Positions 1-42,048 of a stretch of 42,048 nt of DNA are shown here, in pieces. The translations under genes were made by a program, and so were the position numbers. The DNA lies in the NCBI GenBank assembly GCA_023667765.1, contig JAMOZS010000020.1, positions 1 to 42,048 of the forward strand, written 5' to 3'. The DNA comes from Roseburia sp. GTDB taxonomy: Bacteria; Bacillota; Clostridia; Lachnospirales; Lachnospiraceae. The notes beneath the pieces are model-generated. The model had not been told where the DNA came from. It did not search any database and worked only from the letters and a program-made list of their open reading frames with translations. Position 1 is the stretch's first letter, and every line of letters starts with the position of its first letter.

Positions 1-37
1 ATTTTCTTATTGCCTGCTTTTTAGCGGCAACTTTGAT

Positions 38-66
38 ATAATATCACGAGTTAAAAATCTTGTCAA
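38..66 (-). promoter_or_regulatory. Sigma-A type promoter reading out of the window to the left
   Basis: On the minus strand there is a TTGACA -35 box (61-66), a 17-bp spacer and a TATTAT -10 box (38-43). This is a near-consensus housekeeping promoter. It must serve a minus-strand gene that begins to the left of position 1, which is not visible here. Confidence 0.65.
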
Positions 67-112
67 TAACTTTTTTGGTTTTTTAATCACATTTTTAACT
101 CTTTCTAAAAGC

Positions 113-145
113 TCCATCCTGGAAATCTATGGATTTCCTGATGGA
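113..145 (-). terminator. Putative terminator after the LysM-DUF5711-CvpA operon
   Basis: A hairpin pairs TCCATC (113-118) with GATGGA (140-145) and GGAAATC (121-127) with GATTTCC (132-138), with a small bulge. Read on the minus strand it is followed by GCTTTTAG, a short T run. It lies downstream of the CvpA gene and just upstream of the promoter at 38-66, so it would insulate the two transcription units. The T run is weak. Confidence 0.4.
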
Positions 146-249
146 ACTTCATTATAGCACTTGCCTTTTTTATTTGTCAATGATATTTTTGTAATTTTTG
201 GTACAACTGGTAACAGTTGTTACGATTCATCCAAACAGGCTTGATTCTG

Positions 250-344
250 TTGCGTCGCAAAGCGGCAAATTCCCCTGCAAATCCGTGTACACCGCCAGAG
301 GCTGTAAAGAGTAAAGAAGGGCCGCTTTCATCAGCGTTTCCCTA
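250..344 (-). repeat. TA-bordered palindromic repeat, copy A (right end lost)
   Basis: Read on the minus strand this copy starts with TA then GGGAAACGCTGATGAAAGC and continues through the conserved middle (GGCGGTGTACACGGATTTGC, then GGGGAATTTGCCGC). The right-hand inverted end is missing. The left TA border (343-344) lies inside the TAG stop codon of the CvpA gene (342-344). It matches the full copy at 35588-35713 over roughly its first 80 bp, with a short divergent stretch after the first hairpin. Confidence 0.8.
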
Positions 345-848
345 GAAAGAAATTTGTATAAACGATATTCTTTCACTAAGGGTTTCAATAAAGTGAGCCA
401 GATAATTATGTTCATAAAACCATACTAAAATACGGCTTTCTCTGGTATATTCCATTATCATTTCCCCTATCATCCCCATGTCCATGAGCATCGAAAAAGT
501 ATAAATTGTCCAAAGTATTGAAACAGTTTCCAAAATTCCAACCACAATACCCAGCAACTTATCTAACCAATGTACTACCGGTAGTTTTGTAATGACCTTC
601 GCCGAGAAAAAAAACACACCCAGCAAGTGATGCACAATGCTGATAACAGCCAACAGAAAAAAGGCAATCACAACATTCACCATCTCTCCCTTGGTATAAC
701 TGGTGATACCTGCCGCCAAAAGCGCCACTACCGCAGAAACCACAATCAGTGATACCAGAGAGATAATTTCCCTGACCATTCCCTTTTTATGCCCGTCTAT
801 TATCTTTATGAGCAGAAGTCCCAAAAACAAAATCAATAAAAAGTTCAT
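342..848 (-). CDS. CvpA family membrane protein
   Basis: This 168-residue protein is almost entirely hydrophobic, with about four predicted membrane segments (near residues 2-14, 25-47, 55-78 and 95-122). The order and length fit the CvpA/colicin V production family, integral membrane proteins of 160-200 residues whose molecular role in Firmicutes is not settled. The start is supported by a GGGAGG site seven bases upstream. The gene ends in a TAG that coincides with the TA border of repeat copy A, so its natural 3' end may have been changed by the insertion. It is the last gene of a unit with the DUF5711 and LysM proteins. A perfect 6-bp hairpin (863-878) sits just upstream of its ribosome binding site. 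The family call rests on topology and general resemblance rather than a catalytic motif. Confidence 0.7.
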   Translation of the reverse strand: MNFLLILFLGLLLIKIIDGHKKGMVREIISLVSLIVVSAVVALLAAGITSYTKGEMVNVVIAFFLLAVISIVHHLLGVFFFSAKVITKLPVVHWLDKLLGIVVGILETVSILWTIYTFSMLMDMGMIGEMIMEYTRESRILVWFYEHNYLAHFIETLSERISFIQISF

Positions 849-892
849 TTGTATCCCTCCCCGCCCGTTTGTACGGGCATCCGTTCCATTTC

Positions 893-2092
893 TTATTTTA
901 ATTGTATGGTATCAATGGAATTATCTGTCACCAGCACATACCTGTAGCGGCCGCTGGCTGCCGGAAGCATCAGATTTACCGGCTTGTCAAAATGTCCCTG
1001 ATACTTGCACACGCCGTCCATCGTCATAATCAGGCACTCCGTCTCATTATATATCACAAAATTATCCTGAGTAAAAAAGATATTTCTATAATCTATGTCA
1101 AAATAACAATCTGTCACCGGATTCCCTGTAGTATTATAAACCACCAGCTTGTAATAGGCATCTGCATTATCGGAGGGAAACACTAATCCGATATATTTCT
1201 CATTATAATATACCGCCTGTATCTCCTGCTCCAGAAAACGCAAAGTTTCCAGGTCAGGCTTCTGAGCGCCCTTATATATCATAAACTGGCCGTCTCCTAC
1301 TGCAAAAGCCGTGTCATTATTCATGAAACAAATCTCCGGCACCAGCAAATTCTCATAGGCAAAGGTGCTTACCAGATAATCACTCTGATTGGCGCCCACG
1401 GCTCCAAAATTATAAAAAGCCACATTTGTCTTTAGCGCGCCTGCTTCAATATACAGATAACTGACTGCCAGCAATTCTCCATTGGGAGACAGACTGATTG
1501 CACAGGGATATCCTCCCTCGCTCATATGCGCCTGTCCGTCATAAAGACTTTTACCTGTGGCGCTGTATGTATTAATCCAGGTGATATCGGTGTCCTCCAG
1601 AATCGCAGTAACAGTGCCTGCCGCCGAGACCGTTATGTCCTTAATCGGCAGGTTTGTCGTAATTTCGCCCAACTGCTTCTCGGCGCTTTGCACATAAATA
1701 TTCCGTCCGTTATAATCTCCGATAGCCACCACATCCTGACAGGCAGATAAAAGGATGTCCGAAATCTCGTATGTCTGATTCCATGTCACCGTTCCTTTCA
1801 TATTTGTACAATGCGCGCCATCCTTACTATAAGTCAGGATGGCATTCTGCAGGCGCATATCTACAGCATCGGCCGCCTTCTCCCGACTGACTGTGCCCAC
1901 AATATCATAATCGGTATATAAATGGCGCCTGTATTGCGTCCTGATTAGCAAAAAAAACGCAAAGATAACCGCCGCCACCAGCAGCATTCTGTAAACGGTA
2001 GTCAGCTTATGCCTTCTGATTTTATCTTTATAATTCGTCTGATTACGCTCTCTTTGCTCTTTTTCCTTCAGGTAATTTTTGATTTCAGCCAT
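893..2092 (-). CDS. DUF5711 family membrane-anchored protein
   Basis: The 399-residue protein has a short basic cytoplasmic N-terminus rich in Lys, Arg and Glu (residues 1-33), one membrane segment (about 34-50), then a long extracytoplasmic region of short beta strands and turns typical of a beta-propeller-like fold. The sequence has the look of the Lachnospiraceae DUF5711 family, whose function is unknown. It lies 44 bp upstream of the CvpA gene and follows the LysM gene in the same direction, so the three probably form one envelope-related operon. I see no catalytic motif, and a sensor or scaffold role outside the membrane is only inference. Confidence 0.65.
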   Translation of the reverse strand: MAEIKNYLKEKEQRERNQTNYKDKIRRHKLTTVYRMLLVAAVIFAFFLLIRTQYRRHLYTDYDIVGTVSREKAADAVDMRLQNAILTYSKDGAHCTNMKGTVTWNQTYEISDILLSACQDVVAIGDYNGRNIYVQSAEKQLGEITTNLPIKDITVSAAGTVTAILEDTDITWINTYSATGKSLYDGQAHMSEGGYPCAISLSPNGELLAVSYLYIEAGALKTNVAFYNFGAVGANQSDYLVSTFAYENLLVPEICFMNNDTAFAVGDGQFMIYKGAQKPDLETLRFLEQEIQAVYYNEKYIGLVFPSDNADAYYKLVVYNTTGNPVTDCYFDIDYRNIFFTQDNFVIYNETECLIMTMDGVCKYQGHFDKPVNLMLPAASGRYRYVLVTDNSIDTIQLK

Positions 2093-2153
2093 GTCTATTG
2101 TCCTTAACCAGTCAAAAATTTATCACAAACAAAGTATAACACACTCCCCGTTC

Positions 2154-3380
2154 TTATGGTAATAAAATTTTCTGCCCCACCTTAATATCATCAGGATTGG
2201 AAATATCGTTCATTCTGCAAATCTCCTGCACCCGACCGTCGCTGCCATAATTCCTGATACTGATGGCAATCAGTGTATCACCCTTTTTAATCGTATAGCT
2301 GACAGGCTCCGGCGTCTGTTCTATCACCGGCACAGGCTCTGTCTGTGGCTGAAGCTTCTCCTCAGACTCTGTCTGTGTTTCAAAGATATCTCCGTTTTCC
2401 GACTCCCCGGCCGACTGTTTCGTAGTTTCCTGCCCGTTATCCGGCCCGACAGCAGGTTCGGTTTCCTGTCCGTTATCCGGCCGGGTCTCCCCTGTCGGCT
2501 CCTGACCGTCTCCCGCCGCTTCCTGCGGCTCCGCGGACAGATTCTCCTTTTGCAATGCCTGCGTCAGCTTGTCCTCCGCTATCAGCGTATCCGCCTGCAC
2601 ATTATTTCCCATTACCTCCACCGTGTCAGGGAGTTTTTGTTCATTCAGCCCCGCCATCGCCTCCTTGACCATACCTGCCAGACCATTCAGACCTTCCCCG
2701 CTTCCCATCAATGCAAAGCCCATAATGCACAGTCCGCCAAAGACCGCTACCGCCGTCAGCTGGAGCCCGCGAAAACGCTGCTTGTCGGCCTGTGGGATTT
2801 CCTTGAAGCTCTGAAATTGATGCAGGACCGCCTCTCGTCTGCCCTGTCTACTCTCCGTCTCGGTCTCCGAGGCTCTCTTACGCTCCTCCTGCCTGCGTTT
2901 GACCTCCTCGTATTTTTCCTGATTGACCACCTCGGGAGCCGCTTCCTCATTACGCGCCTCCAGCATATACGCCAGCATCCCGTCATTCTTTTCATAGAAC
3001 TGCGCATAGCCCTCTATATATCTGCAGATGTCCTGTTCACAGATATGGAAGCCCTCTACCATCTCTCCCTTCAGCAGACAATATCCCAAAAATATGTATT
3101 CCCCAAAGTACTTTTTTCGCAGTCGCTCGATTTCCTGCCTCTGCGCCTGGGACAAATGTCTGGACTCCTTTTGCAGCGTTTCCAGCTTTCCTGCGCCGTA
3201 CAGAAACACATAGGACTTGTCCCCCTCCTCTTTTCTTGTACCATAAAGGGCAACCGCCATCTCCTTATTCCGGGCAAGATGATTCATCTGCTTAATATAA
3301 GAGATGACATAATCCTCCACATAAATCTTACATTTCCGGTCCCACTCTCCGACTTGTGTAATATTTTTTGGTAATTCCAT
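2154..3380 (-). CDS. LysM domain membrane protein
   Basis: The 408-residue protein has an N-terminal soluble domain (1-150) with no motif I recognise, a charged linker, a single membrane segment (about 206-226), a long Glu/Gln/Pro-rich spacer (about 255-355), and a C-terminal LysM module (362-408) beginning YTIKKGDTL and ending VGQKILLP. LysM modules bind N-acetylglucosamine-containing glycans such as peptidoglycan. The layout suggests a cytoplasmic domain tied through the membrane to the wall. The start is fixed by a GGGAGG site. That site lies inside an 11-bp inverted repeat (3390-3431). It is first in the operon with DUF5711 and CvpA genes. The N-terminal domain makes it more than a simple wall anchor. 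Confidence 0.8.
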   Translation of the reverse strand: MELPKNITQVGEWDRKCKIYVEDYVISYIKQMNHLARNKEMAVALYGTRKEEGDKSYVFLYGAGKLETLQKESRHLSQAQRQEIERLRKKYFGEYIFLGYCLLKGEMVEGFHICEQDICRYIEGYAQFYEKNDGMLAYMLEARNEEAAPEVVNQEKYEEVKRRQEERKRASETETESRQGRREAVLHQFQSFKEIPQADKQRFRGLQLTAVAVFGGLCIMGFALMGSGEGLNGLAGMVKEAMAGLNEQKLPDTVEVMGNNVQADTLIAEDKLTQALQKENLSAEPQEAAGDGQEPTGETRPDNGQETEPAVGPDNGQETTKQSAGESENGDIFETQTESEEKLQPQTEPVPVIEQTPEPVSYTIKKGDTLIAISIRNYGSDGRVQEICRMNDISNPDDIKVGQKILLP

Positions 3381-3389
3381 ATAAAAACA

Positions 3390-3431
3390 CCTCCCATGCC
3401 GTTTCTATCAATATAGCATTGGCATGAGAGG
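3390..3431 (-). promoter_or_regulatory. Inverted repeat bracketing a -10 box and covering the RBS of the LysM gene
   Basis: CCTCCCATGCC (3390-3400) and GGCATGAGAGG (3421-3431) form an inverted repeat matching at 10 of 11 positions with a 20-bp spacer. The spacer contains, on the minus strand, an extended -10 box TGC-TATATT (3410-3418). The downstream arm includes the GGGAGG ribosome binding site. It could be a repressor operator, or an RNA hairpin if transcription starts further upstream. No good -35 box is visible. Confidence 0.45.
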
Positions 3432-3481
3432 ATTTTTAGCATTCTTTGTCGAGCCTGTCCAAAAAGTATTCGACAATCTTT

Positions 3482-3539
3482 TTTACCGCTTTGCAGCGCA
3501 AATCCGGTGCGGGAAACATTTTTCTCAGCGTTTCCCTTA
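3482..3539 (+). repeat. TA-bordered palindromic repeat, copy F (right half only)
   Basis: This is the right half of the repeat family: CCGCTTTGC, then GCGCAAATCCGGTGCGGGAA and the terminal CAGCGTTTCCC with TA. It matches the end of the full copy at 35588-35713 with a few substitutions. Its terminal TA (3538-3539) is part of the TAA stop codon of the minus-strand mutarotase gene (3537-3539). Confidence 0.75.
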
Positions 3540-4577
3540 CACAAAACGATAAACGGTCAATGAATCATATTCTCTTCCCGCCTCAAAAATACAGGAAGGG
3601 AAGGAGGGCTGATGTACCGTATCCGGAAAAAACTGAGTCTCCAGGCATAAACCCTGGCGCTTTTCATAGGCCGCGCCATTTTTGCCCCTCTGAGGCTCGA
3701 TACAATTGCCCGCATAGAACTGCACCCCCGGAAGAGTGGTATAAACCTGCATGGTCCGGCTGCTCTGTTCCGCCTTTACCGTGGCAATATGCTTCAGACT
3801 GCCATCATAATCATCAACAACCCAATTGTGGTCATAGCCCTGCACCAGACGCAGCTGCTCGCAATCCGCTTCTATTTCCTTTCCAATCCGCTTCATAACA
3901 GTAAAATCCAACGGCGTCCCTGCCACCGGCGCAAGCTCTCCCGTGGGGATGGCCCCCTCCACCACCGGCGTGTAACGACTTGCCTTCAGCATTAACTCGT
4001 GCCCCTCTATGTTTCCGCTGTCATGACCGTCCAGATTAAAATAAGTGTGATTCGTCAGATTCAACACCGTCTTTTTGTCGCTGCTTCCATGATAGTGCAG
4101 GGACAGACCATTCTCCTCATCCAGCGTATAGGTAACCTGAACCTCTTTATTCCCCGGGAACCCCATATTTCCGTCTGTATCCTTCCACAGGAAGGTAACA
4201 CTGTTTTCGCCTGTTTGAGCATCCCATAACATTTTGTGATAACCCTTTGCAAAATCACTGTGAAGGTTATTCGGCCCATCGTTTACTGCAAGACTGTACT
4301 TCGTTCCTTCAATCTCAAACTCCGCACCACCGATACGGTTGGCATTCGGCCCGATAACTGCGCCGAAAAAGCTGGGATTGCCATAATACTCCTCCGCCCT
4401 GTCAAAGCCAAGCACTACATCCTCCGCTCTGCCATCCTGGTCGGGCACCAACAGCCTTACAAGCACAGCGCCCAGATTCGTCACAGACGCCTCCATACCC
4501 CTGCTGTTTTTCAAAGTATACAGCATGATATCCTTCCCCTCAGGGCTCTTTCCAAATACACTCGTTTCTACTGCCAT
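3537..4577 (-). CDS. galM: Galactose mutarotase (aldose 1-epimerase)
   Basis: The enzyme interconverts alpha and beta anomers of galactose or glucose, feeding the Leland or related sugar pathways in the cytoplasm. The 346-residue length is typical. Visible hallmarks are the NRIGGA segment around Arg81, NNLHSD with His105, the catalytic His177 in LTNHTYFNL, and the catalytic Glu313 in CLETQFFPD. The start is supported by AGGAACAGGAT before ATG. The gene stands alone, with no galK or galT nearby. Two 9-bp direct repeats (AAAATGTAT on the minus strand) lie in the short upstream gap. The TAA stop is at the border of repeat copy F. Confidence 0.93.
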   Translation of the reverse strand: MAVETSVFGKSPEGKDIMLYTLKNSRGMEASVTNLGAVLVRLLVPDQDGRAEDVVLGFDRAEEYYGNPSFFGAVIGPNANRIGGAEFEIEGTKYSLAVNDGPNNLHSDFAKGYHKMLWDAQTGENSVTFLWKDTDGNMGFPGNKEVQVTYTLDEENGLSLHYHGSSDKKTVLNLTNHTYFNLDGHDSGNIEGHELMLKASRYTPVVEGAIPTGELAPVAGTPLDFTVMKRIGKEIEADCEQLRLVQGYDHNWVVDDYDGSLKHIATVKAEQSSRTMQVYTTLPGVQFYAGNCIEPQRGKNGAAYEKRQGLCLETQFFPDTVHQPSFPSCIFEAGREYDSLTVYRFV

Positions 4578-4651
4578 ATCCTGTTCCTTTCCGTTTTATA
4601 ACTTTATACATTTTATCAATTCATACATTTTACCTGTATATTACCGTTTCC

Positions 4652-5248
4652 TCACAGCTCCACTCTGCCCTCTAAAGCCCGCAGCAGCGTCACCTCATCA
4701 ATATATTCCAAATCTCCGCCCACGGGCACGCCACTGGCAATCCTGGTAACCCTGACCCCCACCGGCTTAATGAGTTTACTGATATACATAGCCGTAGTCT
4801 CGCCCTCCAGACTGGAATTGGTGGCAATAATCACTTCCTCCACCTCTCCCTGCAGCCGCTCCAGCAGCTCCTTTAATTTAATGTCTCCCGGTCCTATCCC
4901 CAGCATGGGAGAAATAGCCCCGTGCAGCACATGGTAAACTCCCTCATATCTGCCGGTCTTTTCATAAGCCGCCAAATCCCGGGTATTTTCCACCACCATA
5001 ATCTGATTGTGATTCCGCTTCTGATTGGCGCATACGGGACAGATTTCCTTGTCCGTCAGGGTATAACATTCCTTACAGTAGCGCACATTCGCCTTAGCCT
5101 CCATCATCACATGGGCCAGATGATTCACCTTATCCTGGGGCATATTAATCAGATGGAAGGCCAGTCGCTGGGCTGATTTGCTCCCTATACCCGGCAGGGC
5201 CGCCAGCTCCTCTATTAACTTGTTAATATGTCCGCTATACAAATCCAT
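4652..5248 (-). CDS. recR: Recombination mediator protein RecR
   Basis: RecR works with RecO and RecF to load RecA at gaps and stalled forks. The 198-residue protein has the usual layout: an N-terminal helix-hairpin-helix ([11 protein letters not shown], about 18-28), a C4 zinc finger (Cys58, Cys61, Cys70, Cys73), and a C-terminal Toprim domain with the [10 protein letters not shown] segment. The ATG overlaps the TAA stop of the ybaB gene by one base, showing translational coupling. The order dnaX-ybaB-recR is a widely conserved operon in bacteria. Confidence 0.97.
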
Positions 5249-5595
5249 TAGAAGGGAAAGCCTCCCCCGAAGCCGCCGGTCATCTTACCCATCAGCTCCG
5301 CATTGGCTTCCTCCGCCTGGCGCAGCGCCTCATTGGCGGCGGCAACGATTAAATCCTGCAGCATTTCGATATCCTCAGGGTCTACCACTTCCTCCTTCAG
5401 AGATACGCTTATCAGCTCCTTCTTGCCGTTCACCGATACCTCTACGGCGCCACCACCGGAAGCTGCCGTAAACTCCTTTGTCTCCAGCTCCTTCTGTCCT
5501 TCCTCCATCTGACGCTGCATCCTCTGCGCCTGCTTCATCAGATTATTCATATTTCCGGGCATAGCCCCTCCGGGAAAGCCTCCACGCTTTGCCAT
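5248..5595 (-). CDS. YbaB/EbfC family nucleoid-associated protein
   Basis: A 115-residue DNA-binding protein of the YbaB/EbfC family. It has a Gly/Met-rich N-terminus, the coiled [16 protein letters not shown] segment (about 22-37) and the conserved block around [20 protein letters not shown] (70-90). Family members form tweezers-like dimers that bind DNA. A GGAGGAATAAGAG site precedes the ATG. It sits 3 bp after dnaX and overlaps recR by one base, the expected genomic context. Confidence 0.95.
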
Positions 5596-5598
5596 CTC

Positions 5599-7164
5599 TT
5601 ATTCCTCCTCTTCTTCTATTTCCATATGGATAACCTGTGAAAGGTCCACATAGTTTTCTTCAAATTCACGCTGATTCTCTACCGTCTGAAAGGCCACCTC
5701 TACCTGCTTACCGGCAAAATCCGACAGCAGCCGTTCCAGCTGCTCCTTATTTTCCTCCCGGGTAAAATAATCCGATACCGGGCCGTCCTCAACCACCACC
5801 ATCAGTCGGTTATCTCCGCCCAGACTCAGCTTAACGGTTTTCAAATACATTCTCATGGGGTTCTCGGCATTGCCGATAATCCCCGGCCATTTCGCCACAA
5901 TTTCCCGGATATCCTCAGGAACCGCCTTAGGCAGCTGAGGCTTCGGCCGGGAGGCCGTCTGCGCCAAATCTCCCGGGGAGCGGTCGGATGCGGTCTGCAC
6001 AATGGTCACACCGTTCTCCACTTTCTCCTCCACCTGTCGGATACGGTCTAACACCGCGTCCTGACTGGTCTCCATCTCCGGCTTACACAGCTTTATCAAA
6101 GCAATCTCTATCAGAATACGCTTCTGGGAGGCATATTTTATCTGGCCGGCCAAATCCGAGAAAATACGAATATATCGAACAATCTGGTCCATGGACACCT
6201 GGGCCGCTTCCTCCTTCAGCCTGACCAGATTATCCGAGGACATATCGACCACGTCCTCCAGATTATCCGAAGCCTGCACCAGCAGCAGATTACGCATATA
6301 CCAGGTAAAATCCGCCACGAACTGATGAAGCTCCCGGCCTTGCATTACGATTTCCTCTAACAGCGTAATACAGCCCAGCACATCCCTGGCATGCACATAG
6401 CGCAGCAATTCGCTGAACACCCCTGTATCTACCGCTCCCAGTACGTCCAGCACCTTGTCATAGGTAAGCTCCTTCCCCAGATGAAAGGCGATACACTGGT
6501 CCAGGAGACTTAAGGCATCGCGCATGGAGCCGTCAGCCGTCTTGGCTATATATCGAAGCGCCTTCTCTTCCACCTCTACCTTTTCCGCCTGGGTCAGGGT
6601 TTTCATCCGCTCCGCAATCGTGTCAATGGAAATACGTTTGAAATCATATCTCTGACACCGGGACAATATGGTGATGGGCAGCTTATGCACCTCCGTAGTC
6701 GCCAATATAAAGATTACATAGGAAGGCGGCTCCTCCAATGTTTTAAGCAATGCATTGAAGGCGCCTATGGAAAGCATATGTACCTCGTCAATAATATAAA
6801 CCTTATATTTACCCTCCGCCGGCGAATAGGACACCTCGTCAACAATTTCCCGGATATTGTCCACGCCATTGTTGGAGGCGGCGTCTATCTCTATGACATT
6901 CATGCTGGCGCCGGCGGCAATCGCCTTACAAATGCGGCACTCCCCACAGGGGCCGTCCTCTGTGGGGTGCTCGCAATTCACTGTCTTTGCAAAAATTTTC
7001 GCTACGGATGTTTTACCGGTTCCTCTGGTTCCGGTAAAGAGATACGCATGCCCGATTCTGTTTGCCTTCAACTGATTGCGAAGCGTGGTTACAATATGCT
7101 CCTGTCCCTTCACCTCCGCAAAAGTATCCGGACGAAATTTTCGGTATAGCGCTGTATACGACAT
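5599..7164 (-). CDS. dnaX: DNA polymerase III subunit gamma/tau
   Basis: This is the clamp-loader ATPase of the replicative polymerase. The 521-residue protein shows a Walker A motif GTRGTGKT (45-52), a four-Cys zinc module (Cys64, Cys73, Cys76, Cys79), a Walker B region IIDEVHML (about 124-131) and a sensor SRC motif (ILSRCQRYDF). The C-terminal third is variable, as usual, and ends in a run of Glu. The start is preceded by GGAGGTTCTTT. The gene follows pfkA by 15 bp. I see no convincing slippery site for programmed frameshifting. Confidence 0.97.
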   Translation of the reverse strand: MSYTALYRKFRPDTFAEVKGQEHIVTTLRNQLKANRIGHAYLFTGTRGTGKTSVAKIFAKTVNCEHPTEDGPCGECRICKAIAAGASMNVIEIDAASNNGVDNIREIVDEVSYSPAEGKYKVYIIDEVHMLSIGAFNALLKTLEEPPSYVIFILATTEVHKLPITILSRCQRYDFKRISIDTIAERMKTLTQAEKVEVEEKALRYIAKTADGSMRDALSLLDQCIAFHLGKELTYDKVLDVLGAVDTGVFSELLRYVHARDVLGCITLLEEIVMQGRELHQFVADFTWYMRNLLLVQASDNLEDVVDMSSDNLVRLKEEAAQVSMDQIVRYIRIFSDLAGQIKYASQKRILIEIALIKLCKPEMETSQDAVLDRIRQVEEKVENGVTIVQTASDRSPGDLAQTASRPKPQLPKAVPEDIREIVAKWPGIIGNAENPMRMYLKTVKLSLGGDNRLMVVVEDGPVSDYFTREENKEQLERLLSDFAGKQVEVAFQTVENQREFEENYVDLSQVIHMEIEEEEE

Positions 7165-7179
7165 AAAGAACCTCCAAAT

Positions 7180-8253
7180 TTAATCTCCGAAGCAGATACC
7201 CAGAAGCTTCGCCTCCTGAACCATGGAGGAATCCGGCTCAATCATCTTAAGCTTTCCTGCCACCTCCTCCAGCGGCACCTTCACAATCTCCCGGTTCTTA
7301 TAACCTACCATAAAACCATACTGACCGTCCAGTATAAGCTTTCCTGCCTCCGCACCCAGTCGGCTTGCAAAAACGCGGTCATACGGGCAGGGACTTCCGC
7401 CTCTCTGAGTATGACCCGGCACGGTCACGCGAACCTCTCTGCCTGTCTTTTCCTGAATGGCTGCCGCCACCTCATAAGATACGGAAGGATATTTATAGTT
7501 CTCCATTTTCTTTTTGTAGTCCTTTTTGGACAGCTTTGCATCCTCCTTGGAAATAGCGCCCTCAGCCACCGCAATAATCGTAAAACGACTGCCGTTCTTC
7601 TCGCGCTCCTCAATTTTTTCCACCACCTTATCTATATCATAGGGTATCTCGGGAATCAGAATGATATCCGCTCCTCCGGCCATGCCTGCATTCAAAGTCA
7701 GAAAACCTACCTTATGGCCCATAACCTCCACGATAAACACTCTGCCATGAGAAGCCGCCGTGGTATGGATGCAGTCAATAGCGTCCGTAGCCACGTTTAC
7801 AGCGCTCTGGAAGCCAAAGGTCATATCCGTCCCCCATAAGTCATTATCAATGGTCTTGGGAAGGGTCACCACATTCAACCCCTCCTGACGCAGCAAATTA
7901 GCGGTCTTATGCGTGCCGTTTCCCCCTAAAATCACCAGACAATCCAACTGAAGCTTATAATAGTTCTGCTTCATTGCCTCCACCTTATCCAGCCCGTTTT
8001 CATCAGGATCCTTTATGGTTTTAAAAGGGGTGCGGGAGCTTCCTAAAATAGTGCCGCCCTTCGTCAGGATACCGGAAAAATCCTGCCCGGTCAGCATGCG
8101 GAATTTCCCATAAATCAAACCCTTATAGCCGTCTAAGAAGCCATAAATCTCAACCTTCTCCTTGCTGTTGGCAAGAGTCTTTACCACGCCGCGCATAGCT
8201 GCATTTAACGCCTGACAGTCCCCGCCGCTGGTCAACATACCAATTCTTTTCAT
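7180..8253 (-). CDS. pfkA: 6-phosphofructokinase with mixed ATP/PPi signature
   Basis: The enzyme phosphorylates fructose 6-phosphate, the committed step of glycolysis. Visible motifs are the N-terminal GMLTSGGDCQ, the donor-site motif GGNGTH (110-115), the catalytic PKTIDND (132-138, Asp136 as base) and MGH (178-180). The Gly in GGNGT is typical of ATP users, but Asn replaces the usual Mg-binding Asp. The Lys in PKTIDND is typical of PPi users, where ATP enzymes have Gly. This fits the mixed-substrate (group III) PFK family rather than the classical one. An ATG 12 bp upstream is part of the GGAGGG ribosome binding site, so the start at 8253 (357 residues) is preferred. Being first in an operon with dnaX is unusual metabolically but follows the promoter at 8305. 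Confidence 0.92.
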   Translation of the reverse strand: MKRIGMLTSGGDCQALNAAMRGVVKTLANSKEKVEIYGFLDGYKGLIYGKFRMLTGQDFSGILTKGGTILGSSRTPFKTIKDPDENGLDKVEAMKQNYYKLQLDCLVILGGNGTHKTANLLRQEGLNVVTLPKTIDNDLWGTDMTFGFQSAVNVATDAIDCIHTTAASHGRVFIVEVMGHKVGFLTLNAGMAGGADIILIPEIPYDIDKVVEKIEEREKNGSRFTIIAVAEGAISKEDAKLSKKDYKKKMENYKYPSVSYEVAAAIQEKTGREVRVTVPGHTQRGGSPCPYDRVFASRLGAEAGKLILDGQYGFMVGYKNREIVKVPLEEVAGKLKMIEPDSSMVQEAKLLGICFGD

Positions 8254-8304
8254 ATGTCCCTCCATTCCGCCGCCTCAAAGGTGGCCTGTTTGATATCCTT
8301 TTAC

Positions 8305-8333
8305 ATTATAACCCAAATGCGGCTTTCGTACAA
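8305..8333 (-). promoter_or_regulatory. Promoter of the pfkA-dnaX-ybaB-recR operon
   Basis: On the minus strand TTGTAC (8328-8333), a 17-bp spacer and a perfect TATAAT (8305-8310). It lies about 50 bp upstream of the pfkA start. Confidence 0.8.
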
Positions 8334-8377
8334 TCCAAAATATAAAATACATTATCGCAAAAAAATAAAATTAAGGC

Positions 8378-8406
8378 TTGCAAAACCGATTCGTTTTCTA
8401 TAAAAT
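8378..8406 (+). promoter_or_regulatory. Promoter of tRNA-Ser
   Basis: TTGCAA (8378-8383), a 17-bp spacer and TAAAAT (8401-8406), ending 10 bp upstream of the tRNA. It diverges from the pfkA promoter. Confidence 0.7.
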
Positions 8407-8416
8407 AATAATGTTT

Positions 8417-8505
8417 GGAGATGTACCCAAGTGGCTGAAGGGTTCGGATTCGAAATCCGATAGGTCGGCTTTGCCGGCGCCGGGGTTCAAATCCCCGCAT
8501 CTCCG
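8417..8505 (+). tRNA. tRNA-Ser (anticodon CGA)
   Basis: The acceptor arms GGAGATG (8417-8423) and CATCTCC (8498-8504) pair fully, followed by discriminator G. The anticodon stem TCGGA/TCCGA closes a seven-base loop with CGA at 8451-8453, which reads the serine codon UCG. A long variable arm (TCGGC...GCCGG region) marks it as a class II serine tRNA, and the T arm is GGGGTTCAAATCCCC. The 3' CCA is not encoded (CCGTTA follows). Confidence 0.97.
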
Positions 8506-8507
8506 TT

Positions 8508-8558
8508 AAAAAAACTGTCGCTTGAACGATTCAAAAAATCGTCAGGCGGCAGTTTTTT
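8508..8558. terminator. Bidirectional terminator between tRNA-Ser and the lipoprotein gene
   Basis: A long hairpin pairs AAACTGtCGCtTGAaCGATT (8510-8531) with AATCGtCAgGCGgCAGTTT (8537-8555). It is followed by T runs on both strands. On plus it ends tRNA-Ser; on minus it lies about 60 bp after the lipoprotein gene that stops at 8621. Confidence 0.8.
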
Positions 8559-8620
8559 ATGCCCATAAATATGATTGCACTGATTTCCATCCTCTTTCTA
8601 TTCATGTTGGATGCATGTGT

Positions 8621-9901
8621 TCACTCACTGATAACCTCCCTCAAATTGCTATCCAGCGTTATCTGGGCCGCATTCGGCTTTATCCTTACAATCGCATTTG
8701 TGCGCTGTCCGTATAATTCTCCATAAAAGGCCAGTCCATACAGATATTCTCCGTCTGTATAAAGGCCTTCATACATAGTCTGGTCAAACATGAGTATATC
8801 AAAATATCCCTGACTCTCATCATAAGCGACAATCATGCTGCCTGCCTGCGCATAAATCCTGTCATCTATAATTGCAAACGGATATCCGACATTCCCCATA
8901 CTTTTCCTGGCGGATGTATAGGTTCCCGGATAAATTTTATGGGTACCGTCAGCCAGATTAACAGCCGCTACTGCAGGTATGTTTTCCTCTGTCCGAAAAG
9001 ATATCCATAATTTTCCCCCCACAATCGTATAACTGTATATTCTGAGATAGGTTTCATTAATTACCGGTATATCTTCTTTTCCGTCTGTCAATACCAATCC
9101 GGTAATCCAGTTGTCCCCGTTCGAATAGGCAAGCTGATAATCCCCATAGAAAAAAGGCAGCAATCTTCCCATCTTTTCCGGCATTGCATCCCCGATTTTC
9201 ATGGAGTACCATTCATTTCCGCTCGTTTTTTCGTCCTTGTCAGCCCGTAATTCATCGCAGAAATACATAACTCCGTCAGACACATAAAGATTACATACCT
9301 TTTCATCCAGCAAAAGCTCTGTGTCTTTTGTATCCAAATCGTACCGGTAAAGCTTTCCGCCCCAGGAAAAGGCCAACGAATCCGGCGGCGTCTCACTCAC
9401 AAGGAAATAAAGACTCCTTTCGTACAAATTGACAAAATTACATATTTTATCAACCAGCAGTTCCCTCTTCCCATCCCTGTAGGAATAGATATAATTATCC
9501 TCATAGGTTCCATAATTTACATAATATATCGTACCCTGTTTGTCACTACACACAATGGAGGACATGGCGTTATGCATAAAATCCGAGGTATTTGTCGAAC
9601 CAGTCTCATGTTTTCCCACCCCCTTAAAATCAGCAAAGAGAGCCTCTCCCAGAAGCTCTTCTATCTCCGAATCCTCCTTATCCGAATCCGCATTTCCCAA
9701 GCTCGCATTTTCCGTCTCATTACTATTTGTTTCTCCGGTATCCGGATTTATTTCTTTTTCCTCCCAAGACGACGGAATATTATATACAGGCTTCTCCTCT
9801 GATGCAGAATTCAATGCGTTCCCACATGAACAGAGAAACAATAGACCTAAAACCATTAACAATACCTTTTTATTTATATGAATCACCCCTTTTATTTTCA
9901 T
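8621..9901 (-). CDS. Secreted lipoprotein of unknown function
   Basis: The protein begins with a basic start and hydrophobic stretch ending in a lipobox-like LFLCSC, so Cys26 would be lipidated and the mature protein held on the outer face of the membrane. A low-complexity Glu/Asn/Ser linker (about 35-95) leads to repeating short beta blocks with YxYxDGK-like turns (from about 110), resembling a beta-propeller of the DUF5050 kind. The ATG at 9901 has no obvious ribosome binding site. A good AAAGGGGTG lies inside the reading frame, just before an ATA codon (9875-9877) that would give the classic start INKKVLL. The true start is therefore doubtful. No partner genes identify its role. Confidence 0.7.
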   Translation of the reverse strand: MKIKGVIHINKKVLLMVLGLLFLCSCGNALNSASEEKPVYNIPSSWEEKEINPDTGETNSNETENASLGNADSDKEDSEIEELLGEALFADFKGVGKHETGSTNTSDFMHNAMSSIVCSDKQGTIYYVNYGTYEDNYIYSYRDGKRELLVDKICNFVNLYERSLYFLVSETPPDSLAFSWGGKLYRYDLDTKDTELLLDEKVCNLYVSDGVMYFCDELRADKDEKTSGNEWYSMKIGDAMPEKMGRLLPFFYGDYQLAYSNGDNWITGLVLTDGKEDIPVINETYLRIYSYTIVGGKLWISFRTEENIPAVAAVNLADGTHKIYPGTYTSARKSMGNVGYPFAIIDDRIYAQAGSMIVAYDESQGYFDILMFDQTMYEGLYTDGEYLYGLAFYGELYGQRTNAIVRIKPNAAQITLDSNLREVISE

Positions 9902-9995
9902 TCAAATCATATATGACGGCCTTTAAAACCAAGTTAACCTGCGCTACTGTACTACTATAGAAGGTTTAAGTTTACCTTCGAACTCTCTAACTGCA

Positions 9996-10046
9996 CAAAG
10001 GCCAACATCCCTGCCGCAAGCGGTAAGGATGTTGGCCTTGTTTTTG
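9996..10046 (+). terminator. Strong hairpin, terminator-like on the plus strand
   Basis: AAGGCCAACATCC (9998-10010) pairs with GGATGTTGGCCTT (10027-10039), with an inner CCGCAAGCGG, followed by GTTTTTG on plus. On minus the T run is only TTT then GTG. No annotated plus-strand gene lies upstream. It is either the terminator of azlCD (minus, weaker T run) or of an unannotated small plus-strand transcript. Confidence 0.6.
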
Positions 10047-10151
10047 AAACGGATTTCTCAAATGAAAATTCTTCATTATACAGCCCTCGACAAATTCGGG
10101 GCTTCTACGACTGGTATCTTGCTCTGCCCGGGACAGAACAGGCTGCCTCTC

Positions 10152-10448
10152 TTATACCAGCCGCTCCACAAGAAAGACCACGATACAGGCCGCTGCCGAC
10201 ACCGTCACCAGGCCCTTGCCCCGCAGCGCCAGAAGAACAGCCGTAAGCACCCCCGCTATAGCGCTCAGTCTGCTGTCTGTGGCATTCAGCACAGCCGGAA
10301 AGGTCATGGCCATCAGACAGGCATAGGGCACATAATACAAAAAAGATTTCATAAAACGATTCTCTATTTTCTTCCGAAACACCGTGAGGGGTATCATCCT
10401 GATAAGATAGGTCACCGCCGCCATCACCGCTATATACAGATATACCAT
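10152..10448 (-). CDS. azlD: AzlD domain branched-chain amino acid exporter subunit
   Basis: A 98-residue, three- or four-segment membrane protein. The length, the TYLIRMIPLTVFRKK segment (13-27) and YVPYACLMAMTFP (39-51) match the AzlD family, which pairs with AzlC to export branched-chain amino acids and their analogues. It follows azlC by 3 bp with a GGAGGAGC site in the azlC 3' end, as in other azlCD operons. Confidence 0.9.
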   Translation of the reverse strand: MVYLYIAVMAAVTYLIRMIPLTVFRKKIENRFMKSFLYYVPYACLMAMTFPAVLNATDSRLSAIAGVLTAVLLALRGKGLVTVSAAACIVVFLVERLV

Positions 10449-10451
10449 TTT

Positions 10452-11153
10452 CTACTGCTCCTCCTGTTCCTTTACGGGACAAATCAGGGCCCCTGTTCCC
10501 GCCGCCACAATCGTACAGATAATAATCACCATACCGTCAGACATCCCGGAAAGCGCCGGAACATAAGCAAACAGGCAGCTGAGCGCAACCGCAAGCAGAG
10601 ACACCATCAATACGGGGCGCTTCTTTCTGGCCTCGGGAATCACTACAGCGATAAACATCCCGTAAAGCATCACGTTCATCGCCGTGCTCACAGCCTCCGG
10701 CATCAAATGGCAGGCCACCGCCCCCAGCACCGTACCGCCTGTCCAGCCTGCGACAGGCAGAAGCTGCAGCCCCAGCATATACGGAAAGGCCAATGTCCTC
10801 TGGCGGCTCATAGCCACCGCAAAAATCTCATCTGTATTGGCAAAGGCTATCACAAATCTCTGCCATAGCTTCACATCCTTATCCAGATTCTGAGAGAGAC
10901 TCAGGCTCATCAAGGCATACCGGAGGTTGATAATAAACTGTGTCAACGCCATCTCCAACAGGGCTCCTCCCGCTGCAATAATACGAATACCTGCAAACTG
11001 ACCGGCGCTGGTCACATTGGTAAGACTCATCAACGCCCCCTGAAGGGCGCTCATTCCTCCGGATACTATCATAATTCCCACGCTGAAGCTCACCGCCAGA
11101 TATCCCAGCGCTATCGGTATCCCATCCTTTAAGCCATTTTTAAACTCTGTCAC
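10452..11153 (-). CDS. azlC: AzlC family amino acid permease
   Basis: A 233-residue integral membrane protein with six to eight hydrophobic segments. The opening DGIPIALGYLAVSFSVGI and the TSAGQFAGI segment (around 49-57) are typical of AzlC, the large subunit of the AzlCD branched-chain amino acid exporter. The start codon is GTG at 11151-11153, with AGGAAG nine bases upstream. A promoter is visible at 11215-11243. No Lrp-type regulator is adjacent. Confidence 0.92.
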   Translation of the reverse strand: MTEFKNGLKDGIPIALGYLAVSFSVGIMIVSGGMSALQGALMSLTNVTSAGQFAGIRIIAAGGALLEMALTQFIINLRYALMSLSLSQNLDKDVKLWQRFVIAFANTDEIFAVAMSRQRTLAFPYMLGLQLLPVAGWTGGTVLGAVACHLMPEAVSTAMNVMLYGMFIAVVIPEARKKRPVLMVSLLAVALSCLFAYVPALSGMSDGMVIIICTIVAAGTGALICPVKEQEEQ

Positions 11154-11214
11154 AGCCCGTCACTTCCTTATCCTGCATCATGATACAAATATCTTAAAAA
11201 TTTGCCATTTTTTT

Positions 11215-11243
11215 ATTTTATACTATCCGCCTCTTTCTGGCAA
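11215..11243 (-). promoter_or_regulatory. Promoter of azlCD
   Basis: On the minus strand TTGCCA (11238-11243), a 17-bp spacer and TAAAAT (11215-11220), about 62 bp before the GTG start of azlC. Confidence 0.65.
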
Positions 11244-11375
11244 TATTGAAATTTGTTTCTGAAAAATGCTTCTTTTTTAGAATAATTAAGAACCACTCTG
11301 TAACACTATAGAATAGACGACGATATAAAATATAAGGTAATGTGCGCAAAAGCAGCGCAGAAATGAGGAAGCATC

Positions 11376-12365
11376 ATGAAAATATTATTTTACGACACAA
11401 AAAGTTATGACAAAAATGCCTTTGAGACAACGCTTTCCGCTTTTCCGGAAATTCAGATTGAGTACACCCGTTCCGACTTAGACCCCCGTACCGCCACTCT
11501 GGCGGAGGGCTTCGACGCTGTCTGCGCCTTTGTCAGCTCCGACGTGGGCGCAAGGACACTGGATATCCTGCATGCCAAGGGCATCCGGCTCGTCCTGATG
11601 CGCTGCGCAGGCTTCAACAATGTGGATTTGGAGAGGGCAAGTAAATACCATATCCGTATTATGCGCGTACCCGGTTATTCCCCCGAGGCCGTTGCAGAAC
11701 ATGCCATGGCGCTGGCGTTGGCCAGCAACCGCCGCCTGTATAAGGCATATAATAAAGTGCGGGAAAATGATTTCAGCTTAAGCGGCCTTATGGGCTTTAA
11801 CTTCTATCAGAAAACCGCCGGCATTATCGGCACCGGAAAAATCGGCGCTGCCATGTGCCGTATTTGTCAGGGCTTCGGCATGAAGGTCGTTGCCTATGAC
11901 GTCTATCAGAATGAATCGCTGAAGGATTTTGTGACTTATGTGACGCTGGAGGAATTACTGGCCCAGAGCGATTTGATTTCTCTGCACTGTCCGCTTATGG
12001 ATTCCACCTACCATATGATTTGTCTGGATACCATTAAGCAGATGAAGGATGGCGTTATCCTGATAAACACCTCCCGAGGCGCTCTGGTAAAGACAGTAGA
12101 CCTGATCGAAGGAATCCGTATGCATAAGTTTGCCGGGGTGGGTCTGGATGTATATGAGGAGGAAACCAATAATGTATTCGAGGACCGCTCCGACGAAATC
12201 CTTGAACACTCAACCACAGCAAGGCTTCTATCCTTCCCCAATGTGATGATTACCTCCCATCAGGGCTTCTTCACAGAGGAAGCTCTGTCCGCCATTGCAC
12301 AGACTACCTTGCAGAACGCCATGGATGCCATTGCAAAAAAGGAAAGTCCAAACGACGTAACCTAA
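11376..12365 (+). CDS. D-2-hydroxyacid dehydrogenase, D-lactate dehydrogenase type
   Basis: The enzyme reduces 2-oxoacids, most likely pyruvate to D-lactate, with NADH in the cytoplasm, which would help redox balance in fermentation. The 329-residue protein has the GTGKIG dinucleotide motif (152-157) with Asp175 at the end of the next strand, favouring NAD. Catalytic residues are Arg234 (NTSRGALV), Glu263 in the DVYEEE block and His295 in SHQGFFTEEAL, a block characteristic of the D-LDH subgroup. The start has a GAGG site seven bases upstream. It is one of two protein genes on the plus strand. Its TAA stop is the border of repeat copy D. Confidence 0.93.
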   Translation: MKILFYDTKSYDKNAFETTLSAFPEIQIEYTRSDLDPRTATLAEGFDAVCAFVSSDVGARTLDILHAKGIRLVLMRCAGFNNVDLERASKYHIRIMRVPGYSPEAVAEHAMALALASNRRLYKAYNKVRENDFSLSGLMGFNFYQKTAGIIGTGKIGAAMCRICQGFGMKVVAYDVYQNESLKDFVTYVTLEELLAQSDLISLHCPLMDSTYHMICLDTIKQMKDGVILINTSRGALVKTVDLIEGIRMHKFAGVGLDVYEEETNNVFEDRSDEILEHSTTARLLSFPNVMITSHQGFFTEEALSAIAQTTLQNAMDAIAKKESPNDVT

Positions 12366-12411
12366 GGAAGCACTGATGAAATCAGCTCTTCCTTAGAGCC
12401 TCTGGCGGTGT
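12363..12411 (+). repeat. TA-bordered palindromic repeat, copy D (left half)
   Basis: TA (12363-12364) is followed by AGGAAGCACTGATGAAATCA and the closing GCTCTTCCT with TA (12394-12395), making a 33-bp hairpin. The conserved GAGCCTCTGGCGGTGTAC then follows before the sequence diverges. The copy fills the whole gap between two convergent genes: its left TA is in the TAA stop of the dehydrogenase, and its other end touches the TAG stop of the MATE gene (12413-12415). Confidence 0.8.
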
Positions 12412-12412
12412 A

Positions 12413-13807
12413 CTATACTTTCTCTTCTACAATATTATGAATCCACACACCCTTTTTCACCAGGACAAAGCCAATCACGCATTTGATGAGGTCAATCAAC
12501 TGGCAGCACAGATACAGCGGCACAATAGGAAGCCCTGTATAACGGCTCAGCACAAAAGCCAGCGGAATGCTCAGACACCACAGATATACACTGTCAAACA
12601 AAAAGGTGATAATCGTTTTCCCTCCGGAACGCAGCGTAAAATAAGTGACATGCATGAAGGCATAGATTGGCATACAGCCCGCACCCACGCGGATAAAGGC
12701 TGTTGCCAGATTCCTGGCCTCCCGAGTGGTATTATACATTTCCGGGAACAGGGGCGCCAGCAGAATCAACACCAGACCAATCACAATACAGCTTCCCACA
12801 GAAAAAGCAATCAGCTTTGTGTCCGTATCTCTTGCTTCCTCCAGCTTTCCGGCTCCCAAAAGCTGGCCTACCATAATGGAGACCGCTCCGCCCATGGACA
12901 TGAACACAACATTAAATAAATTGGTAATCGTGGAGGAAATATTCATACCGGCCACTACCTCCAGCCCTCTAATGGAATAGCATTGCATCAGGGTGGCCAT
13001 TCCTGCCGCCCAGAGGATTTCATTTATCATCAGGGGCATGCCCTTTATGGTTATCCTGCCCGCCAAATCCGAAGGAAGTCCCCATCTTTGATAAATTCCC
13101 GTAATAAAAGGCATTCTCCGGGCATGACAATGCGTCCATATCACAACGATAGCCGCCTGCACATAACGGGAAATCACCGTGGCTATGGCGGCTCCCACCA
13201 CTCCCAGCTCGGGAAATCCAAACTTACCGAAAATCAACAGATAGTTCAACCCAAGATTCACCAATACCGCCACCACTCCCGCCTTCATCGGCAGCATGGT
13301 CTCGCCGCATTCCCGAAGGGTACTGGTGTATATGGATTCCACGCCAAAGGGAAGCAGGCCGAACAGCATCACCAGAAGATACTGCTTTCCATATTCCAGA
13401 GTGGCCGCCAGCGCCGCATCATTGCCCTCTCCATGCAGATACAGCATAATGAGATCCTCCCCGGCAAAAAGCAACAGGACAATACCCAGAACAAGAATTC
13501 CCATACAGATATATATTTTATACCGAAAGGTATGCTGCAAGCCCTTCTTGTCTCCGCAGCCATAATATTGGGCGCCAAAAATGCCCGCTCCGGAGATAGC
13601 TCCGAAAATGGCAAGATTAAACACCAGCAGAAGCTGATTGACTATGGCGATACCGGACATCTGCTCCGTCCCAATCCGTCCCACCATAATATTATCCAGC
13701 AGACCTACAAAATTGGTAATACCATTCTGAATCATCATCGGTACCGCCACGGTGAGTACTGTCCTGTAGAAAGTCCTGTCTCCTATCAGTTTCTTCAAAA
13801 TCTTCAT
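12413..13807 (-). CDS. MATE family efflux transporter
   Basis: A 464-residue protein with about twelve hydrophobic segments and a two-fold layout. The start RTVLTVAVPMMIQNGITNFVGLLDNIMVGRIG is the characteristic N-terminal MATE signature, and the second half repeats related features around residue 255. MATE proteins export cations or drugs using Na+ or H+ gradients; the substrate here cannot be told. An AGGAGCAGATA site precedes the ATG. It follows the radical SAM activase gene by 56 bp, possibly in one transcript. Confidence 0.93.
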   Translation of the reverse strand: MKILKKLIGDRTFYRTVLTVAVPMMIQNGITNFVGLLDNIMVGRIGTEQMSGIAIVNQLLLVFNLAIFGAISGAGIFGAQYYGCGDKKGLQHTFRYKIYICMGILVLGIVLLLFAGEDLIMLYLHGEGNDAALAATLEYGKQYLLVMLFGLLPFGVESIYTSTLRECGETMLPMKAGVVAVLVNLGLNYLLIFGKFGFPELGVVGAAIATVISRYVQAAIVVIWTHCHARRMPFITGIYQRWGLPSDLAGRITIKGMPLMINEILWAAGMATLMQCYSIRGLEVVAGMNISSTITNLFNVVFMSMGGAVSIMVGQLLGAGKLEEARDTDTKLIAFSVGSCIVIGLVLILLAPLFPEMYNTTREARNLATAFIRVGAGCMPIYAFMHVTYFTLRSGGKTIITFLFDSVYLWCLSIPLAFVLSRYTGLPIVPLYLCCQLIDLIKCVIGFVLVKKGVWIHNIVEEKV

Positions 13808-13863
13808 TATCTGCTCCTATCTGCTCTCTCCGGCTCATAACGGTAGTCGTGTATCTTCTCACA

Positions 13864-14553
13864 CTAACCTCTAATTTCTACCCTGTCAATATACTTGTGC
13901 GCTAATTTCGCCATTTCCTCCATCTCTTCTCTGGAAAAGGGCCCACAATCGGAGCCAATCACATTTTCATTTTCACGATAGGTCTGCAGAAAATACACCC
14001 TGCTGCCCGCCAGCCATTTCCCAAGCTCCTCAAATTCCTCTATACTGTGAATTCCCTTTACCACAGTAGTACGAAACTCATAATCAATACCGCTGCCCCG
14101 AATTAACTCTATGCTCCGCTCCACAAGGGACATCTCGGGATTAGAAAACCCTACAGCCTTTGCATAATTTTCTCTGGACGCCTTCACATCCATAGCTATG
14201 TAGTCCAACAGTCCTTCCCGCAAAAGACCCTCCAGCGCCCAAGGTCGATATCCGTTACTGTCCAGCTTTACCCGATATCCCAATCCCTTTATCTTCCTGA
14301 TAAACTCCGCCAAATCCGGCTGCAGCGTAGGCTCTCCTCCCGTGATACACACGCCGTCCAGAATCCCCCGACGTTTCTCTAAGAAAGCAAGCACCTCCTC
14401 CAGAGAAAGCGCCGGCTGACTTTCGGGAGATAATACCAGACCTCCGTTTTGACAAAAAGGACAGCGAAAATTGCAGCCACCCGTAAATAGGGTGGCTGCA
14501 ACATGTTCCGGATAATCCAATAAGGTTGTCTTATTCAGACCATATATCCGCAT
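13864..14553 (-). CDS. Radical SAM protein, anaerobic ribonucleotide reductase activase type
   Basis: The 229-residue protein has the radical SAM cluster CxxxCxxC (Cys27, Cys31, Cys34) after the opening IYGLNKTTLLDYPEHVAATL, which is typical of the NrdG2-like branch (anaerobic RNR-activating protein, TIGR02495 type). It also has the SAM-binding GGEPTLQPDL. Such proteins use an iron-sulfur cluster to make a glycyl radical on a partner enzyme. No nrdD or other glycyl radical enzyme gene lies nearby, so the partner is unknown. An upstream in-frame ATG at 14628 is possible, but GAGG lies six bases before the ATG at 14553, which I prefer. Confidence 0.85.
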   Translation of the reverse strand: MRIYGLNKTTLLDYPEHVAATLFTGGCNFRCPFCQNGGLVLSPESQPALSLEEVLAFLEKRRGILDGVCITGGEPTLQPDLAEFIRKIKGLGYRVKLDSNGYRPWALEGLLREGLLDYIAMDVKASRENYAKAVGFSNPEMSLVERSIELIRGSGIDYEFRTTVVKGIHSIEEFEELGKWLAGSRVYFLQTYRENENVIGSDCGPFSREEMEEMAKLAHKYIDRVEIRG

Positions 14554-14652
14554 GCATAACCTCATTCCTGAGATGCTCTTTGCGCATCCTGCCATGTTTG
14601 TGACCGCTCCATTTTTAAGAACTATCACAAATCATAGCATACTCTTTCAAAA

Positions 14653-14685
14653 TAGGGAAGCCCTGATTGAATCAGCGTTTCCTTA
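14653..14685. repeat. TA-bordered palindromic repeat, copy E (solo hairpin)
   Basis: A 33-bp near-perfect palindrome with TA at both ends: GGGAAGCCCTGATT and AATCAGCGTTTCC are its arms. The adjacent minus-strand SDR gene reads into it; its last codons Leu-Arg-Lys-Arg and the TGA stop (14672-14674) are encoded by the repeat. Confidence 0.75.
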
Positions 14686-15691
14686 GCATTTCCTTAGCGT
14701 TTTCAAGTGAGGCAATCACCTTGTCGCACCACTTGTCGAATTCTTCATCTTCTATCTGACATTCCTTATGCGCAAGCACATAGTTTAATGTGTCTTTTAT
14801 GCCCTCTGCAAAGCCTATCTTCGGTACAAAACCGGGGACTGCTCTTTTCAGCTTGCTGTTGTCAAAAACCACCGAATTAGCCTTGTCGCCTATCAGACTT
14901 CCCGCAAAGTCATAATCGCTTACCGCCGCAAGAAAATCCGACGACACATAGTATGGTTTGAACTCTACTCCCAGACAATCCGCAATCGTCCGATAAATCT
15001 GATTCCATGTAAGAGTTTCGTCCGAGGTTATCTGAAATGTCTCACCTATAGCGTGAGAATTTCCTAACAGCCCGATAAAGCCCTCGGCAAAATCTCTGCT
15101 GTCAGTCATTGTCCAAAGGGACGTACCATCACCGTGGATGATAACAGGCTTGCCCTCAAGCATACGCTTTATGACCTGCCAGCTCCCGTTTCTGCCGTGA
15201 ACGCCCAGCGGCACCGCAGTCTCGCAATAGGTATGACTGGGTCTTACTATCGTGACGGGAAAGCCCTCCTCCCTGTACAGCTTCATAAGGTATTCCTCGC
15301 ACTGTATTTTATTCCTGGAATACTCCCAAAAAGGGTTGGCAAGGGAAGTTCCCTCGGTGATGACATACTCGGCGGGCGGCTTATTGTACGCAGATGCAGA
15401 GCTGATATAAACAAACTGCTTAGTCCGTCCACCGAAAAGACGAAAGTCCCGTTCAAGCTGCGGCTGAACAAATCCGATAAAATCACATACCGCATCGAAT
15501 CTCATTTCGCCGAGACTTCCCGAAACGGCTTTTTCGTCGTTTATATCCACCTTGATAAACTTAATGTGGGACGGAAGCTTATCGTTTGCGTTTCCCCGAT
15601 TGATGATATAAAGGTCATGCCCGCTATCTGCAAGCCGCCGCGAAATGGCAGCGCTTATCGTCCCTGTTCCGCCTATTATCAGTATTCTCAT
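14672..15691 (-). CDS. NAD-dependent epimerase/dehydratase (extended SDR)
   Basis: A 339-residue extended short-chain dehydrogenase. The Rossmann motif GGTGTIS (7-13) opens the protein and the catalytic YxxxK is Tyr124-Lys128 (EYSRNK). The DGTSLWTMTDSRDFAEGF segment is the substrate-side block common in nucleotide-sugar epimerases and related mRNA-binding-like SDRs. The substrate cannot be fixed from sequence; a sugar or steroid-like substrate are both possible. It starts 22 bp after the alcohol dehydrogenase gene, so the two are probably co-transcribed. The last four residues come from repeat copy E, so the original C-terminus may have been trimmed or extended. Confidence 0.8.
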   Translation of the reverse strand: MRILIIGGTGTISAAISRRLADSGHDLYIINRGNANDKLPSHIKFIKVDINDEKAVSGSLGEMRFDAVCDFIGFVQPQLERDFRLFGGRTKQFVYISSASAYNKPPAEYVITEGTSLANPFWEYSRNKIQCEEYLMKLYREEGFPVTIVRPSHTYCETAVPLGVHGRNGSWQVIKRMLEGKPVIIHGDGTSLWTMTDSRDFAEGFIGLLGNSHAIGETFQITSDETLTWNQIYRTIADCLGVEFKPYYVSSDFLAAVSDYDFAGSLIGDKANSVVFDNSKLKRAVPGFVPKIGFAEGIKDTLNYVLAHKECQIEDEEFDKWCDKVIASLENAKEMLRKR

Positions 15692-15712
15692 TTTTGCAAC
15701 ATTCCTTTCCGA

Positions 15713-16894
15713 TTATATCTCAGCTTTAGCTGCAATGTTGTATATTTTTTCAATATCCGCCTCGGACAGCTGAACAAATCCACCTGTTTTTCCACTGCCC
15801 ACGCCCTGATTTTTTACAAGGACAGGGATATCCTCTTCCTTTGCCCCTAGCTGCGCCAGATTTATCGGCAGCCCGATACCTTTAAGGAATCTGCGGAAAG
15901 ACATGATTCCTTCCAATGCGGTAGCTTCAGGATTTTCAAAGTTCATTTCACAGCCCCATACACGCACCGCCATCTGTGCAAAACGCATTACATTGTGGTG
16001 CATAGCAAATTCCATCCATGCAGGCATTATTACCGCAAGACCCGCTCCATGGGCACAGTCATAAAGTCCCGAAAGCTCATGCTCTATTGCATGGCTATTC
16101 CAGTCCTGACTTCTGCCAACACCGATAATATCGTTATGAGCAACGGTTCCCGCCCACATTATGTTGGCTCTTGCTTCATAATGATTCGGGTCAGCGATTA
16201 CTCTCGGCGTCTCTTTTATCATCGTCAGAAGCACCGCCTCGCAGAGCCTATCGGTAATTTCGACTTCCAGGGTGTTGGTAAAATATCTTTCAAAAACGTG
16301 CGCCATAATATCGGCAGCTCCGCAGGCAGTTTGATACGCAGGAAGCGAACAGGTAAGCTCCGGGTCCAGAACAGAAAACCTCGGGCGCAGCAAATCAGAG
16401 CCTGTATCTCTTTTTAGTCCTGTGCTTACCTGTGTAACAACAGAGCTTCCCGAACCCTCGCTGCCCGCCGCGGCAATGGTAAGAACCGTTCCAATCGGCA
16501 GCGCAGCCGTTACCTGCGACTTACCGCAGTAGAAATCCCAGAAATCGCCGTCATAAAGAGTACCCGCCGCAATTCCCTTTGCGGAATCTATGCAGGAGCC
16601 TCCGCCTACCGAAAGAATGAAATCAATCTTTTCCTCGCGGCATAACTTGATTCCCTCATAGATAAGGGTATCCCTGGGATTTGGCTTTACGCCGCCGAGC
16701 TCCCTGTAAAACAATCCCTCGCCTTCAAGGGAACTCTTTACCTTATCCAGCAGTCCCGACCTTACTGCAGAACCTGAGCCGTAATGAATAAGCACCCTGC
16801 TTCCGCCGTATTTTCTTATGTATTTTCCTGTTTCGTTCTCTCTTCCCCTGCCAAAAACAAATTCGGTGGGACTGTAAAAATTAAAGTTGTCCAT
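15713..16894 (-). CDS. Iron-containing alcohol dehydrogenase, butanol dehydrogenase type
   Basis: A 393-residue group III metal alcohol dehydrogenase that reduces aldehydes to alcohols with NAD(P)H. The nucleotide-binding GGGSCIDSAK (97-106) and the metal ligands Asp195, His199, His268 and His282 are all visible. The NFNFYSPTEFVFGRG opening and overall length match the NADPH-dependent butanol dehydrogenase subgroup. A longer frame reaches upstream, but a strong GGAGGAAAAG before the ATG at 16892-16894 fixes the start. It leads a two-gene unit with the SDR gene. Upstream there is an AAAGCCC...GGGCTTT hairpin (about 16919-16944). Confidence 0.92.
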   Translation of the reverse strand: MDNFNFYSPTEFVFGRGRENETGKYIRKYGGSRVLIHYGSGSAVRSGLLDKVKSSLEGEGLFYRELGGVKPNPRDTLIYEGIKLCREEKIDFILSVGGGSCIDSAKGIAAGTLYDGDFWDFYCGKSQVTAALPIGTVLTIAAAGSEGSGSSVVTQVSTGLKRDTGSDLLRPRFSVLDPELTCSLPAYQTACGAADIMAHVFERYFTNTLEVEITDRLCEAVLLTMIKETPRVIADPNHYEARANIMWAGTVAHNDIIGVGRSQDWNSHAIEHELSGLYDCAHGAGLAVIMPAWMEFAMHHNVMRFAQMAVRVWGCEMNFENPEATALEGIMSFRRFLKGIGLPINLAQLGAKEEDIPVLVKNQGVGSGKTGGFVQLSEADIEKIYNIAAKAEI

Positions 16895-17025
16895 CCTTTT
16901 CCTCCTTTTTATAATTACCAAAGCCCATTGCTTTTGCCGGGCTTTCTGGCTTGTTAAGTATAACATTTTATTTTGTGATGTGCCATAAGATTTCTATTTT
17001 TGTCGGCGGGCGCTTCGATAACAGC

Positions 17026-17574
17026 TCAGCCTTCCGCTGAACTGTTATCCGTCAATTCCTCCAGTGTGTAATCAAACTGACTTACGATATTACTGTCCAC
17101 TGCATACACACATCTCTCGGAGGGCTTACAGATATAATAGTCTGAAGTAATGGGATTCTGGTCTCCCAGATAGAAAATATAGCTTACCCCCGCCGTCTCA
17201 AAGCTGACTCTTCTGTAGCCCTCCGCCAGCCCGTACTGCTCCATATCCGTGACCTCTGTTATGACCTGATTGGCCGCAAGAGAGGCCAGCCTTGAGGCGA
17301 TGGCTGTAATCCGATACTGGGTCAGCCCGCGACTCTCATCCTCTTCATCATACCAGGTGTCTCCTCTTTTTTCCAGTCTGTAAGTCTCTCCCTCATATTC
17401 GTAGGAAATCCTGACAATTTCCTCCGAAGCCAGCTCTACCACAGGTATGGTATCCGTGCCTGCGGCCTCCTTTTCCTCCTGAGCCTCATTGTATTTTTGC
17501 AGTCCAAAGAAGGCGGCTCCCAACAATGCTAACGCCAAAACTAACAAAAACATCTGCACCTTCTGTCTTTTCAC
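17026..17574 (-). CDS. DUF4340 domain membrane protein
   Basis: The 182-residue protein has one N-terminal membrane segment (about 7-24) and an external domain with repeated beta strands (ISYEYEGETYRLEKRGDTWY and RVSFETAGVSYIFYLG) typical of the DUF4340 family. The start is a GTG at 17572-17574 that overlaps the TAG stop of the permease gene by one base, preceded by GGAGG at a normal distance; an upstream ATG in the permease gene is less likely. DUF4340 proteins are regular neighbours of GldG-like ABC systems, suggesting a third component of that complex. Its biochemical role is unknown. Confidence 0.85.
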   Translation of the reverse strand: MKRQKVQMFLLVLALALLGAAFFGLQKYNEAQEEKEAAGTDTIPVVELASEEIVRISYEYEGETYRLEKRGDTWYDEEDESRGLTQYRITAIASRLASLAANQVITEVTDMEQYGLAEGYRRVSFETAGVSYIFYLGDQNPITSDYYICKPSERCVYAVDSNIVSQFDYTLEELTDNSSAEG

Positions 17575-19685
17575 TAGCGTTTCCTCCTTCTGAGCCAAAT
17601 CACAAAGCCCCAAATCAGGCAGCCTAAAGGAAGCAGGATGGTCACCAGCGCCCCCAGCATCACCGCCTCAGACCAGGTTACCGCAAGATAGGATACCTCA
17701 TAGCTCTTCACAGGAACGGATACGCTGACCTCATGGTCTGCAAAGCTTCCCACCGTATTGACAAACAGCCTTCTGTTCGCATCAGCCACTCTGCTGTTGG
17801 CCTCGTCTGTAAAAATTTGGTCACAGCCGTAAACGACCATAACAGCCGTTTTATCTCCCAGACTCTTTTCCGCCTTTACCCCTATGGCGAAGGGACCGTC
17901 AATATCCCCCTCGCTCTTGCCGTAATCCTCCATGCGGCTGATATCCACCTTGGAAAAAGCGCTGTCAGAGGTAGTCAGGAAGCTTTCATAAGCAAGTCCT
18001 TCTGCCTCCTCATCCGAAATCAGGATTCCTCTGGCATAAGGCGCAAAAATATAATACTGTCCGTAAATCCCATTGGTATAGCTGACATTGGCCACCTCCG
18101 GGAGCAGATAAAACGGAATGCGATAGTAATAATCCGCATTCTGCTCCACAATCATCCCCTCCGCCATATGCAATCCCATATAGGAAAGCAGTCCGTCCAG
18201 ATTGGGTGTGGGATTCTCCGTATAGCCTGCGACCAGCACCACCTTTCCGCCGCCCTCCAGATAAGCGATAACCTTATCCACATCCTCCTGGGAGAAGTCA
18301 TTGACGGCGCTGTTGATTATCAAACAGGCGGCGTCCTCCGGCACCGTATCCGCTTTTAACAGCTGCAGGCTTTCATATGTTACATTTTCTTTGGTCAGCC
18401 CCTCCAGAAAGGTACTGTCTAACTCATATTCCCCATGACCTTCCGCCAGGTAGACCTTTGGCAGTTCGTCAGACAGCACATAATCCAGTGCGCTGGTAAT
18501 CTGTCCCTCACCGTCATAACCTGTGACGCTGCTGGTATAAGTCGTATAATCAATGCCGGTTTCGTAGATATCGGAATAGTCAATTACCGTACTTCTCCGG
18601 TCACTGACCACAATCAGGCTGTTCATAGTAATGGAGCTATCGGTATATTGGGTATGAAATCTGGGATTGACCTGAGGGTCCACATACTGCACTCTGATAT
18701 GTGTGGAAGAATCCTCATACCTCTGCAGGGTCTGCCCCAGAGTAGCGTCCTGCTCCTCCTCCCGAACAATCACATAGATGGTAACATCCTCCTTTACGGT
18801 TTCCAGATAATCCTTTGTCTGTTGTGTCAGAGAATACAGCTTGTTGCTGGTCAAATCGATTGCCGTCCAGTCTGAGGGCATACGGCTTACGATGAGATTC
18901 GCCGTCACCACAATACCGATTGCCAATATAATCATTCCTGTGCTGTACGCCCCCATGCTCAGATTTTTTACAGATACGCTGTATCGCCGCTTCTGAATGG
19001 ACTGTACCGTCAGAAACAACAGCAGCGCTATCAGCAGCACATAATATACAATGGCTGTAATATCCAGCGTGCCGGTTGTGAGCCTTTCAAAAGGCGTATA
19101 CATATCAAAACCGGACAAAAGCTTCGTCAGCAGATTCCCCGTGGAAGAAATGATGTTGCATAGCCCCGACATCATATAACCCACAAACAACAGGGCAAAG
19201 CTTAACACCGCCGCAATCACCTGGCTCTCTGTCAGGGAGGAAATCAGAATCCCCAAAGCGATGGAAGCCACACCATACAGAAAGAAGCCCAGAATGGAAA
19301 GATAGCATTCCGCCAGGGGCACCGTTCCGTATCTGCACAGAATCAGCGGATAAAAGCAGGCTATTCCGGTGGGAATGGCAAAAATGGTCACCAGAGCCAG
19401 AAATTTACCCATAACAATGGCTCCCACCGTAACCGGCGCCGTCAAAATCAGCTGGTCTGTCTTGCTGCGCTTCTCCTCCGCCAGAACGCGCATCGTCAAA
19501 ACGGGCACAGTGATTAAAAACATAAAAGTGACCGACGACACGACTGCGGAAAAATAAGGATAACCGCTCATCAGGCCGTATACGGTATGATATAATCCGA
19601 TAAAAAACAGGGTGACTGCAATAAATAAGAAACCGATAAAGGATTGCAGACATGCCCTAAGCTCTCTCTTATAAATGGCTGTCAT
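17574..19685 (-). CDS. Fused ABC-2 permease and GldG-like protein
   Basis: The 703-residue protein joins two units that are separate in gliding Bacteroidetes. Residues 1-235 form an ABC-2 permease with six membrane segments (GldF-like). From about residue 248 a further membrane segment leads to a large external domain (about 270-670) resembling the GldG/IFT52-like ABC-associated domain (AIDLTSNKLYSLTQQT opening, AEGHGEYELDSTFLEGL block). A final membrane helix (around 678-697) ends in RRRKR. It overlaps the ATPase gene by 17 bp and the DUF4340 gene by one base, a tightly coupled three-gene operon. The cargo is unknown in Firmicutes, which do not glide by this route. Confidence 0.87.
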   Translation of the reverse strand: MTAIYKRELRACLQSFIGFLFIAVTLFFIGLYHTVYGLMSGYPYFSAVVSSVTFMFLITVPVLTMRVLAEEKRSKTDQLILTAPVTVGAIVMGKFLALVTIFAIPTGIACFYPLILCRYGTVPLAECYLSILGFFLYGVASIALGILISSLTESQVIAAVLSFALLFVGYMMSGLCNIISSTGNLLTKLLSGFDMYTPFERLTTGTLDITAIVYYVLLIALLLFLTVQSIQKRRYSVSVKNLSMGAYSTGMIILAIGIVVTANLIVSRMPSDWTAIDLTSNKLYSLTQQTKDYLETVKEDVTIYVIVREEEQDATLGQTLQRYEDSSTHIRVQYVDPQVNPRFHTQYTDSSITMNSLIVVSDRRSTVIDYSDIYETGIDYTTYTSSVTGYDGEGQITSALDYVLSDELPKVYLAEGHGEYELDSTFLEGLTKENVTYESLQLLKADTVPEDAACLIINSAVNDFSQEDVDKVIAYLEGGGKVVLVAGYTENPTPNLDGLLSYMGLHMAEGMIVEQNADYYYRIPFYLLPEVANVSYTNGIYGQYYIFAPYARGILISDEEAEGLAYESFLTTSDSAFSKVDISRMEDYGKSEGDIDGPFAIGVKAEKSLGDKTAVMVVYGCDQIFTDEANSRVADANRRLFVNTVGSFADHEVSVSVPVKSYEVSYLAVTWSEAVMLGALVTILLPLGCLIWGFVIWLRRRKR

Positions 19686-20655
19686 CTTGCTGTACCTCCT
19701 CTGCGTTCTCTTGTGTTTCCTGCGGCTGCTCCTCCGTCAGCTCCAGGAAGATATCCTCCAGGGATTTCTCCACATACTGCATGCTCATAATAGGAAGCCG
19801 CTTTGCTGCCAACGCATAAAACACGGCTTCCCGGATGTCCTTCTTATCCTGGGCCGTCACAACAATCCGGCTGCAGCCATCCTTCTCGCCGCACTCTTCT
19901 ATCCCCTTTAAATCCGCCAATTCCCTAAGAGCCGCCTGTATTTCGGAATACTCTCCTTTTACGGTCATTTGCAGCTGCGCTTCACCGCTCATAAGCCTTG
20001 CCAGACCCTCCGGGGAATCGCTGGCCACCAGTCTGCCCTGGGAGATAATCATAATATGGTCGCACACAGCGCTGACCTCAGACAGAATATGAGAGCTCAG
20101 AATAATGGTATGGTTTTCCCGAAGCTCCTGTATCAAATCCCTGATTTCAATTATCTGTTTGGGGTCCAGTCCCACTGTGGGCTCATCCAGAATAATGACC
20201 TCCGGATATCCCAGAATCGCCTGCGCCAGGCCTACCCTCTGTCGATATCCCTTGGACAGATTCTTAATCAGGCGGTCCCTCATCTCATAAACCTGCGTCA
20301 TCTCCATCACATCCGCAATCTGCTCTGCACGCTCTCCGGCAGGCACCTTTTTCAGTTCGGCCACGAATCTCAGATATTCCCGCACCGTCATATCCACATA
20401 GAGGGGCGGCACTTCCGGCAGATAACCGATGCATTTCTTTGCCTCCTCCGGCTCCTTTTGGATATCCCGGCCGTTTACCCTTACAGTGCCGGAAGTCGCC
20501 GCAAGATACCCCGTAATGATATTCATCGTAGTGGATTTACCGGCGCCGTTCGGCCCCAGAAAGCCATAAATCTGCCCCTTCTCCACCTGAAAGGACAGAT
20601 TGTCTACCGCCGTATGTTCGCCATATTTCTTTGTCAGATTGCTTACCTCAATCAT
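19669..20655 (-). CDS. ABC transporter ATP-binding protein (GldA-like)
   Basis: A 328-residue ATPase with Walker A GPNGAGKST (34-42), signature LSKGYRQ (133-139), Walker B VIILDEPT (153-160) and the D-loop GLD. The C-terminal extension of about 90 residues with ISMQYVEKSLEDIFLELT-like ending is typical of ABC-2 exporters of the GldA/CcmA kind. It drives the fused permease encoded just downstream, with a 17-bp overlap. The start has AGGTAAGCAGG upstream. A copy of the palindromic repeat (20696-20726) lies in its leader. Confidence 0.93.
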   Translation of the reverse strand: MIEVSNLTKKYGEHTAVDNLSFQVEKGQIYGFLGPNGAGKSTTMNIITGYLAATSGTVRVNGRDIQKEPEEAKKCIGYLPEVPPLYVDMTVREYLRFVAELKKVPAGERAEQIADVMEMTQVYEMRDRLIKNLSKGYRQRVGLAQAILGYPEVIILDEPTVGLDPKQIIEIRDLIQELRENHTIILSSHILSEVSAVCDHIMIISQGRLVASDSPEGLARLMSGEAQLQMTVKGEYSEIQAALRELADLKGIEECGEKDGCSRIVVTAQDKKDIREAVFYALAAKRLPIMSMQYVEKSLEDIFLELTEEQPQETQENAEEVQQDDSHL

Positions 20656-20695
20656 AATACCTGCTTACCTTTCTTTGTTTTGACCCCACTTGTCA

Positions 20696-20726
20696 TAGGA
20701 AAACGCTGATGAAAGTGTTTCACCTA
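20696..20726. repeat. TA-bordered palindromic repeat, copy H (solo right-end hairpin)
   Basis: A 31-bp imperfect palindrome with TA at both ends. Read on minus it is TAGGTGAAACACTTTCATCA then GCGTTTTCCTA, matching the right-end hairpin of the full element. Unlike the other copies it is not at a stop codon but in the 5' leader of the ABC ATPase gene, 41 bp before the start. Confidence 0.65.
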
Positions 20727-20831
20727 CACAGTCTAAAAGGTAAATGTCATGGAAAAGTGACAGAAGTGTGAAAATTATGTGAACACACTGTGGGCTGCTT
20801 TATTTCGTAACCCTTCGACGGAACTGCTGCC

Positions 20832-22223
20832 TTACTCCTGCTCCTGCCTCTGCTTTTGCAAAAGCCCTGTATTATGAGAGACTTCCTTCTTATTCAGGGG
20901 ATACACAAACTGCAGGATGACAAATACAATCAAATAACATACCGCCGGCACAAGGGTGGCAATCATATAAATCCGCTCTCCCACCTCGGTCGTCTGAACC
21001 GTTGCGCCGGACACGTAACCGATAGCCGTCAGCGCAAAGCCTCCCACACCCCCGGCCAGAGCCTGCCCCAGCTTCCTGGCAAAGGAATATACCGCATAGA
21101 CCGTGCCGTCCTCTCTCTCGCCGCTTAAGACCTCCTGATAATCAATGACGTCCGTTATAAGCGCCCAGATAACCATATTAAAATATCCCACGCCCAGAGT
21201 GGCCAGAAACAAAAGCAGCATAAACACAAAAACGCCCTTTACCTTCAGGAAAAACAACAGCAGATAAATCAGACCGGAGAAAAGCATTCCCACGGCCGCC
21301 GCCTCCTTCTTACCATATCTTGTCGCAATTTTAGACGCTGCCAGAGCCACCAGCAGAGTAGCCGCCACTACCACAAAATTCAGCACGGAAAGAGCCTTTC
21401 CCCTCTTAAAATAATCCAGAAACAGATAGCTGTTCATGGTATTTCCTAACAAACTGGCCAAAAGAAGCAGCAAGGACATGCATACCAGCGATACCATGGC
21501 CCGATTCTTTAACAGTCCCCCCAGAGAGGTAAAGATACTTCCGCCCTTCTTCCCTCTCTCCTTTTCCAGCTTTACCCGCTCCTCACAAAGCCTGTAGCAG
21601 AAAAGATAGCAGACAATCGCCAGCCCTCCGAATACGATTGCCGTCAGGATAAAACGATGGGGTATAACGACCTGATTGCCTTCCTGGTCAGTGGCATAGA
21701 CAATCTGAGGAACCACCACGCCGATTATCAGTCCCGCCAGACTTGCTCCCACGCTTCGAAAGGTAGACAGAGACGCACGCTCTCCGGCGTCCGGGGTGAT
21801 AACGGAAGCCATAGAGCCATAGGGTATATTGATAGCGGTATAGCAAAAGCTTCCCCACAAAATATAAGTCACTGACACATAGGTCAGTTTAAGTGCGTAG
21901 GGCCAGTCCTGCACAAAATACAGATACATCAAAGAGCTTGCAATGGCCACCGGCAAGCACATTCTCCGAAGCCACGGGCGAAAACGCCCGTCTCTGGCCG
22001 GATTCAGTCTGTCCACAATCTGCCCCATCGTCACGTCCGTAAAGGCGTCCACAATCCGGGCCGACAGAAAGAGTACGCCGATTACTGCGCCGCTAATCCC
22101 CAGTACCTTCGTATAAAATATCATCAGATAATTACTGGCGAACATAAAAGTAAAATCATTACCCAAATCTCCCAGCAAATACCCGAGCTTATCTCTGAGT
22201 CCAAAAGAATGTTTCTCCGACAT
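20832..22223 (-). CDS. GPH family sugar:cation symporter
   Basis: A 463-residue transporter with about twelve membrane segments. The opening GLRDKLGYLLGDLGNDFTFMFASNYLMIFYTKVLG and the ARIVDAFTDVTMGQIVDR block are diagnostic of the glycoside-pentoside-hexuronide:cation symporter family (MelB/XynP type), as is DGRFRPWL. Such carriers take up glycosides or uronides with Na+ or H+. No glycosidase or LacI-type regulator is adjacent, so the sugar cannot be named. It stands alone, with a hairpin terminator (22249-22279) separating it from the VanZ gene upstream. Confidence 0.92.
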   Translation of the reverse strand: MSEKHSFGLRDKLGYLLGDLGNDFTFMFASNYLMIFYTKVLGISGAVIGVLFLSARIVDAFTDVTMGQIVDRLNPARDGRFRPWLRRMCLPVAIASSLMYLYFVQDWPYALKLTYVSVTYILWGSFCYTAINIPYGSMASVITPDAGERASLSTFRSVGASLAGLIIGVVVPQIVYATDQEGNQVVIPHRFILTAIVFGGLAIVCYLFCYRLCEERVKLEKERGKKGGSIFTSLGGLLKNRAMVSLVCMSLLLLLASLLGNTMNSYLFLDYFKRGKALSVLNFVVVAATLLVALAASKIATRYGKKEAAAVGMLFSGLIYLLLFFLKVKGVFVFMLLLFLATLGVGYFNMVIWALITDVIDYQEVLSGEREDGTVYAVYSFARKLGQALAGGVGGFALTAIGYVSGATVQTTEVGERIYMIATLVPAVCYLIVFVILQFVYPLNKKEVSHNTGLLQKQRQEQE

Positions 22224-22248
22224 ATCTCATATATCCTCCCACACAGTC

Positions 22249-22279
22249 AAAAACAGTAAGTCACCTGTACTTACTGTTT
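22249..22279 (-). terminator. Terminator after the trmL-VanZ unit
   Basis: AACAGTAAGT (22252-22261) and ACTTACTGTT (22269-22278) form a perfect 10-bp stem with a seven-base loop. On the minus strand TTTTT follows. It lies 48 bp after the VanZ stop. Confidence 0.8.
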
Positions 22280-22326
22280 CCTGAATGGTTATGAAATATA
22301 CTCCAGAGGATTCGCGTGAAACCATG

Positions 22327-22923
22327 TCAATGTTGCGCAAATTTTGTATTTCTGAAAAACAGCCAATATATCAGGCCGCCCAACAATCCGCCCAGAAAAT
22401 TCAGAATAATATCGTCAATATCCACCTGACGATTAATAAAGAGCTGGACAAATTCAATACCTACCGGAAACATAATGGAGAAAAAAATAAGACGATAGAG
22501 CTTCCTGTTCTTCTTCCACAAAAACAGAAGTCCGAAGCCCCAGGGCACAAACATCAATACATTCCCTGCGATATTCACCCAGAACAAATCTCCATAAATA
22601 CCAAAATGCCGATAATAATTGCTGATGGTGCGAAAGGGCACAAGATTGATTCCCGTTCCATGCTCCACCCGCTCCTTGGCCAGCTTTAACATATCCGGAA
22701 TGCTGCTGTATTCTCCCTGACACACAAAGGTCACAAGCGCCAGCATAAATAACACGAAGATTCCCATAAAGATTTCCCGGGAATACTGTACGGGACACTC
22801 CTTTGTCCCGGTATTCTCCCCCCTCTTTCCTGGGCGCCACTTCAACCAGAACGCCCGAAGCAGAAGATATCCCGGCAGACCTGCCAGCATAATCCGCATC
22901 AGGTCAACAATATAATCCACCAT
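22327..22923 (-). CDS. VanZ family membrane protein
   Basis: A 198-residue membrane protein with about five hydrophobic segments. The block INLVPFRTISNYY followed by NIAGNVLMFVPWGFGL and the ending VDIDDIILNFLGGLLGG is the VanZ family signature. VanZ proteins affect teicoplanin sensitivity in enterococci, but most homologues have no assigned function. A longer frame exists, but the ATG at 22921-22923 has a GGGGGAG site and its coding start lies one base from the trmL stop, implying coupling. Confidence 0.9.
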   Translation of the reverse strand: MVDYIVDLMRIMLAGLPGYLLLRAFWLKWRPGKRGENTGTKECPVQYSREIFMGIFVLFMLALVTFVCQGEYSSIPDMLKLAKERVEHGTGINLVPFRTISNYYRHFGIYGDLFWVNIAGNVLMFVPWGFGLLFLWKKNRKLYRLIFFSIMFPVGIEFVQLFINRQVDIDDIILNFLGGLLGGLIYWLFFRNTKFAQH

Positions 22924-22924
22924 T

Positions 22925-23422
22925 CTATTTCTCCCCCCAATGCAGTCTGTGAAGCTCTCCCTCCTGCTGCAGACTCCGAAAGCCGTTCTGCCGCAGAGCT
23001 TCATAGAGTACAATCGCCACGGAATTGGACAGATTCAGAGAACGAATCCCCGGCAGCATGGGAATCCGAATACAATCCTCCTCATGCTCCACCAGAATTT
23101 CTTCGGGAATGCCGGCGCTCTCCTTGCCAAACATAATATAATCGTTTGGTCCATAGCTTACCTCCGTATAGCTGCGCGTAGCCTTTGTGGTGGACAGCCA
23201 TAGCTTTACCCCGGGATGCTCCTCCTGAAACCGGGCAAAATTCACATACCGGGTTACCTCTAACTGCTGCCAGTAATCCATACCTGCCCGCTTAATTTCC
23301 TTTTCATTCAAACGAAAGCCCAGAGGCTCAATCAAATGTAAACCGGTTCCGGTAGCCACACAGGTGCGGCCGATATTTCCGGTATTCGCCGGTATCTCCG
23401 GCTGATGCAAAACAATATTCAT
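22925..23422 (-). CDS. trmL: tRNA (cytidine/uridine-34-2'-O)-methyltransferase TrmL
   Basis: This 165-residue SPOUT-class enzyme methylates the wobble ribose of tRNA-Leu isoacceptors using SAM. Visible features are PEIPANTGNIGRTC (8-21), the GKESAGIP loop (about 98-105) and the knot segment SLNLSNSVAIVLYEALRQ. Length and order match single-domain TrmL. The ribosome binding site is weak (AAAGAATAG). A short purine-rich duplication (GAAAGAATAGA twice) fills the gap to the upstream gene. Confidence 0.95.
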   Translation of the reverse strand: MNIVLHQPEIPANTGNIGRTCVATGTGLHLIEPLGFRLNEKEIKRAGMDYWQQLEVTRYVNFARFQEEHPGVKLWLSTTKATRSYTEVSYGPNDYIMFGKESAGIPEEILVEHEEDCIRIPMLPGIRSLNLSNSVAIVLYEALRQNGFRSLQQEGELHRLHWGEK

Positions 23423-23446
23423 ACTATTCTATTCTTTCTATTCTAT

Positions 23447-25297
23447 CTATTCTTTCTCTGAAATCTTTTTTTCATTCAGGCTTTCAGAAGCCCACAGACC
23501 TCCCAGGAGGACGCCGAAGATGACCGGCACGCACACAATGATACAGTAAATATACCGCAAAGCCGCCATCGGACCGCACAGGCAGCTTAAAAGGTAAAGA
23601 ACCGGCAACAGGCCCGCCAATAAAGCCCTTTTTGACTTCCTGTAGACAGCCCATGCCTCAAAGAACATAAAAAACCAAAAATAAAGCGCATTTCGAAACA
23701 GGAAGCTCATAAGCGGCAGCTCCTTATATTCCCCCTTCCAAAACAAAGGGGCATAGAACGCATCGGCCCAGTCGCAATAGCCGGCCTTTACAATTTCTTC
23801 TCCCTCACCGATAAGCATATGGTACAGCGCGATATCCGCCGACACATAATGACCTTGATTCAAGGGATACCAGTATCCCAGCGTATTGGTGACAATACTC
23901 TCCACATACTCATCCGGAAACGCCAGCCCTACCTTTATCCACAGCTTCAGGAAATTCACGATATTTGTCTTAAGCATAGCCTCATTGGCATCATTTTTCA
24001 GATTATCCGAATTATAGGGATTGTAGCTTCCAATCGTATCCTCCCTGATATACAGACATATCTCCTCATACAAGGAATCCTCTAAATCTTCCCTGCGATA
24101 GGAAGCCACTCTTCCCAGACATTGCAACGGAACAGACAGCGTCTCTCGATAGGTATCAGGACTGGTTGCATCCGTGGCCGCTATCATCAGCCTGTTACCG
24201 CCCCAGCATAATAGATAAGCCGTACCGACAACTGCCAGCACCGAAGCCTTCCTTCCCAAACCCTTCACCCAAAGCGCCGCAATGATGCCTGCCCCCAACA
24301 CCGCATAGGCCACATTGTTGCGAAAAAGCATGGCCAGCGCACCGCTTGCCACCATACCCCCATAACCATACCAGGTAAGCTTTTCCCCATCAAATACCGT
24401 CCGAACCACAAATACCATAAAATACAGGAAAAAGGCCGCGCAGAGTACATCCTTTGTGGCGGTAATGGCAAAGAGGGCATGCATAGGAAACAGGGCAAAC
24501 CACAAAAGACTTACGACTACGACAGCCCTCGCCTTCACTCTCCGCTCCAGATAACAGACACAATAAGCAAAGGCGCTGCTCAAAATCAACATTTGCAGCA
24601 ACGTGTAAAACTGAAAGCCAAAGGATACATTACCCGCTCTCTGACCCAACCGATACGCCGCTCCCATGAGAAGCGTATGCGCCAGCGGATGATGCGTGGA
24701 ATGCGTATGCCTGATGACATCCCTGAGCTGATAGGGCGCATCATACACAAAATTACCCGGCCAGCAGGCCAGAAATAAAGGAATCCAACAACAAAAAATC
24801 AATAACCAGCTTAAGCCAAACCAAAGCCCGGGATGCTTTTTGGGCGGCTCCGCCCGGCCCCGCTCCTCGTACCAAGCCGTCAGACGGTCAAACAAGAGAA
24901 ACACCTCCTCCAGCAGAGGCACCGCAAAAAGGGCAATCCCCAGAATAACGCCTGTCAGCGTCAGGAGACTGTCCTCTGTCCCGAAAATATCGTTTTTATA
25001 ATGAGCGTAAGCCCCAAAGACGACGGCAATTGAAAAGAGCAGCCCAAAGCTTCCCGAAACCGCATGGAGCCTTCGACCCGGGCGGCCTGCAAACCGATTC
25101 AACAGCCAGATTGCCGCCCCGAACAGGCACACCGACCAAATATTGTTACTGAAATAAACATATCCCCAAAAAACATCCGGGTTTCCATGCAGAGAGCTGA
25201 TATGCGCCATAGCCAGGACGCTGCCGTATGCCAGAAGTACTATTCCTATTCTTTTTACCCAACGATTCTGCATCACCCTCTGCATGTCAATCCTCAT
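23447..25297 (-). CDS. Polytopic membrane protein, DUF6020-like, possible glycosyltransferase
   Basis: A 616-residue protein with roughly twelve to fourteen hydrophobic segments. After about 185 residues it has the external loop GNFVYDAPYQLRDVIRHTHSTHHPLAHTLLMG, and later a large soluble loop (about 370-500) with charged, aromatic sequence. The general architecture (multi-pass N-terminal part with an acidic/His first loop) recalls GT-C glycosyltransferases, and the family looks like DUF6020. No donor-site motif lets me name a substrate. The ATG directly follows the TAG stop of the aminotransferase gene, so the two are coupled. A second in-frame ATG 12 bp downstream is also possible. Confidence 0.6.
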   Translation of the reverse strand: MRIDMQRVMQNRWVKRIGIVLLAYGSVLAMAHISSLHGNPDVFWGYVYFSNNIWSVCLFGAAIWLLNRFAGRPGRRLHAVSGSFGLLFSIAVVFGAYAHYKNDIFGTEDSLLTLTGVILGIALFAVPLLEEVFLLFDRLTAWYEERGRAEPPKKHPGLWFGLSWLLIFCCWIPLFLACWPGNFVYDAPYQLRDVIRHTHSTHHPLAHTLLMGAAYRLGQRAGNVSFGFQFYTLLQMLILSSAFAYCVCYLERRVKARAVVVVSLLWFALFPMHALFAITATKDVLCAAFFLYFMVFVVRTVFDGEKLTWYGYGGMVASGALAMLFRNNVAYAVLGAGIIAALWVKGLGRKASVLAVVGTAYLLCWGGNRLMIAATDATSPDTYRETLSVPLQCLGRVASYRREDLEDSLYEEICLYIREDTIGSYNPYNSDNLKNDANEAMLKTNIVNFLKLWIKVGLAFPDEYVESIVTNTLGYWYPLNQGHYVSADIALYHMLIGEGEEIVKAGYCDWADAFYAPLFWKGEYKELPLMSFLFRNALYFWFFMFFEAWAVYRKSKRALLAGLLPVLYLLSCLCGPMAALRYIYCIIVCVPVIFGVLLGGLWASESLNEKKISEKE

Positions 25298-26476
25298 CTA
25301 CTTCTTTTCCTGCTCCGCTCTTAATCTCGTAATAAACTTTTGCAGCTTCTCCATGGCCAGCTTCAGCTTCTCCAGGGAATAGGCATAGGAAATCCTCAAA
25401 TATCCCTCGCCGCAGTCTCCAAAGGCGGTTCCCGGCACTACGGCCACCTTTTCCTCCTCCAGAAAACGGGTAGCGAATTCATCGCTGCTCATGCCAAATT
25501 CCTTAATGCAGGGAAATACATAAAAGGCTCCATAAGGCTCAAAACACTCCAACCCCATCTCCCTGAACGCATGCATCAGAAAACGCCTTCTCTGATTATA
25601 GGAGGTTCGCATCGTGGCCACATCCTCATCCCCGTTTTTCAAAGCCTCCACAGCCGCATACTGGCTGGTGGTGGGCGCACACATAATGGCAAACTGATGA
25701 ATCTTGGTCATCTGTTCTATAATCGCCCTGGGGCCGCAGGCATAGCCCAGCCTCCAGCCTGTCATGGCGTAAGCCTTGGAAAAACCGTTAATCAATAGGG
25801 TGCGCTCCTGCATGCCAGGCAGAGCGGCTATCGATACATGCTTATCCTTATAGGTAAGCTCCGAGTAAATTTCATCCGACATGACAAAGATGTCATGTTT
25901 GATTACCACCTCTGCAATCGCCTCCAAATCCTCCTGCTCCATAATGGCGCCGGTAGGATTATTGGGAAAGGGCAGGATTAAAAGCTTGGTCTTATCCGTG
26001 ATGGCCTCCTCCAGCTCCTTTGCCGTCAGACGAAACTCATTCTCCGCCTTCAAAGAAATAATCACCGGCTTCGCGCCCGCCAATATGGCACAGGGCTCAT
26101 AGGATACATAGCTGGGCTGGGGAATCAATACCTCCTCACCGGGATTTATCATGGCTCTGAGTCCTATGTCGATGGCCTCCGAGCCTCCCACAGTCACCAG
26201 CACCTGGCTGCTATAATCATATTGAATGTTCTGCCTGCGCATCAGGTAATGGCAAATCTCCTGCTTTAACTCCTTCAGGCCCGAATTGGAGGTATAAAAG
26301 GTTTTTCCCTTTTCCAGCGAATAAATACCCTCATCCCGAATATGCCAGGGAGTGTCAAAATCCGGTTCCCCTACGCCCAGAGAAATAGCGTCCTTCATCT
26401 CGCTGACAATATCAAAAAACTTTCGGATACCGGAGGGCTTAATATCTACTATCTTATCTGCTAATGGATTTCTCAT
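25298..26476 (-). CDS. PLP-dependent class I/II aminotransferase
   Basis: A 392-residue cytoplasmic fold-type I aminotransferase. The Schiff-base Lys is Lys234 (NGFSKAYAMTGWRLGY), the PLP ring contact is Asp201 (SDEIYSELTY), NNPTG lies at 172-176, and the C-terminal substrate-binding Arg is in YLRISYA. The opening IVDIKPSGIRKFFDI and GVGEPDF are typical of the aromatic/aspartate aminotransferase-like group (PatA type). Substrate is not certain. The ATG overlaps the stop of the Lrp regulator gene by four bases (ATGA), so regulator and enzyme are translated together, which hints at amino-acid-responsive control. Confidence 0.92.
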   Translation of the reverse strand: MRNPLADKIVDIKPSGIRKFFDIVSEMKDAISLGVGEPDFDTPWHIRDEGIYSLEKGKTFYTSNSGLKELKQEICHYLMRRQNIQYDYSSQVLVTVGGSEAIDIGLRAMINPGEEVLIPQPSYVSYEPCAILAGAKPVIISLKAENEFRLTAKELEEAITDKTKLLILPFPNNPTGAIMEQEDLEAIAEVVIKHDIFVMSDEIYSELTYKDKHVSIAALPGMQERTLLINGFSKAYAMTGWRLGYACGPRAIIEQMTKIHQFAIMCAPTTSQYAAVEALKNGDEDVATMRTSYNQRRRFLMHAFREMGLECFEPYGAFYVFPCIKEFGMSSDEFATRFLEEEKVAVVPGTAFGDCGEGYLRISYAYSLEKLKLAMEKLQKFITRLRAEQEKK

Positions 26477-26955
26477 GGGGTAATCATCTCTCTTTCGTCT
26501 TGTTTTTTCTGTCCGAATATCGTACCATAATCCTTATACTTTTTTAGTATAAAGTGGGTAGCCGTACTCAGTACCGTTTCCAGTGTGGACAGCTTATCCG
26601 AGACAAAGCTGGATACCTCTCTTAAGGTCTTTCCCTCCAGAATCACCAGTAAATCATATCCGCCGGATATCAGGTATACGCTGCGCACCTCGGGATACTG
26701 ATAAATGCGCTCGGCGATGGTGTCAAAGCCCTGCCCTCTCTGGGGCGTCACGCGCACTTCAATCAATGCCGTCACTTTATCAATGGAGGTATTCTCCCAA
26801 TTAATCAAAGTGTTGTAGCCGCAAATAACCCCCTCCGCCTCCAGCGCTGCCAGCTCATTTGCCACGTCGATTTCCTCCTTGCCCAAAATGACTGCCAGCT
26901 CCTTTAAATCCATACGACTGTTTTTCTCTATAATCGTCAATAATTCCTCTCTCAT
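26473..26955 (-). CDS. Lrp/AsnC family transcriptional regulator
   Basis: A 160-residue protein with an N-terminal helix-turn-helix (about 1-50, MDLKELAVILGKEEIDVANELAALEAEGVI) and a C-terminal RAM/Lrp ligand-binding domain (about 65-140, with YLISGGYDLLVILEG). Such regulators sense amino acids as octamers or dimers. The gene is joined by a 4-bp overlap to the aminotransferase gene, its likely target. A longer frame begins 57 bp upstream, but the ATG at 26953-26955 has AAAGGAAG at a suitable distance. Confidence 0.92.
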   Translation of the reverse strand: MREELLTIIEKNSRMDLKELAVILGKEEIDVANELAALEAEGVICGYNTLINWENTSIDKVTALIEVRVTPQRGQGFDTIAERIYQYPEVRSVYLISGGYDLLVILEGKTLREVSSFVSDKLSTLETVLSTATHFILKKYKDYGTIFGQKKQDEREMITP

Positions 26956-27035
26956 TGCGATGCTTCCTTTCTCCTGTTTTCTTGAACAACCTTCTGTCAC
27001 TCGTTCCCACATTCCTCTCCCCTAATGCTAAGGGT

Positions 27036-28061
27036 TCATCCCTCCTTGAGTCTACGGTAAAGTTCATCCCCACGGGGTCTGTCCATATAGCGCACCTCTC
27101 CCTCATTCATTAGAATGCGGTCTTTGCCCTCCGTGGTTCTTCCCACCACGGTTCCGGGAATACCCTCCGCCTCCAATGCCGCCGCCAGAGCCTCCCCGTC
27201 TTTTGTGATCATCACCAGACTCCCGCCGGCCAACAGCTCATAGGGATTCACATTACAATACTCGCAGACCTCTATCGTCTCCTGACGCAGAGGGAGCTTT
27301 CTGATATCTATTTTCAGTCCAACGCCTGCGCCCTCTGCCATCTCCCAAAGGGCTCCGAAAATCCCTCCCTTGGAAGCATCATGCATACCGCACACGCCGG
27401 ACTTAACCGCTATGGCAGCCTCCGGCAGCACAGAGAGATATCTGCCAAAATCCGCCGCCTCGTCCACAAGCCTGGCCGGATAACGGGTAAGCAGGCCTTC
27501 CCTGAATTTCTGGGACAGCACAGCGGTACCCTCCAATCCAATCCACTTGCTGACGACAATATCCTGCCCCGGTTTCACCGCCCCGGCCGCCTTATATCCC
27601 TTACTCGCCACTCTGCCGTAACCGGTTACCACCGCCAGCGGGGAATTTACGGCCTTACTCACAAGAGTCTGGCCGCCGGCAATCTGCATGGACAACTGAC
27701 TGCAGGCGCTCTCCGCCTGCCCCATCAATGTCCGCAAATCCGCCTCCGTCATGCTCTCAGGCATTATCAAACCAATCTGGACAGCCACGGGGCCCGCCCC
27801 TCCTGCCGCCAGATTATTGGCGCATTTATAAATCAGATGCTCCATGGTAACAAACGCATACGATAAGGGATTCTCCGTTTCCGACTGCATCGCGACTGCG
27901 GCCTCCTGCACGCAAAGCACCAGATTCTCATCCTGGGGAATCGTAAAAATGGCGCAGTCTCCCCCTACGGCTGCACCACATAAAACTTCCTCGCGTTTCG
28001 TTTTCAGTTGTCCTAATACGGAACGCTTTAAAATATTCTCAGATACCTTACCAGATTCCAT
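27036..28061 (-). CDS. PurM-like (AIR synthase/HypE-related) protein
   Basis: A 341-residue protein with the two-domain PurM fold: an N-terminal ATP-binding half with GGDCAIF (33-39) and NNLAAGGAGPVAVQIGL, and a C-terminal half with GMHDASKGGIFGALWEMAE and ELLAGGSLVMI. This is the pattern of hydrogenase maturation factor HypE-related proteins of unknown function, but the HypE C-terminal Cys tail (PRIC) is absent; the protein ends RRLKEG. No hydrogenase or hyp genes are near. Start chosen at 28061, with GGGTGGG upstream. It precedes the Lrp-aminotransferase pair by 80 bp. Confidence 0.8.
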   Translation of the reverse strand: MESGKVSENILKRSVLGQLKTKREEVLCGAAVGGDCAIFTIPQDENLVLCVQEAAVAMQSETENPLSYAFVTMEHLIYKCANNLAAGGAGPVAVQIGLIMPESMTEADLRTLMGQAESACSQLSMQIAGGQTLVSKAVNSPLAVVTGYGRVASKGYKAAGAVKPGQDIVVSKWIGLEGTAVLSQKFREGLLTRYPARLVDEAADFGRYLSVLPEAAIAVKSGVCGMHDASKGGIFGALWEMAEGAGVGLKIDIRKLPLRQETIEVCEYCNVNPYELLAGGSLVMITKDGEALAAALEAEGIPGTVVGRTTEGKDRILMNEGEVRYMDRPRGDELYRRLKEG

Positions 28062-28113
28062 AATTGACCCACCCTTCCACACCATATCAGAGCATTTCAT
28101 TTCTTCCTTGTAT

Positions 28114-29568
28114 TTATTCAGCGGGAGGGGGTGTCGTCAGAATAGCAATTACATTCTTCACATGGTCGATACTATTGGTTCCAATAGCCGCCATAATCTC
28201 CTCATAGGCTGTCGGATCCTCCGTGAAGGTACCTACCACGGCACTTCTGGGAGACATCTTATAACTGCTGCTGTTAATCTGTTCTCTGCTGACCTCCGCG
28301 CCGTCCTCCGTTACAATCTTCCAGAGCCTTGCCTTATAACCGATATGGGCTCCGGATGTGGAAATATAGCCAACCGGCTGCCCCGCATCAGGATAAATAA
28401 TATCCGTCTCAGGACGATTTACCTCCAGCACCTCGCTCTCGTAACGCACCTGATGCCCTGCGCTTCTGGTTTCACATCCATAGATTGTAAAGGTAATTTT
28501 CTTCTTTTCCGTATATCCCTCGATATAGACAGGATAATCCGTATTATTTACAAATTTGAAATCCTTGCCGGAGCTTTCTGCGATAGCCGCATCAGCCGAA
28601 GGATCCACATAAGTCACAATCATGGAATGATTATGCCGCTCCGTTACCTCCAGCTCCGACAATAATACTGCATTATAAAGCGTTGTGGATACCTGACAGA
28701 TGCCGCCTCCCAGACTGTCCACCACCTTGCCGTTTACATAAGAGCCCGCCATATAATATCCGTTCTGTTGCGTAAAGGGAGAAACCGTCTCATAGGTAGA
28801 GAATTCATCCCCGGGATATAACATTACCCCGTCAATCAAATGACAGCCATTCTCCACATTGGCGCTTCGGGAGGCGCCCGAGGTGGAATAGGAGGTGGTA
28901 AAGCTGCCTAATACATCCTTCACTCTGGAAAGCGACTGGGCGTCCCCTCTGGGCTCGCTCACCGCAACCTGCAGGGCAATTCTGGCCGGCTGATAGTCCC
29001 ACTCCTCCACCAGATAATTATATACCAAATCAATGGAGGTTTCCACATCCAGCTGATAACCGGTCTGTCCCTCAATCACGGTAAAGCTGTCCTCCTCCCG
29101 TTTCAGCCTGGCGTCTATAGCCGGCTGGTCGAAGGGAGCGCATTGCTCCAGCAACACCTGATTAATGGAATGTACGTCAAAGGAAAGTCTGACCTCATAT
29201 ACCTGATTCTCATGCTCCAAGTCCTTTAATATCTTATAACGCTCCAGCACATTCCCCTTCGTTCCCAGCTGCAGCGCCTCATCCACTATCTGTTCATTGG
29301 CCCAGGAAAGCCCAAGCTCCCCTGCCGTGACAGTCACCTCTTTATCTCCTGCCGCAAGCAGCGTAAGCTCCACGGGCTTTAGCTGCTCCACATAAGCCGC
29401 CACAGCCGCCATAGCTTCCTTTCTTGTCATGCCTGACAGCTCCACCGTATCCGCATACACACCGGTATGTATCGTCTGTTCCGTCTCCGCCTGCACCCGC
29501 ATGCCTCCCAAAAAGAGACAAACCATCAGTGCAGAAATAAAACCCGCATTTCTTATCCGCTTCTTCAT
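28114..29568 (-). CDS. VanW family protein with peptidoglycan-binding-like domain
   Basis: A 484-residue exported protein with a signal peptide (1-27, cut near RVQA/ET). Residues about 35-215 form a YoaR/PG-binding-4-like region, and 232-350 contain the VanW domain (NVENGCHLIDGVMLYPGDEF, SLGGGICQVSTTLYNAVLL, ERHNHSMIVTYV). The conserved Cys in GGGICQVS and His in ERHNHS are present. VanW is named from vancomycin-resistance clusters; these chromosomal homologues probably act in the cell envelope but no enzyme activity is established. The start has GGAGGCTGAGA. It lies 52 bp upstream of the PurM-like gene. Confidence 0.92.
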   Translation of the reverse strand: MKKRIRNAGFISALMVCLFLGGMRVQAETEQTIHTGVYADTVELSGMTRKEAMAAVAAYVEQLKPVELTLLAAGDKEVTVTAGELGLSWANEQIVDEALQLGTKGNVLERYKILKDLEHENQVYEVRLSFDVHSINQVLLEQCAPFDQPAIDARLKREEDSFTVIEGQTGYQLDVETSIDLVYNYLVEEWDYQPARIALQVAVSEPRGDAQSLSRVKDVLGSFTTSYSTSGASRSANVENGCHLIDGVMLYPGDEFSTYETVSPFTQQNGYYMAGSYVNGKVVDSLGGGICQVSTTLYNAVLLSELEVTERHNHSMIVTYVDPSADAAIAESSGKDFKFVNNTDYPVYIEGYTEKKKITFTIYGCETRSAGHQVRYESEVLEVNRPETDIIYPDAGQPVGYISTSGAHIGYKARLWKIVTEDGAEVSREQINSSSYKMSPRSAVVGTFTEDPTAYEEIMAAIGTNSIDHVKNVIAILTTPPPAE

Positions 29569-29639
29569 TCTCAGCCTCCATACTACGACTGTTTCTCAGG
29601 GACAGCCGAACGCTCAAGTTTTTAAAAGGTTTCATTGAA

Positions 29640-29747
29640 TCAACTCAGGAAATATGCTAAAGTAGGAAGTACCATAGCGATTACCAAAAACAAAATAATG
29701 ATAGCAGATATTCGTTTCTTTGTCTTTTTGCTATTCATATGGAACAT
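29640..29747 (-). CDS. Small single-pass membrane protein (35 residues)
   Basis: The frame runs ATG (29745-29747) to TGA (29640-29642). It encodes a short basic start (KKTKKR) and one hydrophobic helix (about 14-33), ending AYFLS. An AGGAG site lies six bases before the first ATG, while the second in-frame ATG three codons later has no good spacing. The architecture resembles Prli42-type stress-associated mini-proteins of Firmicutes, but that is similarity of layout only. It is divergent from the plus-strand gene at 29823, and the two may share a control region (29748-29822). Confidence 0.6.
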   Translation of the reverse strand: MFHMNSKKTKKRISAIIILFLVIAMVLPTLAYFLS

Positions 29748-29822
29748 ATTGTACTCCTGTCCGCCCTTCGTGTAAAGGTACTGATACACCGGGGCAATTC
29801 ATTTTCTGAAAGGATATTATAT

Positions 29823-30431
29823 ATGAAATTTTACATTTTGGCAAGCTTATTCCTGTTCGGGATGGTAATATTCCGGGCCATAAGAAAAGGAGACAGAAAA
29901 CAGAAAGCTCTGGAGGACGCCTTCTGGGCCCGTGAAGCCGCTGCCAACTCCGTGCGCCGAAAGCCTATAGACGACCTGCCCTATATCTATATTCCCCTGG
30001 AGCTGCTGCCTGTGGAAGCGCTCCCCGACAACCCGGAAGTCGCCGACTGTGTCCGACTGATACGACAGCTCTCCGAAAAGCGTATTCTGAATCTCACAGG
30101 CTATACCAATACGGATTTGAAGCTGGAATACGGTACGGCCAACATAACGGCGCTCTCCGAATATGACCAAAACTATACGCTTCTGGCCCGTACCCTGCAA
30201 AAATGGGCCGAAGAACTGCTGAAATACGGCTGCACGGAGGAAGCCCGTACGGTTATGGAATTTGCCGTCAGTACCTCCACCGACGTCAGCAATACCTATT
30301 ACCGGCTGGCCGAGTACTGGAACGCCAGAAACGATACCTGCCAAATCCAAAAGCTGATAGAGGCCGCTCAAGGTCTGCGTTCCTCCAACAGGGACATTAT
30401 CGTCCGTACTTTGCAAGAAACTTATCTGTAA
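29823..30431 (+). CDS. Membrane-anchored protein of unknown function
   Basis: A 202-residue protein with one N-terminal membrane segment (about 2-17) followed by a basic stretch and a soluble cytoplasmic domain. The region from about 90 to 200 looks all-helical with TPR-like spacing (LARTLQKWAEELLKYGCTEEARTVMEFAV, then NTYYRLAEYWNARNDTCQIQKLIEAAQ). I do not recognise a named family. AAAGGA stands eight bases before the ATG; an upstream ATG would overlap the divergent small gene. Its last 35 bp overlap, tail to tail, the exonuclease gene on the other strand. Confidence 0.7.
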   Translation: MKFYILASLFLFGMVIFRAIRKGDRKQKALEDAFWAREAAANSVRRKPIDDLPYIYIPLELLPVEALPDNPEVADCVRLIRQLSEKRILNLTGYTNTDLKLEYGTANITALSEYDQNYTLLARTLQKWAEELLKYGCTEEARTVMEFAVSTSTDVSNTYYRLAEYWNARNDTCQIQKLIEAAQGLRSSNRDIIVRTLQETYL

Positions 30432-31098
30432 GGCGACTGGCCTCACTTCTGGTAAGACCCTCTATCTCTATGTCCGGCTCTATTTTATGCAGAGAAAACA
30501 AGCGATATAACCGCTCCCTCTGAGCTTTTGTGGCAGGCGTATCCCTCTTTGCCTGAAAATGCAGCGCCCGAGGCATGAAGAGCGGCTCCTCCTCCCTGTA
30601 AAACTCCCGAAGAAGCCTCTGATACAGAAGGCTGGTGGCCCTGGCGTCCTCCAAAGCTCTGTGGGCATGATGAGGAATCCCGTAATAGCCGCAGAGACTG
30701 TCCAGGTTCCTGTGTTCCAGCTGCGCCAGATACTTCCGGGCAAGCTTCAGGGTATCAATGGCCTCCTTCTCAAAAGTCATTCTTTGGTTCACGGCCGCCT
30801 TTTTCAAAAAAGAATAATCGAAAAGAACGCTGTGCCCTAACAGGGGATAGTCCTCCAGGAAAGCAAACAGTCCGGGCAAAAGCTCCTCTATTCCGGGAGC
30901 CTGTGTCAAATCCTGATTCTGTATTCCCGTGAGCCCCGTAATATGCGGTTCCAGCCTCCTCCCGGGATTCACAAAGCACGAAAAGCTCCCCGCCTCTATT
31001 CCGTCCACCACCTTTAAAGCGCCTATCTCAATGATTTTATCCTGCTTGGGATTCAGTCCCGTGGTCTCTAAATCAATACTCACATATGATTTTATCAT
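30397..31098 (-). CDS. DnaQ-type 3'-5' exonuclease
   Basis: A 233-residue DEDDh exonuclease. The catalytic acids are Asp9 and Glu11 (SIDLETTG), Asp94 (GHSVLFDYSFLKKA), and His146 with Asp151 (HRALEDARAT). This is the proofreading-like domain found in DNA polymerase III epsilon and PolC. Beyond the domain there is a 55-residue C-terminal extension (PATKAQRERLYRLF, then IEIEGLTRSEASRLTDKFLAKYG) likely to form helices and bind DNA or a partner. The start overlaps the end of the radical SAM gene by 26 bp and has no independent ribosome binding site, so it depends on coupling. Confidence 0.9.
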   Translation of the reverse strand: MIKSYVSIDLETTGLNPKQDKIIEIGALKVVDGIEAGSFSCFVNPGRRLEPHITGLTGIQNQDLTQAPGIEELLPGLFAFLEDYPLLGHSVLFDYSFLKKAAVNQRMTFEKEAIDTLKLARKYLAQLEHRNLDSLCGYYGIPHHAHRALEDARATSLLYQRLLREFYREEEPLFMPRALHFQAKRDTPATKAQRERLYRLFSLHKIEPDIEIEGLTRSEASRLTDKFLAKYGR

Positions 31099-32857
31099 TT
31101 CCTATTATCAATCCTTTCGCTTCACAGGTCAGCGGATTCCGTTTTTCGTAGTCAAACAGCACATAGCCGCCCACAAGCTCCTTTGCCGGTTCCCCCCGCA
31201 GCTGTAATAATTTTTCCCCGTCCCACACCGGATATGCAAAATGCTCCATATGGGTCATTTTACTCAGCTGCTTCCCGTCGTAGGCTCTATACTCCGGCAG
31301 ATATCTTCTGCTCCTTGCTTCCTCTCTGTAAAAGCTTCGGATAAATTCTCTTTCCCGGCGGCCGGGCTGTACGGCAAAATCCGGCCGGCTCTTTAGATTC
31401 TCCCGCAAATACATATCATAAGTCAGAAGCTCCCGATACAGCGCCTCGTGGGAGCCGTCATAACGGCAGGCAAAGGCCAGCATCACCTGATAGCGATAGC
31501 TGCGGGCGGGGCTGTTGATAAAATAACCCTCCTCCTCGTAAAAATCCGCCAGCGCCTCATATAAGGCAAAGGGCCCTTCAAAGGCTTTTTCCAGGAAAAG
31601 CAGCGTAGACCGGAACTGATTGCTGTTGTAATACAGCTCCAGCACCTCCTCTATGCGCTTTAGACGCAATACCTCCCCGAAGCTCAGCCACTTATTGCAT
31701 AACAGCTCATAGGGAGGATTGTCCAAATATCGAATACCATACTGCACCGTTTTTTCTTCCATGGGAGAGCCTTTCAGCACCTTCAGAAAGCCCAGCTGCA
31801 GCTGCTGGGGCCTCATGGCATAAACCCGGTCGAAGGATTGCCGGAAGCTCTCGTAATCCTCATAGGGAAGTCCCGCAATCAAATCCAGATGCTGGTGAAT
31901 GTTTTTGCCCCGGCTGACAGCTGCTACAATCCGTTCCAGCTTCTCTACATCCATCCTTCGCTCTATCGCCTCTATCGTTTGGGAATTGGTGGACTGCACT
32001 CCGATTTCCAGCTGTACCTGACCGGGCCTGAGCTGATTCAACAGAGCTATCTCATCCTCCCTCAAAATATCCGCCGAAATCTCAAAGTGAAAGTTTGTGA
32101 CGCCATTGTCATGTTCTTTTATATACTCCCATATAGCCATGGCATGGGTGTGGTCGCAGTTAAAGGTGCGGTCCACAAACTTAACCTGCTTCACCCGATG
32201 CTCCAGAAAGAACTGCAGCTCCTTTTTGACAACCTCCCTATCCCGAAAACGCAGTTTTTTCTCAATAGACGACAGACAATAGCTGCAATGATAGGGACAG
32301 CCCCGGCTGGTCTCATAATAGATAATCCGGTTCTCGAAGGGCAGTAAGTCCGTATACAAAAAGGGCAATTCGTTCATATCTATGGGCTCACGGCAGGGAG
32401 TAACTCCCTCCGGCAGACACAGTCCGGCAATCTCCTCCAGCTGCCTGTCCCCGTACACATAATAGGACATAAGCTCCTTAAAAGTGGCCTCCCCCTCTCC
32501 CAGCATAATTCCTCTCACCTGAGGAAACTCCCGCAACAGTGCGTCCCCGTGAAAGCTTACTTCCGGGCCTCCCAGCCATATCCGGGTTTCCGGCAGCACC
32601 TTCGGCAGCTCCCGCAGCAGACGCCGTATCATATCCCAGTTCCAGATATAACAGGAAAAGCCGATAACATCCGGCTTTCTTTTGTAAATATCCGAGAGAA
32701 TGTCCTGCATTCTGTTATTGATTGTGTACTCCGCCAAAGATATATAAGGCCTGAAAGCCTCCCCGGCATAAGCGCGCAGGCTGTATATGGCCGGGTTGGA
32801 ATGTATGTATTTCGCATTAACTGCGACCAGTAGAAATGTGCCGAATGTTCTGTCCAT
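31073..32857 (-). CDS. B12-binding radical SAM protein, DUF4080 type
   Basis: A 594-residue protein. The N-terminal part (about 10-140) is a B12-binding-like Rossmann domain (VNAKYIHSNPAIYSLRAY, KPDVIGFSCYIWNW, IWLGGPEVSF, GEGEATF). The radical SAM domain has Cys187, Cys191 and Cys194 (SRGCPYHCSYC), and the C-terminal 200 residues match DUF4080 in character, with many Tyr and Arg. Members are presumed methylthiotransferase- or anaerobic methyl-transfer-like enzymes, but no substrate is known. The ATG at 32855-32857 has AGAGGG upstream; a longer frame exists but enters repeat copy C. The 3' end overlaps the exonuclease gene. Confidence 0.88.
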   Translation of the reverse strand: MDRTFGTFLLVAVNAKYIHSNPAIYSLRAYAGEAFRPYISLAEYTINNRMQDILSDIYKRKPDVIGFSCYIWNWDMIRRLLRELPKVLPETRIWLGGPEVSFHGDALLREFPQVRGIMLGEGEATFKELMSYYVYGDRQLEEIAGLCLPEGVTPCREPIDMNELPFLYTDLLPFENRIIYYETSRGCPYHCSYCLSSIEKKLRFRDREVVKKELQFFLEHRVKQVKFVDRTFNCDHTHAMAIWEYIKEHDNGVTNFHFEISADILREDEIALLNQLRPGQVQLEIGVQSTNSQTIEAIERRMDVEKLERIVAAVSRGKNIHQHLDLIAGLPYEDYESFRQSFDRVYAMRPQQLQLGFLKVLKGSPMEEKTVQYGIRYLDNPPYELLCNKWLSFGEVLRLKRIEEVLELYYNSNQFRSTLLFLEKAFEGPFALYEALADFYEEEGYFINSPARSYRYQVMLAFACRYDGSHEALYRELLTYDMYLRENLKSRPDFAVQPGRREREFIRSFYREEARSRRYLPEYRAYDGKQLSKMTHMEHFAYPVWDGEKLLQLRGEPAKELVGGYVLFDYEKRNPLTCEAKGLIIGNDKIICEY

Positions 32858-32869
32858 AAGAAATCCCTC

Positions 32870-32955
32870 TACGCTGATGAAAGCGGTTCCCCTGCAAATC
32901 CCCATACCTCCGCCAAAGGCTCTACGGAAGGGCCAATGGAATCAGCGCTTCCGTA
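32870..32955 (-). repeat. TA-bordered palindromic repeat, copy C (internally deleted)
   Basis: Read on minus it begins TACGGAAGCGCTGATT, continues through GAGCCTTTGGCGG and GGGATTTGCAGGGGAA, then skips the central GCCGC/GCGGC stem before CGCTTTCATCAGCG. The length is about 86 bp instead of 126. The left end is inside the 3' end of the CapA gene, whose last codons and TGA (32942-32944) it supplies. The right end is 13 bp before the radical SAM start. Confidence 0.8.
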
Positions 32956-34180
32956 AGAAACCCTCTGCGTCAACCTCCACATTAAAATCCTTCCCCAGCT
33001 CATTCAGCCGGCTGATAATGCGGGCCGCCTCCTCTCCCTGAGCCGGAGTGGGCTTATAATCATTGCGCTCCTTCAGGGAGCTCACAAAACAGGGAATGAC
33101 CCTCGCCGAAGCCTCCTGCTGCTTTTCTCCCTCCCGAAAGGTAAAGGTCTGTTGAAAAATCATCGTATCCTTATCGGAAGGGTTGCGGTTGGCGCCAAAG
33201 CAGAAATTGCCCAGACTGTATAAAATATACTTTCCCTGATATTCCTCTATCCCCTGGAGCACATGAGGATGATGGCCGATGACCAGGTCCGCTCCCCAGT
33301 CAATACATTTCTGACCCAGCGTGCGCTGGTAATCCTCAGGATAGTACTCCCTTTCGACGCCCCAGTGGCAACAGGCAAGTATCAAGTCAGCGCCTTCCTC
33401 CCTGAGCCCTGCGATGCCCTTCTCCAGGAAATTTTCCACATAGACCCCCTGGGAGCTCTCATTGACGGACACAATGCCAATACGAATATCCTTTACCTCA
33501 AACATGCCCACATTGCCGTCATACGCATAGACAATCCCCGCCTCCTGCAGGGCCGCCACCGTGTCCGCCGTACCTGCTTCACCGTAATCCAGACGGTGAT
33601 TGTTTCCCATACTCACGGCCTCCACGCTCCCTGACGTCAAAATGCCCGTATATGCCGGGTCTCCCTTAATATTATAGGTTCTGCCCGCATTTATCTCCTC
33701 GGACAGGGTCAGCACTCCCTCCAGATTCACAATCGTCAAATCATCCTGAGAGAAAATTTCAGATACATTTTCCAGGAAATAGCCGTCATCTTGCTGCTGT
33801 TCATAGGTCTGGCAAAAAGACCAGGCATAATCCTGCTCCAGATAATTACCCAGACTGCAGTCTCCCGCCGCCGATATGGTAATCGTCACCGTATCTGACT
33901 GCTCCTCCGACTGTTCCTCCGGCTGCGCCGGAGCCTCCACCCCGAAGTCACCGCCCGTTTCCGAAGCTTTCTCCCCCACCGGCTCCTCTGGCGATTCTTT
34001 CTGCGTCCCGGCCTCCTCCCTATCTTCCTGAGGGTAAAGCTCCTCCGGCTGCGCCAGAACCGGCAGCACCGTCTCCAGCGCCTTATCATCACCGCAGCCC
34101 GTAAGCAGGCTCACGCATATCAGTCCTCCCAGATACGCATATGCCCTCCTCCGCAGACGTCCTGCTTTATTTCTTGCCAT
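32942..34180 (-). CDS. CapA family lipoprotein (poly-gamma-glutamate synthesis type)
   Basis: A 412-residue lipoprotein. The signal ends in the lipobox LTGC with Cys29, followed by an acidic linker (about 35-110) and a CapA metallophosphatase-like domain: SAAGDCSLG, NLEGVLT, MGNNHRLDYG, CHWGVE, GHHPHVLQG and YSLGNFCFG are all metal-site blocks. CapA proteins take part in poly-gamma-glutamate or capsule formation; no capBC genes are present, so a general envelope role is likelier. Start at 34180 has AGGA eight bases upstream and overlaps the LCP gene by 14 bp. The final Leu-Arg-Lys-Arg and stop come from repeat copy C. Confidence 0.88.
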   Translation of the reverse strand: MARNKAGRLRRRAYAYLGGLICVSLLTGCGDDKALETVLPVLAQPEELYPQEDREEAGTQKESPEEPVGEKASETGGDFGVEAPAQPEEQSEEQSDTVTITISAAGDCSLGNYLEQDYAWSFCQTYEQQQDDGYFLENVSEIFSQDDLTIVNLEGVLTLSEEINAGRTYNIKGDPAYTGILTSGSVEAVSMGNNHRLDYGEAGTADTVAALQEAGIVYAYDGNVGMFEVKDIRIGIVSVNESSQGVYVENFLEKGIAGLREEGADLILACCHWGVEREYYPEDYQRTLGQKCIDWGADLVIGHHPHVLQGIEEYQGKYILYSLGNFCFGANRNPSDKDTMIFQQTFTFREGEKQQEASARVIPCFVSSLKERNDYKPTPAQGEEAARIISRLNELGKDFNVEVDAEGFLRKR

Positions 34181-35414
34181 ACACATTTTCCTGCAAATAT
34201 TGCTTGTTCGTCTCAAAATCCACCTCCAGCACCGCCATGCCCCGAATCGTGGCGTCTCTGTAACTTCCTGCAATGGGAATGCTATTCTGCTCCATGTCAT
34301 AGGCAAGAAGCTTGGAAAGCTCCAGACACAGCCTGAAGCACTCATTCTTTGTCAGATTGGTGGTCAAATTAGGCAGAATGCCATCCATCAGCTGCTTCGG
34401 ATGGGTAACGACCGCCTTCGGAAGCTTTGCCATAACTGCGCCAAGCACCTTCCGCTGTCTCTCTGTCCGTCCGAAATCCGTGCCCAGATAACGATTCCGG
34501 GAATAGGCCAACGCCTGAGGCCCGTTTAAATGCACCAGGCCGCTCACACTGGTATCCATATTATCTGTACCCTGAGGACGGTCTGTCAGCATATTATACT
34601 CTACCAGATAACCGTTTACATACTCGATTTCCTCACTGGTCAGCTCCAGCTCCACACCGTCCACAGCGTCCACCAGATTCGCGAACGCCTCAAAATTCAC
34701 CAAAACATAGCGATTGACGGTAATGTCAAAATTCTGCTCAATCGTCTCCATCAAAAGCTCTGCGCCCCCAAAGGAATACGCCGCATTCAGACGATTCCCG
34801 TCATGACCCGGAATATCCACATACATATCCCTGAGCAAGGAAGTCATATAAATCTTTTGGGACTTGCTGCTGATAGTCAGAAGAATCATCGCATCCGAAC
34901 GCCCGTCCGCACTGTTATCCCGGGAATCATTTCCGATAAGCAGCACATTGATAGCGCCATCCTCTTTTAAGGGCGCATCCGTCAGACTCTCAATCTCCAC
35001 ATAATTCAACTTTTTATAAGTCTGCCCCACCAGATAATACAGCCCTCCGCCCAGAAGCAGAAGCAATAGCAGGAGAATCAGCAGAAATTTCTTAAAACCG
35101 GATTTCTTCTTTCTTTTCTTTTTATGCTGTTTCTGCTGATTCTCGTATCCTTTATACTGTTTTTCGTGTCCTTTATGGTGGTTTTCATTCTTTTGATACT
35201 GATTTTCGTACCCTTTATACTGTTTTTCATTCCTTTTATATTGATTTTCATTCTTCTGACGCCTGTCCCCAGGCTGTGTTCCTTTATTGCGACGGTTATC
35301 CGGACGGCTATCGGTACGCTTTCCCCCGCCGTCCTGACGCCGCTTATGACTGGGGACCTTATCCCAGTCCTCCTCGTAATCCTCATCCATATTGAACAAT
35401 TGTAATTTTCCCAA
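34167..35414 (-). CDS. LytR-CpsA-Psr (LCP) family glycopolymer transferase
   Basis: A 415-residue membrane protein. The cytoplasmic N-terminus is very basic and contains six heptad repeats (residues 54-95, consensus xxExQYK). One membrane helix (about 108-128) follows, and the LCP catalytic domain (about 145-350) has the LLIGNDSRD, SDAMILLTI, SLLRDMYVDIPG and RLNAAYSFGG blocks. LCP enzymes attach teichoic acid or capsule polymers to peptidoglycan from lipid carriers. The likely start is TTG (35412-35414) with AAGGA seven bases upstream. The ATG eight codons later lacks a site. A strong promoter at 35474-35502 drives it and the overlapping CapA gene. Confidence 0.9.
   Translation of the reverse strand: MGKLQLFNMDEDYEEDWDKVPSHKRRQDGGGKRTDSRPDNRRNKGTQPGDRRQKNENQYKRNEKQYKGYENQYQKNENHHKGHEKQYKGYENQQKQHKKKRKKKSGFKKFLLILLLLLLLLGGGLYYLVGQTYKKLNYVEIESLTDAPLKEDGAINVLLIGNDSRDNSADGRSDAMILLTISSKSQKIYMTSLLRDMYVDIPGHDGNRLNAAYSFGGAELLMETIEQNFDITVNRYVLVNFEAFANLVDAVDGVELELTSEEIEYVNGYLVEYNMLTDRPQGTDNMDTSVSGLVHLNGPQALAYSRNRYLGTDFGRTERQRKVLGAVMAKLPKAVVTHPKQLMDGILPNLTTNLTKNECFRLCLELSKLLAYDMEQNSIPIAGSYRDATIRGMAVLEVDFETNKQYLQENVYGKK
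35130..35255 (-). repeat. Six in-frame 21-bp tandem repeats in the LCP gene
   Basis: The 126-bp array codes for six heptads (KNENQYK, RNEKQYK, GYENQYQ, KNENHHK, GHEKQYK, GYENQQK). The DNA units have diverged but keep the frame, so the array is under protein-level constraint and prone to length change. Confidence 0.8.
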
Positions 35415-35473
35415 ACTGACTGTCCTTGCCTTTCTGTGTCAGCCATCTGCGGCTTCCCTTCTGTTATCGGCTC

Positions 35474-35502
35474 ATTTTATGCTATTTTTTACCGCCTGTC
35501 AA
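35474..35502 (-). promoter_or_regulatory. Promoter of the LCP-CapA operon
   Basis: On minus, a consensus TTGACA (35497-35502), a 17-bp spacer and TAAAAT (35474-35479), 59 bp before the TTG start of the LCP gene. Confidence 0.75.
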
Positions 35503-35587
35503 GCCGCCTGGCTCCTCCCATCAGCCAGGAAGCTCTTTTCGGATAAGTACCGTATACGGAACTGTCATAAAACTGCGCACAGCTTCC

Positions 35588-35713
35588 TAAGGAAGAACTG
35601 ATGAAAGCAGCTTTTCCTTTGAGCCTTCGGCGGATGCACACGGATTTGCAGGGGAATTTGCCGCTTTGCGGCGCAAATCCGGTGCGGGAAACGCTTTCAT
35701 CAGCGTTTCCCTA
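35588..35713 (+). mobile_element. Full-length TA-bordered palindromic element (MITE-like), copy B
   Basis: This 126-bp unit is the most complete copy of the family. It starts TA-AGGAAGAACTGATGAAAGC and ends GCTTTCATCAGCGTTTCCC-TA, giving inverted ends of about 19 bp. Three hairpins can form: the left end, a central GCCGCTTTGCGGC within GGATTTGC...GCGCAAATCC, and a perfect right-end stem GGGAAACGCT/AGCGTTTCCC. TA at both borders is the target duplication expected for Tc1/mariner or IS630-type transposition. It encodes no protein. It lies between the LCP promoter and the Rpn nuclease gene. Confidence 0.8.
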
Positions 35714-35730
35714 CATTTTGTGTTTTTATA

Positions 35731-35772
35731 GAAAAAGGAGCTGTGCGCTAAATCATTCGTGCAACAGCCCCC
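35731..35772 (-). terminator. Terminator after the Rpn nuclease gene
   Basis: On the minus strand GGGGCTGTTGC pairs imperfectly with GCGCACAGCTCC across a 10-base loop, followed by TTTTTC. It lies 48 bp after the nuclease stop. Confidence 0.55.
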
Positions 35773-35819
35773 AAGTATTTTTTGCTTACAGTCGTCAAAT
35801 AGCCATACACGCATTACCG

Positions 35820-36737
35820 TTATGAATGCGATGGCTGAACCGTTACTGCGAATCTATCGTAATATTCTTCGGCCTGTTCCCTGTCCAAACCAAACCGGCT
35901 GATTAATTTTCCGACAATGACCTCTTCTGTCTTACCCTCCTCTGCATTATCCAAGATAAATACCCTTATTCCTTCTTCTCTTCCTTCTTTTATTCCCTCT
36001 TCTCTTCCTTCCTCTCTTGCATCAACTCTGTCCAGATTCCACTTCATAAATTCCCTCCTCCATTCCTCATGTCTTCTGGCCGCTTCCACCGCTCTGTCCA
36101 GTTCCTCCGTATATTTGTCCCGGGGTATCTTCGTCTCAAAATATTTTAACAGGTTCCCCAGCTCCGGACTGATATCCTCCCATTTACCCTTGGTGTTCAG
36201 GAAGATTTTCTCCGTCCCGTCCGCCAGCCGGATGGACGGGTCCTCCCGGCAAAGGTTCTCAAAATGGTAGATATGTCTTCCTGCTCCGAAAAGGTCAAAA
36301 GTACAGATAAAGATAACATAGCTCTTTTTCAGGCTCCGGTACTCCGCCCCTTTTTCCAGCAGACTGATATCTATTACTGACTGATAATAGCGACTCCGGC
36401 CGGGAAGGCAGGGTTTTCTTGACGCCTGCATCTCCACGCAATATACAGTATTTCTGTCGTCCTCCAGATAGATATCCAGACGAATCCCCTTCGCCTCGTA
36501 ATCCGGATGCATGGTGTTCTGTTCGTCTGCAAACTCTATCTCCCGGATTTTCACGCCCAGAATAATCTCCAGCAGTTTTCTGCATCTCTCCGGCTCCTGC
36601 ATCACCTTCCCGAACATAAAATCATCCGTTATCGTCAATTCCTCGTACGCTTTTGTCCCTTTTACCTTTTTTGTCCTTTTTACCTCTTCTGCCTTTTGTT
36701 GCGCTTGCACACTTTGTACCTTTTTTTCTTTTTCCAT
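35820..36737 (-). CDS. Rpn-family PD-(D/E)XK nuclease (recombination-promoting nuclease)
   Basis: A 305-residue protein of the PD-(D/E)XK transposase-like family (PDDEXK_2). Residues 34-46 (LTITDDFMFGKVM) are the family opening; the active-site residues are Asp88 (RLDIYLED) and Glu102-x-Gln104 (CVEMQ). The C-terminal part is charged and carries repeats of EEGREEGIKEGREEG. E. coli RpnA relatives cut DNA and promote recA-independent recombination, and many copies spread between strains. The ATG at 36735-36737 has a GGAGG six bases upstream. It is a solitary gene with its own terminator, likely a mobile or selfish passenger. Confidence 0.87.
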   Translation of the reverse strand: MEKEKKVQSVQAQQKAEEVKRTKKVKGTKAYEELTITDDFMFGKVMQEPERCRKLLEIILGVKIREIEFADEQNTMHPDYEAKGIRLDIYLEDDRNTVYCVEMQASRKPCLPGRSRYYQSVIDISLLEKGAEYRSLKKSYVIFICTFDLFGAGRHIYHFENLCREDPSIRLADGTEKIFLNTKGKWEDISPELGNLLKYFETKIPRDKYTEELDRAVEAARRHEEWRREFMKWNLDRVDAREEGREEGIKEGREEGIRVFILDNAEEGKTEEVIVGKLISRFGLDREQAEEYYDRFAVTVQPSHS

Positions 36738-37152
36738 AGGCGTCCTCCTTTTGTACAGCGGCAGGAGAAACCTCTTCCAACAGGACAGCAGCCTGTCCAT
36801 GGAACAACCTGTCCATGGAACATCCGTCCGGGGTCTCCTGCTTTTAGTTTACGAGTTACATCCGCAGGAGCGCCTTTTCTTTCAGAAAACTCCTGCTTAT
36901 GAATGGGATATAAAAGCATGAATTTTCTAAAAGAGTTCTGTTTTGAACAAGCAGAAAAATAGACAAGATACAGAAAAATATGCTTTGTGACTATATTATC
37001 ATCAGAAAGCATATTTTTCAACTGTTTTTTATATCTTTATTGTTTTTTATTACTTTATTTTATTACTTCTTCACCTTTTCCACTGGGCGTAAAGTACTAC
37101 GGTTTTTCCGTTCTTATTGGTAAGGTTCTTTACCGCTTCCGTCCTTCCTGGT
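36738..37152. other. 415-bp gap upstream of the Rpn nuclease
   Basis: The gap holds two exact-core 16-bp tandem repeats, CCTGTCCATGGAACA (36792-36806 and 36808-36822). It also holds one GCAGGAG (36864-36870) that can pair with either of two CTCCTGC copies (36835-36841 or 36890-36896), and the AI-2E transporter terminator (36973-37018). From 37020 to 37080 it is strongly AT-rich. I see no convincing small gene and no clear -35/-10 pair. Confidence 0.5.
36973..37018 (-). terminator. Terminator after the AI-2E family transporter gene
   Basis: AAAAATATGCTTT (36974-36986) and AAAGCATATTTTT (37006-37018) form a stem with a loop of about 20 bases; both sides carry A/T runs, so it can act in both directions. 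It lies 135 bp past the transporter stop on minus. Confidence 0.65.
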
Positions 37153-38217
37153 TCACTCCCTTGTATACTGTCCCTGCCTGCGCAGGATGCTCTGATAGGT
37201 CTGATAAATGATGATAAACCCTAAGGGCCCTTTAATAATACCGCTGATGCCGAATAGGCCCAGGCCCGCATATACGGATACCAGCACCGCAATAGGCGGC
37301 ACGCCGATACGCCTGCCAATCAGCTTAGGCTCCAGACATTCCCGCAAAAACACACAGAGCAGATACAGGCCAAGACACAGCAGGGCTCTGCCCGGATGAC
37401 TGCCGAACAGCTGCGTCACCCCTAAGGGCAGCAGAACAATACCCGTACCTATAAAGGGCAGCGCATCCAGCACACCGGCCAACACTCCCCAGAGCACTCC
37501 ATGACGCACACCCCCAAGGCCAAGGGTAATGGAACAAAGAAGCGCAATCACAGACATGATAATTCCCTGCGCCTTCACATAAGTAGCAATATATCGGATA
37601 ATCCCACAAATGACCTCCAGAAACAGATGACATTCCTCCCTATCCAGCATGCGGTTCATAATTTCGTCGTAATCCTTCGCCAGAAGAACCGCCGCTATGA
37701 CAAATGTTACCAGAAAACCTCCCAGAGACGCCATCAACTTTACATATTGCCAGGATTGAGACAACACCCCCGGCACTGTTTGATTCTGCAGATAATCAAT
37801 GCCGCCCTGCAGACTGTGAAGTATGGTATTTTCCAGGTAAATGCTGTCTATTCCGATGGTATTTCCCAGCCACTGACAAATACTTCCCACAAAGCCGGAC
37901 AGCTCTATCTCCAGTTTCTCCAACTCCCCTGCCCATTGGGGAAGACTTCCCACTATCCAGGATAACAAAACCCATACCAGCACTAATAAGAGCAGCCCTG
38001 CCGCCAGCAGAAGAACCACGGCGCCCACTTGTCTATGGATATGAAGTTTATCCTGTATTTTCTTTAGGAGCGGGCCAAATATGGTCACAAACAGCATGGC
38101 AATCAATACCGGAGACAAAAGCGGAGACAGATATCTTAAGAAAAAATATACTGCCCCTGTCAAAAGGAGCAGTATCGCCAATTTACTTTTTCTTATTTCT
38201 TCCCATATTCTTTCCAT
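37153..38217 (-). CDS. AI-2E family membrane protein
   Basis: A 354-residue protein with seven to eight membrane segments. The opening pair of helices, the FVTIFGPLLKKIQDKL segment, and the C-terminal LGGVRHGVLWGVLAGVLDALPFIGTGIVLLP plus SVYAGLGLFGISGIIKGPLGFI blocks are diagnostic of the AI-2E/UPF0118 family. In spore formers the related YtvI has a sporulation role; other members export autoinducer-2 or act as Na+/H+ exchangers. Which applies here cannot be told. The start has GGGGGAAACGGT before ATG. Confidence 0.9.
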   Translation of the reverse strand: MERIWEEIRKSKLAILLLLTGAVYFFLRYLSPLLSPVLIAMLFVTIFGPLLKKIQDKLHIHRQVGAVVLLLAAGLLLLVLVWVLLSWIVGSLPQWAGELEKLEIELSGFVGSICQWLGNTIGIDSIYLENTILHSLQGGIDYLQNQTVPGVLSQSWQYVKLMASLGGFLVTFVIAAVLLAKDYDEIMNRMLDREECHLFLEVICGIIRYIATYVKAQGIIMSVIALLCSITLGLGGVRHGVLWGVLAGVLDALPFIGTGIVLLPLGVTQLFGSHPGRALLCLGLYLLCVFLRECLEPKLIGRRIGVPPIAVLVSVYAGLGLFGISGIIKGPLGFIIIYQTYQSILRRQGQYTRE

Positions 38218-38281
38218 ACCGTTTCCCCCGCTGCATACCGCTTACGAAATTCCTGTTATTGATAAGATTAGTATGGATTTT

Positions 38282-39034
38282 TTATCTGACTGCTATACCT
38301 GCAAAAGCCTCATTGCCAGGCTCCGTTTCAAAATGCATTTCCCTCCCGTCAGCCGGATGCCTCAAAATTAACTGATATGCACATAGAGCGACATATTTGA
38401 TTCCCCTGTTGCGCCCAAAAGCAATAGAAGCCTCTGTTCCGTATTTTACATCTCCCAGCAGAGGCATACCTGCATGCGCCATCTGCGCTCTGATTTGATG
38501 AAAGCGGCCGGTTTCAATTTCGACGTCCAAAAGGCTGGTTCCCTCCGGCCGTTCCGAAACAGCCGGAAAATACTGCAGCAAGCGGTATCTCAGCCTTGCG
38601 GGCTTAGCCTCAGGATACAGGCTCTGCTGCCCTGTGACGATTCTTGCTCTGTTTTCCTTATCCTTATACAGATAATCCACAAGCTCTCCTTCCCCCAAGG
38701 GCGGTTTCCCCCAAACCATGGCATAATAACGCTTATGAAGCCCGCCTTCCTGCAGCTGTTTCGACAGAGCTGAAGTCGACTTTTTATTTTTTGCAAAAAC
38801 CAGCAGCCCCTCTACAGGCTGATCCAGACGATGCACGACTCCCAAATACGGCTGTGGATATCCGTTCTCAGGCTGAGAGTCCTTCGCAGACTGTAAGCCG
38901 CCCTCCCTCCTCAGATAATTCTTAAGCTCGCTTACCACATCCGACTGACCTACTGCGCCTGTCTGGGTGGCAAGACCCGCCGGCTTATGTATCACCAGCA
39001 GTTCTTTATCCTCATAAAGAATTTTCGTTCTCAT
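38282..39034 (-). CDS. RluA family pseudouridine synthase
   Basis: A 250-residue enzyme converting specific uridines in rRNA or tRNA to pseudouridine. The catalytic Asp is Asp71 in VVHRLDQPVEGLLVFAK, and ETGRFHQIRAQMAH and PLLGDVKYG are the remaining family motifs. No S4 domain precedes the core, so it is a short RluA/RluC-like member. The target base is unknown. GAGGA lies eight bases before ATG. It follows the RsmF-type gene by 83 bp, a common pairing of RNA-modifying genes. Confidence 0.93.
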   Translation of the reverse strand: MRTKILYEDKELLVIHKPAGLATQTGAVGQSDVVSELKNYLRREGGLQSAKDSQPENGYPQPYLGVVHRLDQPVEGLLVFAKNKKSTSALSKQLQEGGLHKRYYAMVWGKPPLGEGELVDYLYKDKENRARIVTGQQSLYPEAKPARLRYRLLQYFPAVSERPEGTSLLDVEIETGRFHQIRAQMAHAGMPLLGDVKYGTEASIAFGRNRGIKYVALCAYQLILRHPADGREMHFETEPGNEAFAGIAVR

Positions 39035-39098
39035 GGTTAAGTCCTCACCCTCCTGTCCCTTGCTCGTATTATATAACAGCGTTTACAGACTCTCTTTC

Positions 39099-39130
39099 TA
39101 AAGAAGCGCCGATGAAATCAGCCCTTCCTA
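39099..39130. repeat. TA-bordered palindromic repeat, copy G (solo left-end hairpin)
   Basis: A 32-bp hairpin with TA at both ends: AAGAAGCGCCGAT and ATCAGCCCTTCCT are the arms. The following AGCCCTTTGG keeps some likeness to the next part of the element. The minus-strand RsmF-type gene runs into it and ends there (TGA at 39118-39120), with Leu-Arg-Lys-Gly encoded by the repeat. Confidence 0.7.
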
Positions 39131-40563
39131 AGCCCTTTGGGGTAATGATTTTTCATGATACCGCCGGCCAACTTTCCCCATCCCAGGCTAAAGCCGTCCA
39201 CACAGATTAAGTACCATCCTTTTTCTCCCTCCCCGGGAAATGTCTGACCGTTCAAATAGGCGGCTGCGGTGGACTCTTTGGAGTCCAGATGCCACACATG
39301 GCGGACGTCTGCCGGAGAAAGCGCCAAGGCCAGTGCGTGAGAGGGCTCAAAGCGTCCTTTTTTCAAATTCCCCAAATGCAGACCGGGGCGAAGCGTCTTT
39401 AATCCGTCCAGTGCAGGCATTTCCTCCGGCACATAATAAAGCTTATCTCCAAACGTGATATATTTTCCCCTCTCTGCAGGCTCTAAAACAGGCGCTGAAG
39501 GGCTTCCCGGAAGAATCTGCTTCCTTCTTTTCAGATTCTCCGCCGCAAAAACTCTCCACTCCGCTAACTCCTTTTCCGACGCTGCTCGTTGCAGACCATT
39601 CAGGGCAGACACCCGATATCCCTCCGGCACGCTCCCCGTCTTTTGCAGAGCGGCTACGAAATGTCCCTCTCCTCTCAGCCTGTGAGGATACAGCCGCAGG
39701 GTTCCCGGCAGATAAATCTCCCGGGCGAACGAGACTCTCTCTTCATTCCCCCCCTGTCCTTCCCCATAAAACAGGGTCTCATCTATCTCTGTCAGCATGA
39801 ATTCCGGATGCCGCAGAAGAAAGCTTCGAATACTGCCCTCATTCTCCTGGGGTGCGAAAGTACAAGTCGAGTAAACCAGACGGCCTCCCGGGCGAAGCAT
39901 CAGCGTCGCCTGCTCCAGAATATCCGCCTGCCTCCTTGCACAAAACTCCACATTCTCCGGGCTCCATTCCCCACAGGCCTCCTCGTTCTTGCGAAACATC
40001 CCTTCTCCCGAGCAGGGAGCATCCACTAAGATGCCGTCAAAATACTCCGGAAATACCCTTGCCAGCCGCTCTGGCGTCTCATTCGTCACACAGGCATTCC
40101 ATATTCCCATGCGTTCTATATTTTCCGACAGAATCTTCGCCCTGGCCGGATGAATTTCATTGGAGACAAGAAATCCACGCCCTCTGAGAGCCGCCGCTAT
40201 CTGGGTGCTCTTTCCTCCCGGCGCCGCACATAAATCCAAAATACGTTCTCCGGGACGCACACTCATAATTTCCGCCGGAGCCATGGCGCTTGGCTCCTGA
40301 ATATAATATGCTCCGGCCTCATGCAGAGGATGCTTCCCCGGCTGCTCCTCTTTCTTATAATAGTATCCCGTTTCAGCCCAGGGCACTCTCTCTAAGTGAA
40401 AAAGAGCGGCAAGAGTCTCCAGGGGACTCTCTCCACTCTCGTTTCTTTTCAGGGTATTCAGACGCAGCGCCAGCGCCTTTTCCTGTTCATAGCTTAACAG
40501 GAAGCTTGGGTATTCTTCTCCCAAAAGCTCCTGCATCCGTTCCAAAAACTGCTGCGGCAGCAT
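39118..40563 (-). CDS. RsmB/RsmF family rRNA cytosine-C5 methyltransferase
   Basis: A 481-residue SAM-dependent m5C methyltransferase of the NOL1/NOP2/Sun family. It has the SAM motif DLCAAPGGKSTQ, DAPCSGEGMFRK with one catalytic Cys and STCTFAPQENEG with the second. The C-terminal ~180 residues form the RsmF-like extension with a PUA-type fold. The expected target is a cytosine of 16S rRNA. GGGAGGAGCCT precedes the ATG. Its last residues come from repeat copy G. Confidence 0.93.
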   Translation of the reverse strand: MLPQQFLERMQELLGEEYPSFLLSYEQEKALALRLNTLKRNESGESPLETLAALFHLERVPWAETGYYYKKEEQPGKHPLHEAGAYYIQEPSAMAPAEIMSVRPGERILDLCAAPGGKSTQIAAALRGRGFLVSNEIHPARAKILSENIERMGIWNACVTNETPERLARVFPEYFDGILVDAPCSGEGMFRKNEEACGEWSPENVEFCARRQADILEQATLMLRPGGRLVYSTCTFAPQENEGSIRSFLLRHPEFMLTEIDETLFYGEGQGGNEERVSFAREIYLPGTLRLYPHRLRGEGHFVAALQKTGSVPEGYRVSALNGLQRAASEKELAEWRVFAAENLKRRKQILPGSPSAPVLEPAERGKYITFGDKLYYVPEEMPALDGLKTLRPGLHLGNLKKGRFEPSHALALALSPADVRHVWHLDSKESTAAAYLNGQTFPGEGEKGWYLICVDGFSLGWGKLAGGIMKNHYPKGLRKG

Positions 40564-40639
40564 AGGCTCCTCCCATAGTCAAATCATGTTCCTGCTCCGT
40601 CCCCAGGCTCAACGCCCTGATATCACTTCCGAACGAAGC

Positions 40640-41044
40640 CTATAATACCGAGTAACCTTTACCGGAAAGACAGGCTCTCACCTCTCCGGTGTCCTCACAG
40701 TGAAACACCATAATCGGCTTACCGGAAGCACGGCTGAAGGACAGATAGAGATAGTCCACACTGATATTACTCTCCTGCAAATCCAGAAGCAGATGATTCA
40801 AATTACCGACCTCATCTTCCACCTCGACGCCAATTACATCCGTCAGACGACACAGATAACCCGCCTCCGTCAATGCGTCATACGCCTTCTGCGGGTCTGA
40901 CACCACCATGCGGATAATACCGTATTCCGCACTGTCATTCGTCACGGAACCCAGGATATTAATCTCCTGCTCCAGCAGAATACCGGTAATCTGCTGCATG
41001 GTTCCCTTTTTGTTCTCTGCATATATGGATACCTGTTTTAACAT
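40640..41044 (-). CDS. ACT domain protein
   Basis: A 134-residue protein made of two ACT domains (KQVSIYAENKKGTMQQITGIL at the start and DVIGVEVEDEVGNLNHLLLDL from about 76). ACT pairs bind amino acids and regulate enzymes, and stand-alone double-ACT proteins in clostridia often accompany acetolactate synthase or phenylacetate genes. None is adjacent here. The start at 41042-41044 has GAGGAAATT upstream; a longer frame is rejected. A strong promoter is at 41095. Confidence 0.9.
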   Translation of the reverse strand: MLKQVSIYAENKKGTMQQITGILLEQEINILGSVTNDSAEYGIIRMVVSDPQKAYDALTEAGYLCRLTDVIGVEVEDEVGNLNHLLLDLQESNISVDYLYLSFSRASGKPIMVFHCEDTGEVRACLSGKGYSVL

Positions 41045-41094
41045 AATTTCCTCATTTCTGCGCCGCCTGCTCCCGACGCCGGTCAACAGTTCTT

Positions 41095-41123
41095 ATTTTA
41101 GACTCTTTGTCCGCTAAAGTCAA
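41095..41123 (-). promoter_or_regulatory. Promoter of the ACT-domain gene
   Basis: On minus TTGACT (41118-41123), a 17-bp spacer and TAAAAT (41095-41100), 51 bp before the start. It may also serve the RsmF-type gene downstream. Confidence 0.75.
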
Positions 41124-41154
41124 ATCAAAATGGGAGGCTGTCCGGAAATAAACT

Positions 41155-41730
41155 TTACTTATCGTAATAACCGCCTGTTCTGGTTCTTATGGGGTTTTTC
41201 CGGAGAAGGGCTGTTTTGATTCTCCGGGCATATGGGTCTGGATTTTCGGCATAACTCGCACCGGTCTCAAAAATCTTTATAATCTCCACCGTCCCATCCT
41301 CTTTATATCGAATCCCGAATAAATTATAACCCGCATCAGCTTGGTTCACAAAATTACGCTCTACCTCACATTCTGCATCTATCTTGTATAGCCAATCATA
41401 CAGCTTTCTTATCTCCCTTGCAGAAAATAAAGGCTTGCTTTCCGTATATTCCATTCCCTCTAAGGTTTCCAACAGTTCGTCGTCATACATTCCAGTCCAG
41501 CCGTCTAGTTGTTTTGAAAAATCATACTCCACCTGATTCCCCTGATTATCTATAAAATATCCATAATTATCATACTCCTTTGCTTCATTCATATCATGAT
41601 AACGGTATATAAACAGAATCTTCTGGTCTATCCCCCTCTTCCCTCCATAGTATAACACCCCTGCACAAAGTAACAACAAAACGATTATTACACAGCTTGC
41701 CGTCAGCAAAATCTTTTTCTTTCCTCTCAT
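41155..41730 (-). CDS. Membrane-anchored protein of unknown function (tandem copy 1)
   Basis: A 191-residue protein with a basic N-terminus (RGKKK) and one membrane helix (about 7-28), then a soluble acidic domain. The C-terminal 90 residues (ARE IRKLYDWLYKIDAECEVER to the end) are nearly repeated by the gene at the window edge. I do not recognise the family. GGAGGG stands ten bases before the ATG. The N-terminus suggests a membrane-tethered domain outside or inside the cell; topology by the positive-inside rule would put the domain outside. Confidence 0.75.
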   Translation of the reverse strand: MRGKKKILLTASCVIIVLLLLCAGVLYYGGKRGIDQKILFIYRYHDMNEAKEYDNYGYFIDNQGNQVEYDFSKQLDGWTGMYDDELLETLEGMEYTESKPLFSAREIRKLYDWLYKIDAECEVERNFVNQADAGYNLFGIRYKEDGTVEIIKIFETGASYAENPDPYARRIKTALLRKNPIRTRTGGYYDK

Positions 41731-41780
41731 TTCGAACTTACCCTCCTGGATTTGATAGATGCCTTTCCCTACATCCGGTT

Positions 41781-42048
41781 TTACTTATCGTAATAATCAC
41801 CCATTTTAGTTCTTATGGGGTTTTTCTGGAGAAGGGCTGTTTTGATTCTCCGGGCATAAGGGTCTGGATTTTCGGCATAACTCGCACCGGTCTCAAAAAT
41901 CTTTATAATCTCCGCCGTCCCATCCTCTTTATAACGAATGCCCAATAAATTATAGTCTGCATCAGCATAGTTCACAAAATTACGTTCTATTTCACATTCT
42001 GCATCTATCTTGTATAGCCAATTATACAGCTTTCTTATCTCCTTTGCA
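41781..42048 (-). CDS. Tandem paralogue of the preceding gene, N-terminus outside the window
   Basis: The frame is open from the TAA at 41781-41783 to the window end, covering 88 codons of the C-terminal part. It reads through KEIRKLYNWLYKIDAECE and ends GDYYDK, paralleling the 41155 gene almost residue for residue. DNA is about nine-tenths identical by eye. It has no start in the window (an internal ATG at 41975 is not the start). Confidence 0.8.
   Translation of the reverse strand, partial: AKEIRKLYNWLYKIDAECEIERNFVNYADADYNLLGIRYKEDGTAEIIKIFETGASYAENPDPYARRIKTALLQKNPIRTKMGDYYDK

Follow-up and report, generated by a model that had tools for sequence, protein, structure and literature searches.

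The insertion sequence IS5 of Escherichia coli has ends that start with GG. It is 1195 bp long, carries 16-bp repeats and is reported to duplicate a 4-bp target of the form C(A/T)A(G/A), such as CTAA (PMC11677980). A bias of small repeated elements toward gene 3′ ends has itself already been described, for QMITE and REP elements. All functional annotated genes affected by QMITE1 and QMITE2 in Coxiella burnetii carry the insertion at their 3′ end (PMC5896051), and GTAG REPs are palindromic, present in high copy number, and located beside ORF 3′ ends, with termini that often supply TAG stops (PMC3733652). Here we describe a MITE family found across many Lachnospiraceae, which is of a known element kind and appears to be new, and which may be described in ISfinder or in the subscription literature. 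A full-text literature search with three end sequences, with ISfinder and most subscription papers outside its scope, returned no paper, and the literature listings contained no paper title on such an element.

The window, by which we mean the whole stretch of DNA analyzed, is an entire contig of 42,048 nucleotides from the genome of a Roseburia sp. (G000; 2,788,298 bases, or 2.79 Mb, in 101 contigs, 94% complete). A preliminary description of this DNA listed eight copies of a palindromic repeat, and all eight sit at the coordinates it gave (starts at 250, 3482, 12363, 14653, 20696, 32870, 35588, and 39099), although only the one at 35588-35713 is full length and the others are truncated, deleted, solo, or short palindromic forms. 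At full length the element measures about 126 bp; it is noncoding and bounded by terminal inverted repeats, with ends that begin GGAARCGCTGAT. It contains three hairpins. One terminal repeat forms the outer arm of the left hairpin, the right hairpin ends in the other, and the central stem-loop encloses an inner hairpin rich in GC. All three are present in the full-length MITE of the window (35587..35714, plus strand), which is flanked by CTAA and CTAC. An Rfam scan of the window gave no match at the element; only a tRNA at 8417-8505 reached the gathering score. Solos are 31 to 33 bp long and consist of two terminal repeats back to back. The short direct repeat ATCAGC is common to the left hairpin and the right end, and deletion across these repeats could yield solos, a route that we infer from the sequence. 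Separately, the 27-bp solos (two abutting ends) may be read as units that move on their own; solo flanks and half types are mixed.

The seven stop codons that had been assigned to these copies were likewise found in place by ORF and gene calls, with the proteins identified by Pfam. A left-anchored truncated copy on the minus strand (250..345) has as its target CTAG at 342-345, which contains the TAG (344-342, minus strand) of a CvpA-like (Colicin_V) gene. At the border of a right-anchored fragment on the plus strand (3482..3539, profile 70-125) lies the TAA (3539-3537, minus strand) of an aldose epimerase gene, previously called a mutarotase. The left-anchored fragment at 12362..12413 (plus strand, profile 1-52) has a CTAA target containing the TAA of a 2-hydroxyacid dehydrogenase gene (12363-12365, plus strand), and its truncated end abuts the TAG of a MatE gene (12415-12413, minus strand). 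Elsewhere the element lies within the coding sequence: a solo palindrome at 14652..14686, flanked by ATAG and TTAG, supplies LRKR-TGA to an NAD-epimerase/SDR-type gene (TGA at 14674-14672, minus strand); the left end of an internally deleted copy on the minus strand (32870..32956) supplies LRKR-TGA to a CapA-type (PGA_cap) gene (TGA at 32944-32942, minus strand); and a solo palindrome at 39098..39131 supplies the final residues, with the tail LRKG, and the TGA (39120-39118, minus strand) of an RsmF-type gene. The copy at 32870-32955 lacks part of the core and the tip of the right end, as judged by eye. The remaining two of the eight, the full-length copy at 35588 and a short palindromic copy at 20695..20726 (end motif at 20696-20714; like the two solos, without assigned strand), end no gene.

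About a hundred or more MITE copies are dispersed through the genome of this gut bacterium. When the whole 2.79-Mb genome was searched with the end motif TARGGAARCGCTGATNNAA, we found 284 matches (143 + 141) with at most three mismatches, compared with 18 (10 + 8) for a reversed control, and 194 (100 + 94), compared with 0, with at most two. A census of 41 stretches of this genome, window included, which were picked around known matches and span 807,960 of the 2,788,298 bases, yielded 102 elements: 6 full length, 32 left anchored, 13 right anchored, 8 internal pieces, and 43 short or end-only copies. Gene calls came from a custom codon log-odds finder, not from a standard tool. For an alignment of full-length copies, 46 near-full copies were reduced to 42 with coordinates (L138, L116, L133, and L077 dropped out), of which 35 were kept and joined by 5 from the source genome. 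Excluded were L104, L083, and L079; L086 and L098, which have odd cores; L076:2830-2975, whose core contains an additional hairpin; and L144, which duplicates the L132 site. The alignment copies are ascertained for core and right end, because they were found by an exact-match scan of those parts, and the 40 rows overlap the two-ended loci of the named-locus set.

The preliminary description had taken the elements to be bordered by TA. This TA is the middle of the target, but the true border is 4 bp, CTAA or TTAG. Identical 4-mers stand on both sides of 22 of the 40 full-length MITEs, against a permutation mean of 15.7 (p = 0.002), and these pairs include one ATAG/ATAG and one TTAG/TTAG. In the source genome, where some end assignments in the flank table are shifted by a few bases (e.g., L052 5989), three or four of the four flank positions agree in 18 of 24 two-ended elements, 7 of these being exact, and 2 of the 24 have fully inverted rather than direct flanks; at the named loci, agreement at three or four positions was seen in 32 of 41 and exact identity in 21. 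In another genome of the genus, G044, contigs break inside an insertion sequence (IS), and CTAA (6) or TTAG (5) precedes all 11 IS ends examined, out of 16 motif matches there. Because both 4-mers are found at each end of this IS (end A, 4 TTAG and 2 CTAA; end B, 1 TTAG and 4 CTAA), the 4-mer belongs to the target. As a separate observation, the left target copy in the 40 full-length MITEs is CTAA in 27 and TTAG in 1, an orientation preference beyond a plain insertion model.

We also searched the sequence gathered up to that point with 69 joined-flank queries. One clear empty site emerged: the filled site L074 and a similar empty stretch, L128, are identical at 56 of 66 bases (85%), and what L074 has in addition is the element and a second CTAA, the 4-mer being present twice in the former and once in the latter. 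The rest were self matches, overlapping loci, or reverse-strand matches around L132/L144. An unoccupied site of the kind foreseen earlier was thus found, in another genome. A duplication of TA as such was not found; the duplication extends to 4 bp.

A complete IS bounded by such ends is present in G149, also of the genus. It occupies positions 1262-2484 of L173 (1,223 bp). Both of its ends carry GGAAACGCTGATTAA and are flanked by TTAG, and the transposase of 330 amino acids that it encodes matches NF033581 (IS5) with 286 bits (cutoff, 140) and scores above the cutoffs of PF01609 and PF05598. In G087, an ORF starting MKQQTFSDIEYSNRRKKTK follows end A of the G044 IS, and its first 18 residues are those of the G149 transposase. 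Compared with the L173 IS, the right end of the MITE is identical at all 16 bases in L002 and L004 and at 15 of 16 in the copy from the window. IS and MITE share only their terminal ~15 to 17 bp and have unrelated cores, a limit that rules out derivation of the MITE core from the interior of the IS.

An IS5-family element is therefore the likely partner of the MITE. The initial proposal was an IS630/Tc1-type MITE with TA duplication and a transposase of that kind between matching ends, which would account for the TA in the middle of most borders and for several solos whose two flanks are CTAA and CTAT, the pattern expected of a shorter duplication. The 4-bp concordance of the flanks and the IS5-family transposase found between the same ends largely refute this proposal, and the IS is flanked by CTAA or TTAG in both orientations, which also speaks against it; we consider it very unlikely.

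The distribution of the family among the genomes of the genus is patchy. Transposase matches (E ≤ 1e-20) occur in 5 of 138 genomes: G149 (100% identity), G001 (two pieces, 89 and 94%), G106 (79%, first third only), and G024 and G016, whose relatives are broken and 62 to 64% identical (62% in G016). G001 also holds an internally deleted IS copy with both ends. At least 20 end matches were found in 7 of the 138 (G000, G149, G001, G124, G089, G148, and G016), of which three belong to the five with transposase matches and four have no match to the transposase protein; in G044 and G087, IS ends are present and the IS body is absent from the assemblies. The source genome itself gave 0 matches to the IS5-type transposase, which the draft assembly may have lost, and MITE relics can outlive their IS.

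The association with stop codons was borne out by counts. The stop of the incoming gene lies in the target 4-mer at 20 of 114 intact ends (17.5%), compared with 56 of 996 free noncoding CTAA/TTAG strand-sites (5.6%; OR, 3.6; p = 2.8e-5), and 8 further ends stop the gene inside the element. This enrichment was replicated in a set of 73 named loci (528,682 bases, 88 elements), with 10 of 116 against 23 of 697 (OR, 2.8; p = 0.018). No called gene start is overlapped by any of the 102 elements as delimited, and 3 of the 102 lie inside genes. In tandem spacers the median distance to the stop is 14 bp, against 93 bp, with a p value that is too small because gene-ending elements were counted as negative distances and coding sites fell outside the null. 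When CTAA/TTAG sites 4 to 30 nt downstream of stops served as the comparison, the excess was not significant (20:9 versus 56:52; OR, 2.1; p = 0.14), although with sites 4 to 60 nt downstream it was (20:15 versus 56:108; p = 0.013). The excess is thus mostly a 3′-end effect combined with the presence of TAA or TAG within CTAA and TTAG. Target sequence and tolerance at gene 3′ ends account for most of the stop association, and there may be a smaller preference for stops themselves. That the elements so often land on stops probably reflects a target with a stop codon in it and the harm done by insertion elsewhere.

The LRKR and LRKG tails are encoded by the element itself, as had been read from the sequence: the frame CTA-AGG-AAG-CGC-TGA gives LRKR and a stop, with LRKG, LKGNAD, and longer tails as variants. 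For the 40 full-length copies, a stop within 12 codons follows 110 of 120 frame entries from the left, in agreement with the earlier view that two of three frames stop at once, but only 78 of 120 from the right, where the third frame is open for a median of 37 codons. An insertion on a stop is harmless to it, as had been supposed, in that the stop codon is kept. Insertions at the very end of a gene look tolerated. The PUA domain of the RsmF protein extends to residue 480 of 481, and among 13 relatives examined, KGLR occurs near the end in 13 and KGLRK in 9, and one ends in KGLRKG like the window protein; nothing was therefore lost in RsmF. The SDR-type protein has LRKR where the 13 relatives examined have variable tails of a few residues. 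Of seven other element-ended proteins, DNA ligase and QueH retain a last domain that reaches to within some ten residues of the end, and in the remaining five the domains found say little on the C terminus.

The preliminary description had further suggested that a transposon relic was adopted as a gene-end module. Copies would then be kept at stops for the sake of hairpins that terminate transcripts or shield the 3′ ends of mRNA, along the lines of a proposal made for REP elements. The position of the copies is compatible with this, in that, of 79 copies in tandem or convergent spacers, 43 overlap a stop or lie no more than 10 bp from one, as is their fold. Folding of the full copy gave z scores of −4.9 and −6.8 on the two strands, 95.9% of pairs are kept across the 40 copies, and 12 of 40 pairs are changed on both sides, with 76 such cells against 30.6 when shuffled and at most 13 when slid. 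The terminator scan of window positions 28000-42048 found 21 candidates against 13.9 expected, two of which are the right hairpin at 35686 and part of the 39099 copy. T-tracts are not enriched beside intact ends (14 of 114 versus 75 of 939; p = 0.15), which rules against intrinsic terminators and against the idea that the strong hairpins act as general terminators. Core orientation relative to the gene shows no bias (21 same versus 18 opposite), on which ground we reject an orientation-specific RNA function; this is a weak point against a module, and protection of mRNA 3′ ends is compatible with it, because hairpins may work in either orientation.

The covariation can also be read differently, because in the left arm it reaches into the target duplication. 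In the left target copy the first base tracks the inner arm (C:T, 24:4 with inner G and 5:6 with inner A; p = 0.017), a modest effect among related rows in a test picked after the alignment had been seen, whereas in the right copy it does not (21:7 and 8:2; p = 1.0). Target choice guided by base pairing, in which the inner-arm TTAG pairs with CTAA, is rejected on the ground that the inner arm tracks the left copy and not the right. The pattern suggests templated correction between hairpin arms after insertion, which may explain part of the fold covariation. Because the history of a target base is separate from that of the element, covariation alone is no proof of selection on the fold, a warning that covariation in palindromic mobile DNA may not mean RNA function. 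The nonautonomous relic that the preliminary description also proposed stands, while its adoption as a gene-end module, given the nonsignificant excess over the 4- to 30-nt sites, appears improbable. We are equally doubtful of a wider version, in which selection has kept the three-hairpin fold across Lachnospiraceae and an IS5 MITE has become a mobile 3′-UTR hairpin, a reusable gene-end part. If true, this part would settle on stops harmlessly, provide a stop and a basic C-terminal tail, and stabilize or end transcripts in either orientation.

The reading that we favor, with a probability of roughly 0.88, is a MITE family moved in trans by an IS5-family DDE transposase, with copies brought to gene 3′ ends by target sequence and selection. 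The transposase would recognize the ~15-bp terminal repeats GGAARCGCTGATTAA, and insertion at CTAA/TTAG would duplicate those 4 bp. Because TAA or TAG is part of the target, an element inserted at the stop codon of a gene would leave that stop intact. After insertion into the last codons, the reading frame would usually close at stops within the element ends, with a short tail such as LRKR as the result. Insertions at other places in genes would be lost by selection, so that surviving copies accumulate at gene 3′ ends, and short deletions would produce the truncated and solo copies. Palindromes of the REP type, spread by a RAYT/Y1 transposase, would offer another route to short extragenic hairpins with a gene-3′ bias, and the solos and paired hairpins resemble REP organization; GTAG REPs likewise give TAG stops (PMC3733652). 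This route is made highly improbable by the target duplications and by a DDE IS that shares the terminal repeats, and the GTAG tag was not seen in the MITE consensus.

Outside the source genome, named assemblies were scanned for exact matches to a 23-base core pattern, which gave 73 loci in 39 assemblies (counted by accession prefixes), mostly of Lachnospiraceae; Lachnospiraceae bacterium COE1 and Hominisplanchenecus murintestinalis are among the carriers. By title, 25 of the 39 are "Lachnospiraceae bacterium" and 5 are Lachnotalea, Roseburia (2), Blautia, or Hominisplanchenecus; the rest are titled less exactly, one of them Muribaculum. L074, from an uncultured Lachnospiraceae metagenome-assembled genome, is identical to L031 of G001 over 248 flank bases, so that the genus of the window is probably represented among these loci as well. 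Given its spread over many Lachnospiraceae assemblies, the family is either old or passes between species. The analysis names a likely transposase for it, and a target containing stop codons offers a simple quantitative reason for small transposons gathering at gene ends.

Compared with the described systems, the partner IS resembles E. coli IS5 (NF033581, transpos_IS5_4) in its DDE family, its length of ~1.2 kb, and its 4-bp CTAA-type duplication, whereas the MITE carries no gene and its core is not derived from the L173 IS. Like the QMITEs, it overlaps gene 3′ ends and alters C termini, but QMITEs have other sequences, lengths of 300 to 400 and 150 to 190 bp, and direct repeats of variable sequence, and they occur in other bacteria (PMC5896051). 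With the GTAG REPs it shares palindromic structure, many copies, a location at ORF 3′ ends, and stops supplied by its termini (PMC3733652); unlike them, it duplicates its target and shares its ends with a DDE IS.

The left-hairpin inner arm of the full-length MITE copies tracked the left target copy and not the right one (columns 1-4 and 32-36 of A1, our alignment of 40 full-length copies, 35 from other loci and five from the genome of the window contig), as if the hairpin arms had corrected one another. Four MITE variants carried an extra hairpin in the core (AAGCCTCTTTCAGAGGCTT), and these were located at L104:1450-1598, L083:3371-3515, L079:3533-3676, and L076:2830-2975.

Several solos of the genome to which the window belongs had CTAA on one flank and CTAT on the opposite flank (ATAG on the other strand), so that the 4-bp match was inexact; examples are window 14652-14686, L063 601-632, and L070 12000-12038. 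Two genomes shared a sequence bounded by inverted ends (GTGTAAAGATTTTCTAAG .. AGAAAATCTAAGTTACAC), at ~6367-6555 of L074 and ~1687-1752 of L128; one of them had the MITE inserted in it, whereas the other had an empty site. This sequence is perhaps another dispersed repeat.

The window also contained a 269-bp direct repeat (41154-41422 and 41780-42048; 92% identity), the second unit of which extended to the right end of the contig, and 21-bp tandem units (35119-35244) within a minus-strand ORF at 35078-35446.

Full-length MITE copies in A1 showed an orientation preference relative to the asymmetric target: the left target copy was CTAA in 27 of 40 copies, TTAG in 1/40, ATAG in 1/40, and the palindromic TTAA in 6/40. 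In contrast, both target orientations were found with the IS of G044, a genome of the same genus in which ends of this IS lie at contig ends.
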